Assembly: GCF_001742165.1 (NCBI RefSeq)
Contig: NZ_CP016443.1
Location: 2,790,001 to 2,854,000, forward strand
Direction of reading: 5' to 3'
Origin: Burkholderia stabilis
Lineage (GTDB): Bacteria > Pseudomonadota > Gammaproteobacteria > Burkholderiales > Burkholderiaceae
Length of the DNA: 64,000 bases
Each line of letters starts with the position of its first letter. Within the stretch, counting starts at the first letter, position 1. This document shows positions 1 to 64,000 of this stretch, in pieces. The notes under the pieces were generated by a model. That model had not been told where the DNA came from and did no database searches. It saw only the letters and a list, made by a program, of their open reading frames with translations. A program made the position numbers and the translations under genes.

Positions 1-1
1 C

Positions 2-625
2 GTCGACGGTGCGCAGTCGATCTCGCGCATGCGCGTCGACGTGCAGGCGCTCGACGCGGATTTCTTCGTGTTCTCCGGGCACAAGATCTACGGGCCGACC
101 GGCATCGGCGTCGTGTACGGCAAGCGCGCGATCCTCGACGACATGCCGCCGTGGCAAGGCGGCGGCAACATGATCGCGGACGTGACGTTCGAACGCACCG
201 TGTTCCAGCCGCCGCCGAACCGCTTCGAGGCCGGCACCGGCAACATCGCGGATGCGGTGGGGCTCGGCGCCGCGCTCGAGTACGTGAACCGCGTCGGCAT
301 CGAGAACATCGCTCGCTACGAGCACGATTTGCTCGCGTATGCGACGAGCGTGCTCGCGCCGGTGCCGGGCGTGCGGCTCGTCGGCACCGCGCGCGACAAG
401 GCGAGCGTGCTGTCGTTCGTGCTGAAGGGCTATGAAACCGAAGAGGTCGGGCAGGCGCTGAACGAAGAGGGCATCGCGGTGCGCTCGGGGCATCACTGCG
501 CGCAACCGATCCTGCGGCGCTTCGGGCTCGAAGCGACCGTGCGGCCGTCGCTCGCGTTCTACAACACGTGCGACGAGGTCGATGCGCTCGTGCGTGTGGT
601 GAGGCGGCTTGCGACGCGGCGTTGA
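2..625 (+). CDS. sufS: Cysteine desulfurase, SufS/CsdA type (5' end outside window)
   Basis: This is the C-terminal half of a class V aminotransferase-fold, PLP-dependent cysteine desulfurase, which removes sulfur from L-cysteine as a persulfide for Fe-S cluster assembly. The open frame runs in from the window edge, so the true start is not visible. The PLP lysine motif SGHKIYGPTG lies near the start of the visible part. The catalytic cysteine is in RSGHHCAQP, the SufS (group II) form of the loop. The C-terminus FYNTCDEVDALV is typical of the family. A strong terminator follows directly. No other suf genes are visible, so neighbours cannot distinguish SufS from CsdA. Confidence 0.9.
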   Translation, partial: VDGAQSISRMRVDVQALDADFFVFSGHKIYGPTGIGVVYGKRAILDDMPPWQGGGNMIADVTFERTVFQPPPNRFEAGTGNIADAVGLGAALEYVNRVGIENIARYEHDLLAYATSVLAPVPGVRLVGTARDKASVLSFVLKGYETEEVGQALNEEGIAVRSGHHCAQPILRRFGLEATVRPSLAFYNTCDEVDALVRVVRRLATRR

Positions 626-632
626 CGCCGTT

Positions 633-677
633 CGCTTGCGGCGGCCCTCGCGGGTCGCCGCAAGCGGTTTTCTCTTT
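633..677 (+). terminator. Rho-independent terminator after sufS
   Basis: A 15-bp stem (633-647 pairing with 652-666, one G-T mismatch) has a TCGC loop and is followed by a T-rich run (GTTTTCTCTTT). It ends the sufS transcript 8 bases after the stop codon. It may also serve the convergent gene that ends at 683. Confidence 0.85.
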
Positions 678-682
678 GCCGA

Positions 683-1576
683 TCAGAAGCGCACAACCTG
701 CTTGCGCTCCACGCTGAAGCCGTCGCGCAGCACGCACGCCGAATCGGCGAAGTAGCGGCGCGTTTCCGACAGCAGGTCGGTATTGCCGCGCCGGCAGAAC
801 ACCACGCCCGATCCTTCGTCCGTCAGCAGTTCGTCGATCAGCGATTCGGGTTGGCCGATATCGGCGAGATGGACGTTCTGCACGCCGTGCGCGAGCGCAT
901 CGAGTGCTTCCCGAACGCAGGGCGCCGCATCCGCGGCCGGATGCTCGGCGAGCCATTGCTCGAGTTCCGTGATGCCGTAGAGCCCCGCGAGTTCGCCGAG
1001 TTCTTGCAGCAATGCACGTTCCACCATCATCACCAGCGTCACCGCACCCGTGCGTTGCGCAAACAGACTGCCGAGCCGCTCCGCGCACAGCAGGCGATCC
1101 TGGCCGCCGTCGTCCGGCGCGACGGGCATCACGACCGGTACCAGCCCGTTGCCGAGAAACGTGTTCAATGCCGTGCCGTCGAATTGGGCGACCGGGCTCG
1201 TGTTCGCGCGGTCGGATTCGGCGCCTGCGCGCAGCAGGCCGCCATCGTGACCGTCGATGCCGATCGCCTTGACGCCGTGGCTGCCGATCAGCCGGACCAG
1301 CTCATGGTTGACGTCGGTCATCGCGACGCGCGCGGCTTGTACGGACTGCGCGCCGGACGCGGCGCGACCGCCCTGGACGACGATCGGACGAATGCCGGTG
1401 AGCGCGAGCAGCGCGACGTCCTGCGCGAACGTCTGGCGAAAGCGCGCATCGCCAGCGGCGCCGCCATCGACGATGACGACGGTCTGCCCGTGCAGCGCCT
1501 GCATGAACGGCAGCGAGCGCGCCAGTCCGGCCACGCGTCGCGACGTAAGAGTGGGACTTTCAGGGTCTGGGAACAT
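683..1576 (-). CDS. Degenerate acetylglutamate-kinase-like protein (amino acid kinase fold)
   Basis: At 297 residues this matches the length and overall layout of ArgB (N-acetylglutamate kinase). The opening SLPFMQALHGQTVVIV matches the ArgB segment before the first glycine loop. FAQDVALLALTGIRPIVVQGG follows the family pattern, and GVKAIGIDGHDGGLLRA matches the ArgB dimer/substrate segment. Key residues differ: ArgB has KYGGNAM at the first loop, while here it is VDGGAAG, so the phosphate-binding lysine is gone, and HGGGP has become QGGRA. Kinase activity is therefore doubtful. It lies 48 bases downstream of a PtsN-like gene on the same strand, probably in one operon. A sensor or regulatory role linked to PtsN is inference only. 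Confidence 0.65.
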   Translation of the reverse strand: MFPDPESPTLTSRRVAGLARSLPFMQALHGQTVVIVDGGAAGDARFRQTFAQDVALLALTGIRPIVVQGGRAASGAQSVQAARVAMTDVNHELVRLIGSHGVKAIGIDGHDGGLLRAGAESDRANTSPVAQFDGTALNTFLGNGLVPVVMPVAPDDGGQDRLLCAERLGSLFAQRTGAVTLVMMVERALLQELGELAGLYGITELEQWLAEHPAADAAPCVREALDALAHGVQNVHLADIGQPESLIDELLTDEGSGVVFCRRGNTDLLSETRRYFADSACVLRDGFSVERKQVVRF

Positions 1577-1624
1577 GGGAATCCGAAAGGATGAAGGGAG
1601 TGCCTGCCGCCGCGCGATGCGGCA

Positions 1625-2146
1625 TCAGTGCGTGCGTTGCATGAGCCGGTGAATCTCGCCGGGCGTCAGCGCGTCGCGCGACGCCTGCCGGAACGGCCGC
1701 TCGCTGAAACACCGCGCCGCATCGGCGAGCAGTTCGAGGTGCGCGCGGTCGTCCTCTCGCGGCAGGACCAGCACGATGAATTCGCGCACTGGTTTGCGGT
1801 CCGGTGCATTGAACGCGAACGGGTACAGCGTGCGAACGAACAGCGCGACGGCCGAGCCGAGCCCGCCGACGCGTGCATGCGGAATCGCGACGCCCTGGCC
1901 GAGCGCGGTCGAGCCGAGCTGTTCGCGCTTCGTCAGTTCGGCCTTGATCCGTTCCGCGGGAAACCCGCTGCCGCGCGCGATATGCCGTGCTGCGACGTCG
2001 AACAACTGGGCCGCACTCTCGATCGGCACGTCGAGCAGGATGTTCTCCGGCGGGCACGCGTCGGCCAGCCGTGTCGCGAGCGGCATGCGGTCGATTCGGT
2101 GGGGAAGGTCGGGTTGGCCGCCGGCGGCGGCCTGCTGTGTGTGCAT
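1625..2146 (-). CDS. PTS EIIA domain protein, PtsN (EIIA-Ntr)-like
   Basis: A 173-residue protein with a single fructose/mannitol-type EIIA domain, the fold of EIIA-Ntr (PtsN), a cytoplasmic phosphoprotein of the nitrogen-related PTS. The phosphorylated histidine is in GVAIPHARV (about residue 90), preceded by LTKREQLGSTALGQ, which is highly typical of PtsN. I chose the ATG at 2146 because it has a GGAG ribosome site; an upstream in-frame start at 2188 lacks one. This is not the usual ptsN locus, which lies near rpoN/hpf/hprK. Here its partner is a degenerate ArgB-like gene. It is probably a second, specialised EIIA-Ntr. Confidence 0.8.
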   Translation of the reverse strand: MHTQQAAAGGQPDLPHRIDRMPLATRLADACPPENILLDVPIESAAQLFDVAARHIARGSGFPAERIKAELTKREQLGSTALGQGVAIPHARVGGLGSAVALFVRTLYPFAFNAPDRKPVREFIVLVLPREDDRAHLELLADAARCFSERPFRQASRDALTPGEIHRLMQRTH

Positions 2147-2245
2147 TCGGATTTCTCCGTGTCGTGATGACACGGAAATCCTAGACACATCCGCGTAAAG
2201 ACGGTGTCAGTTACGCGGGGGCGGGGCATTAAAATTTCGTATCGA

Positions 2246-2464
2246 TCACGTGCCCGACAGGACGAACGGCAGCGTCGTCAGCAGAAAGATCGAGATGCCG
2301 ACGACCGGCGCGCCGAACGCGATCGCGGCGAAGGCCACCGCCGCGCTGGTCAGCACGAGCGTTCTCGACCTGATGCGATGCCGGTCATGTGCAGTCACGC
2401 GGTCCTCGCGGGCGGCATCGACCCGCGCGCCGATCACGTGTTTCCAGAACGTCAGGCCAAGCAT
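2246..2464 (-). CDS. Small membrane protein, unknown function
   Basis: A 72-residue protein with a basic cytoplasmic N-terminal half (AAREDRVTAHDRHRIRSR) followed by about 35 hydrophobic residues that could form one long or two short membrane helices (LTSAAVAFAAIAFGAPVVGISIFLLTTLPFVL). The start ATG is preceded by AGGAG at suitable spacing, which supports translation. It lies 48 bases downstream of the gene at 2513-2884 on the same strand and may be cotranscribed. I do not recognise the family. Confidence 0.55.
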   Translation of the reverse strand: MLGLTFWKHVIGARVDAAREDRVTAHDRHRIRSRTLVLTSAAVAFAAIAFGAPVVGISIFLLTTLPFVLSGT

Positions 2465-2512
2465 GATTGCTCCTGTTTGAAAGACGAACGACGCGATGTG
2501 CGAGCGGGCATG

Positions 2513-2884
2513 TCAGCAACGCTCGAGCTTGAGCACGCGCGAGATCTGCGCGGGCGTGAAGCCGCTGTTGCGCACGTAGGGCGCGCAGTCGAGCGGGGCC
2601 GTGAGCGATGCGCTGACGACGTACCGGCCGACGAAGCGGAACGCATCCGTTTCCATCTTGATGAACACCGGAATCGGATCGCGTTGCGCGGCGAGCATCC
2701 TGCCGGCCGATCGCGCGGACGCGCTGCCGTCGCACAGGATCACGTCGGGCGCGTGCGGGTTGAGGTCCGCGCGCAGGCAGGCGGCCACGACCTTGCCGTT
2801 CTTCGTCGGCAGGAACGCCTGCTTGCTGCCGCCGCATGCGGTGTGAATGAATTCACGTGTGTACTGCTTGTCGATCTCGAACAT
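2513..2884 (-). CDS. Small protein resembling ScoMcrA-type SRA domain, tentative
   Basis: A 123-residue protein starting MFEIDKQYTREFIH at 2884, with GGAG seven bases upstream. A longer frame to 3046 has no matching ribosome site and an unlikely composition. The order YTREFIHTACGG, then VILCDGS, then IPVFIKMETDAFRFVGRYVV resembles the small SRA-like domain found in McrA-type proteins, which binds modified cytosine. There is no HNH nuclease part here, so it would be a stand-alone reader domain. This is pattern memory without a search. A generic conserved hypothetical is the alternative. Confidence 0.45.
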   Translation of the reverse strand: MFEIDKQYTREFIHTACGGSKQAFLPTKNGKVVAACLRADLNPHAPDVILCDGSASARSAGRMLAAQRDPIPVFIKMETDAFRFVGRYVVSASLTAPLDCAPYVRNSGFTPAQISRVLKLERC

Positions 2885-3303
2885 GACCGGGCTCCGGTAT
2901 CGGAAATTTCGGTGAATGAACTTTGGAATGCAAAGCAACGTGACCGGGTCGGCATGCCGGATGCAGGCATGCGATCGATCGTCGCCGGCAGGGCGGATCG
3001 ATGGCGCGTCGTTACAGGGGAATGGCCGGGGAGCGCACGCTGGCACGCACGATGCCGGTCAGCGCATCGATGCGATGTTCAAGCGTGCGCGGGAACGACT
3101 ACGGCGCGCACCGTCCGCCTGTCGGCAGGACGGTGGCTCGGGAAACGGAGACGCAGGCGTCCTGCCTGTCAGGCAGAAAAGCAACTCGGGGGCGAGGACT
3201 TCGGATGCGCATGTCGCGTGCTCGGTGGTGGCTGGCGAACACATTCTAGTGAACGCACACGCCGCCGCAAGTAAAAAGGTCGTAAAGGCGTGCGGGCGGC
3301 TCG
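2885..3303. other. Intergenic stretch without recognisable gene
   Basis: About 420 bases between two leftward genes. It should hold the promoter of the gene ending at 2513. The part at 3241-3290 is locally AT-rich. I see no convincing ORF, repeat or terminator. Confidence 0.4.
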
Positions 3304-4596
3304 CTACGTGCACTGCCACAGGTGCGCGCTGGTGCGGCACGGCGCACACCAGAACGTGTAGTTCGCGCCGCCGCTGCCCCACAGCCATTCGCCGCCGTCC
3401 GTTTGCGGCAGCCGCGAATCGAGCTGCATCACGAAGTGCATCTTGCGGCCGCAATCCGGGCAGTCGGGATACCACGCGGACTGCACCCACGACGGCGGGC
3501 CGCCGACGCGGCTCAGGTTCTGGCGGTCGTTCGATTCCCCCCAGTCCTGCCAGGTCCAGCGCGCCGGCGCGGCAAAAAGCGCCACGTCGGCTTCCACCAA
3601 CGCCGCTGCCGGATAGTCCGGCTGGATTGCGGCGTCGCGTTGCTGCGACGGGTGGGCATATGCATTGCCGGCGTCGTCGTGATGGTGGAACAGCGGGCCG
3701 TCGCTTTCCCAGCCGAGACAGGACAGGCAGGTGTCGAACGATACGGGTGTCGTGCCGTCGATGTCGGCGTCGGCCGGTTGCGGCAGCGTCAGCAGCCGGT
3801 GCAGCGGCTCATGGCAGAGCCCGCATCGATGCGTCGACACGCCGCCGAAGCGCGCGCTCGCCCGGCGCGATTCGCCGGCGTGCCAGGTCGCGTGATTGGC
3901 ATAAATCTCGCGCTTCCACTTCGGCGTGTCGCGGAGAATCGGCGCGCGCAGTGTTCGGCCGAAATCGATATGCAGCGCCGATTCGCCATGCAATGCGCGC
4001 AATGTGCCGTGTTCCTGCACGTAGCCTGCGGACATGAGCCAGTTGGCGGATTGCTCGGGATCGTCCGGAAACAGCCGTGTCGCCGCATCGAGCACGGCCG
4101 CCGGTTGTCGTGAGTGAAGCAGCGCGATGGTCCGTTCGTGCGTGGCATCGTCGCAGGCCGGATCGTCGGCGAGCCGGCGGCGCCATGCGTCGATCGTCGC
4201 CGCGTCGAGCGCACGCCATGCGTTTTCCGCGAGATACAGGCTCGGCGACCGCGGTGTGCGGACGACATCGAGGAACGCATCCCAGTGATCGGCAAACACG
4301 TGCGGAGCCCGTAGCGCCACGCTCGACAGCACGTTCGCGAGCCGCTCGTTCCACGCGCCGTCGCGCACGCGTTGCCACGCTTCGGTCGCGACAGTCGTGA
4401 AAGACGCGTCGTCCGTCAGGTCGAGCGCGGCGTCGAGGAACGTCGCGTGCTGCAACGTGCGATCGAACGACGCGATCACGAGATCGGCGAGTGCGGCCGG
4501 GTTGTCGCGCCGCAGCGTCAGCATTTGCGACGTCGGATCGTTGCCGGTCCAGCGGAGGCGTTCGTAGTCGTCGAGAATCGTCTGGGCGGTGAGCAT
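3304..4596 (-). CDS. DUF1963-like protein with zinc-finger-like cysteine pairs
   Basis: A 430-residue soluble protein. The N-terminal half is helical and resembles HEAT-like repeats. The C-terminal part contains cysteine pairs (CGLC, CLSC, CPDCG, CAPC) that could bind zinc. The C-terminal segment RVGGPPSWVQSAWYPDCPDCGRKMHFVMQLDS, broken here as separate motifs VGGPPSWVQ, CPDCG and MHFVMQLDS, plus GSGGANYTFWC, is characteristic of DUF1963. I chose the ATG at 4596 (MLTAQTILDDYERL); upstream in-frame sequence overlaps the lysE-like gene's end and looks non-coding. No enzymatic role is assigned. DUF1963 proteins are often encoded near immunity or bookkeeping genes, but nothing nearby supports that here. 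Confidence 0.7.
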   Translation of the reverse strand: MLTAQTILDDYERLRWTGNDPTSQMLTLRRDNPAALADLVIASFDRTLQHATFLDAALDLTDDASFTTVATEAWQRVRDGAWNERLANVLSSVALRAPHVFADHWDAFLDVVRTPRSPSLYLAENAWRALDAATIDAWRRRLADDPACDDATHERTIALLHSRQPAAVLDAATRLFPDDPEQSANWLMSAGYVQEHGTLRALHGESALHIDFGRTLRAPILRDTPKWKREIYANHATWHAGESRRASARFGGVSTHRCGLCHEPLHRLLTLPQPADADIDGTTPVSFDTCLSCLGWESDGPLFHHHDDAGNAYAHPSQQRDAAIQPDYPAAALVEADVALFAAPARWTWQDWGESNDRQNLSRVGGPPSWVQSAWYPDCPDCGRKMHFVMQLDSRLPQTDGGEWLWGSGGANYTFWCAPCRTSAHLWQCT

Positions 4597-4654
4597 GGCG
4601 GGGGAGCGATGAAGGTTCGAAGGCGGTCGCCCGCGCGGGCGGTGCGCCGATGGC

Positions 4655-5269
4655 TCAACGCCCCGCGAGCATCCGTCCGCCGACGCCCACCAGCAGCAGG
4701 CCGGCCGTCGTGTCGAGTACGGCCTTGCGCCGGACCAGCAGCCGGCGCACGGACGGATGCGACGCGAGCAGCGCCATCGTGCAATACCACGCGGCCGAGA
4801 TCGCGATCGACAGCGCGACAACCGCGAGGTCGAGCGATGCCGGCGCCTGGGCGGGCACCATCAGCGCGAAGATACTGCCGTAGAACGCGACGGATTTCGG
4901 GTTCGTCATGCTGACGACGTAGCCTTTCCTCGCGGCGTTCCAGTCGGTGGCGACGGCCGGCGTGGAAGCGGGCAATGGCTTGCGTGCGGTCAGGATCATT
5001 TTCAGGCCGAGCCAGATCAGGTACGCGGCGCCTGCAAGCCGCAATGCGGTGTGTACCCACGCGACGTGGGTCACGAGCAGGCTCAGCCCGGCGATCGCGA
5101 TCGCCGCCCAGGTGCCCGACGCGGCGGCGAGGCCGAGCCCCGTCATTACGCCCGCTCGACGCGACACGACGGCGGTCGACGTGACGATCACGAAATTCGG
5201 GCCGGGGCTGGCAACGCTCAGCAACAGGACGCCGGCGAGCGGCAGAAGCGTGTTGACGGTGGTCGACAT
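4655..5269 (-). CDS. LysE/RhtB-family amino acid exporter
   Basis: A 204-residue inner-membrane protein, the usual length for LysE/RhtB exporters, with about six hydrophobic segments. The family signature SVASPGPNFVIV near residue 20 is present, as are the glycine-rich second helix (GVMTGLGLAAASGTW) and LRLAGAAYLIWLGLKMI. The conserved mid-region NPKSVAFYGSIFAL is also present. Members export amino acids or related metabolites by proton exchange. The substrate cannot be read from sequence. It is probably a single-gene unit. Confidence 0.9.
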   Translation of the reverse strand: MSTTVNTLLPLAGVLLLSVASPGPNFVIVTSTAVVSRRAGVMTGLGLAAASGTWAAIAIAGLSLLVTHVAWVHTALRLAGAAYLIWLGLKMILTARKPLPASTPAVATDWNAARKGYVVSMTNPKSVAFYGSIFALMVPAQAPASLDLAVVALSIAISAAWYCTMALLASHPSVRRLLVRRKAVLDTTAGLLLVGVGGRMLAGR

Positions 5270-5344
5270 GGCGCGGAAGGCGGCGGGGCGAATTGGGCTT
5301 TCATCTTACCCGAGCGCGGCTACGGGCCTGCGTGCCGCCGACCC

Positions 5345-5381
5345 AAACAAAAAACGCGCGACGACTTCCGTCGCCGCGCGT
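5345..5381 (-). terminator. Rho-independent terminator of groES-groEL
   Basis: Read leftward, a 12-bp stem (5370-5381 with 5354-5365, one G-T pair) and a four-base loop are followed by a run of T (plus-strand A run 5348-5354). It lies about 57 bases beyond the groEL stop. Confidence 0.85.
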
Positions 5382-5438
5382 TGCATCGGTGTTGCGAGAC
5401 CGCGCGCAAACCGGCGAACCGGCGCGCGCGGAATGCCG

Positions 5439-7091
<1,653 letters not shown>

Positions 7092-7382
7092 TTATTGATT
7101 GACGACGGCGACGATGTCTTCCTCGCGCAACACGAGGAACTCGGTGCCGTCCACCTTGACGGCCTGGCCCGCGTACTTGCCGAACAGCACGCGCTCGCCT
7201 ACCTGCAGGTCGGGCACGATGCGCTGGCCGTCCGCGTCCTTGCGGCCGGGGCCGACGGCGATCACTTCGCCCTGGTCGGGTTTTTCCGCGGCGCTGTCGG
7301 GGATCACGATGCCCGACGCGGTGGTGGTTTCCTGGTCGAGTCGTTTGACGATGATGCGGTCGTGCAAGGGGCGTAGGCTCAT
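7092..7382 (-). CDS. groS: Co-chaperonin GroES
   Basis: A 96-residue co-chaperonin that caps the GroEL ring. [18 protein letters not shown] is the standard start, the mobile loop region [18 protein letters not shown] follows, and the protein ends with [11 protein letters not shown] chose the ATG at 7382 over a longer frame to 7421, because that extension would run into the CIRCE element. First gene of the groES-groEL operon. Confidence 0.97.
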
Positions 7383-7415
7383 CTCTTCGTCCTGTCCTGT
7401 TCTGTCGAAATTGGC

Positions 7416-7441
7416 TGGCACTCTTCATCAGAGAGTGCTGA
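7416..7441. promoter_or_regulatory. CIRCE operator (HrcA site) of groES-groEL
   Basis: TGGCACTC, nine bases, then GAGTGCTGA: a close match to the CIRCE inverted repeat (TTAGCACTC-N9-GAGTGCTAA), with arms at 7416-7423 and 7433-7441. It lies 34 bases upstream of groES. HrcA repression at normal temperature is established for this element; hrcA itself is not in the window. Confidence 0.93.
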
Positions 7442-7591
7442 CGAGTATAAAAACGCACGACGGCGCGATCCAATAACGGATTCCGAAAAGCATTTGCGCG
7501 CACACGCTATGGATGCGTGTGCCGGGCGAGGCGGCCAACCTGCCGATTTCGGGAAAGCATTCGTGCCGTCGTGCAAAGCGCATGCAGCCGG

Positions 7592-8875
7592 CTATTGCAA
7601 CACGGCCTGCTGCGCGGAAGGTGCGCACACGGGGCGGATCGTCTTGCCGGCAAGCACGCGCTTCACGAACGGAATCGAATCGGCGAGCGACGCGTTGACG
7701 GTGCCGTTGTGTTCGCGGCCCGCATACAGGTGCGCCTCGACCGTCGTGCCCGCCGTGCACGCGTCCTTCGCGAGCGCGAGTTCGAGCGGCGCGAGCCCGT
7801 CGTCCGCGCCCGCACCGATGAAGACGGGCGTGGCGATCTTCAGCGTCGGAAATTTCAGGTAGTCGTCCCACCATGCCTGCAGCCGCGCATCGCCGCCCGG
7901 CTTCACGGTGTTCGCGTGCGTCAGGTGCGCGAGCGCCGCATCGTCCTCGAGCGACGCGAGGCAACTGATGCGCGCCTGTTCGAGGATCGGCAGCGCGTTG
8001 TCGGTCAGCACTTCGTCCGCGCGCAGCGACGGGTCGATCTGCTGCGCCGACAACACCGAATAGAACTGATACGCGAGCGTCGGATCGACGCGGTCTGGAT
8101 CGCGCCGGTACGCCGTCTCGAACTTCGGCAGCGACGCGAGCGTGGCGCGCGACGCGTTGTAGATCGTCCCGGTCGCGACGGTCGCGCGGATCGCAAGCTC
8201 CGGCGCATAGGCGGGCGCGTAGCCGGCCGCCGCGAACACGGCCGAGCCGCCTTGCGACTGGCCGACGAGCACGACTTCATTCGCGAGGCCCGGCACGCCG
8301 CCGAGCACCGCGCGCACGCTGTCGAGCAGCGTGTAGCTGTTCGAGCGGTTGTTGAGCTGCGGATTCGGGCCGGGCGTGCCGAGCCCCTGATAGTCGGTCG
8401 CGACGACCGCGAACCCTTGTTGCAGCCACGCGTTCAGGTAGCGCACGTCGCGATACGAGCGGCCGAACCACGACGGCGCGCAGATGTCGGCCATCCCGAA
8501 CGTGCCGTGCGCCCACGCGACGATCGGCCAGCCGCCGGCCGGCGGCGTGCCGCGCGGCACGAACAGCGCGCCGGACACGGCGATCGGGTCGTGGCCGCCG
8601 ACGCCGTCGGTCGACGCGTACAGGATGCGCAGTTGCCGCGCGGCGCTCGCGAGCCCGAGCGTCGCGGGCAGCGGTTCGGAGCGCAGCAACGCACCGGGCG
8701 TCGCCGGAATGTCGCGGTCCCACGTGTAGAACGCGGATACGCGGCCGTCGCCCTGCAACGGATCGGGCGCCGGGACGTGGCCGGGCGAAGCCGCGTGCGA
8801 AACGAGGGACGGCACGGCGAGCGCCGAAACCAGCAGCGTGCGCGCGGCGATGCCGCGCAAGGGGAGGAGCGTCAT
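7592..8875 (-). CDS. Exported secretory-lipase-like alpha/beta hydrolase
   Basis: A 427-residue protein with a signal peptide (TLLVSALAVPSLVSHA, cut near residue 25). The fold is the alpha/beta hydrolase of the secretory lipase (LIP) family. The nucleophile elbow is GQSQGG in the middle of the protein, AWAHGTFG is a likely oxyanion-hole segment, and the probable acid and histidine are GADDG and REHNG near the C-terminus. Several cysteines may form disulfides, as expected outside the cytoplasm. I chose ATG 8875 because the signal peptide starts there. It is divergent from the sigma-54-controlled aldolase gene, but I see no matching control element for it. Substrate unknown: lipid, ester or polyester. 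Confidence 0.82.
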   Translation of the reverse strand: MTLLPLRGIAARTLLVSALAVPSLVSHAASPGHVPAPDPLQGDGRVSAFYTWDRDIPATPGALLRSEPLPATLGLASAARQLRILYASTDGVGGHDPIAVSGALFVPRGTPPAGGWPIVAWAHGTFGMADICAPSWFGRSYRDVRYLNAWLQQGFAVVATDYQGLGTPGPNPQLNNRSNSYTLLDSVRAVLGGVPGLANEVVLVGQSQGGSAVFAAAGYAPAYAPELAIRATVATGTIYNASRATLASLPKFETAYRRDPDRVDPTLAYQFYSVLSAQQIDPSLRADEVLTDNALPILEQARISCLASLEDDAALAHLTHANTVKPGGDARLQAWWDDYLKFPTLKIATPVFIGAGADDGLAPLELALAKDACTAGTTVEAHLYAGREHNGTVNASLADSIPFVKRVLAGKTIRPVCAPSAQQAVLQ

Positions 8876-9065
8876 GGTCGGATGAATATCGATGAGGTCG
8901 GATCGGGCGCGCCGGGCAATACCTGGCACGGGCCGACCACGACGCAAGTTTCGAACCAGCCGGATCGTGCGTGCCGGGTACGCGGGCTGGCGGGCGCTTC
9001 GTCCGTGGGGCACACACGTCGCGCGTGTGCCGGTTGCGGCTCGTGCAGCAATCCGGGCAGGCGGG

Positions 9066-9083
9066 CTGTTGCTTGCGCAACAG
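9066..9083. promoter_or_regulatory. Putative sigma-54 activator site (UAS) 1
   Basis: A perfect inverted repeat CTGTTGC-TTGC-GCAACAG centred about 95 bases upstream of the -24 element at 9169. The same 7-4-7 repeat occurs upstream of the other sigma-54 promoters of this island (15164, 15194 and 22054). A weaker GTTGC...GCAA pair lies at about 9032-9050. Probable binding site of the activator encoded at 10056-11171. Confidence 0.75.
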
Positions 9084-9167
9084 ATGCGCGTGCCTGGATC
9101 GCGCCGCGCGATTCGCGAAACGTGTCCGCCCGCCGCGGCGCGGCCATGCGATGCGCGCGGGCGCGGC

Positions 9168-9182
9168 TGGCACGATTGCTGC
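9168..9182 (+). promoter_or_regulatory. Sigma-54 (-24/-12) promoter of aldolase-like gene
   Basis: TGGCACGATTGCTGC: GG at 9169-9170 and GC at 9181-9182 with the required ten bases between them. It matches TGGCACG-N4-TTGC except for one base at the -12 side. The ATG lies about 72 bases further on. Confidence 0.8.
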
Positions 9183-9254
9183 TGATCCGGTCGCCGTGCG
9201 TCGCGCCGTTGCGACGCAGGCCGATCCGTTCACCCGACTCAGGAAACCACACTC

Positions 9255-9935
9255 ATGTCAGTCACCCAAGCCATCGACAGCGGCGAACTCGTGGCATTCG
9301 TCGAGCGCGCGACGCGCGAATTCACGCAGGCCGAACGCGTGCTGAAGGAAACGCGCACGCTCTCCGCGACCAACACGTTCCAGGCGTTCCAGCGCGTGCC
9401 GGGCACGGAGCTCGTCGTCGCATTGTCGGCGCCGAGCCCGTGGGCCGCGTCGCAGGACATCCAGCCCGTCGTCGTGACGCTCGACGGCGACGTGCTGCAC
9501 GGCGATGCGCGTGCGGGCGGGAACGGGCCGCGTTATGCGGGCGTATTCCGCGAGGTGCCGGAAGTCGACGTCGTGATTCACGTGCACGGCCCGTACCTCG
9601 GCGCATGGGCGAGCGCGCATCGTCCGCTGCCGATCCGCTACGCGCCGGCCGCGCGCTACACGCGGGCGCGCGAGATCCCGGTGTACGTCGATCGCCGCCC
9701 CGGTGAGCCGCGCTTCATCGTCGACACGATCCGGCGCGATCCCGAGGTGCCGGCGATCATCGAGGCGAACGGCGGCGCGACGTTCTGGGGCAAGTCGATC
9801 CTCGACGTGTCGAAGTACATCCTGATCCTCGAGGAAGCTGCGTATTTCCAGGCGCTCGCGGAACCGCTCGGCGGCTCGCTCGAATTCGGGCCGGGTGCGC
9901 TCGAACAGCAATGGAAGATGACCGGCCTCGCATGA
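9255..9935 (+). CDS. Class II aldolase/adducin-like protein, atypical metal site
   Basis: A 226-residue protein of the class II aldolase/adducin fold, whose members are zinc-dependent aldolases, epimerases or dehydratases acting on sugar phosphates and related carbonyls. The HxH zinc pair is present in DVVIHVHGPYLGAW. The third zinc ligand, normally in a NHG motif before a VVWG-like strand, appears as EANGGATFWGKS, so that histidine is missing. Activity may be altered or may need another ligand. It has its own sigma-54 promoter and upstream repeat, which places it in the organosulfur regulon; a role in handling the carbon part of the substrate is inference. A stem-loop separates it from the activator gene. 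Confidence 0.75.
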   Translation: MSVTQAIDSGELVAFVERATREFTQAERVLKETRTLSATNTFQAFQRVPGTELVVALSAPSPWAASQDIQPVVVTLDGDVLHGDARAGGNGPRYAGVFREVPEVDVVIHVHGPYLGAWASAHRPLPIRYAPAARYTRAREIPVYVDRRPGEPRFIVDTIRRDPEVPAIIEANGGATFWGKSILDVSKYILILEEAAYFQALAEPLGGSLEFGPGALEQQWKMTGLA

Positions 9936-9943
9936 TGCTGTGC

Positions 9944-9967
9944 GGCGGCCGGCGCAATCCGGCCGCC
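9944..9967 (+). terminator. Stem-loop after aldolase-like gene
   Basis: A perfect 9-bp GC stem (GGCGGCCGG / CCGGCCGCC) with a six-base loop begins 8 bases after the stop codon. There is no T-run, so it may be a weak terminator or an RNA 3' end stabiliser. Confidence 0.5.
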
Positions 9968-10055
9968 GTCATACCGATAGCTCGATGAATTGGTTCGTGG
10001 CCGGCGCGCGTCTTGCTATCGTCGAACCTTCCCCGTTCAACACGCCGGTCGTGCC

Positions 10056-11161
<1,106 letters not shown>

Positions 11162-11171
<10 letters not shown>

Positions 11172-11950
11172 TCGCGCCAGCGCAGCGCGCGCTGCGCGAT
11201 CCGCTCGCATAACGCACTCATGCCGACGGCCAGCGCCGTCACCCCCAGCACGCATACCAGCAGCACGTCGGCGCGCGCGCCGGCCTGCGCGTTCTGCATC
11301 AGGCTGCCGACCCCCGCGCCCGCGTTGAACAGCAGCTCGCTGCTGGTCGCGGTGATCCACGCGAACGGCACCGCTTGCAGCACGCCGGCGAACAGGTCGG
11401 GCAACGCGCCCGGAATCAGCACGTCGCGCCACAGGCCGACGCGCGTCAGGCGATACGACTGCGCCAGCTCGACATAACGCGGATCGACGCGGCGCAGCCC
11501 GTCGAAGCTCGCCGTGGTCATCGGGTAGAACGCGGCGAGCGCGATGATGAGCACTTTCGCGAATTCGCCGGTGCCGGCCCACAGGCTCAGCAGCGGAATC
11601 AGCCCGAGCAGCGGCACGTAGCGCAGCGCCTGGAACGCCGGTTCGCACAGCTTGCGCGCGAGCGGCGAGCGCGCCATCGCCGCGCCGAACACGAGCCCGA
11701 ACGCGACGCCGAACGCGAGCCCGAGCGTCGTGCGGTGCAGGCTCGCGCCGAGATCGGTCGCAAGCTCGCCGCTGCGTGCGAGTTCGACCAGCGCGGCACC
11801 CACCTGCTGCAGCGGCACGAACGCGTATTGATGGGCCGCGTCGCCGGACGACGCAACCTGCCATGCGGCCACCAGCAGGGCCGGCACGACGAGGCCGCGT
11901 GCGCGGCGGCGCAGCGGGGCGAGAGAAAGGGAGCGTGTCAGGGTCGTCAT
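11162..11950 (-). CDS. ABC transporter permease (SsuC/TauC type) 1
   Basis: A 262-residue inner-membrane permease of the sulfonate/nitrate/taurine group. It has about six hydrophobic segments, and the EAA loop contact site is ELAQSYRLTRVGLWRDVLIPGALPDLFAG (key residues S, G, P-G-A-L-P). The family hinge GLAFGVAFGLVFGAAMARS is present. It follows a second, similar permease (11967-12782) with 16 bases between, suggesting a heterodimeric pore. No ATPase gene is found in this operon or elsewhere in the island. Confidence 0.9.
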
Positions 11951-11966
11951 TCGGATGCGTGTGAAA

Positions 11967-12782
11967 TCAGCGCGCCGGCGTCTGCCAGCGCAATGCGTAG
12001 CGCTGCACGAGCGTGATCGTGCGGTCGAGCGCGAAGCCGATCAACCCGATCACCGCGACGTCGACGAGCACCACGTCGAGCCGCAGCATCTGCCGTGCCA
12101 GTTCCATCATCTGCCCGATCCCGCTGTCGGCACTGAGCAGCTCGACCGCGACGAGCGCGAGCCACGCGCGTGCGAGCGCGATCCGGATGCCCGTCAGCAG
12201 CGGGGGCAACGCGGCCGGCAGCAGCACGTCGCGCAGCAGCGCGAAGCGGCCGAGCCCGTAATGGCGCGCCATCTCGACGAGATCGCGCGGCGCGTCGTGC
12301 ACGCCCGTGTACGCGGCCAGCGCAACCGGGAAGAACACGGCCTTGCCGACGACGACGAGCTTCAGCGGTTCGTCTACACCGATCAACAGGATCAGCAACG
12401 GAATCAGCGTGAGCGTCGGCACTTGCCGCAGCAGGTCGAACGTCGGCCGCAGGTAGTCGGAGAACAGCCGGCTGCGCGCGAGCAGGATGCCGAACGCGGC
12501 GCCGCTCGTCGCGCCGATCGCGAAACCGAGCGCCAGGCGATGCAGCGTGATCAGCAGGTTGTCGCGCAGCTCGCCGGTGTCGATCAGCGCGCGCAGTGTC
12601 GTGGCGAGACGGCCGGGCGGCACGACGAGCTGCGGCGGGAACCAGCGTTGCGCGCTCGCGAGCCACCACAGCGCGGCGAACGCGACGGGCGTGACCCACC
12701 ACAATGCGTGCTCGCCGAGCCGTGCGAGGGCGGGCCCGCGTATCGCGCGCGGGCCGTTCGATGGCAGGGCGCGCGTCGACAT
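11967..12782 (-). CDS. ABC transporter permease (SsuC/TauC type) 2
   Basis: A 271-residue inner-membrane permease of the same family as its downstream neighbour. The family motif LHRLALGFAIGATSGAAFGILLARS is visible as LHRLALGFAIG and GILLARS, and the EAA loop is EMARHYGLGRFALLRDVLLPAALPPLLTG. The C-terminal end GIGQMMELARQMLRLDVVLVDVAVIGLIGF is the conserved last helix pair. Its start ATG (12782) shares one base with the stop of the binding-protein gene (TGATG), indicating translational coupling. With its partner and the binding protein it forms an importer lacking only the ATPase. Confidence 0.9.
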   Translation of the reverse strand: MSTRALPSNGPRAIRGPALARLGEHALWWVTPVAFAALWWLASAQRWFPPQLVVPPGRLATTLRALIDTGELRDNLLITLHRLALGFAIGATSGAAFGILLARSRLFSDYLRPTFDLLRQVPTLTLIPLLILLIGVDEPLKLVVVGKAVFFPVALAAYTGVHDAPRDLVEMARHYGLGRFALLRDVLLPAALPPLLTGIRIALARAWLALVAVELLSADSGIGQMMELARQMLRLDVVLVDVAVIGLIGFALDRTITLVQRYALRWQTPAR

Positions 12783-13888
12783 CAACGGCTCGCGACGCGC
12801 GACGCGTCGGCGCGCCAGTAGCCGTCGAGGCCGAGCTGCTTCAACGCGGTCGCGACGAACGTCGGCGCGAGCAGCGCATTCACGTCGACCGGCGTGGATG
12901 TCAGGCCGGCCTGGCGGCTGTACGCGACGACGTCGCGATAGTGGCCGGTCAGCGCGGGCGTGAAGAGCGGCGTCCATTGCTCCTTCCACGGCGTCGATTC
13001 GTCCGCGTATTCGCGGCGCACGACGCTTTCCGGCTGGCCGGACGCGCTCAGGATCTTCACGTACGCGTCGCGGTTCTGCGGCTGCGAGATCCAGTGCGCG
13101 GCGCGCACGTAGGCCGTCGCGACGAGCTGCGTGATGTCCGGGTAGCGCCGCACGAAATCGTCGGACGCCCACAGTTCCGCGCGCATCTTCCAGTCGTCGG
13201 GCGCGGTCTTGGTCGACCAGATGATCTTGCCGACGTGCTTGTCGACCAGCGAATACGCGTCGGACAGCGTGAAGAAACCGTCGACGCGGCCTGCCGCGAC
13301 GGCTGCCGCGCCGGCTTGCGGATCGAGGTTGTAGATCCTGAAGTCGGACAGCTTCAGCCCGTTTTCGGCGAGCAGCTTGCTGAACGTGACTTCCCACGGC
13401 CGGCCGCGATTGAGCGCGATGCGCTTGCCCTTGAGATCGACGATCGACTTCTCGGTCGAGCCGGCCGGCACGACGAGATAGGTGTTGCTGCCGACGCCGC
13501 CCGGCACGATCAGGCGCGTGCGTGTGCCCGACGCGTTGACGACGACCGACGGCAGATCGCCGTAGCCCGCGAAATCGATGCTGCCGTTCGTGAACGCCTC
13601 GTTGACGAGCGTGCCGACCGCCGCGGTCGATACGGGCACCCATTGCAGCTTCACGTGTTTCGCGGCGAGCGCCTTCTCGAGCGACTTGTCGGCGTCGATC
13701 AGCGCGGAGGCGCCCGCGTATTGCGTTTTGCCGCCGCCTGAATACGCGACGACGGCGATCCGCACGACCTTGGGCGCGTCGTCTGCGTGGGCGGCCGGTG
13801 CGGCGAACGATGCCGCGGCAAGCGGCAGCGCGGCGAGCAGCGCGCGCAGCGGGCGGCGCAGCGAAGCGAAGGAGCGTGTGTGTTTCAT
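12782..13888 (-). CDS. Periplasmic sulfonate-type ABC binding protein (SsuA-like)
   Basis: A 368-residue exported binding protein. The signal peptide (LRALLAALPLAAASFAAPAAHA, cut before DDAPKVV) ends near residue 36. The mature part has the SsuA/TauA pattern: ALAAKHVKLQWVPVSTAAVGTLVNEAFTNGSIDFAGYGDLP, visible as QWVPV, EAFTNGSIDFAGYG, and then SIVDLKGKRIALNRG and VDGFFTLSDAYS. It should capture an organosulfur anion in the periplasm for the two permeases. I chose ATG 13888 because the signal peptide begins there. It is second in the leftward operon, after DszB-like 1. Confidence 0.88.
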   Translation of the reverse strand: MKHTRSFASLRRPLRALLAALPLAAASFAAPAAHADDAPKVVRIAVVAYSGGGKTQYAGASALIDADKSLEKALAAKHVKLQWVPVSTAAVGTLVNEAFTNGSIDFAGYGDLPSVVVNASGTRTRLIVPGGVGSNTYLVVPAGSTEKSIVDLKGKRIALNRGRPWEVTFSKLLAENGLKLSDFRIYNLDPQAGAAAVAAGRVDGFFTLSDAYSLVDKHVGKIIWSTKTAPDDWKMRAELWASDDFVRRYPDITQLVATAYVRAAHWISQPQNRDAYVKILSASGQPESVVRREYADESTPWKEQWTPLFTPALTGHYRDVVAYSRQAGLTSTPVDVNALLAPTFVATALKQLGLDGYWRADASRVASR

Positions 13889-13919
13889 GATGATCCGGAC
13901 AGGTTGGGCGAAGAGGTGT

Positions 13920-14996
13920 TCACGCGCGCTTCTGCAGCGACGGCCGCAGCACGTCGGCGAGCGGGCGCGGGTCGATCCAGTCGGCGACGTCGAAGTCGGC
14001 TTCGAGGAAGCCCCAGTCGTGCAGGAACGTCTTGAAGTCGTCGAGCGCGGCGACCGATTCGTCATCGAGGTTCACGCCGAGATGCCGGTGCAGCTGGTTG
14101 CCGTACGCGGCGCGGACCCAGTCGATCGACGACGCGGTTTCGCCGGCCATGTAGTGCGCGGTTTCGTCGGGATGCGTGCTCGCCCAGTCGCCGGCGGCGA
14201 CCACGAGCTTCAGGAAGCCCGCGACGATGTCCGGATGATTCGCGAGTACGTCGGCGTTGACCGTCAGCGGGCGCGGCGTGCCGTTGTTGTTGCGGATCGA
14301 GCGCTCCGGATGGAAGCCGATGTCGATCACGACATGCGCGCCGATCAGCTGCGCGATCTCGAGGCCCGTCGAGCCTTTCACGTAGATCGCGTCGACTTCG
14401 CCGCGCAGCAGCGCGCCGGCTTCGGCCGCGTACAGCGCGCGGCTCGAAAAACCGTGCGGCGACGCGAACAGGTTCGCCGCGCGCGCGGGCCCGACGGCCT
14501 GCAGCGTGCGCGCGCGCACGTCGACGAGCTCGACGTCGCGGGTGGTCAGCCCGTCGAGGCTCAGCGCGTTGACGAAGCCGCGCAGCGCCGACGCGCGAAA
14601 GATGTCGATGCGATCGTCGGGGCGGCTCGGGATCGCGATCCGGCGGCCGCGCAGCGCCTTCACGGAGCGGATGCCCGAATCGGGTCGCGCGAGGATCAAC
14701 TGCGATTCGTCGACCCACGACAGCCCGATCACGCGCGTGTTCGCGGCGTTCGAGCGCGCCCACATCGCGGGGATGCTGCCGCCCTGGCGAAACGACTGCG
14801 CGAGCGTGTGATCGCTGATCGACGACACGTCGTGCCGGGTGGCGCCGCGCGGCGAGCGGATCGCGACGCCGTCGGCCGACGTCTCGCCGTTGAGCCAGCC
14901 GAGATGCACGGCGATGCCGAGCGGCGTCGGCACGGGCGATCGGGCGTACCAGAACGTCTGCTGCTTGTCCGATGACGAATCGGGCCTGTCTGTCAT
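13920..14996 (-). CDS. DszB-like desulfinase paralogue 1 (Cys to Ser at active site)
   Basis: A 358-residue cytoplasmic protein (no signal peptide) with the binding-protein fold used by 2'-hydroxybiphenyl-2-sulfinate desulfinase (DszB). DszB uses Cys27, His60 and Arg70. The corresponding segments are ARSPVPTPLG, where serine (residue 20) replaces the cysteine of NCPVPNALL, and SFRQGGSIPA, where Arg70 is kept. The residue ten before that arginine is Ile, not His. A shared DH pair sits seven residues before the arginine in all three paralogues. It may therefore bind rather than cleave its ligand. First gene of the leftward operon, driven by the sigma-54 promoter at 15074-15089. Confidence 0.72.
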   Translation of the reverse strand: MTDRPDSSSDKQQTFWYARSPVPTPLGIAVHLGWLNGETSADGVAIRSPRGATRHDVSSISDHTLAQSFRQGGSIPAMWARSNAANTRVIGLSWVDESQLILARPDSGIRSVKALRGRRIAIPSRPDDRIDIFRASALRGFVNALSLDGLTTRDVELVDVRARTLQAVGPARAANLFASPHGFSSRALYAAEAGALLRGEVDAIYVKGSTGLEIAQLIGAHVVIDIGFHPERSIRNNNGTPRPLTVNADVLANHPDIVAGFLKLVVAAGDWASTHPDETAHYMAGETASSIDWVRAAYGNQLHRHLGVNLDDESVAALDDFKTFLHDWGFLEADFDVADWIDPRPLADVLRPSLQKRA

Positions 14997-15073
14997 GGGT
15001 GAGATGTCCTCTCTGGGTAAGCATGGTCGATGCGCGGTCGCGCACGGTGTCGCACGCGCGGGCAGCTCGACGT

Positions 15074-15089
15074 TGCAAGTTCCGGGCCA
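15074..15089 (-). promoter_or_regulatory. Sigma-54 promoter of leftward operon
   Basis: Read leftward: TGGCCCG-GAAC-TTGCA, an almost exact match to TGGCACG-N4-TTGCA, with GG at 15087-15088 and GC at 15075-15076, ten bases apart. It lies about 78 bases upstream of the DszB-like 1 ATG and 75-90 bases downstream (leftward) of the UAS at 15164-15181. Confidence 0.85.
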
Positions 15090-15163
15090 GTGAGCGGAAG
15101 CGGCGCTGTCGCAGGCGGCGCGGGCATCGCCTCCGATGCGCGGCGCGATCGCCGGCGCCTGGC

Positions 15164-15181
15164 CTGTTGCGTCAGCAACAG
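15164..15181. promoter_or_regulatory. Putative sigma-54 activator site (UAS) 2
   Basis: A perfect CTGTTGC-GTCA-GCAACAG repeat, the same as the one at 9066 apart from the four-base spacer. It lies between two divergent sigma-54 promoters and could serve both. Confidence 0.78.
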
Positions 15182-15193
15182 TCGCATCGGCCG

Positions 15194-15231
15194 CTGTTGC
15201 GCCTGCAGCACCGGTGCGGCAGGCGCAACAG
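15194..15231. promoter_or_regulatory. 38-bp near-perfect palindrome containing two further UAS copies
   Basis: Outer arms of 13 bp (15194-15206 and 15219-15231) are perfect inverted repeats beginning CTGTTGC and ending GCAACAG. The centre 15208-15217 (GCACCGGTGC) is itself palindromic. Only the pair 15207/15218 fails to match. Within it are two degenerate 7-4-7 UAS units, at 15194-15211 and 15214-15231. Likely a cooperative activator site. Confidence 0.7.
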
Positions 15232-15359
15232 CACGGTGCGAGCCTGTGCCGATGCCGCCGGCAAGCATCGGCGCGCATCGTTCGATTGCCGAGAACGCCC
15301 GATGCGCAAGGCGTCGCGCGTGCCGATCGGCGGGCCGCCAGCATCGCGGCGATGCGTGT

Positions 15360-15375
15360 TGGCACACCGCGTGCT
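15360..15375 (+). promoter_or_regulatory. Sigma-54 promoter of rightward monooxygenase operon
   Basis: TGGCACA-CCGC-GTGCT: GG at 15361-15362, GC at 15373-15374, ten bases apart. The predicted start of transcription is about 60 bases before the ATG at 15445. The UAS copies lie 130-195 bases upstream. Confidence 0.8.
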
Positions 15376-15444
15376 TTAAGCCCGGCATACGCGCGGCACG
15401 CCGGTGCCGCACGCAATCCGAACGGGCCGACAAGGAGAACCCCG

Positions 15445-16617
15445 ATGGCTGTTGAATTTCTGTGGCGCCTGCCGATGCACGGCGACGGCCGCCGCGCGCA
15501 CGACCTGCATACGCGTGGCGAATGGAATCGCCAGCGCGCATCGCGCGTCGCGCCGAAAGTCGACGACGACGATTTCGGCTACATCGACTATCTGTCGCAG
15601 GTCGCACGCGCGGCCGACATCGCCGGCTTCCACGGCGCGCTGATTCCGATTTTCCGCTTCACCGAGGAACCGTGGGTCGTCGCGGCGGCGCTCGCGCGCG
15701 AGACGCGCCGGCTGCGGCTCCTGATCGCGCTGCAGCCGCATTTCGTGCATCCGGTCTATGCGGCGCAGATGGCCGCGAGCCTGCAGCGGGTCAGCCGCGG
15801 CCGCGTCGAGTGGAACGTCGTCACGGGCGGCGGCGGGCCCGACCAGCGCGCGTACGGCGACTTCATCGATCACGACAGTCGTTATGCGCGCACCGACGAA
15901 TTCCTCGATGTCGTGAAGGGCGTGGCGGCCGGTGAGCCGTTCACGTTCGACGGCCGCTTCTACCGCGTCGAAGCCGGCGGCCTGCTGCCGCCGTTGAGCG
16001 GCCAGAAGCCGCCGCGCATTTATCTGGCCGGCGCGAGCGACGCCGCGCTCGCGGTCGCGGCGAAGCATGGCGACGTGCACCTGAGCTGGGGCGAGCCGCT
16101 CGCGAAACAGAAGGAAGTGATCGACGCCGCACGCCGTGCACTCGACCGCCAGAACGCCGAACGCGACCTGCGTTTCGGCATGCGCATCGACATCCTGGCG
16201 CGCGAGACGGAGGAGCAGGCGTGGGCCGAGTTGCGGCAGATGTTCGCGACGGTGGGCGCATCGACGCGCAACGGTTTCGGCGGGCGCGGCGAATCGTCGG
16301 AATCGGTCGGCGCGAAACGCCAGTTCGCGCTGCACCAGGGCAACACGCAGCACTTCGACGACCTGATCGTCGGCCCGAACCTGTGGGCCGGGATGTCGCA
16401 GATTCGCGGCGGCCCGGGTTGCGTGATCGTCGGCAGCCACGAGCAGGTGGCCGAGCGGCTCGCGGAATACGTCGATATCGGCGTATCGACGTTCATCCTC
16501 GCGAGCAATCCGCATCTCGAGGAAGCGTACCGCGTGGGCGAGGAAGTGCTGCCGCTCGTCGACGGCGCGCTGAACGCGCGCGGCACGCAGGCGGCGCTGC
16601 GCGTGGCCGGCGCGTGA
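15445..16617 (+). CDS. FMNH2-dependent alkanesulfonate monooxygenase-like (SsuD/MsuD family)
   Basis: A 390-residue luciferase-like flavin monooxygenase. SsuD oxidises sulfonates with FMNH2 and oxygen to release sulfite. Matches to SsuD include VEFLWRLPMHGDG at the N-terminus, VEWNVVTGGG, and GPNLWAGMSQIRGGPGCVIVG near residue 310. The C-terminal PHLEEAYRVGEEVLPL is almost identical to the family form. The start ATG has AAGGAG seven bases upstream. No flavin reductase gene is nearby, so FMNH2 must come from elsewhere. It heads the rightward operon, 43 bases before DszB-like 2, suggesting oxidation followed by desulfination. Confidence 0.9.
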   Translation: MAVEFLWRLPMHGDGRRAHDLHTRGEWNRQRASRVAPKVDDDDFGYIDYLSQVARAADIAGFHGALIPIFRFTEEPWVVAAALARETRRLRLLIALQPHFVHPVYAAQMAASLQRVSRGRVEWNVVTGGGGPDQRAYGDFIDHDSRYARTDEFLDVVKGVAAGEPFTFDGRFYRVEAGGLLPPLSGQKPPRIYLAGASDAALAVAAKHGDVHLSWGEPLAKQKEVIDAARRALDRQNAERDLRFGMRIDILARETEEQAWAELRQMFATVGASTRNGFGGRGESSESVGAKRQFALHQGNTQHFDDLIVGPNLWAGMSQIRGGPGCVIVGSHEQVAERLAEYVDIGVSTFILASNPHLEEAYRVGEEVLPLVDGALNARGTQAALRVAGA

Positions 16618-16660
16618 GCGCGACGGCATTCCCCGCATTCCAACGACAAGGACACACACC

Positions 16661-17707
16661 ATGACGACACTCGCTGCGCAGGCCACGGCCTGCGACGCAC
16701 TCTGGTACACGCGCTGCCCGGTGCCGACCGCGCTCGGCATCGCCGTGCATCGCGGCTGGTTCGACGAGGAGTTCGGGCCGGACGGCATCGCGCTGCATTC
16801 GCTGCAGGAGACGGCCGACGCCGACAAGCGCGAATCGCACTTCGATCACAGCCTGCCGCACTCGTTCCGGCAGGGCGGCAACATTCCCGCGCTGTGGGCG
16901 CGGGCGCGCGGCGCCGATACGCGCGTGATCGGGCTGTCGTGGACCAACGAATTCCAGGCGATCGTCACGCTGCCCGAGCGCGGCATCCGCACCGTGCGCG
17001 ACCTGCGCGGCCGGCGCCTCGGCTTGCCGCGCCATCCGATCAGCATCGACTTCTGGCGCGCGGCCGCGCTGAAGGGATTCCTGAGCGCGCTCGAACTGGA
17101 AGGGCTCGGCCACGGCGACGCCGAATGGATCGACTTGCCCGACACGCGCGAGCGCCGCACCGGGCCGGCGTCGTTTGCGCGCGGCCCGCACGAGTACGGG
17201 CTGGAGATCGCGGCGCTCGTGCGCGGCGATGTCGATGCTGTGTTCGTGAAGGGCGTCGCGGGGCTCGAAACCGTGCATCTGATCGACGCGCAGGTCGTTA
17301 TCGATCTCGGCGCGCACCCCGATCCGCTCGTGCGGATCGGCAACGGCACGCCGCGCACGCTGACCGTCGACCGCGCGCTGATCGACACGCGCCCCGATCT
17401 CGTGAGCCGCTTCCTGTCGGTCGTGGTTGGCGCGGGCGACTGGGCCGCGCGTCATCCAGCGGAGACGGTGGCGTATATCGGCCGCGAAACGCGCGCGTCC
17501 GACGAGTGGGTGCGCTATGCGTATGGCGCGGACGTGCACCGGCATCTGGAAACCGGGCTCGCGCCGACGTCGATCGACGGGCTGGTTGCATTCAAGGACT
17601 TTCTCGTCGAATGGGGATTTCTCGAACACGATTTCGATGCGCGCGCGTGGATCGATCCGGCGCCGTTCACGCAGATCGACCGGCACCGCCATGCGTGGGT
17701 CGCGTAG
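16661..17707 (+). CDS. DszB-like desulfinase paralogue 2 (active-site Cys-His-Arg kept)
   Basis: A 348-residue cytoplasmic protein of the DszB/binding-protein fold. WYTRCPVPTALG supplies a cysteine (residue 19) at the DszB Cys27 position. SHFDHSLPHSFRQGGNIPAL supplies His60 and Arg70, exactly ten residues apart as in DszB. This is the best candidate in the island for a real sulfinate desulfinase, releasing sulfite from a C-SO2 group. It lies 43 bases downstream of the SsuD-like gene and 33 bases upstream of tonB in the same operon. It shares WY-x-RCPVPT, RQGG-IPA and VKG-GLE motifs with the other two paralogues. Confidence 0.78.
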   Translation: MTTLAAQATACDALWYTRCPVPTALGIAVHRGWFDEEFGPDGIALHSLQETADADKRESHFDHSLPHSFRQGGNIPALWARARGADTRVIGLSWTNEFQAIVTLPERGIRTVRDLRGRRLGLPRHPISIDFWRAAALKGFLSALELEGLGHGDAEWIDLPDTRERRTGPASFARGPHEYGLEIAALVRGDVDAVFVKGVAGLETVHLIDAQVVIDLGAHPDPLVRIGNGTPRTLTVDRALIDTRPDLVSRFLSVVVGAGDWAARHPAETVAYIGRETRASDEWVRYAYGADVHRHLETGLAPTSIDGLVAFKDFLVEWGFLEHDFDARAWIDPAPFTQIDRHRHAWVA

Positions 17708-17740
17708 CGCGTTGCCGCGCGTCATTGCAAGGAGTCGAAC

Positions 17741-18529
17741 ATGACAGGGCTGACCATCGAATACGGCGCGCCGCATGCGCGCCGGCATGCGGTGCGCGCC
17801 GCGCCGCGCCCGGCCGCCGCCGCGGTGGCGCGACCGCCGTCGGCGGCGCCGGTCGAGCGGCCGGATACGCGTGCCGCGAAGCCGAACGCATGGCGCGGCG
17901 CGGGCGCGGTTGCGCTGGCCGTCGCGGCGCTGCATGCGGGCATCGCGCTGCTGGCCGCACGCGCGCCCGCCGCGCCGCCCGTACAACCGCCGAGGCCGCT
18001 GCCGATGACGGTCGAGTTGACGCGGCCGCCCGAGCCGCTGCCGCAGGCCGCGCATCCGCCGCCGGCCGTGCCGCCGAAACCGCTGAAGCAGGCGCCGACG
18101 CCGCCGAAGCCGCGCGCGAGCGTCGCGCATGCTGCGCCTGCGCCGCTGGTGGCGCGTGAGGCGGCGCCTGCGGCCACGGCGCCGGCCGCAGCCGCGCCAG
18201 CCGTGCCGACGCCGGCTCCCGCCCCCGCACCCGCCGCACCCGTGCGCGAAACCGCGCCGATCGGCGACGCGGCCTACCTGCGCAACCCGGCGCCCGACTA
18301 TCCGGCGTTCGCGCAGGACCAGGGCTGGGAAGGGCGCGTCGTGCTGCGCGTGCACGTGCTCGCGAATGGCACGCCCGATTCCGTCGACGTGCGCACGAGC
18401 AGCGGCCGCCGCATGCTCGACAACGCGGCGGTGGCCGCGGTGAAGCGCTGGACGTTCGTGCCCGCGAAGCGCGGCGACGAAGCGGTCGACGGCTGGGTCA
18501 ACGTGCCGATCGATTTCAAGCTGGGCTGA
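17741..18529 (+). CDS. tonB: TonB energy transducer
   Basis: A 262-residue TonB that couples the inner-membrane proton gradient to outer-membrane receptors. The N-terminal cytoplasmic stretch is unusually long (about 50 residues). One membrane helix (GAVALAVAALHAGIALLAA) follows, then a Pro/Ala-rich periplasmic spacer of about 100 residues. The C-terminal TonB domain runs from YLRNPAPDYP through GWEGRVVLRVHV and ends WVNVPIDFKL. AAGGAG precedes the start. Placed directly before exbB-exbD and in the same operon as desulfurisation genes, it is probably dedicated to the receptor at 22233. Confidence 0.93.
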   Translation: MTGLTIEYGAPHARRHAVRAAPRPAAAAVARPPSAAPVERPDTRAAKPNAWRGAGAVALAVAALHAGIALLAARAPAAPPVQPPRPLPMTVELTRPPEPLPQAAHPPPAVPPKPLKQAPTPPKPRASVAHAAPAPLVAREAAPAATAPAAAAPAVPTPAPAPAPAAPVRETAPIGDAAYLRNPAPDYPAFAQDQGWEGRVVLRVHVLANGTPDSVDVRTSSGRRMLDNAAVAAVKRWTFVPAKRGDEAVDGWVNVPIDFKLG

Positions 18530-18568
18530 CCCGCCGGGCAGCCTCACTTTTTTCAAGGAACTCAACTC

Positions 18569-19285
18569 ATGAACGGTATCCCGACCACCTTCATCGTCCA
18601 GGGCGCGCTCTGGCTGCTCATCGTCTTTTCCGTCGTCACGTGGACGCTGATCGTCGTGAAGGCGATCCAGAGCCTGCGGGCGAGCGCGCGCAACCGGCGT
18701 TACACGCGCGCGTTCTGGGCCGCGAACAGCTTCCACGAGGCCGCCGCGCTCGACGGCGCGAACAGCCCCGTCGGCGAACTCGCCGCGACCGGCTTCGACG
18801 CGCTGCGGCGCGCCGACGAGAGCAGCGCGCACGATCTCGAACACAGCTGGAGCCGCCACGATCTGCTCGAACGCCATCTGCGCCAGCAGATCCACAACGC
18901 GCGCCGGCGCGAGGAAGCGGGGCTCGCGGTGCTCGCGTCGATCGGCAGCACCGCGCCGTTCGTCGGCCTGTTCGGCACCGTGTTCGGCATCATCCACGCG
19001 CTGACCGCGATCGCGCACAGCGCGTCGGCGAGCATCGACGTCGTCGCCGGGCCGATCGGCGAGGCGCTCGTCGCGACCGGGATCGGCATCGCGGTCGCCG
19101 TGCCGGCCGTGCTCGCGTACAACTTCTTCGTGCGGCGCGTGAAGGCTGCTTCGGCCGATCTCGATGCGTTCGCAACCGATTTCGTCACGCTCGCACAGAA
19201 GGCCGGCTTCCGCGTGCCGGCCGCCGTGCCCGCACCCGCGCCGGCACACCGTTCCGGCGAAACCCGTCAGGAGGCGTTCGCATAA
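18569..19285 (+). CDS. exbB: ExbB proton-channel subunit
   Basis: A 238-residue MotA/TolQ/ExbB-family inner-membrane protein with three membrane segments: residues about 10-32, and two near 125-150 and 165-190. The conserved SIGSTAPFVGLFGTVFGII and PIGEALVATGIGIAVAVPAVLAYN regions line the proton path. The stop codon shares a base with the exbD start (TAATG), indicating coupled translation. It works with ExbD and TonB. Confidence 0.95.
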   Translation: MNGIPTTFIVQGALWLLIVFSVVTWTLIVVKAIQSLRASARNRRYTRAFWAANSFHEAAALDGANSPVGELAATGFDALRRADESSAHDLEHSWSRHDLLERHLRQQIHNARRREEAGLAVLASIGSTAPFVGLFGTVFGIIHALTAIAHSASASIDVVAGPIGEALVATGIGIAVAVPAVLAYNFFVRRVKAASADLDAFATDFVTLAQKAGFRVPAAVPAPAPAHRSGETRQEAFA

Positions 19286-19695
19286 TGGCTTTCTCGTCCT
19301 CTTCCGACAACGACGACGTGCTCAGCGAAATCAACATCACGCCGCTCGTCGACGTGATGCTGGTGCTGCTCGTCGCCTTCATCGTCACGGCGCCGCTGCT
19401 CAACAACGCGGTGCACGTGAATCTCCCGAACACCGTCGCCACGGCGCCGGCCGACCGCAAGCCGAACGTCACCGTGAGCGTCGACGCGAAGGGCGTCGTG
19501 TATCTCGACAAGCGCGCGGTCGCGCTCGACACCGTGCCGGCCGAGCTGGCCGCGCTGAAGGCCGGCCGGCCCGACGTCGCGCTCGACCTGCAGGCCGACG
19601 AGCACGTGCCGTACGGCACCGTCGCGAAGCTGATGGCCGCGATCGAGCACGCGGGCATCACGCGGCTGTCGGTGCTCACCGCGCCGCGCGGCTGA
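19285..19695 (+). CDS. exbD: ExbD proton-channel subunit
   Basis: A 136-residue ExbD/TolR-family protein: a short cytoplasmic N-terminus, one membrane helix (LVDVMLVLLVAFIVTAPLL) with the essential aspartate at about residue 23, and a periplasmic domain ending ITRLSVLTAP. ATG 19285 overlaps the exbB stop. Standard length. Confidence 0.95.
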   Translation: MAFSSSSDNDDVLSEINITPLVDVMLVLLVAFIVTAPLLNNAVHVNLPNTVATAPADRKPNVTVSVDAKGVVYLDKRAVALDTVPAELAALKAGRPDVALDLQADEHVPYGTVAKLMAAIEHAGITRLSVLTAPRG

Positions 19696-19729
19696 CGCGC
19701 CTTTCTCGACTCCTTTCCCGAACGCATCC

Positions 19730-20806
19730 ATGAGCAACACGGCTTCATACAACGTCCGCTCGATCTGGTACACGCGCTGCCCGGTGCCGACGCCGCTCGG
19801 CATCGCCGCGCACCTCGGCTGGCTCGACAGCGAATTCGCCGGCGACGGCATCACCGTGCGCGCGCTGCAGGAAAGCCAGCACGCAGCGCTGCATCACGCG
19901 CTCGTCGATCATTCGCTCGACAACGCGTTCCGGCAGGGCGGCAGCATTCCCGCGCTGTGGGCGCGCGCGGCCGGCGCCGACACGCGCGTGGTCGCGCTCA
20001 CGTGGGTCGACGAGGCGCAGGCGATCGTCGCGCTGCCGGAAACCGGCCTGACGCGGCCGAAGGACTTGCGCGGGCGCCGCATCGGCTTGCCCCGCCGCGA
20101 CGGCGAACGCATCGACATCTTCCGCGCGGCGGCGCTGCGCGGCTTCGTCAGCGCGCTGTCGCTCGACGGGCTCGGCCCCGGCGACGTCGAATGGGTCGAC
20201 GTGAGCGCGTCGAACCTGCGCGCGCCCGTGTCGACGCCGCTCACGCGCGACGCGGCGTTCAGCCATCCGGCGAGCCTGACGAGCCGCCGGCTCTATGCGG
20301 CCGAGGCGGCCGCGCTGGTGCGCGGCGACGTCGACGCGATCTACGTGAAAGGCTCGCTCGGGCTGGAAACCGCGCACCTGATCGGCGCGCAGCCGGTCGT
20401 CGACATCGGCTTTCATCCCGATCCGCAGATCCGCATCAACAATGGTTCGCCGCGCCCGCTGACCGTCAACGCGTCGACGCTCGAGCGCCATCCCGACATC
20501 GTCAGCCGTTTTCTCGCGCGCGTGACCGATGTCGAAGGCTGGGCGCGCGAGCACGAAGACGAAGTGCTCGGTTATCTCTGCCGCGAGACGGGTTCCGGCC
20601 ACGACTGGCTGCGGCTCGCGTACGGCGCCGACGTCCACCGGCGGCTGCGCACCGATCTCGACGAAGCGTCGATCGCCGCGCTCGACGATTTCAAGCGCTT
20701 CCTGGTCGACTGGCAGTTCCTGCCTGCCGATTTCGACGTGCGCGCGTGGATTGACCGACGCGCGCTCGACGGCATCGCGACGCTGTCTCGCGACGCCGCG
20801 CGGTGA
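19730..20806 (+). CDS. DszB-like desulfinase paralogue 3
   Basis: A 358-residue cytoplasmic protein of the DszB/binding-protein fold, closest in layout to paralogue 1 (shared SRRLYAAEAAALVRGDVDAIYVKGS segment, here as SRRLYAAEA and DVDAIYVKGS). The active-site cysteine is kept (RCPVPTPLG, residue 17), as is the arginine in AFRQGGSIPAL. The residue ten before the arginine is Leu rather than His, with a DH pair seven before it and a HH pair further upstream. It probably differs in substrate or mechanism from paralogue 2. It follows exbD by 34 bases and its stop overlaps the MFS start by four bases (GTGA). Confidence 0.75.
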   Translation: MSNTASYNVRSIWYTRCPVPTPLGIAAHLGWLDSEFAGDGITVRALQESQHAALHHALVDHSLDNAFRQGGSIPALWARAAGADTRVVALTWVDEAQAIVALPETGLTRPKDLRGRRIGLPRRDGERIDIFRAAALRGFVSALSLDGLGPGDVEWVDVSASNLRAPVSTPLTRDAAFSHPASLTSRRLYAAEAAALVRGDVDAIYVKGSLGLETAHLIGAQPVVDIGFHPDPQIRINNGSPRPLTVNASTLERHPDIVSRFLARVTDVEGWAREHEDEVLGYLCRETGSGHDWLRLAYGADVHRRLRTDLDEASIAALDDFKRFLVDWQFLPADFDVRAWIDRRALDGIATLSRDAAR

Positions 20807-22020
20807 GCGCGCCGGCACGCGTCGCCAACGCATGGCGGCGCGAGCGTTTCACCGGCGGCTTCATGCTGCTGGCGCTCGCGAGCGGCACGACGATCAGCAT
20901 GGCGCAGCTCGCGACGACGCTCTACGCGCTGGCGCTCGGCGTGGACAGCGCGCGGCTCGGCATCATCGCCGCGATGGAGCCGCTCGGCATCGCGCTGATG
21001 ACGCTGCCGGCCGGGCTGCTCGTCGCGCGCTACGGCGCGCGGCGCGTGTACTTCGCCGCGAGCATGGGGCCGATGCTGCTCAATCTCGTCGTGCCGTTTA
21101 CCGGCGCATGGCCGCTGATCGCGCTCACGCAAGGGCTGATCGGGCTGTGCATCCCGTTCCGGATCGTGTCGATCAACGGCGTGTTCCTCGCGCGTCTCGC
21201 GCAGATCGGCCTCGCGCGCGCGGGCTGGTATCGCGCGGCGATGTCGGTCGGCACCGGCATGGTCGGGCCGTGGCTCGCGAGCTGGCTGATCGGCGCGCAT
21301 GGCGCGGGCGCGACGTTCTGCGCGGCATCGGCGAGCTTCGCGGGCATGGCGCTGTTCAGCCGGGTGCTGCTCGGCGATGCGGAGCAATTGCCGCGCGGCG
21401 CGCAGCAGGCAACCGGCGGGCTGCGCGCGTTGCTGGCGCTCGCGTGGACGCACGACGTGCGCGAGCAGCTCGTGCTGGAGGCCGTGAACAGCGCGACACG
21501 CTCGCTTGCCGCGACGTATACGGTGGTGCTCGCGATCCAGTCGCTCGGGCTGTCGCAGACGCGGGCCGTCGCGCTGCTCACATTGCAGGGCGCCGTCGCC
21601 GTGATCGCACTGTTCGGGCTCGGGCACGTCGCGCAGCGAATGACGGAGCGCCGTTGTCATGCACTCAGCTTCGCGGGCGCCATCGCCGGGCTGCTCGCGC
21701 TCGGTCTTGCGCGCGACGCATGGATCGTCGGCGCGGGGCTCGCCGCGCTGTGCACCGGGTCGTCGCTGCTGCATCTCGTCAACATGCAGCGCCTCGGCCG
21801 CCACCCGGCCGACAAGAGCCAGGTGTCGAGCCTTTACAACCTGGCATCGATGACCGGCGCATTCTGCGGCCCGCTGGCCGGCAGCGCACTCGCGCCGGTG
21901 GTCGGGTTGCCGGCCGTGTTTCTGTGCTGGCTGCCGGTCGTCGCACTGGCGGCGCTCGCATTGCAGCGTTCGCGTATGCGTCGCATCGCGCTGCAAACGC
22001 TGCCCGCGAAGCTGTCCTGA
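20803..22020 (+). CDS. MFS transporter in organosulfur operon
   Basis: A 405-residue major facilitator superfamily protein with about twelve hydrophobic segments. LLVARYGARRVYF corresponds to the loop 2-3 signature, and the charged motif is weak. It starts with GTG, overlapping the DszB-like 3 stop by four bases, so it is translationally coupled. It may export the desulfurised carbon product or sulfite, or import substrate; sequence does not decide. Last gene of the rightward operon. Confidence 0.85.
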   Translation: MSAPARVANAWRRERFTGGFMLLALASGTTISMAQLATTLYALALGVDSARLGIIAAMEPLGIALMTLPAGLLVARYGARRVYFAASMGPMLLNLVVPFTGAWPLIALTQGLIGLCIPFRIVSINGVFLARLAQIGLARAGWYRAAMSVGTGMVGPWLASWLIGAHGAGATFCAASASFAGMALFSRVLLGDAEQLPRGAQQATGGLRALLALAWTHDVREQLVLEAVNSATRSLAATYTVVLAIQSLGLSQTRAVALLTLQGAVAVIALFGLGHVAQRMTERRCHALSFAGAIAGLLALGLARDAWIVGAGLAALCTGSSLLHLVNMQRLGRHPADKSQVSSLYNLASMTGAFCGPLAGSALAPVVGLPAVFLCWLPVVALAALALQRSRMRRIALQTLPAKLS

Positions 22021-22053
22021 TCGCTTTCGACGTGTGCGTCGCGCGATGCAGCG

Positions 22054-22071
22054 GTGTTGCGTGACAAACAG
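22054..22071. promoter_or_regulatory. Putative sigma-54 activator site (UAS) 3, imperfect
   Basis: GTGTTGC-GTGA-CAAACAG: six of seven and five of seven bases match the arms of the repeat at 9066 and 15164, with the same four-base spacer. It lies about 84 bases upstream of the -24 element at 22156. Confidence 0.55.
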
Positions 22072-22154
22072 TTCGCACCACATCACAGATGCGCAGGCAG
22101 CAACACGTGCGCGGCACACTCGCCGGAAGCCCCGTACGACGGGCTTTTCGATGC

Positions 22155-22170
22155 TGGCATCCGAATTGCA
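22155..22170 (+). promoter_or_regulatory. Sigma-54 promoter of TonB-dependent receptor
   Basis: TGGCATC-CGAA-TTGCA: GG at 22156-22157 and GC at 22168-22169 with ten bases between. It is about 63 bases upstream of the receptor ATG. Confidence 0.78.
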
Positions 22171-22232
22171 TTACAGAACCCGTGCGTCGCGCACGCACGT
22201 GCGTTCAACCGATCAAACAGGATGACTCATCG

Positions 22233-24548
22233 ATGTTCAGGAAAAAACTCATCGTTACCGCACTGGGGGGACTGCTGACGGGCGGCACCGTATCGCTGCC
22301 GGCATGGGCAGAGGACGGCGCGGCGACAGCGGAGGCGCCGGACGCGAAACCGGCGCAACAGGCGCCGGACGATGCGGCCGCGGCGAAGCCGAAAGCGGCC
22401 CGCTCGACTCGCGGCGCGGCCACGCGCGAAACGAATCTCGGCACCGTGACCGTGACCGCGCGCCGGCGCAAGGAAAGCATCCAGGACGTGCCGGTCGCGG
22501 TGAGCGCGCTGAGCGGCGATACGATCCGGAACAACGAGTTGCGTGTGGTCAACGACGTGACGAAGTACGTGCCGAACTTCACCGGGCAATCGACCGAGGG
22601 GCGCGAGCGGCCGCGCTGGTTCATGCGCGGGGTCGGCAGCAACGATCCGTCGGACCTGTCGCTGAGCCCGATCGGCGTGTACTTCGACGACGTGTACATC
22701 AACAGCGTGTTCGGGCAGGGTTTCCCGCTGTTCGACCTCGACCGCATCGAAGTGCTGCGCGGGCCGCAGGGCACGCTGTGGGGCAAGAATACCGTCGGCG
22801 GCGCGCTCAGCATCACGTCGCAGAAGCCGACCTTCGACGTGAGCGGCTACGGCAAGATCGGGCTGGGGCAGTACAACAGTCGGCTCGCGGAAGCCGCGAT
22901 CGGCGGGCCGATCGGCAAGAACGACGTACTGGCCGCGCGCGTGTCGGTGTATCACGAGAACGCCGACAGCTTCTACACGAACACCGTGCAGCAAGGGCGC
23001 TTCGGCGGCTTCCACGACAACGCGGTGCGCTTCCAGGTGCTGGCCGTGCCGACGTCGGACACCGACTTCCTGTTCAACATCCACGGCCGCAACTACACGG
23101 GCGGCGGCAATGCGTGGCATGCGCAGGGCGCGGGGCCGGGCGGCGCGAACCAGTTCGGTTTCGTCGGGGCGACCGATCCGTACACGGTGTCGCTCAATGC
23201 GCCGTCGAGCGATCACATCTCGACGTGGGGCACGTCGCTGACCGCGCACTGGCGCATCAACCCGGCCGTGTCGCTGACGTCGATCACCGCATTCGAAGGG
23301 CTGCATCGCTGGTATCAGGACGACGAGGACTATTCGCCGTTCGATGCCGCGCGCACGCACGACCGCCTGTCGAGCCGCCAGTTCTCGCAGGAATTCCGGC
23401 TCGAATCGCCGCAGAACGACCGGCTGAGCTGGATCCTCGGTACGCATCTGTTCACCGAGCAACTGGCCGAGCAAGGCGCGGGCGGCGGCCTGCCGGGTTC
23501 GCCGTCGCCCGCGTTCTACCACCTGACCGACCTCACGCAGCACACGCAGAGCGCGGCGATCTTCGGCAGCGTGAAGTACCGCTTCACCGACCGCTTCAAC
23601 GTGACCGGCGGGCTGCGTTACACGATCGAGCGCAAGACCATCAACCTGACCGGGCTGCAGGACACGGGCAATGTGACGTTCAGCGATCCGAACAGCTGGT
23701 GGGCGCCGTCGTCGGTCTCGTCGCCGCTCGCGGTCAGCGCGCAGCAGAACCAGTCGAACACGTGGCGCGCGCCGACCTGGGATCTCACGCCCGAATATGC
23801 GCTCAGCAACAACGTGCGTGCGTATTTCCGCTATGCGCGCGGGTTCCGCTCGGGCGGCTACAACGGCAACGCGTATACGCAGAGCACGGTGTCGACCGTC
23901 ACGCCGGAGTACCTGACCGATTACGAAGTCGGGATCAAGAGCGAATGGTTCGACAAGCGGCTGATCGTCAACGCGAGCGTGTTCCACTACGACTATCGCG
24001 ACATCCAGGTGTTCGCGCTCGCGCCGAACCCGTTCGGCGGGCCGCCGGTGTCGACGCTGTCGAACGCGGGGCAGGGGCGCGCGGACGGCTTCGAGCTGGA
24101 GCTGAAGGCGCAGCCGGTCAACAGCCTCTACCTGTTCGCGAACCTCGGGATGCTGAACACGCGCTACACGGAGTTCCGCAATGTGCCGACCGCCGTCGGC
24201 AACTCGTTCGCGCGTTCGCCGCACACGACGCTGAACGCGGGCTTCTACTATCGCGTGCCGGTGTCGTTCGGCACGCTGACGGCGGGCGGCGACGTGAACT
24301 ACCGCAGCCGTGAATACTTCAGCGCGACGCGGCAGACGATGCCGCAGCTGTGGCAGGGCGGTTATACGGTGCTGAACGCGCACGTGTCGTACACGACGCC
24401 GAACCAGAAGTACATCGTGACGGGCTACGTGACGAACCTGACGAACAAGGTTTACAAGAAGCTCGAACTGCTGCCGTCGTATGGCGCGTACCCGGTGCTG
24501 TACGGCGATCCGCGCACGGTCGGGATCACGCTGACCGCGAAGATCTGA
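22233..24548 (+). CDS. TonB-dependent outer-membrane receptor
   Basis: A 771-residue receptor. The signal peptide (KKLIVTALGGLLTGGTVSLPAWA) is followed by an Ala/Pro/Lys-rich linker and a TonB-box-like LGTVTVTARR. The plug domain is clear (SIQDVPVAVSALSG, VEVLRGPQGTLWGKN as IEVLRGPQGTLWGKNT, GGALSI). The beta-barrel ends in the expected VGITLTAKI with a terminal hydrophobic pattern. The subtype resembles FyuA/CirA-like receptors common in organosulfur and aromatic uptake clusters. It has its own sigma-54 promoter and lies directly after the operon encoding TonB-ExbBD, so it probably imports the organosulfur substrate of this island. Confidence 0.93.
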   Translation: MFRKKLIVTALGGLLTGGTVSLPAWAEDGAATAEAPDAKPAQQAPDDAAAAKPKAARSTRGAATRETNLGTVTVTARRRKESIQDVPVAVSALSGDTIRNNELRVVNDVTKYVPNFTGQSTEGRERPRWFMRGVGSNDPSDLSLSPIGVYFDDVYINSVFGQGFPLFDLDRIEVLRGPQGTLWGKNTVGGALSITSQKPTFDVSGYGKIGLGQYNSRLAEAAIGGPIGKNDVLAARVSVYHENADSFYTNTVQQGRFGGFHDNAVRFQVLAVPTSDTDFLFNIHGRNYTGGGNAWHAQGAGPGGANQFGFVGATDPYTVSLNAPSSDHISTWGTSLTAHWRINPAVSLTSITAFEGLHRWYQDDEDYSPFDAARTHDRLSSRQFSQEFRLESPQNDRLSWILGTHLFTEQLAEQGAGGGLPGSPSPAFYHLTDLTQHTQSAAIFGSVKYRFTDRFNVTGGLRYTIERKTINLTGLQDTGNVTFSDPNSWWAPSSVSSPLAVSAQQNQSNTWRAPTWDLTPEYALSNNVRAYFRYARGFRSGGYNGNAYTQSTVSTVTPEYLTDYEVGIKSEWFDKRLIVNASVFHYDYRDIQVFALAPNPFGGPPVSTLSNAGQGRADGFELELKAQPVNSLYLFANLGMLNTRYTEFRNVPTAVGNSFARSPHTTLNAGFYYRVPVSFGTLTAGGDVNYRSREYFSATRQTMPQLWQGGYTVLNAHVSYTTPNQKYIVTGYVTNLTNKVYKKLELLPSYGAYPVLYGDPRTVGITLTAKI

Positions 24549-24615
24549 TGCGCGACGCATGCCGCGGTGCGGGTGCCGGATGCATCGGCGCGGCGGCGGG
24601 TCGCGCGATAGATCG

Positions 24616-24720
24616 TTATTGCGCGACCCGAATCGCGACCTTGCCGAAATGCTGCGCCGACTGCAGGTACGCATACGCCGGCGGCGCTTCGTGGAAGCCG
24701 AACACGCGATCGACTGCCTG
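24616..24720 (-). pseudogene. Remnant of zinc-type alcohol dehydrogenase/quinone oxidoreductase (C-terminus only)
   Basis: Read leftward, the last 35 residues before the stop at 24616 (VDRVFGFHEAPPAYAYLQ, then SAQHFGKVAIRVAQ) match the C-terminal end of MDR-family quinone oxidoreductases. These end in a DRVF-F-EA-A-YL-S-QHFGKV-I pattern. Nothing upstream (24721-24812) encodes the rest, so only a fragment survives. It marks an old deletion or insertion boundary at the right edge of the organosulfur island. Confidence 0.75.
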
Positions 24721-24812
24721 CGTCGGACGACTGACACGCGCACGGCGCCGTGCACGGTCGGCCGACGCGGCGTATGATCGCCGCACAACGGATAGCACGG
24801 AGGCACGCAGTG

Positions 24813-24896
24813 ATGAACAGGAAGCTGCAGATCGTGATCGTCATCGGCATCGCGATGACCGTGCTCAACGTCATCCATCACCTGATCCGCCAATGA
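24813..24896 (+). CDS. Single-helix membrane microprotein (27 aa)
   Basis: A short ORF, MNRKLQIVIV..., ending NVIHHLIRQ. It is basic at the N-terminus, then about 18 hydrophobic residues that could span the membrane. GGAGG lies 9 bases upstream of the ATG. Ribosome site plus membrane-helix character suggest a real small protein, but there is no family evidence. Confidence 0.45.
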   Translation: MNRKLQIVIVIGIAMTVLNVIHHLIRQ

Positions 24897-24966
24897 TGCG
24901 CCGGCCCGCATGCTGCCCCGGCGCACGCGACGCAGCCGCCCATCCAATGATGCGATGCGAGCGCAC

Positions 24967-25860
24967 ATGACCGCGATCGATACCGCGACGACCCGCCGGC
25001 AACCGGGCTGGCTGCGCCTCGCGCCGGCGTTGTTCCTGCTGTTGTGGGCAAGCGGCTTCGTGTTCCTGAAGCTCGGCCTGCGTTATGCCGATCCGCTCAC
25101 GTTTCTTGCGTTGCGCTATGCATGCGTCGTCGCGCTGCTCGCCGGCCCGTTCCTGTGGCTTCGCCCCGCGTTGCCGCGCACGCGGCGCGAATGGCGCAAT
25201 CTCGTCGTCGTCGGCCTGTTGCTGCAGGCCGGTTATTTCGCGTTTACGTACCTGAGCCTGAAGCTCGGCATGTCGGCCGGCGCGGTGGCGCTCGTCACGT
25301 CGCAGCAGCCGATCCTCGTCGGGTTGCTCGCGCCGATGATCGCCGGCGAGCGTGTCGGCGTGCTGCGCTGGATCGGGCTTGCGCTCGGCGCTGCAGGCGC
25401 GGTGCTCGTGATTTTCGCGCGCTCGTCGGTCGACGTCGCGTCGCCGTGGGCGCTGGCGTTCGCGCTGCTCGCGCTCGTGAGCATCACCGGCGGCACGCTG
25501 TGGGAAAAACGCTTCGGCACCGACGTGCATCCGGTCACCGCGAACCTCGTGCAGTACGCGGTCGGCCTGGGCGTCACCGCGCCGCTCGCGTTCGCGCTCG
25601 AACCGATGCACGTGCAATGGACCGCCGGCCTCGCCGGTTCGCTCGCGTACCTCGTCATCTGCAATTCGCTGATCGCGATCTCGCTGCTGCTCGCGATGGT
25701 GCGATACGGCGAAGCGTCGCGCGTCTCGGCGCTGTTCTTCCTGATTCCGCCCGCGACCGCGCTGATCGCGCTCGTGGCGCTCGGCGAGACGATCGGTGCG
25801 CTCGCATGGCCGGGCATGGCGCTCGCGGCGGCCGGGTTGTTTCTCGTGATGCGTTACTGA
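24967..25860 (+). CDS. EamA/DMT-family transporter
   Basis: A protein of about 297 residues with ten hydrophobic segments in two repeated EamA halves. LLWASGFVFLKLGL and DPLTFLALRYACV are the family N-terminal marks. The second half shows LVICNSLIAISLLLAMVRYGEASRVSALFFLIPPATALIAL, recognisable as RVSALFFLIPP. Members are drug/metabolite carriers, often amino acid or nucleoside exporters. The start is uncertain: in-frame ATGs occur at 24910, 24955 and 24967, and the last gives the best-fitting N-terminus. Confidence 0.88.
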   Translation: MTAIDTATTRRQPGWLRLAPALFLLLWASGFVFLKLGLRYADPLTFLALRYACVVALLAGPFLWLRPALPRTRREWRNLVVVGLLLQAGYFAFTYLSLKLGMSAGAVALVTSQQPILVGLLAPMIAGERVGVLRWIGLALGAAGAVLVIFARSSVDVASPWALAFALLALVSITGGTLWEKRFGTDVHPVTANLVQYAVGLGVTAPLAFALEPMHVQWTAGLAGSLAYLVICNSLIAISLLLAMVRYGEASRVSALFFLIPPATALIALVALGETIGALAWPGMALAAAGLFLVMRY

Positions 25861-26020
25861 ACGCCCGCATCTCACATATCGAGACGACATCCCGTTAATT
25901 GACGCGAATTTCGCGCGACTCCTAGACTCTGCTGCATGACGCCGCGCTTCACGCGGCGCGACGATGGCGCTGCCGCGCGGCGCCCGTACCGCCCCGCGAG
26001 ACGATCCAGGAGACATGCCG

Positions 26021-27328
26021 ATGAATGCTGCCGCCCCGCAGCTGCACGCCGCGACGATGCGGCGGCTGAACCTGCGCCTGATTCCGTTCCTGATGCTGCT
26101 GTATCTCGTCGCGTACATCGACCGCTCGAACATCTCGGTCGCGGCGCTGCAGATGAACGCCGACCTCGGCCTGAGTGCCGGGATGTACGGGCTCGGCGCG
26201 GGGCTGTTCTACGTGACCTACATCCTGTTCGAGGTGCCGAGCAACCTGTTCCTCGCGCGCGTCGGCGCGCGTCGCTGGATCGCGCGCATCATGATTTCGT
26301 GGGGCATCGTCGCGGCCGCGATGAGCGCCGTCCATACACCGGGGCAGCTTTATGCGATGCGCCTGCTGCTCGGCGCGGCCGAGGCGGGCTTCACGCCGGG
26401 CATCATCTACTACCTGTCCGGGTGGTGTCCGCAGAGCGATCGCGCGCGGGCGATGTCGTTCTTCTATATCGGCGCGACGCTCGCATCGGTGATCGGGCTG
26501 CCGTTGTCGGGTGCGCTGCTGAACCTGAACGGCGTACTCGGCATCGAGGGCTGGCGCTGGCTGTTCCTGCTCGAAGGCGTGCCCGCGGTGCTGCTCGGGT
26601 TCGTCGTGCTGCGCCGCCTGCCCGACACGCCCGCGCATGCGCGCTGGCTGCCGGCCGACGAGCGCGCGTGGCTCGAAGCGACGCTGCGCGACGGCGCGCC
26701 GCGCGAGCACCTGTCGCACGGCGCCGCGCTGCGGCGCGCGTTCGGCGACGGCAAGGTATGGGCGCTCGCCGCGTTCTGGCTGTTGCAGGCGTTCGGCACG
26801 ATCGGCCTCACGCTGTTCCTGCCGCTGCTCGTGAAAAGCCTGTCGGGGCAGTCGAGCTTCGCCGTCGGCAGCCTGTCCGCGCTGCCGTTCCTGTTCGCTT
26901 GCATCGCGATGTACCTGAATGGCCGCCATTCCGATCTCGGCGGTGAGCGCGCGCTGCACCTCGGCGTGCCGATGCTACTGGCCGGCACGCTGCTGATCGC
27001 GGCGATCTATACGCCGGCGCTGCCCGTCGCGTATGCGTTGCTCGTGCTCGCGGTCGGCTTCAACTGGGCCGCGACGCCGGTGTTCTGGGCCGTCACGACC
27101 GAGTATGTATCGGGCCTGACGGCCGCCGCGTCGATCGCGCTGATCAATGCGGTCGCGAACATCGCGGGCCTCGCGCTGCCGCCGGTGATGGGGCGGATCA
27201 AGGACGTCACGCATTCGTACGATCTGGCGCTGCTGCTCGTCGCGGTCGCGCTGCTGGCCGGCGGCGTGCTCGCATTGCGCATCGCGACGCGGCGCGTGAT
27301 GCGGGTCGCGGCGGGGCGGGCGGGCTGA
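26021..27328 (+). CDS. MFS transporter, anion:cation symporter (phthalate/4-hydroxyphenylacetate) type
   Basis: A 435-residue major facilitator with twelve hydrophobic segments. RLIPFLMLLYLVAYIDRSNISVAAL at the N-terminus (key YIDRSN) and GLFYVTYILFEVPSNL are hallmarks of the ACS family, which carries tartrate, glucarate, phthalate and similar organic acids. AGGAG lies eight bases before ATG 26021, which I prefer to the in-frame ATG six bases earlier. An SDR gene follows 143 bases downstream and may process the substrate. Confidence 0.88.
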   Translation: MNAAAPQLHAATMRRLNLRLIPFLMLLYLVAYIDRSNISVAALQMNADLGLSAGMYGLGAGLFYVTYILFEVPSNLFLARVGARRWIARIMISWGIVAAAMSAVHTPGQLYAMRLLLGAAEAGFTPGIIYYLSGWCPQSDRARAMSFFYIGATLASVIGLPLSGALLNLNGVLGIEGWRWLFLLEGVPAVLLGFVVLRRLPDTPAHARWLPADERAWLEATLRDGAPREHLSHGAALRRAFGDGKVWALAAFWLLQAFGTIGLTLFLPLLVKSLSGQSSFAVGSLSALPFLFACIAMYLNGRHSDLGGERALHLGVPMLLAGTLLIAAIYTPALPVAYALLVLAVGFNWAATPVFWAVTTEYVSGLTAAASIALINAVANIAGLALPPVMGRIKDVTHSYDLALLLVAVALLAGGVLALRIATRRVMRVAAGRAG

Positions 27329-27471
27329 ACGGCGAGCGCGGGCGAACGGAAGCGCGCGAACGCACGCGTTTTGCGAGGCTGCGGCACAATCGTGCGGCAG
27401 CCTCGCGCCAGGCGGCACGATCGCGCGGGCATGCACGCCGTCCTTCCGCCTCTCTCGCCAAAGGCACGCAC

Positions 27472-28191
27472 ATGTCATCTCGAACTTTCGTCGTCACCGG
27501 CGCGTCGCGCGGTATCGGCTTCGCGGTCAGCACACGCCTTGCGCAGCGCGGCCATCGCGTCATCGGCCTTGCGCGGCGCGCACAGGGCGTCGACTTTCCC
27601 GGCGAATTGCTCGCATGCGATCTCGCCGACATCGAACAGACTGCCGCGACGCTCACGCAGATCGGCGAGCGGCACGACGTCGACGGCATCGTCAACAATG
27701 CCGGCATCGTGCTGCCGCAGCCGCTCGGGAAGATCGACTTCCAGTCGCTGCAGGCCGTGCTCGATCTCAACGTGCGGGCCGCGATCCAGGTCACGCAGCA
27801 TTTTGCCGAGGCAATGAAGGCGCGCCGCTACGGGCGCATCGTCAACGTGTGCAGCCGCGCGATCTACGGCGGGCTCGACCGCACCGCGTATTCGGCGGCG
27901 AAGAGCGCGCTCGTCGGCTGCACGCGCACGTGGGCGCTTGAGCTGGCCGAACATGGCGTGACCGTCAACGCGGTCGCGCCGGGCCCGATCGAGACGGAAC
28001 TGTTCCGCCAGACGCGGCCGGTCGGCAGCGAGGCCGAACGCAGGGTGCTCGCGACGATTCCCGCGCGCCGGCTCGGCACGCCCGACGACGTGGCGGCTGC
28101 GATCGCGTTCTTCCTGGCCGACGAAGCCGGCTTCGTCACCGGGCAGGTGCTGTCGGTGGACGGCGGCGGCAGTCTCGGCGGGCGGAGTTGA
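27472..28191 (+). CDS. Short-chain dehydrogenase/reductase (FabG-like)
   Basis: A 239-residue NAD(P)-dependent oxidoreductase of the SDR family. The cofactor motif TGASRGIG is at residues 10-17, NNAGIV follows near residue 80, and the catalytic serine is in VNVCSRAIYG. YSAAK supplies Tyr and Lys, and APGPIETELF follows. The C-terminus VLSVDGGGSLGG is typical. Substrate unknown. Possibly transcribed with the upstream MFS gene. Confidence 0.92.
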   Translation: MSSRTFVVTGASRGIGFAVSTRLAQRGHRVIGLARRAQGVDFPGELLACDLADIEQTAATLTQIGERHDVDGIVNNAGIVLPQPLGKIDFQSLQAVLDLNVRAAIQVTQHFAEAMKARRYGRIVNVCSRAIYGGLDRTAYSAAKSALVGCTRTWALELAEHGVTVNAVAPGPIETELFRQTRPVGSEAERRVLATIPARRLGTPDDVAAAIAFFLADEAGFVTGQVLSVDGGGSLGGRS

Positions 28192-28327
28192 TGTACCGCG
28201 ATCCGGGCCCTCGGACGCGGCCCGCATCGCATATTCCCGCGCCCCGTTAGCATGTGACGAATCCGACTTTGGGGGCCGCGCGCGCGACGCTAAGATCGCC
28301 GATCCCGTAGATCGAGCGTTCACAACA

Positions 28328-30307
28328 ATGAAAAAGTCCGCAGCGCCGTTACATGCTTTCCGTTTCCGTGTGGTCTGCGCCGCGATTGCCGGCGCGCTGT
28401 CGCTTGCCTCGTGCGGCGGCGTCGACAGCGATGCGCCGCCGTCGCAGGCCGACGCGACCCCGCCGCAAGGCAACACGACGCCGCCGCTCGCCGCGAAACG
28501 TCCGAACATCCTGTACATCATGGCCGACGATCTCGGCTATTCCGACATCCATGCGTTCGGCGGCGAGATCAACACGCCGAACCTCGACGCGCTCGTCGCA
28601 TCGGGCCGCATCCTGTCGAACCATCACACCGGCACCGTCTGCGCGATCACGCGCGCGATGCTGGTGTCGGGCACCGATCACCATCTCGTCGGCGAAGGCA
28701 CGATGGGCGTGCCGACCGACGAGCGGCGCGGGCTGCCCGGCTACGAGGGCTACCTGAACGACCGCGCGCTGTCGGTCGCGCAACTGCTGAAGGACGCCGG
28801 TTATCACACGTATATCGCCGGCAAGTGGCACATCGGCTCGGGGATCGTCGGCAGCGCGACCGGCAGCGGGCAGACGCCCGACCAATGGGGCTTCGAGCGC
28901 AGCTACGTGCTGCTCGGCGGCGCGGCGACGAACCACTTCGCGCACGAACCGGCCGGCTCGTCGAACTACACGGAAGACGGCCGCTACGTGCAGCCCGGCC
29001 AGCCGGGGCAACCGGGCGGCGCCGGCGGCAGCCCGGCGGTGTTCTATTCGACGGATTTCTATACGCAGAAGCTGATCTCGTACATCGATTCGAACCAGCG
29101 CGACGGCAAGCCGTTCTTCGCGTATGCGGCATACACGTCGCCGCACTGGCCGCTGCAGGTGCCCGATCCGTGGCTGCACAAATACGCGGGCGTCTATGAC
29201 GCCGGCTACGACGCGATCCGCAACGCGCGAATCGCGCGGCAGAAAGCGCTCGGCCTCATTCCGGCGGATTTCAAGCCGTTCGACGGCCTGCCCGAAACGA
29301 CGACGGCATCGCCCGCGACCGCGAACAACGGCACCGCGAGCGCGAAATACATCAGCGCGGTGCATTCGGCCGCGGACGGCTACAGCGACTACGGCCCCGG
29401 CAAGGTCGACAAGCTGTGGTCGAGCCTGTCGCCGGCCGAGCGCCGTGCGCAAGCGCGCTACATGGAGATCTACGCAGGGATGGTCGAGAACCTCGACTAC
29501 AACATCGGCCTGCTGATCCAGCACCTGAAGGACATCGGCGCATACGACAACACGTTCATCATGTTCCAGTCGGACAACGGCGCGGAAGGCTGGCCGATCG
29601 ATTCGGGCGCGGACCCGACGGCGACCGACACAGCGAACGCGCAGCAGCCGACCTATTCGGCGCTGGGCACCGACAACGGCAAGCAGAACGCGCAGCGCCT
29701 GCAGTACGGGCTGCGCTGGGCGGAGGTGAGCGCGTCGCCGTTCCGGCTCACGAAGGGTTATTCGGCCGAAGGCGGCGTGTCGACGCCGACGATCGTGCGC
29801 CTGCCGGGACAGTCGCAGCAGTCGCCGACGCTGCGCGCGTTCACGCACGTGACCGACAACACGGCGACCTTCCTCGCGGTCGCGGGCGTCACGCCGCCGT
29901 CGCAGCCGGCGCCGCCGCTCGTCAACACGCTGACGGGCGTCGACCAGAACAAGGGCAAGGTGATCTACAACAACCGCTACGTGTATCCGGTCACGGGCCA
30001 GTCGCTGCTGCCGGTGCTCACGGGCTCGGCGACGGGTGAGGTGCACACGGCCCCGTTCGGCGATGAAGCCTACGGCCGCGCGTACCTTCGCAGCGGCGAC
30101 GGGCGCTGGAAGGCGCTGTGGACCGAGCCGCCGCTCGGGCCGCCCGACGGTCACTGGCAGCTTTACGACCTCGCGTCGGATCGCGGCGAGACGACCGACG
30201 TGTCGGCGCAGAACCCGTCGGTGATCCAGTCGCTCGTCGCGCAGTGGAAGACCTACATGAGCAACGTCGGCGGTGTCGAGCCGTTGCGTCCGCGCGGTTA
30301 TTACTGA
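28328..30307 (+). CDS. Exported lipoprotein arylsulfatase with atypical CAITR modification site
   Basis: A 659-residue type I sulfatase that hydrolyses sulfate esters. A lipoprotein signal ends in LASC (Cys29). Metal ligands are MADD (Asp67-68) and QSDNGAEG (Asp/Asn). The residue normally converted to formylglycine is Cys105, spaced 37 from Asp68 as in Pseudomonas AtsA. GTDHHLVGEGTMG follows, as in that enzyme. The local motif is C-A-I-T-R where CxPxR (or CxAxR) is expected. The next gene is an exported formylglycine-generating-enzyme-like protein, so modification may occur in the periplasm. It releases sulfate for sulfur supply. Confidence 0.9.
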   Translation: MKKSAAPLHAFRFRVVCAAIAGALSLASCGGVDSDAPPSQADATPPQGNTTPPLAAKRPNILYIMADDLGYSDIHAFGGEINTPNLDALVASGRILSNHHTGTVCAITRAMLVSGTDHHLVGEGTMGVPTDERRGLPGYEGYLNDRALSVAQLLKDAGYHTYIAGKWHIGSGIVGSATGSGQTPDQWGFERSYVLLGGAATNHFAHEPAGSSNYTEDGRYVQPGQPGQPGGAGGSPAVFYSTDFYTQKLISYIDSNQRDGKPFFAYAAYTSPHWPLQVPDPWLHKYAGVYDAGYDAIRNARIARQKALGLIPADFKPFDGLPETTTASPATANNGTASAKYISAVHSAADGYSDYGPGKVDKLWSSLSPAERRAQARYMEIYAGMVENLDYNIGLLIQHLKDIGAYDNTFIMFQSDNGAEGWPIDSGADPTATDTANAQQPTYSALGTDNGKQNAQRLQYGLRWAEVSASPFRLTKGYSAEGGVSTPTIVRLPGQSQQSPTLRAFTHVTDNTATFLAVAGVTPPSQPAPPLVNTLTGVDQNKGKVIYNNRYVYPVTGQSLLPVLTGSATGEVHTAPFGDEAYGRAYLRSGDGRWKALWTEPPLGPPDGHWQLYDLASDRGETTDVSAQNPSVIQSLVAQWKTYMSNVGGVEPLRPRGYY

Positions 30308-30407
30308 GTCCCCGTCACTGTCGCTTCGCTTCAGGCGCCCCGAGAGGGGACGTCATGCGAGGCGGCAAACCCGGGGCGGCCCGGCATTTTCTTGAAAGGA
30401 CGACACG

Positions 30408-31457
30408 ATGCGGTTCCGGTTCTGGACGATCGGCGCGGCGCTTGCCGCCACGCTGTTCGCCGCCGCGTTCGCGGCCGGTTATGCGAGCCCGGCGGCGCCG
30501 GCGGCCGGCGTATTCGACGATGCGAATCGCGGCCGCGCGCTCGCGCCGCTCGGCTCCGAGCGGCAGTGCGAGCGCTATTCGGGGCTGCCGGCGCACTGGC
30601 GCGACGACCCGAAGGCCGGGATGGTGCATCTGGGCGGCGGTGCGTTCGTGTTCGGCAGCACGCGGGGTTATGCGGACGAGCGCCCGGTTGGCGACGGCCG
30701 CACGCGTGTCGGCGGATTCTGGATCGACCAGACCGACGTGACGATCGCGCAGTTCGCCGCGTTCGTGCAGGCGACCGGCTACGTGACCGAAGCCGAGCAA
30801 CAGGGCGGCGCGGCCGTGTTCCACGTGCCGACGCGCGCCGAAATGAATGCGCGCGACCTCGCGTGGTGGACCTGGGTGAAGGGCGCGTCGTGGCGCACGC
30901 CGCGCGGGCCGGGCAGCAACGTCGACGGGCTCGGCAACCTGCCCGTCACGCTCGTCACGCAGCGCGATGCGCTCGCGTATGCGCGCTGGCTCGGCCGCGA
31001 CCTGCCGACCGAAGCCGAATGGGAATACGCGGGCAAGGCCGGCCGCGACGACGCATCGCTCGACGCGGCGCCGCGCGACGCGCAGGGCAAGCCGGCCGCG
31101 AACTACTGGCAGGGTGCGTTCCCGGTGCTCGATACGGCCGAGGACGGGCATGCGGGGTTGGCGCCGGTCGGCTGCTACGCGGCGAACGGCTTCCGGCTCT
31201 ACGACATGATCGGCAACGCATGGGAATGGACGAAGGACGCGTACACGGGCCCGCATCAGTCGCACACGAACGGCGACACGGCGGCCGTTGCGCCGCCGAC
31301 GCGCCGGCACGATACGCCGATGGTCATCAAGGGCGGCTCGTTCCTGTGCTCGCGCGATTACTGCGTGCGCTATCGCGCGTCGTCGCGCGAACAGCAGGAG
31401 GCCGATCTCGGTGCGTCGCACATCGGCTTTCGCACGATTCTGAGGGATGCTTCATGA
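30408..31457 (+). CDS. Exported formylglycine-generating-enzyme-like protein (SUMF1 family)
   Basis: A 349-residue FGE-sulfatase domain protein with an N-terminal hydrophobic signal (FWTIGAALAATLFAAAFAAG). Family motifs are present: GMVHLGGGAFVFGS, GGFWIDQTDVT, LPTEAEWEYAGKAG, and IGNAWEWTKD. The copper-binding cysteine pair is intact in SFLCSRDYCVRYR (Cys314 and Cys319, four residues between). FGE oxidises the sulfatase active-site Cys to formylglycine. Bacterial FGEs are usually cytoplasmic, so the signal sequence is unusual. Its stop overlaps the MetQ-like gene start (ATGA). It is probably the activator of the sulfatase directly upstream. Confidence 0.88.
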   Translation: MRFRFWTIGAALAATLFAAAFAAGYASPAAPAAGVFDDANRGRALAPLGSERQCERYSGLPAHWRDDPKAGMVHLGGGAFVFGSTRGYADERPVGDGRTRVGGFWIDQTDVTIAQFAAFVQATGYVTEAEQQGGAAVFHVPTRAEMNARDLAWWTWVKGASWRTPRGPGSNVDGLGNLPVTLVTQRDALAYARWLGRDLPTEAEWEYAGKAGRDDASLDAAPRDAQGKPAANYWQGAFPVLDTAEDGHAGLAPVGCYAANGFRLYDMIGNAWEWTKDAYTGPHQSHTNGDTAAVAPPTRRHDTPMVIKGGSFLCSRDYCVRYRASSREQQEADLGASHIGFRTILRDAS

Positions 31458-32263
31458 AGCGCATCGCGCGATTCGTTTCGGTGTGGCTGCTGGCCGCGTG
31501 CGGCGTCGTGCAGCATGCACCGGTCATGGCGGCCGAATCCGCCGCGCCGGCCGTGCGCGTCGGCGTGACGCGCGGCGTGCATGCGCAGATCATGGACGAA
31601 GTGAAGCGGGTCGCCGCGTCGCGCGGGTTCGGCGTGGATGTCGTCGAATTCGACGATGCGTCGCGCATCGACGCGGCACTCGCGGACGGGCGGATCGACG
31701 CGGCCAGCTTCGAGGATGCGCAACAGCTTGCCGCGACGCGCGCACAGCAGCGTCATGCGCTGACCGAAGTCGCGCCGACCGTCACGCTGCCGATGGCGCT
31801 GTATTCGCGCAAGCTGAAAAGCCTGAACGAACTACAGCCCGGCGCGACGGTCGCGATTCCGGCCGACCCGCGCGGAATGGCGCGCGCGCTCGTGCTGCTG
31901 CAGAACGACACGCTGGTGACGCTGCGCGAAAAGGCCGGCCTGCACGCAACGCTGCGTGACGTGACGGGCAACCGGCTCAGGCTGAAGCTCGTCACGCTGC
32001 GCCACGATCGTCTTTACGCGGCGCTCGACACGGCCGCGTTCGTCGCGATCGACAGCGACGACGCCGCGCGCGCCGGGCTGCAGCCCGCGCGCGACAGCAT
32101 CAGCATCGAGGATGCGCGCTCGCCGTATGCGAACGTGCTGACGGTGCGCAACGCCGATCGCGCGAAACCGTGGGTCGCGCAACTCGTCGCCGCGTATCAC
32201 TCGGACGACGTCGCGCGCTTCATCCTCACGCGCTACCAGGATTCGGTGCGGCGGCCGTGGTAG
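31454..32263 (+). CDS. MetQ/NlpA-like substrate-binding lipoprotein, orphan
   Basis: A 269-residue protein with a signal peptide and a possible lipobox (LLAAC, residue about 17). The mature part follows the NlpA/MetQ pattern of methionine-type ABC binding proteins (VRVGVTRGVHAQIMDEV, LALYSRKLKSLNELQPGATVAIPADP as SRKLKSLNEL and GATVAIPADP). ATG 31454 overlaps the FGE stop. No MetN or MetI genes are in the operon. Its linkage to sulfatase and FGE suggests binding of a sulfur compound; alternatively it is a chaperone-like partner. Confidence 0.8.
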   Translation: MKRIARFVSVWLLAACGVVQHAPVMAAESAAPAVRVGVTRGVHAQIMDEVKRVAASRGFGVDVVEFDDASRIDAALADGRIDAASFEDAQQLAATRAQQRHALTEVAPTVTLPMALYSRKLKSLNELQPGATVAIPADPRGMARALVLLQNDTLVTLREKAGLHATLRDVTGNRLRLKLVTLRHDRLYAALDTAAFVAIDSDDAARAGLQPARDSISIEDARSPYANVLTVRNADRAKPWVAQLVAAYHSDDVARFILTRYQDSVRRPW

Positions 32264-33240
32264 ACACGTACCTGCTCGCGTGCAACGCATGCGGACGCTG
32301 CTGCAACAGCGCGCCTGCGTTGTCGTTGCGCGAACTGTTCCGGCATCGGCGGCGCTTCGTCGGCGCGCTGACGATCCGTCGCGTGCCGAAGCATCGCGTC
32401 GGCGAACGCTGGCGTGCGGGCGGGCGCGAGCATGCGCTCGACGCGGACGACGTAGCCGCTGCGGATGCGCTTGCGGCGCGCCTGTTTCATCGTATCGGCG
32501 GCCCGGGAAATTCGGGCGGCGAATGGGTTGCATTGACGCTGCAGGGCTACGACTATCCGTCGCTCGGCCGTTGCGCGGCGCTCGCCGACGACGGCCGCTG
32601 CAGCGTGCATGCGGACAAGCCGTCGATTTGCGGCGCGGTGCCGCTCGATCCGCTGCTGCCGGACCGGTTGCAGACACGCGTGCTCGCCGCGCGGCGCGAC
32701 GATGCGACCTGGCTCGGCGCGAACTGCATCGTCGAAGCAGGGGATGAAATGCGTTCCCCCGCATCCGTATTCCCGATTCCACTGGTGACGGCCGGGCACG
32801 TGGCCGACCGCATCGCGCTCGACACGCATCGCGACGCGCTCGTGTTCGAGCGAGCGGTATGGCGCGATGCCGTGTTCGCCTCGCTGGCGGAGAGCGGGCA
32901 GGGCTTGCGTGACGCGGTATCGCGGCTCGCGCCGGGCGGCTACCTGACCGTGTCGATCGTGCCGGTGCTGCTGGCCGTCGCGCAGGTTTCCGCGCATTGC
33001 CGCGCACTGTGCATCGGCTTCATCGACGATCAGCTTGCGTTGATCGGCGCGAGCGTCGACGCTGCGCTTGCGCGCCGACATGCCGACGATCGTCCCGCGA
33101 CGCGCGAATTGCGCGGCTTTGCGCAGGCGCTCGAGCGTGCGCGTCACGCGCTTGCGGCGATGCCGGCGCCCGCGGCCGACGCGCCGCGCATCGACGCGTG
33201 GCTCGACGATCGGCCCGACACCGGCACGCTCGCCGCGTGA
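32257..33240 (+). CDS. YkgJ-family cysteine cluster protein
   Basis: A 327-residue protein whose N-terminus CNACGRCCNSAP is the CxxCxxCC cluster of the YkgJ/UPF0153 family. Further cysteines lie in GRCAALADDGRCSVHADKPSICGAVPL. These ligands probably hold a zinc ion or iron-sulfur cluster. The start is a GTG at 32257 overlapping the previous gene by 7 bases; the in-frame ATG further upstream lies inside that gene. The C-terminal half has no recognised domain. Coupling to the sulfatase operon suggests a shared function, but the role is unknown. Confidence 0.75.
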   Translation: MVDTYLLACNACGRCCNSAPALSLRELFRHRRRFVGALTIRRVPKHRVGERWRAGGREHALDADDVAAADALAARLFHRIGGPGNSGGEWVALTLQGYDYPSLGRCAALADDGRCSVHADKPSICGAVPLDPLLPDRLQTRVLAARRDDATWLGANCIVEAGDEMRSPASVFPIPLVTAGHVADRIALDTHRDALVFERAVWRDAVFASLAESGQGLRDAVSRLAPGGYLTVSIVPVLLAVAQVSAHCRALCIGFIDDQLALIGASVDAALARRHADDRPATRELRGFAQALERARHALAAMPAPAADAPRIDAWLDDRPDTGTLAA

Positions 33241-33305
33241 CGATCGCGGCACGCGGCGCGTGCCTTACACTCTGCGCTTCTTCAATCGTCTCCGATGGAG
33301 CGCGC

Positions 33306-33632
33306 ATGTACGCATCGACCTTCATTTTTCGTGCCGGGCAATACGACGACGAATTCCACCGACTCGACCGGCAGATCGCCGACATGGCGCGCGCGACGCC
33401 CGGCTATCTCGGCGAGGAGACGTGGGAGAACACGGAATCGGGGCTGATCCAGAACGTCTATTACTGGGAATCGGAGGCCGCGCTGCAGCAACTGATGCAG
33501 CATCCGGCGCACCTCGAAGCGAAGGCGAAACAGGCACACTGGCTGGACGGGTATCGCGTCGTGATCTCGAAGGTGCTGCGCGAGTACGGCGACGGCAAGC
33601 TGGCGCAGCCGCATGCAGGGCAGCTCGCGTGA
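33306..33632 (+). CDS. ABM-domain (antibiotic biosynthesis monooxygenase-like) protein
   Basis: A 108-residue protein of the dimeric alpha/beta-barrel (ABM) type. MARATPGYLGEETWEN and NVYYWESEAALQQLMQHPAHLEAK follow the family pattern of a small heme-degrading or quinone-oxidising domain. Function in vivo cannot be assigned. It lies 65 bases after the YkgJ-like gene, with a possible own promoter. Confidence 0.82.
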   Translation: MYASTFIFRAGQYDDEFHRLDRQIADMARATPGYLGEETWENTESGLIQNVYYWESEAALQQLMQHPAHLEAKAKQAHWLDGYRVVISKVLREYGDGKLAQPHAGQLA

Positions 33633-33692
33633 CCGGCTGTCTGATTCATTTCTTTGGCATTACGGATGAATAACGGCAGGTTACGCCTGGCT

Positions 33693-33712
33693 ACCCGCAT
33701 GCGCATGCGGGT
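33693..33712 (+). terminator. Stem-loop after ABM gene
   Basis: ACCCGCAT-GCGC-ATGCGGGT is a perfect 8-bp stem followed by TTCGG. The T-run is short, so termination is likely but weak. Confidence 0.45.
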
Positions 33713-33829
33713 TTCGGCGGCGTCGCGTGCAATCAATTCTTCATCAAGCATGGCTAAGGTGGCGGGGCTTCACGTCGTCAGTCTGTCCGAAAACAACGTC
33801 CCCACTCGATGTCGTACGGAGCCTTTTCC

Positions 33830-35530
33830 ATGCCGAATCCCGTCCTGTCCGCGAAGCGCCGCCGCGCGCTGCGCGATCGAACCGTTCCCGCCGTCGCACT
33901 GACGCTGATCGCCGCCAGCATCGGCGCGTACGCCGCCCAGCACGACGACGGCGACGCCCGTCGTTTCGAGCCGGGTTTCGTGCCGGGCTTCCTGGTGCTC
34001 AGCCGCAGCGTTTACGACAACGTGTCGGGCAATGTCCAGCCCGGCGCGATCTTGCCGCCGAACTGCGCAAAAACCACCGGCGGCTGCGGCGCGGCGACCG
34101 GCGCGACGAACGACGGCACCTATCCGACCGTGTGGAACAACGATCGCTACGACGGCAGCTTCGGCATCACGTCGCGCATCTTCCTCGACCAGATCACGCC
34201 GGGCGGCGGTGTCGTCGGCACGCTCGAAGTGCCGAACAGCCTGCAGAAGGGCTTCGCGCACGACCAGCTCGTGACGAGCTTCAGCTCGAAGTCGGAACTC
34301 GGCCTGCACCTGTCGACCGACGGCAACTACCTGACGTTCATGGGTTACGTCGCGCCGGTCAACGCGATCGACGTGTCGAACTCGAACACGCCGGCCGCGG
34401 TCGATACGACGAACCCGGATGGGCAGAACGTCTATCGCGCGGTCGCGCGCGTCGATCGTCACGGGCATTTCCGTTTCACCGAGACGAATGCGTACAGCGG
34501 CAACAACGGTCGCGCAGCGATCCTGAACAACCGCGATGGCCGCGACATCTACTACACGTCGGGCAACGCCGGCAACGGCGCGAATCCGCAACCCGACGGT
34601 GTGATCCTCGGCGCGGGCGCGCAACTGATCGACGCGTCGAAGCATCACGAAGCGCAGCAGGACCCGGGCATGCCGACGCCGCTCGCGAGCTTCTCGGTCA
34701 CGGAGCTCGGCGCGAAGGCCGACAAGATCGGCAAGGACGACAACTTCCGCGGCATCACGGTGCACGATAACGTCGTGTACTACTCGAAAGGCAGCGGCGG
34801 CAACGGCGTGAACACGGTGTACTTCGTCGATACGACCGGCACGGCATGCCCGTCGGGCGTCGGCGTGCCGTCGCCGAAGGCCGTGTTGCCGACGGCGCCG
34901 CTCGCGTACAACGCGGCCACGCTGCAAACGACGGGCCTGCCGAACAACATGTGCGTGCTGGCCGGCTTCCCGAGCACGCCGAACAAGACCGCGACGACGC
35001 TGTCCTACCCGTTCGGGATGTGGTTCGCCGACGCGAACACGCTGTACGTCGCGGACGAAGGCGACGGCTACACGGGCGGCCAGGACCTGTACACGCATGC
35101 GGCCGCGCAGACGGGCGCCGGCCTGCAGAAGTGGGTGTACGACGCGCTCGCGAAGCAGTGGAAGCTCGCGTACACGCTGCAGAACGGGCTGAATCTCGGC
35201 ACGCCGTACACGGTGGCCGGTTACCCGGCCGGCAGCAACTCGGCGACCGGCCTGCCGTGGGCGCCCGCAACCGACGGCCTGCGCAACCTGACGGGCCGCG
35301 TCGAGCCCGACGGCACGGTGACGATCTGGGCGATCACGTCGACCGTCAGCGGCAACGGCGATACCGGCGCGGACCCGAACCGTCTGGTCGCGGTGCGCGA
35401 CGTGTTGAAGAACACGAGCGCGGCGACGGCCGCGCACGAGCAGTTCGCGGTGCTGCGCACGGCGAAGTTCGCGGAAGTGCTGCGCGGCATCGAGTTCGCG
35501 CCGGGTACGTGGGCGGCGCGGTCGCATTGA
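33830..35530 (+). CDS. Exported protein of unknown function, propeller-like
   Basis: A 566-residue protein with an N-terminal signal sequence (AVALTLIAASIGAYAA). The mature part is rich in Gly, Asn, Thr and Asp and has repeated strand-turn segments (for example VARVDRHGHFRFTETN, KGSGGNGVNTVYFVDTTG, GMWFADANTLYVADEGDGY), which suggest a beta-propeller. Similar proteins are annotated as hypothetical in Burkholderia. ACGGAG lies eight bases before ATG 33830; an in-frame ATG at 33809 is the alternative. Cysteine pairs at TTGGCG and NNMCVL may form disulfides. No catalytic motif recognised. Confidence 0.75.
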   Translation: MPNPVLSAKRRRALRDRTVPAVALTLIAASIGAYAAQHDDGDARRFEPGFVPGFLVLSRSVYDNVSGNVQPGAILPPNCAKTTGGCGAATGATNDGTYPTVWNNDRYDGSFGITSRIFLDQITPGGGVVGTLEVPNSLQKGFAHDQLVTSFSSKSELGLHLSTDGNYLTFMGYVAPVNAIDVSNSNTPAAVDTTNPDGQNVYRAVARVDRHGHFRFTETNAYSGNNGRAAILNNRDGRDIYYTSGNAGNGANPQPDGVILGAGAQLIDASKHHEAQQDPGMPTPLASFSVTELGAKADKIGKDDNFRGITVHDNVVYYSKGSGGNGVNTVYFVDTTGTACPSGVGVPSPKAVLPTAPLAYNAATLQTTGLPNNMCVLAGFPSTPNKTATTLSYPFGMWFADANTLYVADEGDGYTGGQDLYTHAAAQTGAGLQKWVYDALAKQWKLAYTLQNGLNLGTPYTVAGYPAGSNSATGLPWAPATDGLRNLTGRVEPDGTVTIWAITSTVSGNGDTGADPNRLVAVRDVLKNTSAATAAHEQFAVLRTAKFAEVLRGIEFAPGTWAARSH

Positions 35531-35719
35531 GGCACGCCATGCCCGCGTGATGCGGGAACGGGGAGCGTGGCCGCCTGTTGCGCGGCGGCGCTCCCCGAAC
35601 GTTTTCTTTGGCGCGCGCGTTCAATCGGCGCGTTGCGTTTCACCGTCTTTCGGCGCTGCCTGCGGCGTGTCGGCGCTGGACTGCCTGCCCGACGCCGCAA
35701 CACATCGGCTCACGCCACA

Positions 35720-36652
35720 TCAAAGCGCTTCGACCAGCCGCCGCGTGCTTTTCTCGCAGTATTCGTGACACGCGGCCCGCGCGGCGACGGACGCGCCGTG
35801 CACGAACCGCGGCGCATCCGCGCGCCGCGACATCGACACGACGATCGACGGCGGCGACGGCTGCAGCGGCAGCTCGACGACTTCGCCGCTCTCGATCAGT
35901 GCATCGACGAACAGCACCGGAATCGCGGCGACGCCGAAGCCGTCGCGCACGAGCTGCACGATCACCGAAATCGACGGCGACCCGGTGATGCGCGTGTCCG
36001 ACAGCGGCACGCCGTGCGCATGCGCGAGCGTGCGCACGATGTCTTCGAGCGCGCGATGCGGCGCGGTGCCGCGCCCGTAGGTGAGGATCGGCTGGCGCAG
36101 CACCTGCCGCGCGAGGCCCGTGCGCGTGTTCGGCAGCAGCCCCGCGCGCGCGATCCAGCGCACCGGGTAGTTCGCGAGCGCATCGCAGACGACCGACGCC
36201 TCGTCGCTGCCTTCGACGCGGATGATCAGGTCGAGCTCGCCGGCCATCAGCCGGCGCTGCAGCACGACGCTCACGTCGACGGTCAGATCCACTTCGAGCT
36301 GCGGATAATCGGCCGCGAGGCGGCGCAGGTAGTGCGGCAGCCAGCTGTGCACGACCGTCTCGATCACGCCGAGCCGCAGCTTGCCGAGCAGCGCGCTTTC
36401 GCCGGACGCGGCGGCCTGCAGCTGCTGCGTGGCTTCCACGACCGCCTTCGCATAACCGAGCAGGTACTCGCCGTTCGGCGTGAGCCGGAATTCGCGGCTG
36501 TCGCGATCGACGAGTATCGTCTGCAGTTCGTCCTCGAGCGCCTTCAGGCGCTGCGAGATCGCGGCCGGCGTCGCGTGCAGCGCGGCGGCCGTCGTGCGGA
36601 AGTTGCGCAGCTTCGCGAGCGTGACGAAGGTTTCGAGAAAACGCGTGTTCAT
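35720..36652 (-). CDS. LysR-family regulator of the 5-oxoproline operon
   Basis: A 310-residue LysR-type transcriptional regulator. The N-terminal helix-turn-helix is TLAKLRNFRTTAAALHATPAAISQRLKALE (key ALHATPAAISQ). The substrate-binding half runs from GKLRLGVIETVVHSWLP to the C-terminus. It is divergent from the DUF1445 gene with 196 bases between, so it very probably controls the 5-oxoproline operon. The inducer is likely 5-oxoproline or glutamate, by inference from neighbours. Confidence 0.9.
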   Translation of the reverse strand: MNTRFLETFVTLAKLRNFRTTAAALHATPAAISQRLKALEDELQTILVDRDSREFRLTPNGEYLLGYAKAVVEATQQLQAAASGESALLGKLRLGVIETVVHSWLPHYLRRLAADYPQLEVDLTVDVSVVLQRRLMAGELDLIIRVEGSDEASVVCDALANYPVRWIARAGLLPNTRTGLARQVLRQPILTYGRGTAPHRALEDIVRTLAHAHGVPLSDTRITGSPSISVIVQLVRDGFGVAAIPVLFVDALIESGEVVELPLQPSPPSIVVSMSRRADAPRFVHGASVAARAACHEYCEKSTRRLVEAL

Positions 36653-36848
36653 GGCGGTCGGGCGGACGGTGGATGCGCAGCTTGCCGGTGAGGAAAAGTG
36701 AACGGGACCGGGGAAAACCCGGAGATCCGTTAAGAAATTCTATACACGAAGCGCAAAAAAACTCGTTGGCGACAAAATTTTTTCTTTTCTATTCTTCGCC
36801 GTATCCGATGACACGACACCGTCATCCCGACCACACTCCGATCTGCCA

Positions 36849-37631
36849 ATGAACACCATGACGCCTTCCGAATTCCGCCAGTCCGTGCGCCACGGCGCGT
36901 TTCGCGGCCCGACCGCCGGCCACTGCGGCCCGTTCGCGCAAGCGAATCTCGCGATCCTGCCCGATGCGTACGCGCACGATTTCCTGCGTTTCTGCCAGGC
37001 GAACCCGAAAGCGTGCCCGCTGCTCGGCGTCGGCGAACCGGGCGCGTTCCGGATCGACGCGCTCGGCGAGGATCTCGACATCCGCACCGACGTGCCGAGC
37101 TACAACCTCTACCGCGACGGCCGCCTGACCGAACGCGTCGAGTCGCTGGAAGCCGTGTGGCGCGACGATTTCGTCGTGTTCGCGATCGGCTGCTCGTTCT
37201 CGTTCGAGGACATGCTGGCGCGCGAAGGCATCGCATTGCGCCACGTCGAGGAAGGGCGCAACGTGCCGATGTACCGCACGTCGATCCCGAACCGCCGCGC
37301 GGGGATTTTCGGCGGCCAGCTCGTCGTGTCGATGCGGCCGATGCGCGGCGCCGACGCGATCCGCGCGGTGCAGATCACGAGCCGCTTCCCGGGCGTGCAC
37401 GGCGCACCGATCCATATCGGCCACCCGCAGGAGCTGGGCATCGCCGATCTGAACGCGCCCGAATTCGGCGACGCGGTGACGATCCGCGACGGCGAGCTGC
37501 CGGTGTTCTGGGCGTGCGGCGTGACGCCGCAAACCGCGCTGATGGACGCGAAGCTGCCGATCGCGATCGCGCATACGCCCGGCCACATGCTGATGACCGA
37601 CATCACGAACGCGTCGCTGGCCGTGTTCTGA
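36849..37631 (+). CDS. DUF1445 putative hydro-lyase / D-glutamate-cyclase-like protein
   Basis: A 260-residue protein of the DUF1445 (putative hydro-lyase) family. Recognisable segments are [42 protein letters not shown], and [12 protein letters not shown]. The related mammalian DGLUCY converts D-glutamate to 5-oxo-D-proline. The 5-oxoprolinase two genes downstream makes the same chemistry likely here. Standard length and soluble. First gene of a three-gene operon. Confidence 0.85.
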
Positions 37632-37726
37632 TCCGGGATGGCGGCTGACCGCACCACGCAGGCACGACATACGCACGCACGACACACCACACCGCTTTGA
37701 CGGCGCATAACGACAGGAGCACCACC

Positions 37727-39025
37727 ATGGAAAGCAAGACCTTCGCGGCGCCGGCCGCCGAGCCCGCGAGCCCCGAGAGCCGCGGCCTGTTCTCGTGGTA
37801 CGGCGACGCGCAGCCGCGCGAGCGCCGCGCCTTCTGGAGCTGCAAGGTCGGCTACATGCTCGACGGGATGGACACGCAGATGCTGTCGTTCGTGATCCCG
37901 ACGCTCGTGGCGACCTGGGGCATCTCGTTCGCGGACGCGGGCTTCATCGGCACGATGACGCTGCTCGCATCGGCGCTCGGCGGCTGGATCGCCGGCATCC
38001 TGTCGGACCGGATCGGCCGCGTGCGCACGCTGCAGCTCACCGTGCTGTGGTTCGCGGTGTTCACGGCCCTGTGCGGGCTCGCGCAGAACTATCACCAGCT
38101 GCTCGCCGCGCGTGCGCTGATGGGCTTCGGCTTCGGCGGCGAATGGACGGCCGGCGCGGTGCTGATCGGCGAAGTGATCCGCGCGCGCGATCGCGGCAAG
38201 GCGGTCGGCCTCGTGCAGTCGGGCTGGGCGATCGGCTGGGGGCTGTCGGCGCTGCTGTATGCGCTGCTGTTCTCGGTGCTGCCGGCCGAGGACGCATGGC
38301 GCGCGCTGTTCCTCGTCGGGCTGGCGCCCGCGCTGCTCGTCGTCGTGATCCGCCGCTACGTGAAGGAGCCGGACGTCTACGAGAAGGAGAAGGCCGCGCA
38401 GGCGAAGGTGGCCGACGCGCCGCGCTTCACCGAGATCTTCGCGCCGAAGCTGATCACGACGACGCTGCGCGCGGCGCTGCTGACGACCGGCGCGCAGGGC
38501 GGCTACTACGCGATCACGACGTGGCTGCCGACCTTCCTCAAGACCGAACGGCACCTGACGGTGATGGGCACCGGCGGTTATCTCGCGATGATCATCCTCG
38601 GCTCGTGGGTCGGCTACCTGACGAGCGCGTACCTGACCGACCGCCTCGGCCGCAAGCCGAACTTCATCCTGTTCGCGGTCGGCTCGATGGTGATCGCGTT
38701 CGCCTACACGTCGCTGAACCTGACCAACGCGTCGATGCTGTGGCTCGGTTTCCCGCTCGGCTTCTTCGCATCGGGCATCTTCTCGGGGATGGGCGCGTTC
38801 CTTACCGAGCTGTTCCCGACCCGCGTGCGCGGCTCCGGCCAGGGCTTCTGCTACAACGTGGGCCGTGCGATCGGCGCACTGTTCCCGTTCCTGATCGGCG
38901 CGCTGTCGAAGCAATACGGCCTCGGCACGAGCATCGGGATCTTCGCGGTCGCCGCGTACGGCGTCGTGATCGTCGCCGCGCTGACGCTGCCCGAGACGCG
39001 CGGCCGCGAACTCGACGCCGCGTAA
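37727..39025 (+). CDS. MFS transporter (sialate/organic acid symporter type) in 5-oxoproline operon
   Basis: A 432-residue major facilitator with twelve hydrophobic segments. The loop signature DRIGRVRTLQLTV is present. FGFGGEWTAGAVLIGE resembles the aromatic-acid/sialic-acid carrier group (SHS/AAHS). ATG 37727 has CAGGAG seven bases upstream; the upstream ATG at 37697 lacks one. Between the cyclase-like and 5-oxoprolinase genes, it probably imports 5-oxoproline or a similar cyclic amide. Confidence 0.87.
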   Translation: MESKTFAAPAAEPASPESRGLFSWYGDAQPRERRAFWSCKVGYMLDGMDTQMLSFVIPTLVATWGISFADAGFIGTMTLLASALGGWIAGILSDRIGRVRTLQLTVLWFAVFTALCGLAQNYHQLLAARALMGFGFGGEWTAGAVLIGEVIRARDRGKAVGLVQSGWAIGWGLSALLYALLFSVLPAEDAWRALFLVGLAPALLVVVIRRYVKEPDVYEKEKAAQAKVADAPRFTEIFAPKLITTTLRAALLTTGAQGGYYAITTWLPTFLKTERHLTVMGTGGYLAMIILGSWVGYLTSAYLTDRLGRKPNFILFAVGSMVIAFAYTSLNLTNASMLWLGFPLGFFASGIFSGMGAFLTELFPTRVRGSGQGFCYNVGRAIGALFPFLIGALSKQYGLGTSIGIFAVAAYGVVIVAALTLPETRGRELDAA

Positions 39026-39145
39026 GCGGCGGGGCGGCCCGCCCTCCGTTTTCTTTCCCTTTTCATCGACACCGTGACGCGGCGCGCCAGGCGCGCCGTG
39101 CGGCGGCGCTCGTCCTTCGAATCAACGACGCATCGACCCGACATC

Positions 39146-42784
<3,639 letters not shown>

Positions 42785-42810
42785 GCGCGGCGCACGCGTG
42801 GCGGCGGTGA

Positions 42811-42846
42811 CGGCGGGCGTTCGTGCGGGGCGGCGAACGCCCGCCG
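42811..42846 (+). terminator. Stem-loop after 5-oxoprolinase
   Basis: A 13-bp perfect stem (42811-42823 with 42834-42846) and ten-base loop lie 27 bases after the stop. No T-run follows. Probable intrinsic pause or terminator. Confidence 0.5.
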
Positions 42847-43494
42847 CACGTCGCGCGCGCCGGCCGCAACGGCGGCCGTACCGGTTCCACCCGCGCTGGC
42901 AGCCGGGCCCGGTAAAACCGCGCGTCGGGGCGGCGTGATCCGGTAAAACACGCCACTCCGGCAGTCGCCTCGATATTGCAAGCAACTGTGGAATAAAACC
43001 GCGCATTCACGCACGAAAGGAATCAAAAAGCGGCAAAAAGTCATGTCGCGGTCACGCGATCCGACCCTGTCGCCGCGCGCTGCGGCCGGTCGGACCCGGG
43101 ATGCCGAAATTCGCCGCAAACGCCCGTCCGGCGGGGCACTCCGCCTGTCCCGCCCGCCTCGTTCCAGGCCGCCCCACCTGTTGTTGCGCATGCCGCCAAT
43201 CATGAAAAATCCGGCTTGCCAATCGAGTCCCGATTCCTTGACACTCTGCTCTAAATGTGAGTGCCAATCCTCATCGTCATTTGATAAGATGGCTCTCATC
43301 ATTCGTTTGGCAGAACCTGCGCGCGTCAAGCGCGAACGCCGGGTCGCATGAGTTGGAAACAAGTACGGAACGAGGAACGTTGTCACGGCAATCACGGCTG
43401 ACCTGCCGGGAACGCGCGCTGCGCGGCCCGGGAGGGCAGTCTGCCAGCTCGCCTCCGTCTACACTGTGCGTTTTTTCTGGATCGGGGCGTGTCC
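42847..43494. other. Long intergenic region upstream of rpfR
   Basis: About 650 bases without a supported gene. The first part is GC-rich and carries two copies of CCGGTAAAAC (near 42910 and 42940). The part at 43190-43320 is AT-rich and likely holds the rpfR promoter; TTGATAAGAT at 43281-43290 offers a possible -10, but no good -35 fits. Nothing else seen. Confidence 0.4.
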
Positions 43495-45498
43495 ATGGAT
43501 GACGAAAACGATAGCGCGGTGCTCGAGGCGCATGTCGGTACGCGCAGCCCCTGCTGGCGTCTCGGCAGCGACAGCAACGCGCTCGAACTGGCCGCCGTGC
43601 GCGGCCTGACCAACGTCGCCGTTGCGCTGACGCTCGAGCAGGCGGCGCGCATCCGCGCGCTGACGGGCGTCACGTCGCATCTGGTGCTCGACATCGTGCT
43701 GTTCGGCAATCCGGTCAGCCTCCATCTCGTCGGCAAGAAGGTCGACACGACCGACTGGGCCGGCACGGCCTCCGCCTATTCCGATACCGTGTCCGTCGCG
43801 GGCGATCTCGCGCACGGGCTCGCGTTCGCCGAGCAGGTCGTGTCCGAAGTGAATTCGCTCGTCGTGATCCTCGACCGCAACGGGATGGTGCAGCGCTTCA
43901 ACCGGCTGTGCGAGGAAGTGACCGGCAAGCGCGAGGTCGACGTGATCGGCCGCAGCGCATTCGAGCTGTTCATGAGTCCCGAGCAGGGCGCGCAGTCGCG
44001 CAGCAACATCACGGGCTTTTTCGCGAGCAACCATTCGTTCGCGGTCGAGCGCTACATCAACACGGTCAACGGGCCGCGCCTGTTCCAGTTCCGCAACAAG
44101 TTCGTGCAGAGCGGCAGCGGCGTCGAGGAACAGTTCCTGATCTGTTCGGGCATCGACATCACCGAGGAGCGCAACGCGCAGCAGCGGCTCACCGAGCTCG
44201 CGAACACCGACGTGCTCACCGGGCTGCCGAACCGCCATGCGATCAGCGAGCGCATCCATGCGGCGATCGCCGCGGAGAGCGCCGACAAGCGCGGCCAGGT
44301 CGGCATCCTGTTCCTCGATCTCGACAACTTCAAGCGCGTCAACGATCACTACGGACACATCACCGGCGACCGCCTGCTGCAGGACGTGTCCTCGATCATC
44401 AGCGGCTGCCTGCCGTCCGGCGCGACGCTCGCGCGGCTCGGCGGCGACGAATTCCTCGTGCTGTTCGAGCAGGGCACGCGGCCGCTGCTCGAAGCGACCG
44501 CGCAGATCATCCTCGAACGGTTGCGCACGCCGATTCACCTCGGGCTGATGGAGGTCTACACGAGCTGCTCGATCGGCATCGCGATGCATCCGCAGCACGG
44601 CGATTCGCTCGAGACGCTGATCCGCAGCGCCGACACCGCGATGTATGTCGCGAAGGAAGAAGGCAAGCACACGTATCGTGTGTTCTCGCTGGAGATGAAC
44701 CAGAAGGTCGCGAAGTACATGTGGCTCGACACGAACCTGCGCAAAGCGCTCGAGGAAGAGCAGTTCGTGTTGCACTACCAGCCGGTCGTCGATATCGCGA
44801 CGGGCGACGTGCACGGCGTCGAGGCGCTGATCCGCTGGCAGTCGCCCGATCGCGGGCTCGTCGCGCCGGTCGAGTTCATCCGCTTCGCGGAGGAGTCGGG
44901 CCTGATCGCGCCGCTCGGGCGCTGGGTGATGCGTACCGCGGCCGCACAGGCCGCCGCGTGGAAGGCGAAGGGGCTCGGCATCCGGATCGCGGTGAACGTG
45001 TCCGCGCGGCAGTTGCAGGACATGAACATCGTGCACCAGTTCGCGTCGATTCTCGACGGCGCGGGGCTGAAACCCGGCCTGCTCGACATCGAGCTGACCG
45101 AGAGTTGCTTCATCGAGGATGAAGATTCGGCCAACGGGCTGATGCGGCAGTTCCGCCAGCTCGGCGCGGAGATTCATCTCGACGATTTCGGCACCGGCTA
45201 TTCGTCGTTGTCGCAACTGTCGCGCCTGCCGCTCGACGCGATCAAGCTCGACCGCACCTTCATCACCGGCATCGACCGCAATCCGCGTTCGCAGGCGCTG
45301 GTGCGCTCGGTCGTGTCGCTCGCGAAGGCGCTGAATTTCGCGGTGGTCGCCGAAGGCGTCGAAACGCATGCGGAAGCCGAATTCCTCAAGCAGCTCGATG
45401 TCGATCACGCGCAGGGCTACTACTTCGCGCGCCCGATGCCGGCGCCGGCATTCGAGGCGTGGCTCGCCGAGACGAGGAAGCTCAGGCTGATCGCCTGA
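43495..45498 (+). CDS. rpfR: BDSF receptor RpfR (FI-PAS-GGDEF-EAL)
   Basis: A 667-residue cytoplasmic receptor that binds cis-2-dodecenoic acid (BDSF) and changes cyclic-di-GMP turnover. Domains in order: N-terminal RpfF-interaction (FI) domain, residues about 1-95; PAS sensor, about 110-225; GGDEF, about 230-395, with intact LGGDEF at 315-320; EAL, about 405-660, with intact EALIRW (443) and LDDFGTGYSS. Both enzyme signatures are complete. It faces the rpfF synthase gene convergently, 51 bases apart, which is the known Burkholderia arrangement. A GTG six bases upstream is an alternative start. Confidence 0.95.
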   Translation: MDDENDSAVLEAHVGTRSPCWRLGSDSNALELAAVRGLTNVAVALTLEQAARIRALTGVTSHLVLDIVLFGNPVSLHLVGKKVDTTDWAGTASAYSDTVSVAGDLAHGLAFAEQVVSEVNSLVVILDRNGMVQRFNRLCEEVTGKREVDVIGRSAFELFMSPEQGAQSRSNITGFFASNHSFAVERYINTVNGPRLFQFRNKFVQSGSGVEEQFLICSGIDITEERNAQQRLTELANTDVLTGLPNRHAISERIHAAIAAESADKRGQVGILFLDLDNFKRVNDHYGHITGDRLLQDVSSIISGCLPSGATLARLGGDEFLVLFEQGTRPLLEATAQIILERLRTPIHLGLMEVYTSCSIGIAMHPQHGDSLETLIRSADTAMYVAKEEGKHTYRVFSLEMNQKVAKYMWLDTNLRKALEEEQFVLHYQPVVDIATGDVHGVEALIRWQSPDRGLVAPVEFIRFAEESGLIAPLGRWVMRTAAAQAAAWKAKGLGIRIAVNVSARQLQDMNIVHQFASILDGAGLKPGLLDIELTESCFIEDEDSANGLMRQFRQLGAEIHLDDFGTGYSSLSQLSRLPLDAIKLDRTFITGIDRNPRSQALVRSVVSLAKALNFAVVAEGVETHAEAEFLKQLDVDHAQGYYFARPMPAPAFEAWLAETRKLRLIA

Positions 45499-45549
45499 GC
45501 TTCGTTGCGCGGAAAAGGGCGCCGCCGGCACACGACGGCGCCCGTCGCA

Positions 45550-46413
45550 TCACACCGTGCGCAGCTTCGACACGCGCCGGTTCTGCAGCATCACGAGGCG
45601 TTCCATGTACGCGAGGTCCTTCGGCTCGATCGTGAACGCCGCATGTACCCACTCTTCCGTGATGTCCATCAGCTCCGAGCGCGTCAGCTGGAACACGCGG
45701 TCGCGTGCGCGCAGCATCGCGCGCACGCCGTTCAGCTTCGGCTTCGTCACGTCGATGAAGGTGCGCGTCGCGAGATACGCGTCGCCGGCATCGAACGTCT
45801 GGTCGATCAGCCCGCGATCCTCGTACCACTCGGCCGCATGCGCTTCGCCCGTCGCGATCAGCGATTCCGCGAGCGCGCGATCCGCCTTGCGCGCGACGAG
45901 CGAATAGCCGCCCATGCCCGGGAACAGGTTGAACGCGATCTCGGGGAACCCGAGCTTCACGCCCTTCTGCGCGAGCACGTAATGATGCGCGAGCGCGGCC
46001 TCGAAACCGCCGCCGAGCGCGCTGCCCTCGACCATCGCGATCGAGATCGCCCCGGTGCCGAAGCCGGTATAGATCTCGTACACGCCGTCGATGCACGAGC
46101 GCGCGTAGGCCATCAGCTGGTCGCGCCGGCCGCTGCGGATCGCGTCGACGAAGAAGCTCAGGTCGCCGCCGACGTTGAACAGCTCGGGGACGAGCGAGCC
46201 CGTCACCCAGAAGTCGAACGGCAGGCCCGAGTCGCGTGCGACGCGCGCGAGATGGATGATGTCGGTGACGAGTTGCTGGTTGAAACACGGCCGCGGCTCC
46301 GATCGCAGCATCATCCACATGACGTTGCGGCCCTCTTCGTAAAAGGCAGTCAGTTGCGTGAGTTCGCCGGCTTCATAAAACGGACGGCACGCCGGATGGG
46401 ATTGGAGTTGCAT
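45550..46413 (-). CDS. rpfF: BDSF synthase RpfF (crotonase family)
   Basis: A 287-residue enoyl-CoA hydratase-like enzyme that makes the diffusible signal cis-2-dodecenoic acid (BDSF) from acyl-ACP by dehydration and thioester cleavage. The two catalytic glutamates are in GSALGGGFEAAL (Glu138) and LGFPEIAFNLFPGMGGYS (Glu158), spaced 20 apart as in Xanthomonas RpfF (Glu141/Glu161). ATG 46413 gives the usual N-terminus MQLQSHPACRPFYEAGEL. It is convergent with rpfR. Confidence 0.95.
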   Translation of the reverse strand: MQLQSHPACRPFYEAGELTQLTAFYEEGRNVMWMMLRSEPRPCFNQQLVTDIIHLARVARDSGLPFDFWVTGSLVPELFNVGGDLSFFVDAIRSGRRDQLMAYARSCIDGVYEIYTGFGTGAISIAMVEGSALGGGFEAALAHHYVLAQKGVKLGFPEIAFNLFPGMGGYSLVARKADRALAESLIATGEAHAAEWYEDRGLIDQTFDAGDAYLATRTFIDVTKPKLNGVRAMLRARDRVFQLTRSELMDITEEWVHAAFTIEPKDLAYMERLVMLQNRRVSKLRTV

Positions 46414-46886
46414 GGTATGTCCTCGTGAGATGTGGTTTTTGAAGACCGCCGCGCCCGGCGCCATGCGGGAATCGGGTTGCCCGCCTGGCGCCGGGCGCGA
46501 GGCATCGCCATTGTTGCGCGCGCACAAAAGTCGAATTGCGGGGAACAACGCACGACCGGGACGCGGGCCCGGATCGCATTCGTGCGGACGGAGCGGGCGG
46601 CGACAGGCGCGGCGATGGATATCGGGAGACGGAAACCCGGGCGCCGGGCATGGCCGGGGCGGGCGGGAAGATCGACCGCGACGCGGCCGGACCGGGTGCG
46701 CCGCCCCGCGCGAGCGCGTTCAGGCGGCCGATCCGGCGCGTGGCTGCCGGCGGCGTTCGTTTACACGCTGAAAGCGGCGCGCGGCCGCCGGGCGGCCCTT
46801 ATGGAAGATGCGGACTGGCGCGACGCCTGCGCGTCGATTAGCTTTAGAAGATCACGCCGCCGCGTCCGGCGCTCCGGGAGGAGACC
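46414..46886. other. Intergenic region between rpfF and kimA-like gene
   Basis: About 470 bases between divergent genes, expected to hold both promoters. GC-rich; no ORF, terminator or clear operator seen. Confidence 0.4.
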
Positions 46887-48857
46887 ATGACCGCATTCCA
46901 GAAGGTATGGCAGTTGCTGGTCGGAAAGCCGCTGGACCCGCTCGATCCGCGCACGCGGCATGCGATCGCCGTGACGCCGTTGCTGGCCTGGGTCGGGCTC
47001 GGCGCCGACGGCCTGTCGTCGTCGTGCTACGGCCCGGAAGAGGCGTTCCTCGCGCTTGCGCACCACACGCCGCTCGCGCTGTTCCTCGCGCTCGCGACGG
47101 CGGCGACCGTGTTCATCATCGCGCTCGGCTACAACCAGGTGATCGAGCTGTTCCCGACGGGCGGCGGCGGCTACCGCGTCGCGACGTCGCTGCTCGGCTC
47201 GAAGCCGGGGCTCGTGTCGGGCGCGGCGCTGCTGGTCGACTACGTGCTGACGGTTGCGACGTCGCTCGCAAGCGGCGTCGACGCATTCTTCAGCCTGCTG
47301 CCGATCAGCGCGCAGGCGTTCAAGCTCACGACCGAAATCGTGCTGATCCTGATGATGACGGGGCTCAACTTCCGCGGGATGCGCGAATCGATCATGGTGC
47401 TGCTGCCGATCTTCATCGGCTTCGTCGTGCTGCATTTCGGGCTGATCGTGTACGGCGTCGCGGTGCACGGCAGCAACCTGGCGATGATCGTGCCCGACGC
47501 CGTGCACGAGGCGCACGGGATGTCGCAGTCGCTCGGCGTGTTCGTGATGCTTGCGTTGCTGATGCGCGCGTTCTCGCTCGGCGGTGGCACCTATACGGGC
47601 CTCGAGGCCGTGTCGAACAACGTGAACATGCTCGCCGATCCGCGCGTGCCGAACGGCAAGGTGACGATGTGGTACATGTCGACGTCGCTCGCGTTCACGG
47701 CCGGCGGCATCATCCTGCTGTACATGCTGTGGCACGCGCGGCCCGTCGAAGGCGAGACGCTCAACGCGGTCGTGTTCGGCAGCGTGATCGATCATCTCGG
47801 GCTCGGCTCCGCGTTCGCGCGCCACGCGTTGCTCGCGGCCGTGCTCGCGTTCGAAGCCGGGCTGCTGATGGTCGGCGCGCAGACCGGCTTCCTCGACGGC
47901 CCGGCCGTGCTGTCGAACATGGCGTCGGATTCGTGGGTGCCGCGCCATTTCCGCGACCTGTCGACGCGCCTCGTGCGGCAGAACGGCATCATCGTCGTCG
48001 GCCTGTCGAGCCTGCTGATCCTGTTGTGGACGCACGGCAGCGTCGACGTGCTCGTCGTGCTGTACAGCATCAACGTGTTCCTCACGTTCAGCCTGTCGCT
48101 GCTCGGGCTGTGCACGTACTGGTGGCGCCATCGCAGCGAGCGCGGCTGGTTCAAGCATTTCTTCCTGTCGGCGCTCGGGCTGAGCGTGACGGCGACCGTG
48201 CTCGTCATCACGCTGGTCGAGAAGTTCACCGCGGGCGGCTGGCTCACGGTGCTCGTGACGAGCGCGGTGATCGCGCTGTGCTTCATGATCAACCGCCACT
48301 ACGCGTACACGCGCGCGCAACTCGCGAAGGAGGACGCGCTGTTCTCCGGGAAGCCGCCGGAAGTCGACGAGGCCACCGCGCCGGGCAAGCCCGATCCGTT
48401 GCAGCCGACGGCCGTGCTGCTGGTCGGCAAGCATCGCGGCGCGAGCATGCACGCGCTGCTGTGGGTCAACCGGCTGTTTCCCGGGCATTTCCGCAACGTG
48501 ATCTTCCTCGCGGTCGGCGAGGTCGATGCGAAGGCGTACGACGGGCACGAGCATCTCGAACGGCTGCGTCACACGATCACCGAAGCGCTCGACTACTATG
48601 TCGCGCACTGCCGCCGCAACGGCATCGCGGCCGACTACCGGATCGCGTTCGGCACGAACCCCGTCGTGGAATTCATGAACCTCGCATCGTCGACGCTCGA
48701 CGCGTATCCGAACGCCGTGTGCTTCGCGAGCAAGCTGATCTTCCGGCGCGTGAATTTCCTGACCGCGTGGCTGCACAACCAGACGCCCGTCGAATTGCAG
48801 GCGCGCCTGCATGTCGAGGGCAAGCAGATGGTGCTGCTGCCGATGAACGTCGGGTAG
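46887..48857 (+). CDS. APC-superfamily transporter, KimA-like (potassium or amino acid)
   Basis: A 656-residue inner-membrane protein with about twelve hydrophobic segments, then a C-terminal soluble domain from about residue 480. DGLSSSCYGPEEAFLAL near residue 40 and LFPTGGGGYRVA match the KimA/YdaO branch of the APC superfamily, a high-affinity potassium importer in Bacillus. The cytoplasmic tail (LLVGKHRGASMHALLWVNRLFPGHF, visible as LLVGKHRG) is a USP-like regulatory domain. A strong GGGAGGAG precedes the start. Amino acid transport is the alternative. Confidence 0.8.
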   Translation: MTAFQKVWQLLVGKPLDPLDPRTRHAIAVTPLLAWVGLGADGLSSSCYGPEEAFLALAHHTPLALFLALATAATVFIIALGYNQVIELFPTGGGGYRVATSLLGSKPGLVSGAALLVDYVLTVATSLASGVDAFFSLLPISAQAFKLTTEIVLILMMTGLNFRGMRESIMVLLPIFIGFVVLHFGLIVYGVAVHGSNLAMIVPDAVHEAHGMSQSLGVFVMLALLMRAFSLGGGTYTGLEAVSNNVNMLADPRVPNGKVTMWYMSTSLAFTAGGIILLYMLWHARPVEGETLNAVVFGSVIDHLGLGSAFARHALLAAVLAFEAGLLMVGAQTGFLDGPAVLSNMASDSWVPRHFRDLSTRLVRQNGIIVVGLSSLLILLWTHGSVDVLVVLYSINVFLTFSLSLLGLCTYWWRHRSERGWFKHFFLSALGLSVTATVLVITLVEKFTAGGWLTVLVTSAVIALCFMINRHYAYTRAQLAKEDALFSGKPPEVDEATAPGKPDPLQPTAVLLVGKHRGASMHALLWVNRLFPGHFRNVIFLAVGEVDAKAYDGHEHLERLRHTITEALDYYVAHCRRNGIAADYRIAFGTNPVVEFMNLASSTLDAYPNAVCFASKLIFRRVNFLTAWLHNQTPVELQARLHVEGKQMVLLPMNVG

Positions 48858-48939
48858 TGCAGCGCTTTGCTCGAAGCGTGTCGAATCAGCGGGCGATTTT
48901 TACATGTGATTGTGCTTATTCCCGATCTCTACGCTTGAA

Positions 48940-48958
48940 TACATCATAATGTGATATA
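48940..48958. promoter_or_regulatory. Operator-like palindrome upstream of DUF1840 gene
   Basis: TACATCATAATGTGATATA has the form 8-3-8, with arms TACATCAT and GTGATATA. The right arm is identical to that of the palindrome at 50419-50437. It lies in a strikingly AT-rich 60-base stretch in an otherwise GC-rich genome, about 200 bases before the DUF1840 start. Confidence 0.55.
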
Positions 48959-49157
48959 AAATGAAAGCAGGTCTTCGCGCCATCCTGCTTCTGCGTCGTA
49001 AATGAACCCGGCCGCGCGACGCGCATCGTGCCGGGCGAACGTCCGGTTCAGGAGAACCGGGCGGCGCGCGCACAGAGCAGGGGCGCCGACGGGCCTCGCC
49101 GCGACCGGCGGCGCGATGCGCCGTGCGGTTTCGCGGCGACGACAAGGGAAAATGACG

Positions 49158-49478
49158 ATGCTGGTGACGTTTCGGTCTTCCGCCGCACCCGATATCGTGA
49201 TGTTGCGTGATCTGGCGCAGTATCTGCTGGGGCTCGTCGGCAAGGGGCTCGACGTGCGCGGTGTGATTTCCACCGACGAGCTGCCGGGCGCGATCGCGCG
49301 GCTCGAACAGGCCATCAGGGACGATGCGGCGAGAGAGAGCGCGCATGCGCATTCGACGCTGGCGTTGCACGACGATACGTCGCGGCCCGCGGGCGGGCTC
49401 GCGCAGCGCGCGTGGCCGCTGCTGGACATGATGCGTGCGGCCGACGAACAGGGCCGGCACGTGATGTGGGGCGTGTAG
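49158..49478 (+). CDS. DUF1840 family protein
   Basis: A 106-residue protein beginning MLVTFRSSAAPDIVMLRDLAQYLLGLVGK, the characteristic N-terminus of DUF1840 (key MLVTF-SSA and LRDLA-YLL). AAGGGA ends eight bases upstream of the ATG at 49158; ATG 49152 is the alternative. The family is common in beta-proteobacteria with no known function. A strong terminator follows and an operator-like palindrome precedes it. Confidence 0.85.
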   Translation: MLVTFRSSAAPDIVMLRDLAQYLLGLVGKGLDVRGVISTDELPGAIARLEQAIRDDAARESAHAHSTLALHDDTSRPAGGLAQRAWPLLDMMRAADEQGRHVMWGV

Positions 49479-49525
49479 GCGCGCATCGTGCGCGTGCCGC
49501 CCACGAAACTGGACCTCCGCTGAAA

Positions 49526-49575
49526 GGCCGGCGGCCTCGCGTCGAACGATGCGTCGGCCGCCGGCCGATTTTTTT
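49526..49575 (+). terminator. Rho-independent terminator
   Basis: An 11-bp perfect stem (GGCCGGCGGCC at 49526-49536 with GGCCGCCGGCC at 49556-49566) is followed by seven T. It ends the DUF1840 transcript and lies just beyond the leftward gene that ends at 49587. Confidence 0.9.
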
Positions 49576-49586
49576 GTGCGGCCCGG

Positions 49587-49745
49587 TTACGAATGATGAT
49601 GCGTATGCGAGCGCGACGAGCGTCGCGCGGGCCGGTGCAGCAGCCTGTCGCGCGTACGATCGCGGTCGCGCCGGGCCGTGAAGAACAGTACCGCGAACAC
49701 GAGGATCGTGAGCAGGATCAGGGCCTGGACAATGGCGTTTTCCAT
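49587..49745 (-). CDS. Single-pass membrane small protein (52 aa)
   Basis: A 52-residue protein: MENAIVQALILLTILVFAVLFF gives one membrane helix (key MENAIVQALIL...AVLFF), followed by an Arg/Asp-rich cytoplasmic tail and a C-terminal HTHHHS. GGAGG lies four bases before the ATG, supporting translation. Third gene of the leftward small-gene group under the operator at 50419. Too small to assign to a family. Confidence 0.6.
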   Translation of the reverse strand: MENAIVQALILLTILVFAVLFFTARRDRDRTRDRLLHRPARRSSRSHTHHHS

Positions 49746-49790
49746 GTCGCCTCCGGATGGACAACGGACGAGGTGCGCGACGGCTACCGG

Positions 49791-50066
49791 TCAGCCGGCA
49801 GGCATGACGGTGCCGTCGAGCTGCGTGTCGATGAAGCGCTTGGCCAGCGCGACCGAGATCCTGACCGCGTCCGCGTGGTTGCGAAACACGTGGTGCTTCG
49901 GGTCGAGCAGGTGCGTTTCGTGGTACCCGCCCGCATCGCGCCAGTGCACGACAGCGAGCGGTCGGTACAGCGCGCCGAGTTCGAGCCCTTCGCCGGCTAC
50001 CGGGTCGACGAGCGCGCACGCGCGGATTTCGCACGCACGATAGGTCAGGCAGAGCGGCGATTCCAT
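49791..50066 (-). CDS. Small hypothetical protein (91 aa)
   Basis: A 91-residue soluble protein with two cysteines near the N-terminus (LCLTYRACEIRACALV) and a central VHWRDAGGYHETHLLDPKHHVFRN. The many His, Asp and Cys residues could bind metal. It lies between two small membrane protein genes on the same strand (75 bases downstream of one, 45 bases upstream of the other), likely one operon. Family not recognised. Confidence 0.6.
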   Translation of the reverse strand: MESPLCLTYRACEIRACALVDPVAGEGLELGALYRPLAVVHWRDAGGYHETHLLDPKHHVFRNHADAVRISVALAKRFIDTQLDGTVMPAG

Positions 50067-50142
50067 GACGGTTTCCCGGGCGGGTGCCGGTCGTTCCGAC
50101 CCCGCGCGGCGGTTGATTGGACGAATCCGCGCCGGGCAATGT

Positions 50143-50328
50143 TCACGTCAGCATCGGCATCGCTTCGATCAGCGCGATGCCGATCAGCGCGCCGATCGCG
50201 GCGCCGACCAGTTTCGGATGCCACCGCTCGAGATGCAGCGCCGTCAGCAGCGCGCCGAACAGGATCACGCCCAGCAGCGCGAATGCAATCACGAGGTAAC
50301 CGATTTCGAAGTCGTTGTTGATCAGCAT
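50143..50328 (-). CDS. Two-helix small membrane protein (61 aa)
   Basis: A 61-residue protein with two hydrophobic helices: IGYLVIAFALLGVILFGALLTAL (key residues I, Y, L) and VGAAIGALIGIALIEAMPML, separated by HLERWHPK. An AAGGAGA-type ribosome site precedes the start (plus-strand TCTCCTT). First gene of the leftward group, 90 bases downstream of the palindrome at 50419-50437, so probably controlled by it. Confidence 0.65.
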   Translation of the reverse strand: MLINNDFEIGYLVIAFALLGVILFGALLTALHLERWHPKLVGAAIGALIGIALIEAMPMLT

Positions 50329-50418
50329 GATGTCTCCTTCCCCATGTCGGCATGTCAGGCTCGGCGGCGCGTCGTTCGCTCCGTCGACACCGCACGCACG
50401 GATGACATACCGGAATTA

Positions 50419-50437
50419 TATATCACGTCGTGATATA
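50419..50437. promoter_or_regulatory. Perfect 19-bp operator palindrome
   Basis: TATATCAC-GTC-GTGATATA is a perfect inverted repeat with 8-bp arms. It lies upstream of the leftward small-gene group. The same 8-3-8 form, with identical right arm, occurs at 48940. It is probably bound by one repressor (GntR, MarR or ArsR type) encoded elsewhere. Confidence 0.7.
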
Positions 50438-50695
50438 AATGCCGATCTAACGCGGAATCTATTGCGCAAGGGTGGCATTCCGGCATTGCGAAGACAGTCA
50501 CGCTGCCGTGAGCGGCCGGAGGCTTCGCGAGCAAGCTTCCGCCCCGCGGCTTGACGCTCGCCGGCACGTCACCCACACTGGGTCGCACGATGGCCGCGCG
50601 GCGCGCGGCCTGTCATGTGCGCGTCATGCGGGTCGAACCGCCTACGCCGACGCGCAACCCTGGCGTCCCGAAACGAACGCGCGGAGAGCCTCGAC

Positions 50696-52585
50696 GTGGT
50701 GCGTTTTCCTTCCAGACTGACCGGCTGCCTGCTCGTCTGCGCCGCTGCGCTCGGCGCCGGCACGACCCTGGCCGACACGGGCAACGCCGGCGACGAAGCC
50801 CCCGTCACGCTCGTCAGCGATGTGCACGAATTCGTGATCCAGCACGACGGATCGCTCGACGAGCACGACGATTCGACGCTGCGCGCGAACAATGCGAACG
50901 GCATCGACGCGGTCGCGCAGCGCTACGTGTGGTTCGACAAGAATCTCGAGAAGGTCGACCTGCTCGCGGCCGAGACGATCGACCGCGACGGCGTCGCGCG
51001 GCCGGTCGGCGCGGACGGCATCCGCGACATACAGGAGCCGCGCTCGGCCGGTGCGCCGACGTTCCAGGACGGGCTGTTGCGCACGGTCGTGTTTCCCGGC
51101 GTCGAAGCCGGATGGAGCACGCGCGTCGCGTTCCGCAAGACGCGCACGAAGCCCGTTAATCGCGGCTACTTCGGCTACTACGTGGAGCCGTCGCGCGAGC
51201 CCGTCGACAGCCAGCGGCTGATCTTCGACGTGCCGGCCGACATGCCGCTGTACGCGGACGCGCGCGGCTACGTCGCGCTGCCGCCGGTGACCGCGAACGG
51301 CCGCACGCGTTACGAATTCGACTACCGGCACGGCCCGTACGACCGCATCGAGAACGGCGCGGTCGGCTACCCGACCTACGGCGACCGGCTCGTCGTGTCG
51401 ACGCTGCCCGATTACGCGGCGTTCGCCGCGCGCTATCGCAACGCCGCCGTCGACCCGAGCGCGGGCGATCCGGCCGTCGTGCAGCTCGCTCATACGCTCA
51501 CCGCGGACGCCGCCGATTCACGCGACAAGGCGCGCATCCTGTACGACTGGGTGCAGGCGAACGTGCGCTACGTCGGCCTCTTTCTCGGCGAAACGGCCGC
51601 CGCGCCGCATCGCGTGACGGACATCCTGCGCAACCGCTACGGCGACTGCAAGGACCATGTCGCGCTGTTCGGCGCGCTGCTCGCGGCGGTCGGCATCCGC
51701 AGCGAGCCGGTGCTGATCAATCTGGGCGCCGTCTATACGCTGCCGTCCGTGCCCGGTTACGGCGGCGGCGCGATCAATCATGCGATCACGTGGCTGCCCG
51801 ACCTCGCGCTCTACGCGGATACGACGACCGCCGGCATCGCGTTCGGCTACGTGCCGCCGATCGTGATGGATCGCCCCGCGCTGCTGGTCGACACCGGCGT
51901 GCTGTCGCGCACGCCGGCCACGCAGCCGCGCGCGCGCATTGCGCGGCTCGCGATCGATGCCGCGCAGCGCGGCGACGCGCGCTTTCATGCGTACATCGAG
52001 GACGACGGCTGGACGGCCGAACTCGAACGCAACCTGTTTCGTCGCGCGCCGCGCGACCGCATCGAGCAGCTCGCGACCGAACGCCTGCGGCAAAGCGGCC
52101 TGCGCGGCCGTGCGCAACTGTCGACCAGCGACCGGCGCACGACCGACGGCCCGTTCGACGTGACGGTATCGGGCACGCTCGATCACTTCGTGTGGCCCGA
52201 CGGCACGACCGCGTTGCCCGCGCTGTCGAGCCTCACGGGCGGGATCGCGACGCAGGTCGAAAGCTGGCTGGCCGAACCCGTGCGCACGCAGCCGTGGGGC
52301 TGTATCGGCGGCACGTTCGACGAGACCGGCCAGATCGCGCTGCCGGCCGATGTCGTCGTGACCGACCTGCCGGCCGATGCGGCCGTGCACGATCGCTTCG
52401 TCGATTTCACGTCGCATTACGTGTTCGACGCGGCCGCGCGTGTCGTGCAGGTCTCGCGGCGGATGAAGGCGGATTTCGGCCGACAGGTGTGCACGCCCGA
52501 CGAATTCTCGGCGCTGCGCGCGTCGCTCGAACGCATCGAGCGCGACACGCAGGCGCAGATCGTCGTGCGGGCGAAAGGGCGTTGA
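50696..52585 (+). CDS. Exported DUF3857/transglutaminase-like protein
   Basis: A 629-residue protein with a signal peptide (RLTGCLLVCAAALGAGTTLA). The N-terminal DUF3857 domain runs to about residue 250. A transglutaminase-like domain follows with catalytic cysteine in NRYGDCKDHVALF (Cys318), histidine in GGAINHAITWLP, and aspartate in ALYADTTT. The C-terminal part is a beta-rich DUF3858-like region. GTG 50696 is chosen as start because GGAGAG lies eight bases upstream and the signal peptide begins there. Substrate unknown; periplasmic peptide or cell-wall processing is possible. Confidence 0.85.
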   Translation: MVRFPSRLTGCLLVCAAALGAGTTLADTGNAGDEAPVTLVSDVHEFVIQHDGSLDEHDDSTLRANNANGIDAVAQRYVWFDKNLEKVDLLAAETIDRDGVARPVGADGIRDIQEPRSAGAPTFQDGLLRTVVFPGVEAGWSTRVAFRKTRTKPVNRGYFGYYVEPSREPVDSQRLIFDVPADMPLYADARGYVALPPVTANGRTRYEFDYRHGPYDRIENGAVGYPTYGDRLVVSTLPDYAAFAARYRNAAVDPSAGDPAVVQLAHTLTADAADSRDKARILYDWVQANVRYVGLFLGETAAAPHRVTDILRNRYGDCKDHVALFGALLAAVGIRSEPVLINLGAVYTLPSVPGYGGGAINHAITWLPDLALYADTTTAGIAFGYVPPIVMDRPALLVDTGVLSRTPATQPRARIARLAIDAAQRGDARFHAYIEDDGWTAELERNLFRRAPRDRIEQLATERLRQSGLRGRAQLSTSDRRTTDGPFDVTVSGTLDHFVWPDGTTALPALSSLTGGIATQVESWLAEPVRTQPWGCIGGTFDETGQIALPADVVVTDLPADAAVHDRFVDFTSHYVFDAAARVVQVSRRMKADFGRQVCTPDEFSALRASLERIERDTQAQIVVRAKGR

Positions 52586-52642
52586 ACGGGCAGGGGCAGT
52601 GAGCGCGTTGCCGCCATCGGCGCGACGCGCAGGAGCGACATC

Positions 52643-52810
52643 ATGACGGAACGTGACTACGAGATCGCCGATCTCTCGAAGGAATTGCTGGGCCGGATCG
52701 TGCAGGGTACCGTCGCGAGCGGCGCGCCAGTGGACGCAGCACAGTGCGCGGCGCTTGCCGTGCAGTGCGCGACGGCGCTGGTCGACACGCTCGAAGCGCG
52801 TAGCGGCTGA
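52643..52810 (+). CDS. Small hypothetical protein (55 aa)
   Basis: A 55-residue acidic, helical protein (MTERDYEIADLSKELLGRIVQG...). AGGAG lies eight bases upstream of the ATG. It follows the transglutaminase gene by 57 bases. No family recognised; codon use and ribosome site make it likely real. Confidence 0.5.
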   Translation: MTERDYEIADLSKELLGRIVQGTVASGAPVDAAQCAALAVQCATALVDTLEARSG

Positions 52811-52932
52811 ACGTAAGCGGACATCCCGCGCGGCGTCAGCTTGAACTGCGTCGGAGCGCGTGCGGCTTCGGAGAGAGGCGACGCACGGCGGCTCCATGCT
52901 TGGGTTGCGCGCCAAGCGCCAAGCGCCCAGCG

Positions 52933-53982
52933 TTACGCGTCGACGCGCACCTCGCCGTCCGCGCGCACGGCGCCCGGCGGCTTGCCGACCACGCGTTTGA
53001 ACGCGCGGCTGAACGCGGCGAGCGAGCCGTAGCCGAGCCGGTACGCGACGGCTTCGATCGCCTCGTGGTCGCGTGCGATCCACTGCGCGGCGAGCCGCAT
53101 CCGCAGCTCGGTCAGGTAGCGCACGGGCGTCATCCCGGTCGCCGCGAGAAAGCGCTCGGCGAACACCGAGCGCGATACGCCCGCCTCGGCGGCCAGCTCC
53201 GCGACGCTCCAGTTGCGGCCCGGATCGCGATGCAGCGCGACGATCGCGCGGCCGAGCTTCGGCTCGCGCAGCGCCTGCACCCAGCCCGTCGCGTCGCCGC
53301 ATCCGCACTCGACCCAGCCGCGCACGATGAACGCCGCGACCACGTCCGCGAGCCGCGCGAGGATGCCCGCGAAGCCCGCGCGCGCGGAACAGGATTCGCG
53401 CTCCATCGCGTCGAGCATCGGGCGGATTTCCGGGTAGCGCGCGAGCAGCGTGCCGACGTGCATGAACTCGGGCATCGTGCCGACCAGCGGCTGCATGCCG
53501 CCGAGATCGAGCTCCATGCACGCGCTGAAGATCAGCGCATCGCCGGTGCCCGGCTCCGCCGTCGCACAGCCTGCGGGCGAGGCGCCGGCCGGCGCCACCG
53601 ATGCGACCGTATCGCAGATCTTCGCGGCCTCGAAGCCGTGGATCTCGCGGCACGGCGCATCCGGATCGGACACCAGCGAATGCATGCGCCCGTGCGGCAG
53701 CAGGATGGCGTCGCCGGCCTCGAGCCGCATCGTTTCGCCGGACGCGTCGCGCAGCAGCACGGGCCCGCGCCCGACGAAGTGGAACTGCGCACGGCCCGGC
53801 GCCTGGCCAAAGCGCAATCCGAACGGCCGTGCGACCTGGATGCGGCGGTACTGGACACCGCTCAACCGCATCCCCAGCAGCAGCTCGCTGACGAGGTCGT
53901 GCACGTCGGGAATGGGGGGAAGAACGGGATCGGACATTTTGAGATTCGGACGATCGATCAACAAGAGCGGATTGTATGTCAT
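52933..53982 (-). CDS. AraC-family regulator (cupin-type sensor)
   Basis: A 349-residue AraC-type transcriptional regulator. The N-terminal cupin sensor (AQFHFVGRGPVLLRDASGETMRLEAGDAILLPHGRMH, visible as LEAGDAILLPHG) is of the cupin-6 kind. The C-terminal double helix-turn-helix is NWSVAELAAEAGVSRSVFAERF and AVAYRLGYGSLAAFSRAFKR. ATG 53982 has AGGA upstream. It is divergent from an MFS exporter gene with 71 bases between and probably controls it. Confidence 0.92.
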   Translation of the reverse strand: MTYNPLLLIDRPNLKMSDPVLPPIPDVHDLVSELLLGMRLSGVQYRRIQVARPFGLRFGQAPGRAQFHFVGRGPVLLRDASGETMRLEAGDAILLPHGRMHSLVSDPDAPCREIHGFEAAKICDTVASVAPAGASPAGCATAEPGTGDALIFSACMELDLGGMQPLVGTMPEFMHVGTLLARYPEIRPMLDAMERESCSARAGFAGILARLADVVAAFIVRGWVECGCGDATGWVQALREPKLGRAIVALHRDPGRNWSVAELAAEAGVSRSVFAERFLAATGMTPVRYLTELRMRLAAQWIARDHEAIEAVAYRLGYGSLAAFSRAFKRVVGKPPGAVRADGEVRVDA

Positions 53983-54053
53983 AGACCGTCCTGTTGCCGT
54001 TCCTTACGATACGCCGTCATCGGTATTTTCCCTATACGACAACGGAACCACGC

Positions 54054-55265
54054 ATGAATCCCGGAATCTCCTCGGCCGCCACGACGGCGGCCCCCCGCGA
54101 ACCGGCCTGGGGCGCGGTATTTGCGATGGCACTCGGCGTCTTCGGGCTCGTCACGGCCGAATTCCTGCCCGCGAGCCTGCTCACGCCGATGGCCGAGAGC
54201 CTCGGCGTGACCGAAGGCGTGGCCGGGCAGGCCGTCACGGCCACCGCGACGGTCGCGCTCGTCACGAGCCTGCTGATTTCCGCCGTGACGCGCACGATCG
54301 ACCGGCGCCGCGTGCTGCTCGCGTTCTCGGTGCTGCTCGTCGGAGCGAATCTGGCGGTCGCGTTCGCGCCCAACCTGACGACGCTGCTGATCGGCCGCGT
54401 GGTGCTCGGCGTCGCGCTCGGCGGCTTCTGGACGATGGCGACGGCCACCGCGATGCGGCTCGTGCCGACGTCGATGGTGCCGCGCGCGCTGTCGATCATC
54501 TTCAGCGGCGTGGCGGTCGCGACGATCGCGTCCGCGCCGATGGGCAGCTACTTCGGTCACCTGATCGGCTGGCGCAACGTGTTCCTGATCGCGGCCGTGC
54601 TCGGCGGCGTTTCGTTCGTGTCGCAACTCATGACGCTGCCGTCGATGCCGCCGAGCGGCACGACGCGGCTGCGCACGCTGATCGACGTGCTGCGCCGGCC
54701 GACCGTCGGCCTCGGGATGTTCGCGACGATCCTCGTGTTCACCGGGCATTTCGCGTTCTTCACGTATCTGCGGCCGTTCCTCGAACAGGTCGCGGGCGTC
54801 GGCGTGAACGGGTTGTCGGCGATCCTGCTCGGCTACGGCATTGCCAACTTCGTCGGCACGTCGCTTGCGGGCCGCGTGCTCGAACACCGGCTGCGGCCGA
54901 TGCTGATCGCGATGCCCGCGCTGATGGTCGTGCTCGGCATCGCGCTCGTCGCGCTCGGCCGCGCGCCGATGATCGACGCGGTGCTCGTCGCGTTGTGGGG
55001 GATGGCGTTCGGCGGCGTGCCGGTTGCGTGGTCGACGTGGGTCACGCGCACCGTGCCGGATGAGGCCGAAAGCGCGGGCGGGCTGATCGTCGCGGCGATC
55101 CAGCTCGCGATCGCGACGGGCGCGGCGGCCGGCGGCGTCGTGTTCGATGCGAACGGCGCGGCCGGCGTGTTCGTGGGCGCGGCCGTCGTGCTGGCCGTCG
55201 CGGTCGCGACGATCGTGACCGGCGTGCCGAAGCGGGTCGGCGTGGTGCCCGCGCTGGCGGAATGA
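54054..55265 (+). CDS. MFS exporter (DHA1, sugar/drug efflux type)
   Basis: A 403-residue major facilitator with twelve hydrophobic segments, of the DHA1 arabinose/sugar efflux group. Marks include FGLVTAEFLPASLLTPMAESLGV and RVVLGVALGGFWTMATATAMRLVP (key GGFWTM-ATA). Such proteins export sugars or drugs by proton exchange. Divergent from the AraC regulator at 52933. Confidence 0.9.
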   Translation: MNPGISSAATTAAPREPAWGAVFAMALGVFGLVTAEFLPASLLTPMAESLGVTEGVAGQAVTATATVALVTSLLISAVTRTIDRRRVLLAFSVLLVGANLAVAFAPNLTTLLIGRVVLGVALGGFWTMATATAMRLVPTSMVPRALSIIFSGVAVATIASAPMGSYFGHLIGWRNVFLIAAVLGGVSFVSQLMTLPSMPPSGTTRLRTLIDVLRRPTVGLGMFATILVFTGHFAFFTYLRPFLEQVAGVGVNGLSAILLGYGIANFVGTSLAGRVLEHRLRPMLIAMPALMVVLGIALVALGRAPMIDAVLVALWGMAFGGVPVAWSTWVTRTVPDEAESAGGLIVAAIQLAIATGAAAGGVVFDANGAAGVFVGAAVVLAVAVATIVTGVPKRVGVVPALAE

Positions 55266-55311
55266 CCGGCGCCGGCGGGCCGCCTGGCGCGATCGCGCAT
55301 CGGCCCGCCGC

Positions 55312-56157
55312 TCAACGCGCCGGCGCGTGCGCGTCGAGCAACCGCCGGTGGCGCGCTTCGGTCGCGTCGTCGGCGGGAAACATGCATTCCATGCGCAACT
55401 CCTGCGCGGCGGCGCTTTGCGGTGTGCCGACCGTCGTGACCAGCGAGAAATAACGCAGCACGACGCCTTCGTGCACGAAGCCGATCGGGATGACCGGCAT
55501 CGCGGGCGCGGCGGCCGGCGCCGGCGGCGTGTTCCAGTCGTGCGGCGCATCGGGAAACGCGAGCAGGTCGTCGAGCAGGTGCCGCGTGTCGTCGTCGAGC
55601 ACGCGGCCGACCGATTCGCGATGCACGCGCTGCAGCAGGCTGCGCGATACGGTGTCCCAGTCGGCCACGAACGGCCGCATGCCGTGCGGATCGAACATCA
55701 GGCGCAGCAGGTTGCGCGGGCCTTCGCGTGCGGCCATGTCGATGAAGCAGCCGAAAAAACGCGGGGCCGCATCGTTGGTCATCAGCACGTTCCAGTGGCG
55801 GTCCATCACGATCGCCGGAAACGGATCGTGCTGGCGCACGACCCGCTCGAGCGCGCGGATCACGCCCTGCATCTCCTGCGCGTCCCACGGCGCTTCCGAA
55901 TACACGGGCGCATACCCGGCCGCGAGCAGCAGCGCGTTGCGCTCGCGCAGCGGCACATCCAGCGTCTGCGCGAGCGTGAGCAGCGTGTCGCGGCCCGGCA
56001 CGCTGCGCCCGCTTTCGATGAAACTGATCTGGCGTTGCGAGATGCCCGCGTCGAGCGACAGGTCGAGCTGGCTCACGCCGCGCACGTCGCGCCAGTAGCG
56101 CAACAACCGGCCCAGTTCGTGCGGCGGCGCGTTCGGATCGCGGCGGCTGGCGTTCAT
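55312..56157 (-). CDS. XRE-family regulator with MmyB-like ligand domain
   Basis: A 281-residue regulator: N-terminal helix-turn-helix (LLRYWRDVRGVSQLDLSLDAGISQRQISFIESGRSVP, key QRQISFIESG), then an MmyB/PAS-like C-terminal domain (VMDRHWNVLMTNDAAPRFFG, NLLRLMFDP). The type is known from Streptomyces and Burkholderia. Target unknown. Not obviously in an operon. Confidence 0.88.
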   Translation of the reverse strand: MNASRRDPNAPPHELGRLLRYWRDVRGVSQLDLSLDAGISQRQISFIESGRSVPGRDTLLTLAQTLDVPLRERNALLLAAGYAPVYSEAPWDAQEMQGVIRALERVVRQHDPFPAIVMDRHWNVLMTNDAAPRFFGCFIDMAAREGPRNLLRLMFDPHGMRPFVADWDTVSRSLLQRVHRESVGRVLDDDTRHLLDDLLAFPDAPHDWNTPPAPAAAPAMPVIPIGFVHEGVVLRYFSLVTTVGTPQSAAAQELRMECMFPADDATEARHRRLLDAHAPAR

Positions 56158-56205
56158 CGGATGGCCCTGATCGTTCCGTGATCGACGCGCACGACTATAT
56201 CGGAC

Positions 56206-56763
56206 TCACGCGGCGTGCGCATGCCACGCGAATGCGTCGAACGGCGCTTCGAGCGCCGGCCGCGCGACGCTGCCGACGTAGTTCGTGATCGTCGATGCGG
56301 CGACTACCGCAATCACTTCGAGCAACTGCTCGGCACTGAATCCGGCGTCGACGAACGATTGCCGGTCGGCGTCGGCGATGCGGCCGCGGGTTTCGATCAG
56401 CGTGCGCGCCGTGGCCGACAGCGCGGCCAGTTTCGCGTCGCCGGGCAGGCCACCGCGCCGGATCGCATCGACGTCGGCGGGCGATACGCCCTGTTTCAGC
56501 GCGAGCGCGGTGTGGAATGCGACCGGCCATTCGCTCGCGTTCGTGACCGCGTTGGTGAGCAGCAGCGTCTGGATCTGCGGCTCGGTGAGGCTGCTTGCGT
56601 GCACGCGTTCGAACAGGCCGATGAAGCCGTTGATCAGCACCGGCGATGCGGCCATCGCCGCCGCGATGTTCGGGATCAGGCCGAAGGTCTGCTGGAGTTG
56701 CCGGAGTACGGGCTGCGATTCGGCCGGCGCCGAGTCGACCGTATGAAGCGGATAGGCGGACAT
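56206..56763 (-). CDS. Carboxymuconolactone-decarboxylase/AhpD-like protein
   Basis: A 185-residue helical protein of the CMD/AhpD family. SPVLINGFIGLFERV and EPQIQTLLLTNAVTNASEWPVAFHTALAL occupy the family core. The usual CxxC-H peroxidase motif is replaced by ASEWPVAFH, so it lacks the redox cysteines while keeping the histidine. GGGAG precedes ATG 56763. Located 135 bases beyond the PEP-mutase-like gene on the same strand. Confidence 0.8.
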   Translation of the reverse strand: MSAYPLHTVDSAPAESQPVLRQLQQTFGLIPNIAAAMAASPVLINGFIGLFERVHASSLTEPQIQTLLLTNAVTNASEWPVAFHTALALKQGVSPADVDAIRRGGLPGDAKLAALSATARTLIETRGRIADADRQSFVDAGFSAEQLLEVIAVVAASTITNYVGSVARPALEAPFDAFAWHAHAA

Positions 56764-56898
56764 GATGTCTCCCGGGTGAGGCGCGCCGCCGGAATGGCGG
56801 CGCGACACCCGAAGCGTAGGGGCGGGCATGTCGGGCGCCAATTACATCGGATGTAATCGTTCGACGCGCGCGCGACGGCCGTCCGTGCCGCGATTCCG

Positions 56899-57660
56899 CT
56901 AGCCGCCTTGCTTGACCAGCGTCGCAAGCGCCTTCATCGCCTGCAGATACGGATACGGCCCGTGGCTGATGCGGGCCACGCCGTATTCCGCGAGTTCGGC
57001 GAGCGTCGGCGTTTCCGACACGCGCATCACGTTCACCGGCAGCGGCGACGCGGCCGTCAGCGCGCGAATGAGCGCCGGCGAACGAAGGCCAGGCACGAAC
57101 AAGCCGTTCGCACCGGCCGCTGCGTACGCACGTGCGCGCGCCAGCGTTGCGTCGAGCAGCCGTTCGTCGTGCGTGTCGGCCGCGGCCTTGAAGAACACGT
57201 CGGTGCGCGCATTGATGAAATAGTCGGCGCCCGCGCGATCGGCCGCCTGCCGTGCCGCCGCGACGCGGGTCGCAGCTCCTTCGGCGTCGCGCAGTTCGCC
57301 CGTTGCCGGAAAGCTGTCCTCGAGATTGCAGCCGATCGCGCCGGCCTGGATGCTGAGCGCGATCGTCTCGGCGACATCTTCCGGCCGCTCGCCGTATCCG
57401 CTTTCGAGATCGACGGTGACCGGCAGGTCGGTTGCACGCGTGATCCGTTCGAGCACTTCCATCATCAGCGCCCGCGGCATCTGCTCGCCGTCGACGAAAC
57501 CGTTGGCTGCCGCCACCGACCAGCTGCCGGTGGCCAGCGCGACGGCGCCCGCGTCGGCCGCCGTGCGCGCGCTGCCGGCATCCCACACGTTGAACAGCGC
57601 CAGCGGCTGGCCCGCGCGGTGAAGCGAACGGAAATACGCGCCTTTCTCATTGCTGCCCAT
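56899..57660 (-). CDS. Isocitrate lyase/PEP mutase family protein
   Basis: A 253-residue TIM-barrel enzyme of the ICL/PEPM superfamily. Metal and substrate residues appear in VDLESGYGERPEDVAETI, GCNLEDSFP and FINARTDVF. The lyase catalytic cysteine (KKCGH) is absent, so it is not a classic isocitrate lyase; oxaloacetate decarboxylase or PEP-mutase-like chemistry is possible. Its start overlaps the upstream gene's end by 14 bases, so the two are coupled. Confidence 0.85.
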   Translation of the reverse strand: MGSNEKGAYFRSLHRAGQPLALFNVWDAGSARTAADAGAVALATGSWSVAAANGFVDGEQMPRALMMEVLERITRATDLPVTVDLESGYGERPEDVAETIALSIQAGAIGCNLEDSFPATGELRDAEGAATRVAAARQAADRAGADYFINARTDVFFKAAADTHDERLLDATLARARAYAAAGANGLFVPGLRSPALIRALTAASPLPVNVMRVSETPTLAELAEYGVARISHGPYPYLQAMKALATLVKQGG

Positions 57661-58702
57661 GCTTGTCTCTCCTTGTGAAAACCGGGTCGTTGGTCGTGCC
57701 GAACGATACTGCCACCGTATCGAGCGCCGCGAGGAAATCGCGCGCATCGAACAATTCGCCGAGGCTGCGTACGCCGCCTGACACGACGGCATTGCCGGTC
57801 ATCAGGCGCACGGCCGCTTCGACGATGATCGGCGCGCTCACCGCGTAGATGTCGCGTCCCGATGCGGTGACGCGGTGCGTCGTGCCGCCCTGCACGACGA
57901 TCGCGTCCATCGCGAACTGCTGTGCCGAGCGGCCGAGCGCGTCGGCCGGCTCGGGCGCCGGCGTGGCGGCATCGCGCACGTCGCGCAGCGCCAGCGTCGC
58001 GAGCCACGATTCGATCGTATCGATGCGCAGATGACGCGACAGTGTCATCACTTCCGAAAACGGCAGCAGCGTTACGCCGACGCTGCCGATCGGCGGCGCG
58101 AACGGCCACGTGCGTTCGAGTGCCGTTGAAGGAACCGGTGTCGGGTTGCCATCCTTCTGGATGAGCCGCACCGCGTGATTGCGTTCGCCGGTCACGCGCG
58201 TGCCGCGCGTCGGATGCCAGCTGTCGAGCCCGGTCGCGATGTCGACGCGGTCGATCGGCTGGTTCCTGTCGGCGACGGCCGTGACGAGCAGGTCGGCCAG
58301 GCCGCCGTAGAACGCCGCGGCGGGCACGATGGTCACGCCGGCGGCGCGCGCACGGGCGTCGGTTCGTTCGGCCAGCGCCAGCACCGAAGGCTGTTCGGCC
58401 GTCAGGTCGAGGTAGGGGATGCCGGCTCGCAACGCGGCATCGGCGAGCGGCAGCGCGGTATCGAGGTACGGCCCCGCGCAGTTGATCACGGCATCCGCGC
58501 CGTGCAGTGCGGCATCGAGCGCGGCCGGATCGTCGATCGCCGCGACGCGTGACGAACCGGCGTCGCCGCCACCTTCCGCGAGCCGCGCCGCATCGCGCCC
58601 GATGCGGATCGCGCCGAGCCCGCGCCGTGCCAGTTCGGCGAGGACGAACCGCCCGGTGTGACCCGTGGCGCCATAGACTGCAACCGTCATCCGATCATTC
58701 AT
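57647..58702 (-). CDS. Saccharopine-dehydrogenase-like NAD(P) oxidoreductase
   Basis: A 351-residue protein with an N-terminal Rossmann motif (VAVYGATGHTGRFV) and the saccharopine dehydrogenase/trans-acting enoyl reductase layout (GADAVINCAGPY, IPYLDLTAEQP). ATG 58702 has GGAG upstream. Divergent from a TetR regulator; the palindrome between them (58723-58744) likely controls both. First gene of the operon with the ICL/PEPM-like gene. Confidence 0.85.
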   Translation of the reverse strand: MNDRMTVAVYGATGHTGRFVLAELARRGLGAIRIGRDAARLAEGGGDAGSSRVAAIDDPAALDAALHGADAVINCAGPYLDTALPLADAALRAGIPYLDLTAEQPSVLALAERTDARARAAGVTIVPAAAFYGGLADLLVTAVADRNQPIDRVDIATGLDSWHPTRGTRVTGERNHAVRLIQKDGNPTPVPSTALERTWPFAPPIGSVGVTLLPFSEVMTLSRHLRIDTIESWLATLALRDVRDAATPAPEPADALGRSAQQFAMDAIVVQGGTTHRVTASGRDIYAVSAPIIVEAAVRLMTGNAVVSGGVRSLGELFDARDFLAALDTVAVSFGTTNDPVFTRRDKHGQQ

Positions 58703-58722
58703 GATCAACTCCGATACAGAAC

Positions 58723-58744
58723 GGTCTGTTTTATAGTACAGACC
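58723..58744. promoter_or_regulatory. TetR-type operator
   Basis: Inverted repeat GGTCTGT-N8-ACAGACC at 58723-58744, with an AT-rich centre (TTTATAGT), between the divergent saccharopine-dehydrogenase-like and TetR genes. Confidence 0.75.
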
Positions 58745-58820
58745 TGTAGCGTCGTCAACCCTGCGGTGCTATGATCGCTTCACTGTTGCGGTACGGGCGG
58801 CCCTGAGCGGCCGAGTCGGG

Positions 58821-59414
58821 ATGAAAAAAGGAACGGATACACAGGCGGGCGCGCCCGATACGCGCGAACGCATTCTGCAAACGGCCAGCGCGCTGTTCTA
58901 CCGGGAAGGCACGCGGGCGGTGGGCGTAGACCTGATCGTCGCGCAGGCGGGCGTCGCGAAGACGAGCCTCTATCGGCACTTCGCGACGAAGGACGACCTG
59001 ATCGAGGCGTTCCTGCTGCGCGAGGACGCGGATTTCTGGGCGCACTGGGATGTCGTGGCGCAGCAGTACAAGCGCACGCCGCGCGAGGAGCTGGACGCGC
59101 AGCTTCAATGGATCGGCGAGCGCATCGCGCGCCCCGGCTATCGCGGCTGCCCGCAGATCAACATCGCCGCCGAATATGCGGACGACAACCATCCGGCGCG
59201 CAAAGTCGCCGTCGCGCACAAGCAGGAACTGCGGCGCCGGCTGACGGAGCTGGCGGGCGCGATGCGGGTCGACGAGCCGGAAACCTTCGCGCTGCGGCTC
59301 GCGACGGTCATCGACGGCGCGCTCAGCAGCGGGCGCGCGCTGCACGAGCATGGGCCCGTGCATTTCCTGCAGGAAATCGCGCAATTGCTGCTGCCGAAGA
59401 AGGGCAGGAAGTAA
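58821..59414 (+). CDS. TetR-family repressor
   Basis: A 197-residue TetR-type repressor: N-terminal helix-turn-helix (RILQTASALFYREGTRAVGVDLIVAQAGVAKTSLYRHFATKDDL, key AKTSLYRHF), C-terminal ligand domain. It probably binds the palindrome at 58723-58744 and represses itself and the divergent operon. Confidence 0.93.
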   Translation: MKKGTDTQAGAPDTRERILQTASALFYREGTRAVGVDLIVAQAGVAKTSLYRHFATKDDLIEAFLLREDADFWAHWDVVAQQYKRTPREELDAQLQWIGERIARPGYRGCPQINIAAEYADDNHPARKVAVAHKQELRRRLTELAGAMRVDEPETFALRLATVIDGALSSGRALHEHGPVHFLQEIAQLLLPKKGRK

Positions 59415-59448
59415 GCGGGGCACCGCCCGCCGCGTTTCGCGGGCCGGT

Positions 59449-59916
59449 TCAGTCGCGTGCTGCCGGATCGACCGACAGCGTGCGCAGCTGATCGCGCAAC
59501 AGATCGACTTCCCCCGGCGCGAAGGGCCGTTCGATGTCGGCATGCGTCTGCTGCCACAGCGGAAACGCTTCGGCGAGCAGGTCGTGGCCGGCCTGGGTCA
59601 GTTCGAGCAGGCGGCTGCGGCCGTCGTCCGGGTCCTGCACGATCGTGACGAGGCCGCGCCGCTCGAGCGGCTTGAGCGCGGCCGTCAGCGTGGTGCGATC
59701 CATCGCGAGCAGCGACGCCACCGATTTCATCGGGGCCGGTTGCGGCCGGTTCAGCGACATCAGCAGCGAAAACTGGCCGTTGGTGAGATCCAGCGGGCGC
59801 AGCGCATCGTCGAAGATGCGCGCGAGATTGCGCGCCGCGCGCTGCATGTGCAGGCACAGGCAGCAGTCGCGCACCATCAGCGTCGTTTCGAAAGGGAGCT
59901 TTTCTTTGCGTGCCAT
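59449..59916 (-). CDS. MarR-family regulator
   Basis: A 155-residue winged-helix regulator. SVASLLAMDRTTLTAALKPLERRGLV is the recognition region and DPDDGRSRLLELTQAG the wing. Cysteines cluster near the N-terminus (MVRDCCLCLHMQRAARN), which could sense oxidants. The perfect palindrome at 59928-59939 lies just upstream of its start. Divergent from a YCII-domain gene. Confidence 0.92.
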   Translation of the reverse strand: MARKEKLPFETTLMVRDCCLCLHMQRAARNLARIFDDALRPLDLTNGQFSLLMSLNRPQPAPMKSVASLLAMDRTTLTAALKPLERRGLVTIVQDPDDGRSRLLELTQAGHDLLAEAFPLWQQTHADIERPFAPGEVDLLRDQLRTLSVDPAARD

Positions 59917-59927
59917 GTTGCAATTGT

Positions 59928-59939
59928 GTTGATATCAAC
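59928..59939. promoter_or_regulatory. MarR-type operator palindrome
   Basis: GTTGATATCAAC, a perfect 12-bp palindrome 11 bases upstream of the marR-type start and 58 bases before the divergent YCII-domain gene. Likely self-regulation and control of the neighbour. Confidence 0.75.
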
Positions 59940-59997
59940 CTATCTTGTCAAGGTCGAGGCGCGGCAGCCCGCCGTGCCCGTCACTGGAGGAGGCAGC

Positions 59998-60366
59998 ATG
60001 AGTGCTCAACAGCAGTTGTATCTCGCCGTATTCCTCGGGAGCAAGGATAGCCCGGCCATGCAGGCATGGGTGGCGCTGCCCGAACAGGAGCGGCGCAAGC
60101 GGGAGCAGGAAGGGATTGCCGCATGGAAGGCGTGGGTCGACCGGCATCGCGACGCGATCGTCGAGCTGGGCGGGCCGCTCGGCAGGACCAAGACCGTCGG
60201 GAAGCGCGGCGTCGAGGACACGGCCAACGCGATGAGCGGTTTCACCGTCGTGCGTGCGGCATCGCATGATGCGGCGGCCGCGCTGTTCGAGGGCCATCCG
60301 CATTTCACGCTGTTCCCGGGCGAGACGGTCGACGTGATGCCGGTGCTGGCGATTCCCGGCGCGTGA
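59998..60366 (+). CDS. YCII-domain-like small protein
   Basis: A 122-residue protein with a YCII-related ferredoxin-like fold (LYLAVFLGSKDSPAMQAW, NAMSGFTVVRAASHDAAAALFEGHPHFTLFPGETVDVMPV). The HPHF segment matches the family's conserved histidine region. GGAGGAGG precedes the ATG. Divergent from the MarR regulator. Biological role unknown. Confidence 0.82.
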   Translation: MSAQQQLYLAVFLGSKDSPAMQAWVALPEQERRKREQEGIAAWKAWVDRHRDAIVELGGPLGRTKTVGKRGVEDTANAMSGFTVVRAASHDAAAALFEGHPHFTLFPGETVDVMPVLAIPGA

Positions 60367-60461
60367 GCGACGCGCGATGAGCCATGCCGGGCGCCGCGCG
60401 TCGTCGATGCGCCGCGGCCCGCATGCGGAAATTTTTCCGACATTCTGGATGGAGATTTGCG

Positions 60462-61079
60462 ATGAAGCTTTACGGATTCGCTGGCACCCGCTCGCAACGC
60501 GCGTTGTGGGGGCTGAAGGAACTGGATGCGGATTTCGAGTTCGTGTCGGTCAACCTGCTCCAGGGCGAGCACAAGCGGCCCGAATTCCTGCGCCTCAATC
60601 CGGCCGGCAAGGTGCCCGTGCTGGTGGACGGCGACCTCGTGATTCCCGAGTCGGCCGCGATCGTGCTGTATCTCGCGGACAAGTACCCGGAGAAGGCGCT
60701 GCTGCCCGTCGATCCGGCGCTGCGCGCCGAGGCCTATCGGTGGGTCATGTTCGCGGTGACGGAGCTCGAGCAGCCGTTGTGGCGGATTACGCGGCACACG
60801 TTCCTCTATCCGCCCGAGAAGCGTTCGCCGGCCGATATCGAGCTGGCGCGCGAGGATTTCACGACGATGGCCGCGATTCTCGACAAGCATCTCGAAGGGC
60901 GCGAATTCATCGTCGGCGATTCGCTGACGGTGGCCGATTGCGTGACGGTCTACCTGATCGACTGGGCGAGCGAATGCCACCTGATCGAACCGTTCCCGCA
61001 ACTGCGCGCGTATCTCGAACGGCTGTATGCGCGGCCGAAGGCGCCGCAGCGGATCGCGGATGCGAGGAAGGCGGCGTGA
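60462..61079 (+). CDS. Glutathione S-transferase family protein
   Basis: A 205-residue GST: N-terminal thioredoxin-fold domain (MKLYGFAGTRSQRALWGLKEL; NPAGKVPVLVDGDLVIPESAAIVLYL, key PESAAI for glutathione binding) and a helical C-terminal domain (DSLTVADCVTVYL). GGAG seven bases before ATG 60462. Conjugates or transfers glutathione to electrophiles; substrate unknown. 95 bases after the YCII gene, possibly cotranscribed. Confidence 0.93.
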   Translation: MKLYGFAGTRSQRALWGLKELDADFEFVSVNLLQGEHKRPEFLRLNPAGKVPVLVDGDLVIPESAAIVLYLADKYPEKALLPVDPALRAEAYRWVMFAVTELEQPLWRITRHTFLYPPEKRSPADIELAREDFTTMAAILDKHLEGREFIVGDSLTVADCVTVYLIDWASECHLIEPFPQLRAYLERLYARPKAPQRIADARKAA

Positions 61080-61140
61080 TGGAAAGCGGGCTGGTCATGC
61101 GCTGCATCGGCATGACCGGCTGCAACGCGCCGGCCTGCAG

Positions 61141-61860
61141 TCACGACACCCCGACCGGCCCGCCAAGCGCGCGACACAGCATCGACAGATCGCGCAGCGT
61201 GAGATGCGGCGTCGCGGCAGGCACGCCGCGCTCCACTTCCGGATGCGTGTCGCGCACCACCCACGCCGCCTGAAGCCCCGCGTTCAACGCGCCGACGATA
61301 TCGAGGTGGTAATCGTCCCCGACGTGCAGCAGTTCCGCCGGCTGCACGTCGAGCGCCTTCGCCGCCGCGTGGAATATTCCGGGTTCCGGCTTGGCCGTCC
61401 CGAACGCCTGCGCACTGAGCGTTGCACGAAAGAATTCGCCGCCCCCGGTCAGCCGGAGGTCGGCATTGCCGTTGGTCACCGCGATCAACGGGAACCGGGC
61501 GCTCAGCCACGCCAGCGCCGGCAACGTATCTTCATAGAACTCGACCCTGTTCCTCGCGGCATAGAAGACTTCGTATGCGCGTTCGGTCAGCGTGACGTCC
61601 TCGTTCGCGCGCGCCAGCGCAAGCCGGATCGATCCGAGCCGCAGCGCGCGATAGTCACTGGCGAGGTCCGGTCGCAAACGTTCGTATTCCTCACGCAGAT
61701 CGCTCAGCGCCTGTTGTTCGGGCAGCACGCTCGCGGTATTGGGCGCGTGCTCGATCAGCCACGCGCGAAGCGCTGCTTCGGCCCGTTCGACGGAAGGCCC
61801 GAATGGCCACAGGGTGTCGTCCAGGTCGAACGAGAGGGCGGATACTTTGGCAAGACGCAT
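61141..61860 (-). CDS. HAD-superfamily hydrolase
   Basis: A 239-residue haloacid-dehalogenase-type phosphatase. Motif I SFDLDDTLWPF (catalytic Asp pair), motif II TNGNAD, motif III lysine in FGTAKPEPGIF, motif IV GDDYHLDIVGALNAG. The cap size fits the HAD-IA group. It is the last gene of the leftward group with the OCD-like and dehydratase-like genes; the substrate is not evident. Confidence 0.9.
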   Translation of the reverse strand: MRLAKVSALSFDLDDTLWPFGPSVERAEAALRAWLIEHAPNTASVLPEQQALSDLREEYERLRPDLASDYRALRLGSIRLALARANEDVTLTERAYEVFYAARNRVEFYEDTLPALAWLSARFPLIAVTNGNADLRLTGGGEFFRATLSAQAFGTAKPEPGIFHAAAKALDVQPAELLHVGDDYHLDIVGALNAGLQAAWVVRDTHPEVERGVPAATPHLTLRDLSMLCRALGGPVGVS

Positions 61861-61884
61861 GGCGGTTGATGGAGCGGAAGTCGT

Positions 61885-62856
61885 TTACCAGGGCCACGGA
61901 ACGGAGATACCGGTGCCGTTATCGAGCGCCTGCTGATACAGGAAACGCGCGACGGTCAGGTCCTGCAGCGCGAGCCCGGTCATGTCGAATACGGTGATTT
62001 CATCCGGCGAGCGGTCGATCGACACCGTTCCGGCGAGCACGTCGCCGATTTCGGTGCGCGGCAGATCCGGCGCCCACTGACACTCGCCGATGCTGCGCGC
62101 CTGATCGTGATCGTCGACGACAATACGCGCATGTTCCAGCACGCCGGCCGGCAACTCGCGCTTGCCGGCCGTGTCGGCACCCACGCAGGTCAGATGGGTG
62201 CCCGGCTGAACCGCATCCGCGTCGAACAATGCGCCGCCGCCGGGCGTGGTCGTGATGACCACATCGCTGTTGGCCACCGCATCGTTCCGGCTGCGTGCCA
62301 CGCGGATCGTACAGCGTTCGCTGAAAGCCGATTCGAACACCGCGTCCGGCTCGCCGCCGACGTTCACGTACTGCACCGAGCAACGTTGCGGCAGCAGCCG
62401 GAGCGCGTAGTCGAGCTGGACACGCGCCTGCACGCCCGTGCCGAACACGCAGATCCGCGTACTGTCGCGGCGGGCGAGCAGTTGCAGCCCGAGGCCGCCT
62501 GCGGCGCCGGTCCGCGCGGTGGTGATCGCGTTGCCATCCATGATGCACAGCGGTCTGCCCGTGGCCGGATCGAACAGCGCGACGGTGGCCTGATGCGGCT
62601 CGCCGCCGAGGCTCCGGTTGCCGGGCCAGAACCCGGCCGCCTTGAAGCCGAGCAGATCCTGGCTCGCGACGTCGCCCGACTTGATGCCGAATACGCCGCC
62701 GGTGTGCAGTTTCTCGCGGACCACCGGGAACACGCGCCCGGCCCGTTGGCTGTGCAGCACGAAGGCTTCGCGGACGGCCGCCATCACTCGCTCCGCCTGA
62801 AGGGCGGGGGCGATGGCGTCGCGGTCGAGCAGCAGGAGTCGGGCGTCGGTCGGCAT
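61885..62856 (-). CDS. Ornithine cyclodeaminase/mu-crystallin family protein
   Basis: A 323-residue NAD(P)-dependent protein of the ornithine cyclodeaminase/mu-crystallin group, whose members include delta-1-pyrroline-2-carboxylate reductases and alanine dehydrogenases. The substrate lysine region is VREKLHTGGVFGIKSGD. The Rossmann motif is VFGTGVQARVQLDY. ATG 62856 is the best start. Probably in operon with the dehydratase-like gene upstream, suggesting D-amino-acid or imino-acid metabolism. Confidence 0.9.
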   Translation of the reverse strand: MPTDARLLLLDRDAIAPALQAERVMAAVREAFVLHSQRAGRVFPVVREKLHTGGVFGIKSGDVASQDLLGFKAAGFWPGNRSLGGEPHQATVALFDPATGRPLCIMDGNAITTARTGAAGGLGLQLLARRDSTRICVFGTGVQARVQLDYALRLLPQRCSVQYVNVGGEPDAVFESAFSERCTIRVARSRNDAVANSDVVITTTPGGGALFDADAVQPGTHLTCVGADTAGKRELPAGVLEHARIVVDDHDQARSIGECQWAPDLPRTEIGDVLAGTVSIDRSPDEITVFDMTGLALQDLTVARFLYQQALDNGTGISVPWPW

Positions 62857-62950
62857 GTCGGGCGAGCCTTGCCGGCGCAAGGCGGATCGAGGAAGGTTTA
62901 AAGTGTGTCCAGATTTAGACAAATAGTCAATGCAAGGGCGAAGGCGGCGC

Positions 62951-64000
62951 TCACCACCCGTAAAAGCGCGGCCACGCGTGCGCGTCGCCGTTTTCGCCGA
63001 TGGCCAGATATTCGGGGTGTTGCGCGCCGGTGGCGCAAGCGTGATTCGGCAGGATGCGCAGGCGCGTGCCGACCGGAAAACGCTGTGCGATGCCCGGGTC
63101 GGGCGAGCCTGCACGCGACACGATCCCGTGTTCCTGGTTGGCCGCGCTCACGACATAGCCGCCGAGCACTTCGCCGTCTTCGGTGCAAACCTGCCCGTAG
63201 CCGAAATCGCGCGCCTGGCGCTGCGTGCCGCGGTCGCGGCTCATCGCCATCCAGCCCGCGTCGACGATCGCCCAGCCTTTTTCTTCCTGATGTCCGATGA
63301 CGGTGGTCAGTACCGACAGCGCGATGTCCGACAGTTCGCACACGCCGATGTTGTGCATCACGAGGTCGAACATCACGTACACGCCGGCGCGCACCTCGGT
63401 GATGCCGTCGAGGTTGTTCGCCGAGAGCGCGGTGGGCGTGGAGCCGATGCTCACGGTCGGGCAGGGCAGCGCGGCGGCCCTGAGGCGCTCCGCGGCCCGC
63501 ACGGTGCGGCTGCGCTCCTGTTCGGCGATCGCCGCCAGCGCTTCGCGCGTGTCGTATTCGTAGCTCGAGCCCGCGTGAGCCAGCACGCCGCCCAGCACCA
63601 TCCCGCCATCGACCAGCGCGCGGCCGATGGCGATCAGCAGGTCGGATTCGGGCGGCACACCCGAGCGGTGGCCGTCGACGTCGATCTCGATCCAGACCTC
63701 GAAGCGCTCGCCGTGCTCGCGCCCGAACGCGGCGATGGCGTGCGCGGCCTGCAGGTTGTCGGCGACGATCTTCAGGTCGCAGCCCTGCCGGCGCAGCGCC
63801 AGCGCCTGACCAAGCTTGGCCGGCACCATGCCGACCGCATAGACGATGTCCCGGATGCCGCCCGCGAAGAACTGTTCGGCTTCCTTGAGCGTCGATACCG
63901 TGATGCCTTGCGCGCCCGCCGCGATTTGCGCGTCGACGACGTGCCGGCATTTGGTGGTCTTCACGTGCGGCCGGAAGCGGACGCCGAGTGCGTCCAGATG
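62951..64000 (-). CDS. D-serine dehydratase/D-threonine aldolase-like PLP protein (5' end outside window)
   Basis: An alanine-racemase-fold PLP enzyme of the DSD1 / D-threonine aldolase group. The frame stays open to the window edge: the edge bases read LDALGVRFRPHVKTTKCRHV, containing the PLP-lysine region RPHVKT. Other conserved segments include HAGSSYEY, VSIGSTPTALS and EVRAGVYVMFD. The zinc-site His and Cys near the C-terminus are present in LPNHACAT. It removes the amino group from D-serine-like substrates or cleaves D-3-hydroxyamino acids. Directly upstream of the OCD-like gene. Confidence 0.85.
   Translation of the reverse strand, partial: HLDALGVRFRPHVKTTKCRHVVDAQIAAGAQGITVSTLKEAEQFFAGGIRDIVYAVGMVPAKLGQALALRRQGCDLKIVADNLQAAHAIAAFGREHGERFEVWIEIDVDGHRSGVPPESDLLIAIGRALVDGGMVLGGVLAHAGSSYEYDTREALAAIAEQERSRTVRAAERLRAAALPCPTVSIGSTPTALSANNLDGITEVRAGVYVMFDLVMHNIGVCELSDIALSVLTTVIGHQEEKGWAIVDAGWMAMSRDRGTQRQARDFGYGQVCTEDGEVLGGYVVSAANQEHGIVSRAGSPDPGIAQRFPVGTRLRILPNHACATGAQHPEYLAIGENGDAHAWPRFYGW

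Follow-up and report, generated by a model that had tools for sequence, protein, structure and literature searches.

A candidate sigma-54-controlled organosulfur-scavenging island of low sulfur content in Burkholderia stabilis, with a sulfur-free GroES-GroEL pair as its neighbour

SfnR-type activators are induced through CysB under sulfate starvation. As a comparison we used the Pseudomonas sfn-msu regulon for sulfone and methanesulfonate use (excerpts of PMC8234197), with which a gene island of Burkholderia stabilis shares a sensorless GAFTGA activator, sigma-54 promoters and an SsuD-family monooxygenase. The activator gene studied here differs in having its own palindrome and its own island, in which DszB-like proteins, a TonB system and a receptor are added and MsuC-, SfnG- or reductase-type genes are missing. 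With the Dsz (4S) dibenzothiophene pathway of Rhodococcus the island has in common DszB-like homologs and a flavin-dependent monooxygenase of the DszA superfamily, but its DszB1, DszB2 and DszB3 are distant relatives (phmmer E 8e-13 and 9.7e-19 against PDB 2de2 and 3.7e-11 against PDB 2de3, respectively), present as three paralogs of which one is Ser-type, together with an outer-membrane uptake system. Identity with the 4S pathway was rejected, as no DszC-type (acyl-CoA dehydrogenase-like) family occurs among the island genes and the monooxygenase resembles MsuD (E 4.9e-79) more closely than DszA (8.1e-12). SsuA-, SsuC- and SsuD-type proteins are shared with the SsuEADCB and TauABCD systems, and identity with an SsuEADCB operon was likewise rejected, the island having two permeases, no SsuB and no SsuE.

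A DszB-like gene beside an SsuD-like one, as in the island, is found in the chromosomal SsuA-SsuB-DszB/SsuA-SsuD cluster of R. qingshengii IGTS8 and in three Gordonia loci (L053-L055), the latter also with ABC genes and an aldolase-like relative but, unlike the island, with no receptor or TonB gene matched. These clusters, possibly of one operon type, are to our knowledge not expected to be under sigma-54 control. In the available portion of PMC8557817, IGTS8 peg4799-4806 (SsuA, SsuB, DszB/SsuA-like, SsuD) are listed as changed without sulfate, and we read them as raised in dibenzothiophene culture because their table rows precede the heading for lowered proteins.

Gene content and conservation of the island

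The window, by which we mean the whole 64,000-nucleotide stretch analysed, contains a block that an earlier note had described as looking like a complete route from the outer membrane to desulfurisation. The block itself is real, all 14 gene types being found by Pfam, NCBIfam and PDB-sequence searches, and the check proposed at the time, a search for the same gene order in other Burkholderia, shows that order kept in Burkholderia and Paraburkholderia. Across the genus, dszB1 is present at no less than 93% identity in 20 of 65 genomes, and any DszB-like relative at E<=1e-40 in 23 of 65. We add as a further member, outside the block first delimited, a lipase-like gene (7592..8875, minus strand; PF03583) encoding a secretory-lipase-family hydrolase with a signal-like N-terminus, which is present in all 17 Burkholderia and Paraburkholderia island loci whose DNA reaches that far and was not found in 17 island-less stretches (L162-L178).

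For passage of the inner membrane, the island encodes an SsuA-family periplasmic binding protein with a signal-like N-terminus (12782..13888, minus; NMT1-type Pfam matches, TIGR01728 below cut-off) and SsuC-type permeases 1 (11967..12782, minus) and 2 (11162..11950, minus), both matching PF00528, with NF008470 below cut-off. Two ABC-ATPase queries, from Massilia and Sphingomonas, had no match in the window, and the importer is therefore incomplete as encoded: the binding protein and permeases of the proposed SsuA/SsuC-type system are there, but its ATPase is absent from the island. Queries with the Massilia flavin reductase and the Sphingomonas nitroreductase also gave no match in the window, and family searches assigned no island gene to the FMN reductase family. 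The route is thus not complete within the island, having neither ATPase nor flavin reductase among its genes; the Massilia version has both close by.

The TonB C-terminal, ExbB, ExbD and receptor plug and barrel domains were all matched, in TonB (17741..18529, plus; PF03544), ExbB (18569..19285, plus; PF01618), ExbD (19285..19695, plus; PF02472, matched in a longer ORF whose frame and start were then fixed) and a TonB-dependent receptor of 771 aa (22233..24548, plus; PF00593, PF07715). The stretch TonB-ExbB-ExbD-dszB2-MFS, ending in an MFS transporter (20803..22020, plus; PF07690), is absent from L022, L028 and L029, three islands that are intact in other respects, and TonB-ExbBD from the Massilia version and two Sphingomonas versions, such that the supposed private TonB system exists here but is optional across islands rather than a defining part.

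The SsuD/MsuD-like monooxygenase (15445..16617, plus; PF00296), predicted to be FMNH2-dependent, has the MsuD structure 7jv3 as best PDB match and does not reach the SsuD equivalog TIGR03565 (313.5 bits against a cut-off of 518.2). Class II aldolases bind zinc through three His residues, an HxH motif and a later His-Gly. The aldolase-like protein (9255..9935, plus) has a PF00596 domain above cut-off, yet lacks the full set of three zinc-binding His, as HxH is kept and ANGG or SNGG stands in place of the later His in 13 of 13 aligned sequences, a selected set with Gordonia and Pseudomonas among them.

Sigma-54 promoters, palindrome and activator

Sites one mismatch away from TGGCAC-N5-TTGC lie before the aldolase-like gene (9168..9182, plus), the dszB3-sbp-perm1-perm2 operon (15075..15089, minus), ssuD (15360..15374, plus) and the receptor gene (22155..22169, plus), which bears out the original proposal of four promoters of one kind. 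To these we add a fifth, weaker sigma-54-like site, TGGTTC-N5-TTGC, with two mismatches, before the lipase gene (8944..8958, minus); its TGGTTC and CTTGC blocks show no variation in an alignment of 16 sequences, from the window and from 15 loci. Sites with at most one mismatch occur within 150 bp of all four island gene starts tested (aldolase-like, dszB3, ssuD and receptor) versus 1 of 297 background genes. With up to two mismatches allowed, the pattern is not enriched over the whole window (58 occurrences against 69.9 expected); the signal is positional and not one of window-wide abundance.

An exact palindrome, TGTTGC-N4-GCAACA, precedes three of the four sigma-54 gene starts and is likely the binding site of the island activator. 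One conserved exact copy lies at 9067..9082; three copies span 15165..15230 between the divergent operons (exact at 15165, one mismatch at 15195, two mismatches at 15215); and a degenerate one with two mismatches is found before the receptor gene (22055..22070). Only three exact sites exist in the 8.5 Mb genome, two of them in the island, and the reversed control gives none. Between the divergent operons the exact palindrome is present in 18 of 18 loci (L012-L029), its 4-base centre varying, and sigma-54 promoters and palindromes alike are conserved in Burkholderia and Paraburkholderia. The third exact copy (C1:2739924) overlaps a one-mismatch sigma-54-like sequence, and the activator may therefore also act at a place beyond the island. 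The Massilia activator is 64% identical, and the nearest sites there resemble TGGTGC-N4-GCACCA, a likeness that is only suggestive because the search pattern allowed three mismatches; in the Sphingomonas versions the activator was not found within the 21 kb examined, nor were sigma-54 sites with at most one mismatch.

The activator itself (10056..11171, plus) combines a PF00158 AAA+ sigma-54 domain and GAFTGA with no N-terminal sensor-domain family matched, in keeping with the SfnR-like character first ascribed to it. Eight of the 26 activators matched in the genome were compared with it, and the nearest of these, 59% identical, lies in an msu/sfn-type locus (L070).

Sulfur-poor proteins and the neighbouring chaperonin

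Pooled over the island proteins, Cys and Met amount to 1.16% versus 2.94% in 298 background genes, the lowest value among 57 background blocks of 14 genes being 2.48%. ExbB has neither residue after its start, and the receptor has no Cys and three Met after the start; its orthologs average 0.18% in 16 loci, and those of Massilia and two Sphingomonas versions stand at 0.0. A low sulfur content is general among the TonB-dependent receptors of Burkholderia (0.5-2.4% in 16 of 26 loci, those passing a length filter), the island receptor being the lowest. Exceptions within the island are the MFS transporter (4.7%) and permease 2 (2.68%), which are not poor in sulfur; at 1.79% (start counted), the SsuD-like protein is not below its four genome paralogs (0.0-1.56%). 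Two other sulfur-type loci of the genome, taken as positive control, hold 7 zero-Cys/Met proteins among 27 called, TauD-, SsuA- and monooxygenase-type proteins included, versus 1 of 298 in the background; such proteins, concentrated in the sulfur-type loci sampled, may serve as a practical marker. The msu/sfn-type locus L070 holds two such proteins. This composition supports a sulfur-supply role independently of annotation.

The flanks carry further sulfur-type genes, namely a sulfatase (28370..30307, plus; PF00884), an FGE-sulfatase-type gene (30408..31457, plus; PF03781) and the 3' end of a family-2A encapsulin cargo cysteine desulfurase (1..625, plus). The encapsulin models were scored on locus L182, where both cargo (NF041166, 954.5 bits, cut-off 800) and shell (NF041162, 524.7 bits, cut-off 380) are above cut-off as family 2A; hexapeptide-repeat (acetyltransferase-like) and rhodanese genes accompany them. 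Shell and cargo families are those of SrpI with its cysteine desulfurase in Synechococcus, here as island neighbour, and in S. elongatus the level of SrpI rises strongly when sulfate is removed (PMC8049743, in the part accessible).

A neighbour rather than a member of the island, GroEL2 (5439..7079, minus; 546 aa) has no Cys or Met after its start, as has GroES2 (7092..7382, minus; 96 aa; NF001527, 157.9 bits, cut-off 120). GroEL2 passes the same equivalog model as housekeeping GroEL (TIGR02348, 832 bits, cut-off 582.1) and is 85% identical to GroEL1 of the same genome, but all 19 of the 19 GroEL1 Cys and Met residues are replaced, the C-terminal GGM tail included. GroEL1 keeps 18-19 of these residues in 17 of 17 sequences; GroEL2 is sulfur-free beyond the start in 63 of 65 genomes read, and over some 1.7 substitutions per site of its tree Met has returned in a single column. 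Upstream of groES2 lies a CIRCE-like inverted repeat, GCACTC-N9-GAGTGC (7418..7438, minus), which is unaltered in 16 of the 20 upstream regions aligned and is presumably an HrcA-type operator. With this repeat and no sigma-54 site at the groES2 promoter, the chaperonin is not under island control.

Most simply, the pair would be a folding machine that costs no sulfur during the same starvation. More broadly, and with somewhat better than even confidence, we propose that Burkholderiaceae keep a second complete chaperonin, stripped of sulfur beyond the start Met and held so under selection, within a sulfur-poor "starvation proteome" to which an organosulfur-scavenging island, a desulfurase encapsulin and sulfatases also belong, and that folding is handed to the sulfur-free version when sulfur runs out. 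That the pair evolved against Met/Cys oxidation rather than to save sulfur seems to us rather unlikely: a protein without these residues escapes inactivation through their oxidation and the CIRCE-like repeat suggests a general stress role, but sulfur-acquisition or encapsulin-2A genes lie near GroEL2 in 29 of 41 neighbourhoods (9 of the 29 by SsuC-like permeases alone) versus 0 of 20 control stretches, and the same purge is found in further sulfur-type loci, among enzymes that are not stress proteins. Both pressures could act together. We are equally doubtful that groESL2 stands beside the island by chance only, as might be thought from its wider occurrence (GroEL2 at a minimum of 91% identity in 55 of 65 genus genomes, dszB1 in only 20) and from the short DNA beyond the lipase gene at five islands (L024, L025 and L027-L029), which holds no groES2; other groESL2 neighbourhoods also contain sulfur-type genes, so that the location, though perhaps not the island, looks functional.

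Proposed function and significance

DszB catalysis depends on Cys27, His60 and Arg70. DszB-like protein 1 (dszB1; 16661..17707, plus) keeps these positions in the window, and its orthologs keep them and that of Gly73 in 21 of 21 loci; DszB is the nearest solved structure in the PDB-sequence search. DszB-like protein 2 (dszB2; 19730..20806, plus) keeps Cys and Arg, its His60 equivalent being Leu in the window, whereas all 14 other orthologs listed have His. In DszB-like protein 3 (dszB3; 13920..14996, minus) Ser replaces the catalytic Cys in the window and in 20 of 20 orthologs listed, and the His60 position is Ile in the window and in all orthologs listed except that of Massilia. The count of three DszB-like proteins given earlier stands, but the Ser-type DszB3 may not be a desulfinase. 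The idea that all are cytoplasmic ligand-binding proteins of SsuA fold finds encouragement in weak, below-cut-off matches of dszB1 and dszB3 to the SsuA family model TIGR01728, in the appearance of the dszB2 place in a genome search with that model and in the Cys-less dszB3 orthologs; we hold it to be improbable, given the conserved dszB1 positions and DszB as nearest structure.

We consider it highly probable that the island as a whole is a sulfur-starvation gene cluster for organosulfur scavenging, a reading that draws on the observed gene content, order, promoters, palindromes, catalytic-residue pattern and sulfur-poor composition. A sigma-54-controlled scavenging island, the core of the earlier note, is upheld by order, promoters and composition; its completeness as a route and its defining private TonB system are not. 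Under sulfate scarcity the activator, bound at TGTTGC-N4-GCAACA, would together with sigma-54 RNA polymerase switch on about five promoters. The secreted hydrolase and the receptor, powered by TonB-ExbB-ExbD where present, would bring an organosulfur compound into the periplasm, from which the SsuA-type protein and the two permeases would import it using an ATPase encoded elsewhere. The monooxygenase, supplied with FMNH2 by a reductase encoded outside the island, would cleave C-S bonds, and the Cys-type DszB-like proteins would free sulfite from sulfinates. The Ser-type paralog probably serves to bind substrate or has an altered chemistry, and the MFS protein, where present, would export the desulfurised residue. 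As substrate we would expect a sulfone, sulfinate or sulfonate with an alkyl or aryl group, perhaps in ester linkage. A cluster for carbon catabolism or detoxification of a sulfur-containing compound, with expression following the compound and not sulfate, is very improbable: the aldolase-like, MFS and secreted-hydrolase genes would suit it, and sensorless sigma-54 activators can be controlled in other ways, but it would leave a sulfur-poor composition conserved across genera unexplained, and both the location of the nearest activator compared, in L070, and the sulfur-type neighbours of the island speak against it.

As a sulfur-starvation cluster, the island brings together uptake across the outer membrane, predicted desulfination and control by sigma-54 as a single conserved unit that lends itself to testing, and its palindrome defines a candidate regulon. 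In GroEL2 and GroEL1 nature offers a clean experiment: the same cell holds an essential-type machine and its sulfur-containing twin, and the question whether nutrient limitation shapes protein composition becomes directly testable in one protein.

Content, route and distribution of the organosulfur island

The host genome comprises 8.5 Mb in three contigs (C1 to C3; the window lies at C2:2790001-2854000), and all gene types named in the earlier note are present in the window, where they form a real, conserved and sigma-54-controlled organosulfur island whose first reading was largely correct. The claim of a complete outer-membrane-to-desulfurisation route stands as to its organosulfur character, and two parts of that route are missing. 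In rearranged island versions from Massilia and Sphingomonas an ABC ATPase adjoins permease 2 (Pfam), and the Massilia version carries a flavin reductase next to its aldolase-like gene; queries with the two ATPases and the Massilia flavin reductase gave no match in the window by tblastn. For the ATPase this absence was established by tblastn, a Walker/signature regular expression having been dropped after it missed the Pfam-visible Massilia and Sphingomonas ATPases. The closest relative of the Massilia ATPase in the host genome (56%) lies at C2:113946, within a binding protein-permease-permease-ATPase cluster that also holds two TauD-type genes. At a second place, C3:728000-742000, genes for ExbB, two ExbD and a TonB-dependent receptor occur with those for an SsuA-type binding protein, two permeases and an ATPase.

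The island monooxygenase is closest to MsuD and SsuD. DszB1 (16661-17707, plus strand) keeps the positions of DszB Cys27, His60, Arg70 and Gly73 in each of 21 loci, and DszB2 (19730-20806, plus strand) keeps the same four in all 14 of the other listed orthologs, a count that leaves out L012, L014, L015 and L036; the window copy of DszB2 itself has Leu at the His60 equivalent, which is His in those 14. In DszB3 (13920-14996, minus strand) Ser replaces Cys in 20/20 orthologs listed, and the closest solved chain is 2de3, a DszB entry that likewise has Ser at the Cys position. Ser-type and Cys-type DszB-like copies also occur together, as in the island, in four Pseudomonas loci (L050, L051, L052 and L057). 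The aldolase-like proteins (window gene 9255-9935, plus strand) lack the later His, which we take to be a zinc ligand, in 13/13 aligned members of a chosen subset including Gordonia and Pseudomonas; this family is also seen near DszB-like and SsuD-like genes in Proteobacteria and Gordonia (L030, L043, L044, L048-L050, L053, L054 and L057). A lipase-type gene of the secreted type (7592-8875) accompanies the island. A sulfolipid substrate, considered from the secreted lipase together with the sulfonate enzyme, remains a guess, and no glycosidase family occurs among the island genes. An Rfam search of the window returned no match at gathering scores.

At 93% identity or more, dszB1 occurs in 20 of the 65 genomes of the genus. 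The nearest named relatives of the island belong to the Burkholderia cepacia complex, with dszB1 identities of 99% in B. cenocepacia NCTC13227 and 98% in B. arboris and B. seminalis, so that the host is probably a member of this complex too. The shared gene order that the earlier note had proposed to look for is seen unchanged in those Burkholderia loci that are of sufficient length. Three loci (L022, L028 and L029) are without TonB-ExbB-ExbD-dszB2-MFS, three Paraburkholderia loci (L024, L025 and L027) are without the MFS gene, and the rearranged Massilia (L030) and Sphingomonas (L031-L032) versions are without TonB-ExbBD. Right of the island, the window carries a sulfatase and an FGE-sulfatase-type gene (28370-31457). 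In the island-less stretches L168 and L169, groES2 directly adjoins the EamA and MFS genes that, in the window, come after the island, and the sulfatase gene lies in the same island-less stretch in L162, L164-L167, L169 and L171, suggesting that the island is an optional insertion at this place.

Sigma-54 promoters and a candidate activator site

Window-wide, the sigma-54 pattern is not enriched (58 matches with at most two mismatches vs 69.9 expected). The four promoters of one kind claimed earlier are borne out by one-mismatch sites no more than 150 bp from the starts of the aldolase-like gene, dszB3, ssuD and the receptor gene (4/4). The background sample, twenty 20-kb stretches of the host genome, yielded 298 called genes, one of them without enough upstream DNA; of the remaining 297, a single gene has such a site. 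Across the compared loci L012-L029, at most one mismatch is seen in 15/17 aldolase sites (two mismatches in the remaining two), 12/18 ssuD sites (two in the remaining six), 11/18 dszB3 sites, with the L028 match in another register and none in L029 by the pattern used, and 12/13 receptor sites, with none in L022. Upstream of the lipase gene lies a two-mismatch site, whose TGGTTC and CTTGC blocks are invariant in 16/16 aligned sequences while the DNA around them has drifted.

The activator (10056-11171, plus strand) contains a sigma-54 domain with GAFTGA, and no sensor domain was recognised. Two exact copies of the palindrome TGTTGC-N4-GCAACA lie at 9067 and 15165, and less perfect ones at 15195, 15215 and 22055; matches with at most two mismatches number nine in the window vs one to four in ten first-order Markov resamplings, and the exact form occurs at three sites in the whole genome, with none for a reversed control. 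Among L012-L029, the exact palindrome is present in 18/18 dszB3/ssuD divergent regions, and the aldolase region has it with at most one mismatch in 12/17 and with two in the other five. Furthermore, the Massilia activator is 64% identical to that of the island and the Massilia sites resemble TGGTGC-N4-GCACCA (pattern allowing up to three mismatches), a joint divergence such as a parallel change of site and activator would produce. These data suggest that the palindrome is a putative binding site of the island activator. The third exact copy, at C1:2739924, was initially read as a chance occurrence; this reading is shaken by the one-mismatch sigma-54-like sequence that it overlaps (region C1:2739915-2739939, L066 3916-3940), and the site is possibly a further target of the activator.

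Sulfur content of the island proteins

The 14 island proteins contain 55 Cys+Met in 4750 residues (1.16%, start residues excluded), and the lipase, outside this count, has 1.17-1.27% depending on the start chosen. The pooled background is 2.94% over 298 genes, called by a codon model trained on island genes and blind to Met/Cys codons, and the lowest of 57 14-gene blocks has 2.48%. Paralogs were compared under a half-length filter that excluded 10/26 receptors and 1/10 ExbB loci, with the start Met counted where inside the segment. Here ExbB is the lowest of nine rows, two of them the same place (0.42% vs 1.8-3.0%), the receptor the lowest among 16 compared of 26, the activator second lowest among 8 compared of 26 and ExbD second lowest of 10. 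The SsuD-like protein does not fall below its four paralogs, and low sulfur content is not seen in permease 2 or the MFS protein. As a positive control, two sulfur loci of the same genome, one with a monooxygenase, FMN reductase, acyl-CoA-dehydrogenase-like gene and activator (L070, C3:356000-368000) and one with TauD- and SsuA-type genes (L071, C2:104000-123900), yielded 7 of 27 called proteins (186-367 residues) with zero Cys/Met after the start, against 1/298 (158 residues) in the background. A study of R. qingshengii IGTS8 interprets a low content of Cys/Met as one way in which the cell spares sulfur when starved of sulfate, and its table of changed proteins places SsuA, SsuB, a DszB-like protein and SsuD of one cluster before the lowered ones (PMC8557817).

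A sulfur-free chaperonin pair beside the island

Left of the island lies a second chaperonin pair, groES2-groEL2 (5439-7382, minus strand). GroEL2 has zero Cys and zero Met beyond the start in 546 residues, as does GroES2 in 96. At 91% identity or more GroEL2 is found in 55/65 genus genomes, and it is sulfur-free in 41/41 of these that were read (47/47 stretches, six being repeats of genomes already counted). In a 299-genome family sample, 24 matches outside the genus among those listed (88-93% identity, six genera), chosen by likeness to the window GroEL2 and all read, are sulfur-free in 22 cases and have one Met in two. The GroES2 adjoining the GroEL2 copies read is sulfur-free in every case.

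GroEL2 is 85% identical to GroEL1 of the host genome, with 19/19 Cys/Met of the latter replaced; GroEL1 has 18-19 Cys+Met in seventeen proteins, and four other GroEL copies have 8-13. In a FastTree phylogeny the 64 distinct GroEL2 sequences fall into a single group (node support after rerooting low, 0.08), with one variable Cys/Met column, the Met of the two out-of-genus sequences, over 1.67 substitutions per site; GroEL1 has four such columns over 0.30. L179 and L180 encode a GroEL of a third type (72-77% identity), which has 8-11 Met and no Cys.

Five called genes (683-5269), one of them LysE-type, separate groEL2 from a sulfur-poor family-2A encapsulin operon (C2:2785902-2790625, L182 7903-12626; last gene ending at window base 625) that encodes a rhodanese, a hexapeptide-repeat protein, the shell and a cysteine desulfurase cargo. 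According to PMC8049743, the SrpI encapsulin of S. elongatus and its cargo are strongly raised upon sulfate removal. In the surrounding 14 kb of GroEL2, sulfur-acquisition or encapsulin genes are present at 18/24 out-of-genus and 11/17 island-less genus places and in 0/20 control stretches (Fisher 1.6e-7 for the out-of-genus set, 3.8e-8 for both), the controls all coming from one genome, related genomes not being independent, and 9/29 positives consisting of SsuC-like permeases alone. Such permease-only neighbourhoods, the SsuD content and the third palindrome weaken side points and not the main reading.

The groES2 promoter (7418-7479) carries a CIRCE-like repeat, exact in 16/20 upstream regions, and no sigma-54 site. 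In the same region CCGTTATTGGA is invariant in 20/20 upstream regions; considered as a sulfur-regulon element, it has a single one-mismatch match in a further 487 kb of the host genome that also covers sulfur-type loci, and being nearly missing there it gives no evidence of a sulfur regulon. GroES2-GroEL2 may have a role in oxidation resistance.

A literature search of titles and abstract openings, most subscription journals being outside its coverage, returned no report on a sulfur-free GroEL or on the island. Overall, the island is a variant built from known parts, and the greater novelty is the adjoining chaperonin, which lay outside the earlier finding: a GroES2-GroEL2 pair that is free of Cys and Met apart from the start residues and is conserved across those genomes of the Burkholderiaceae that were read.
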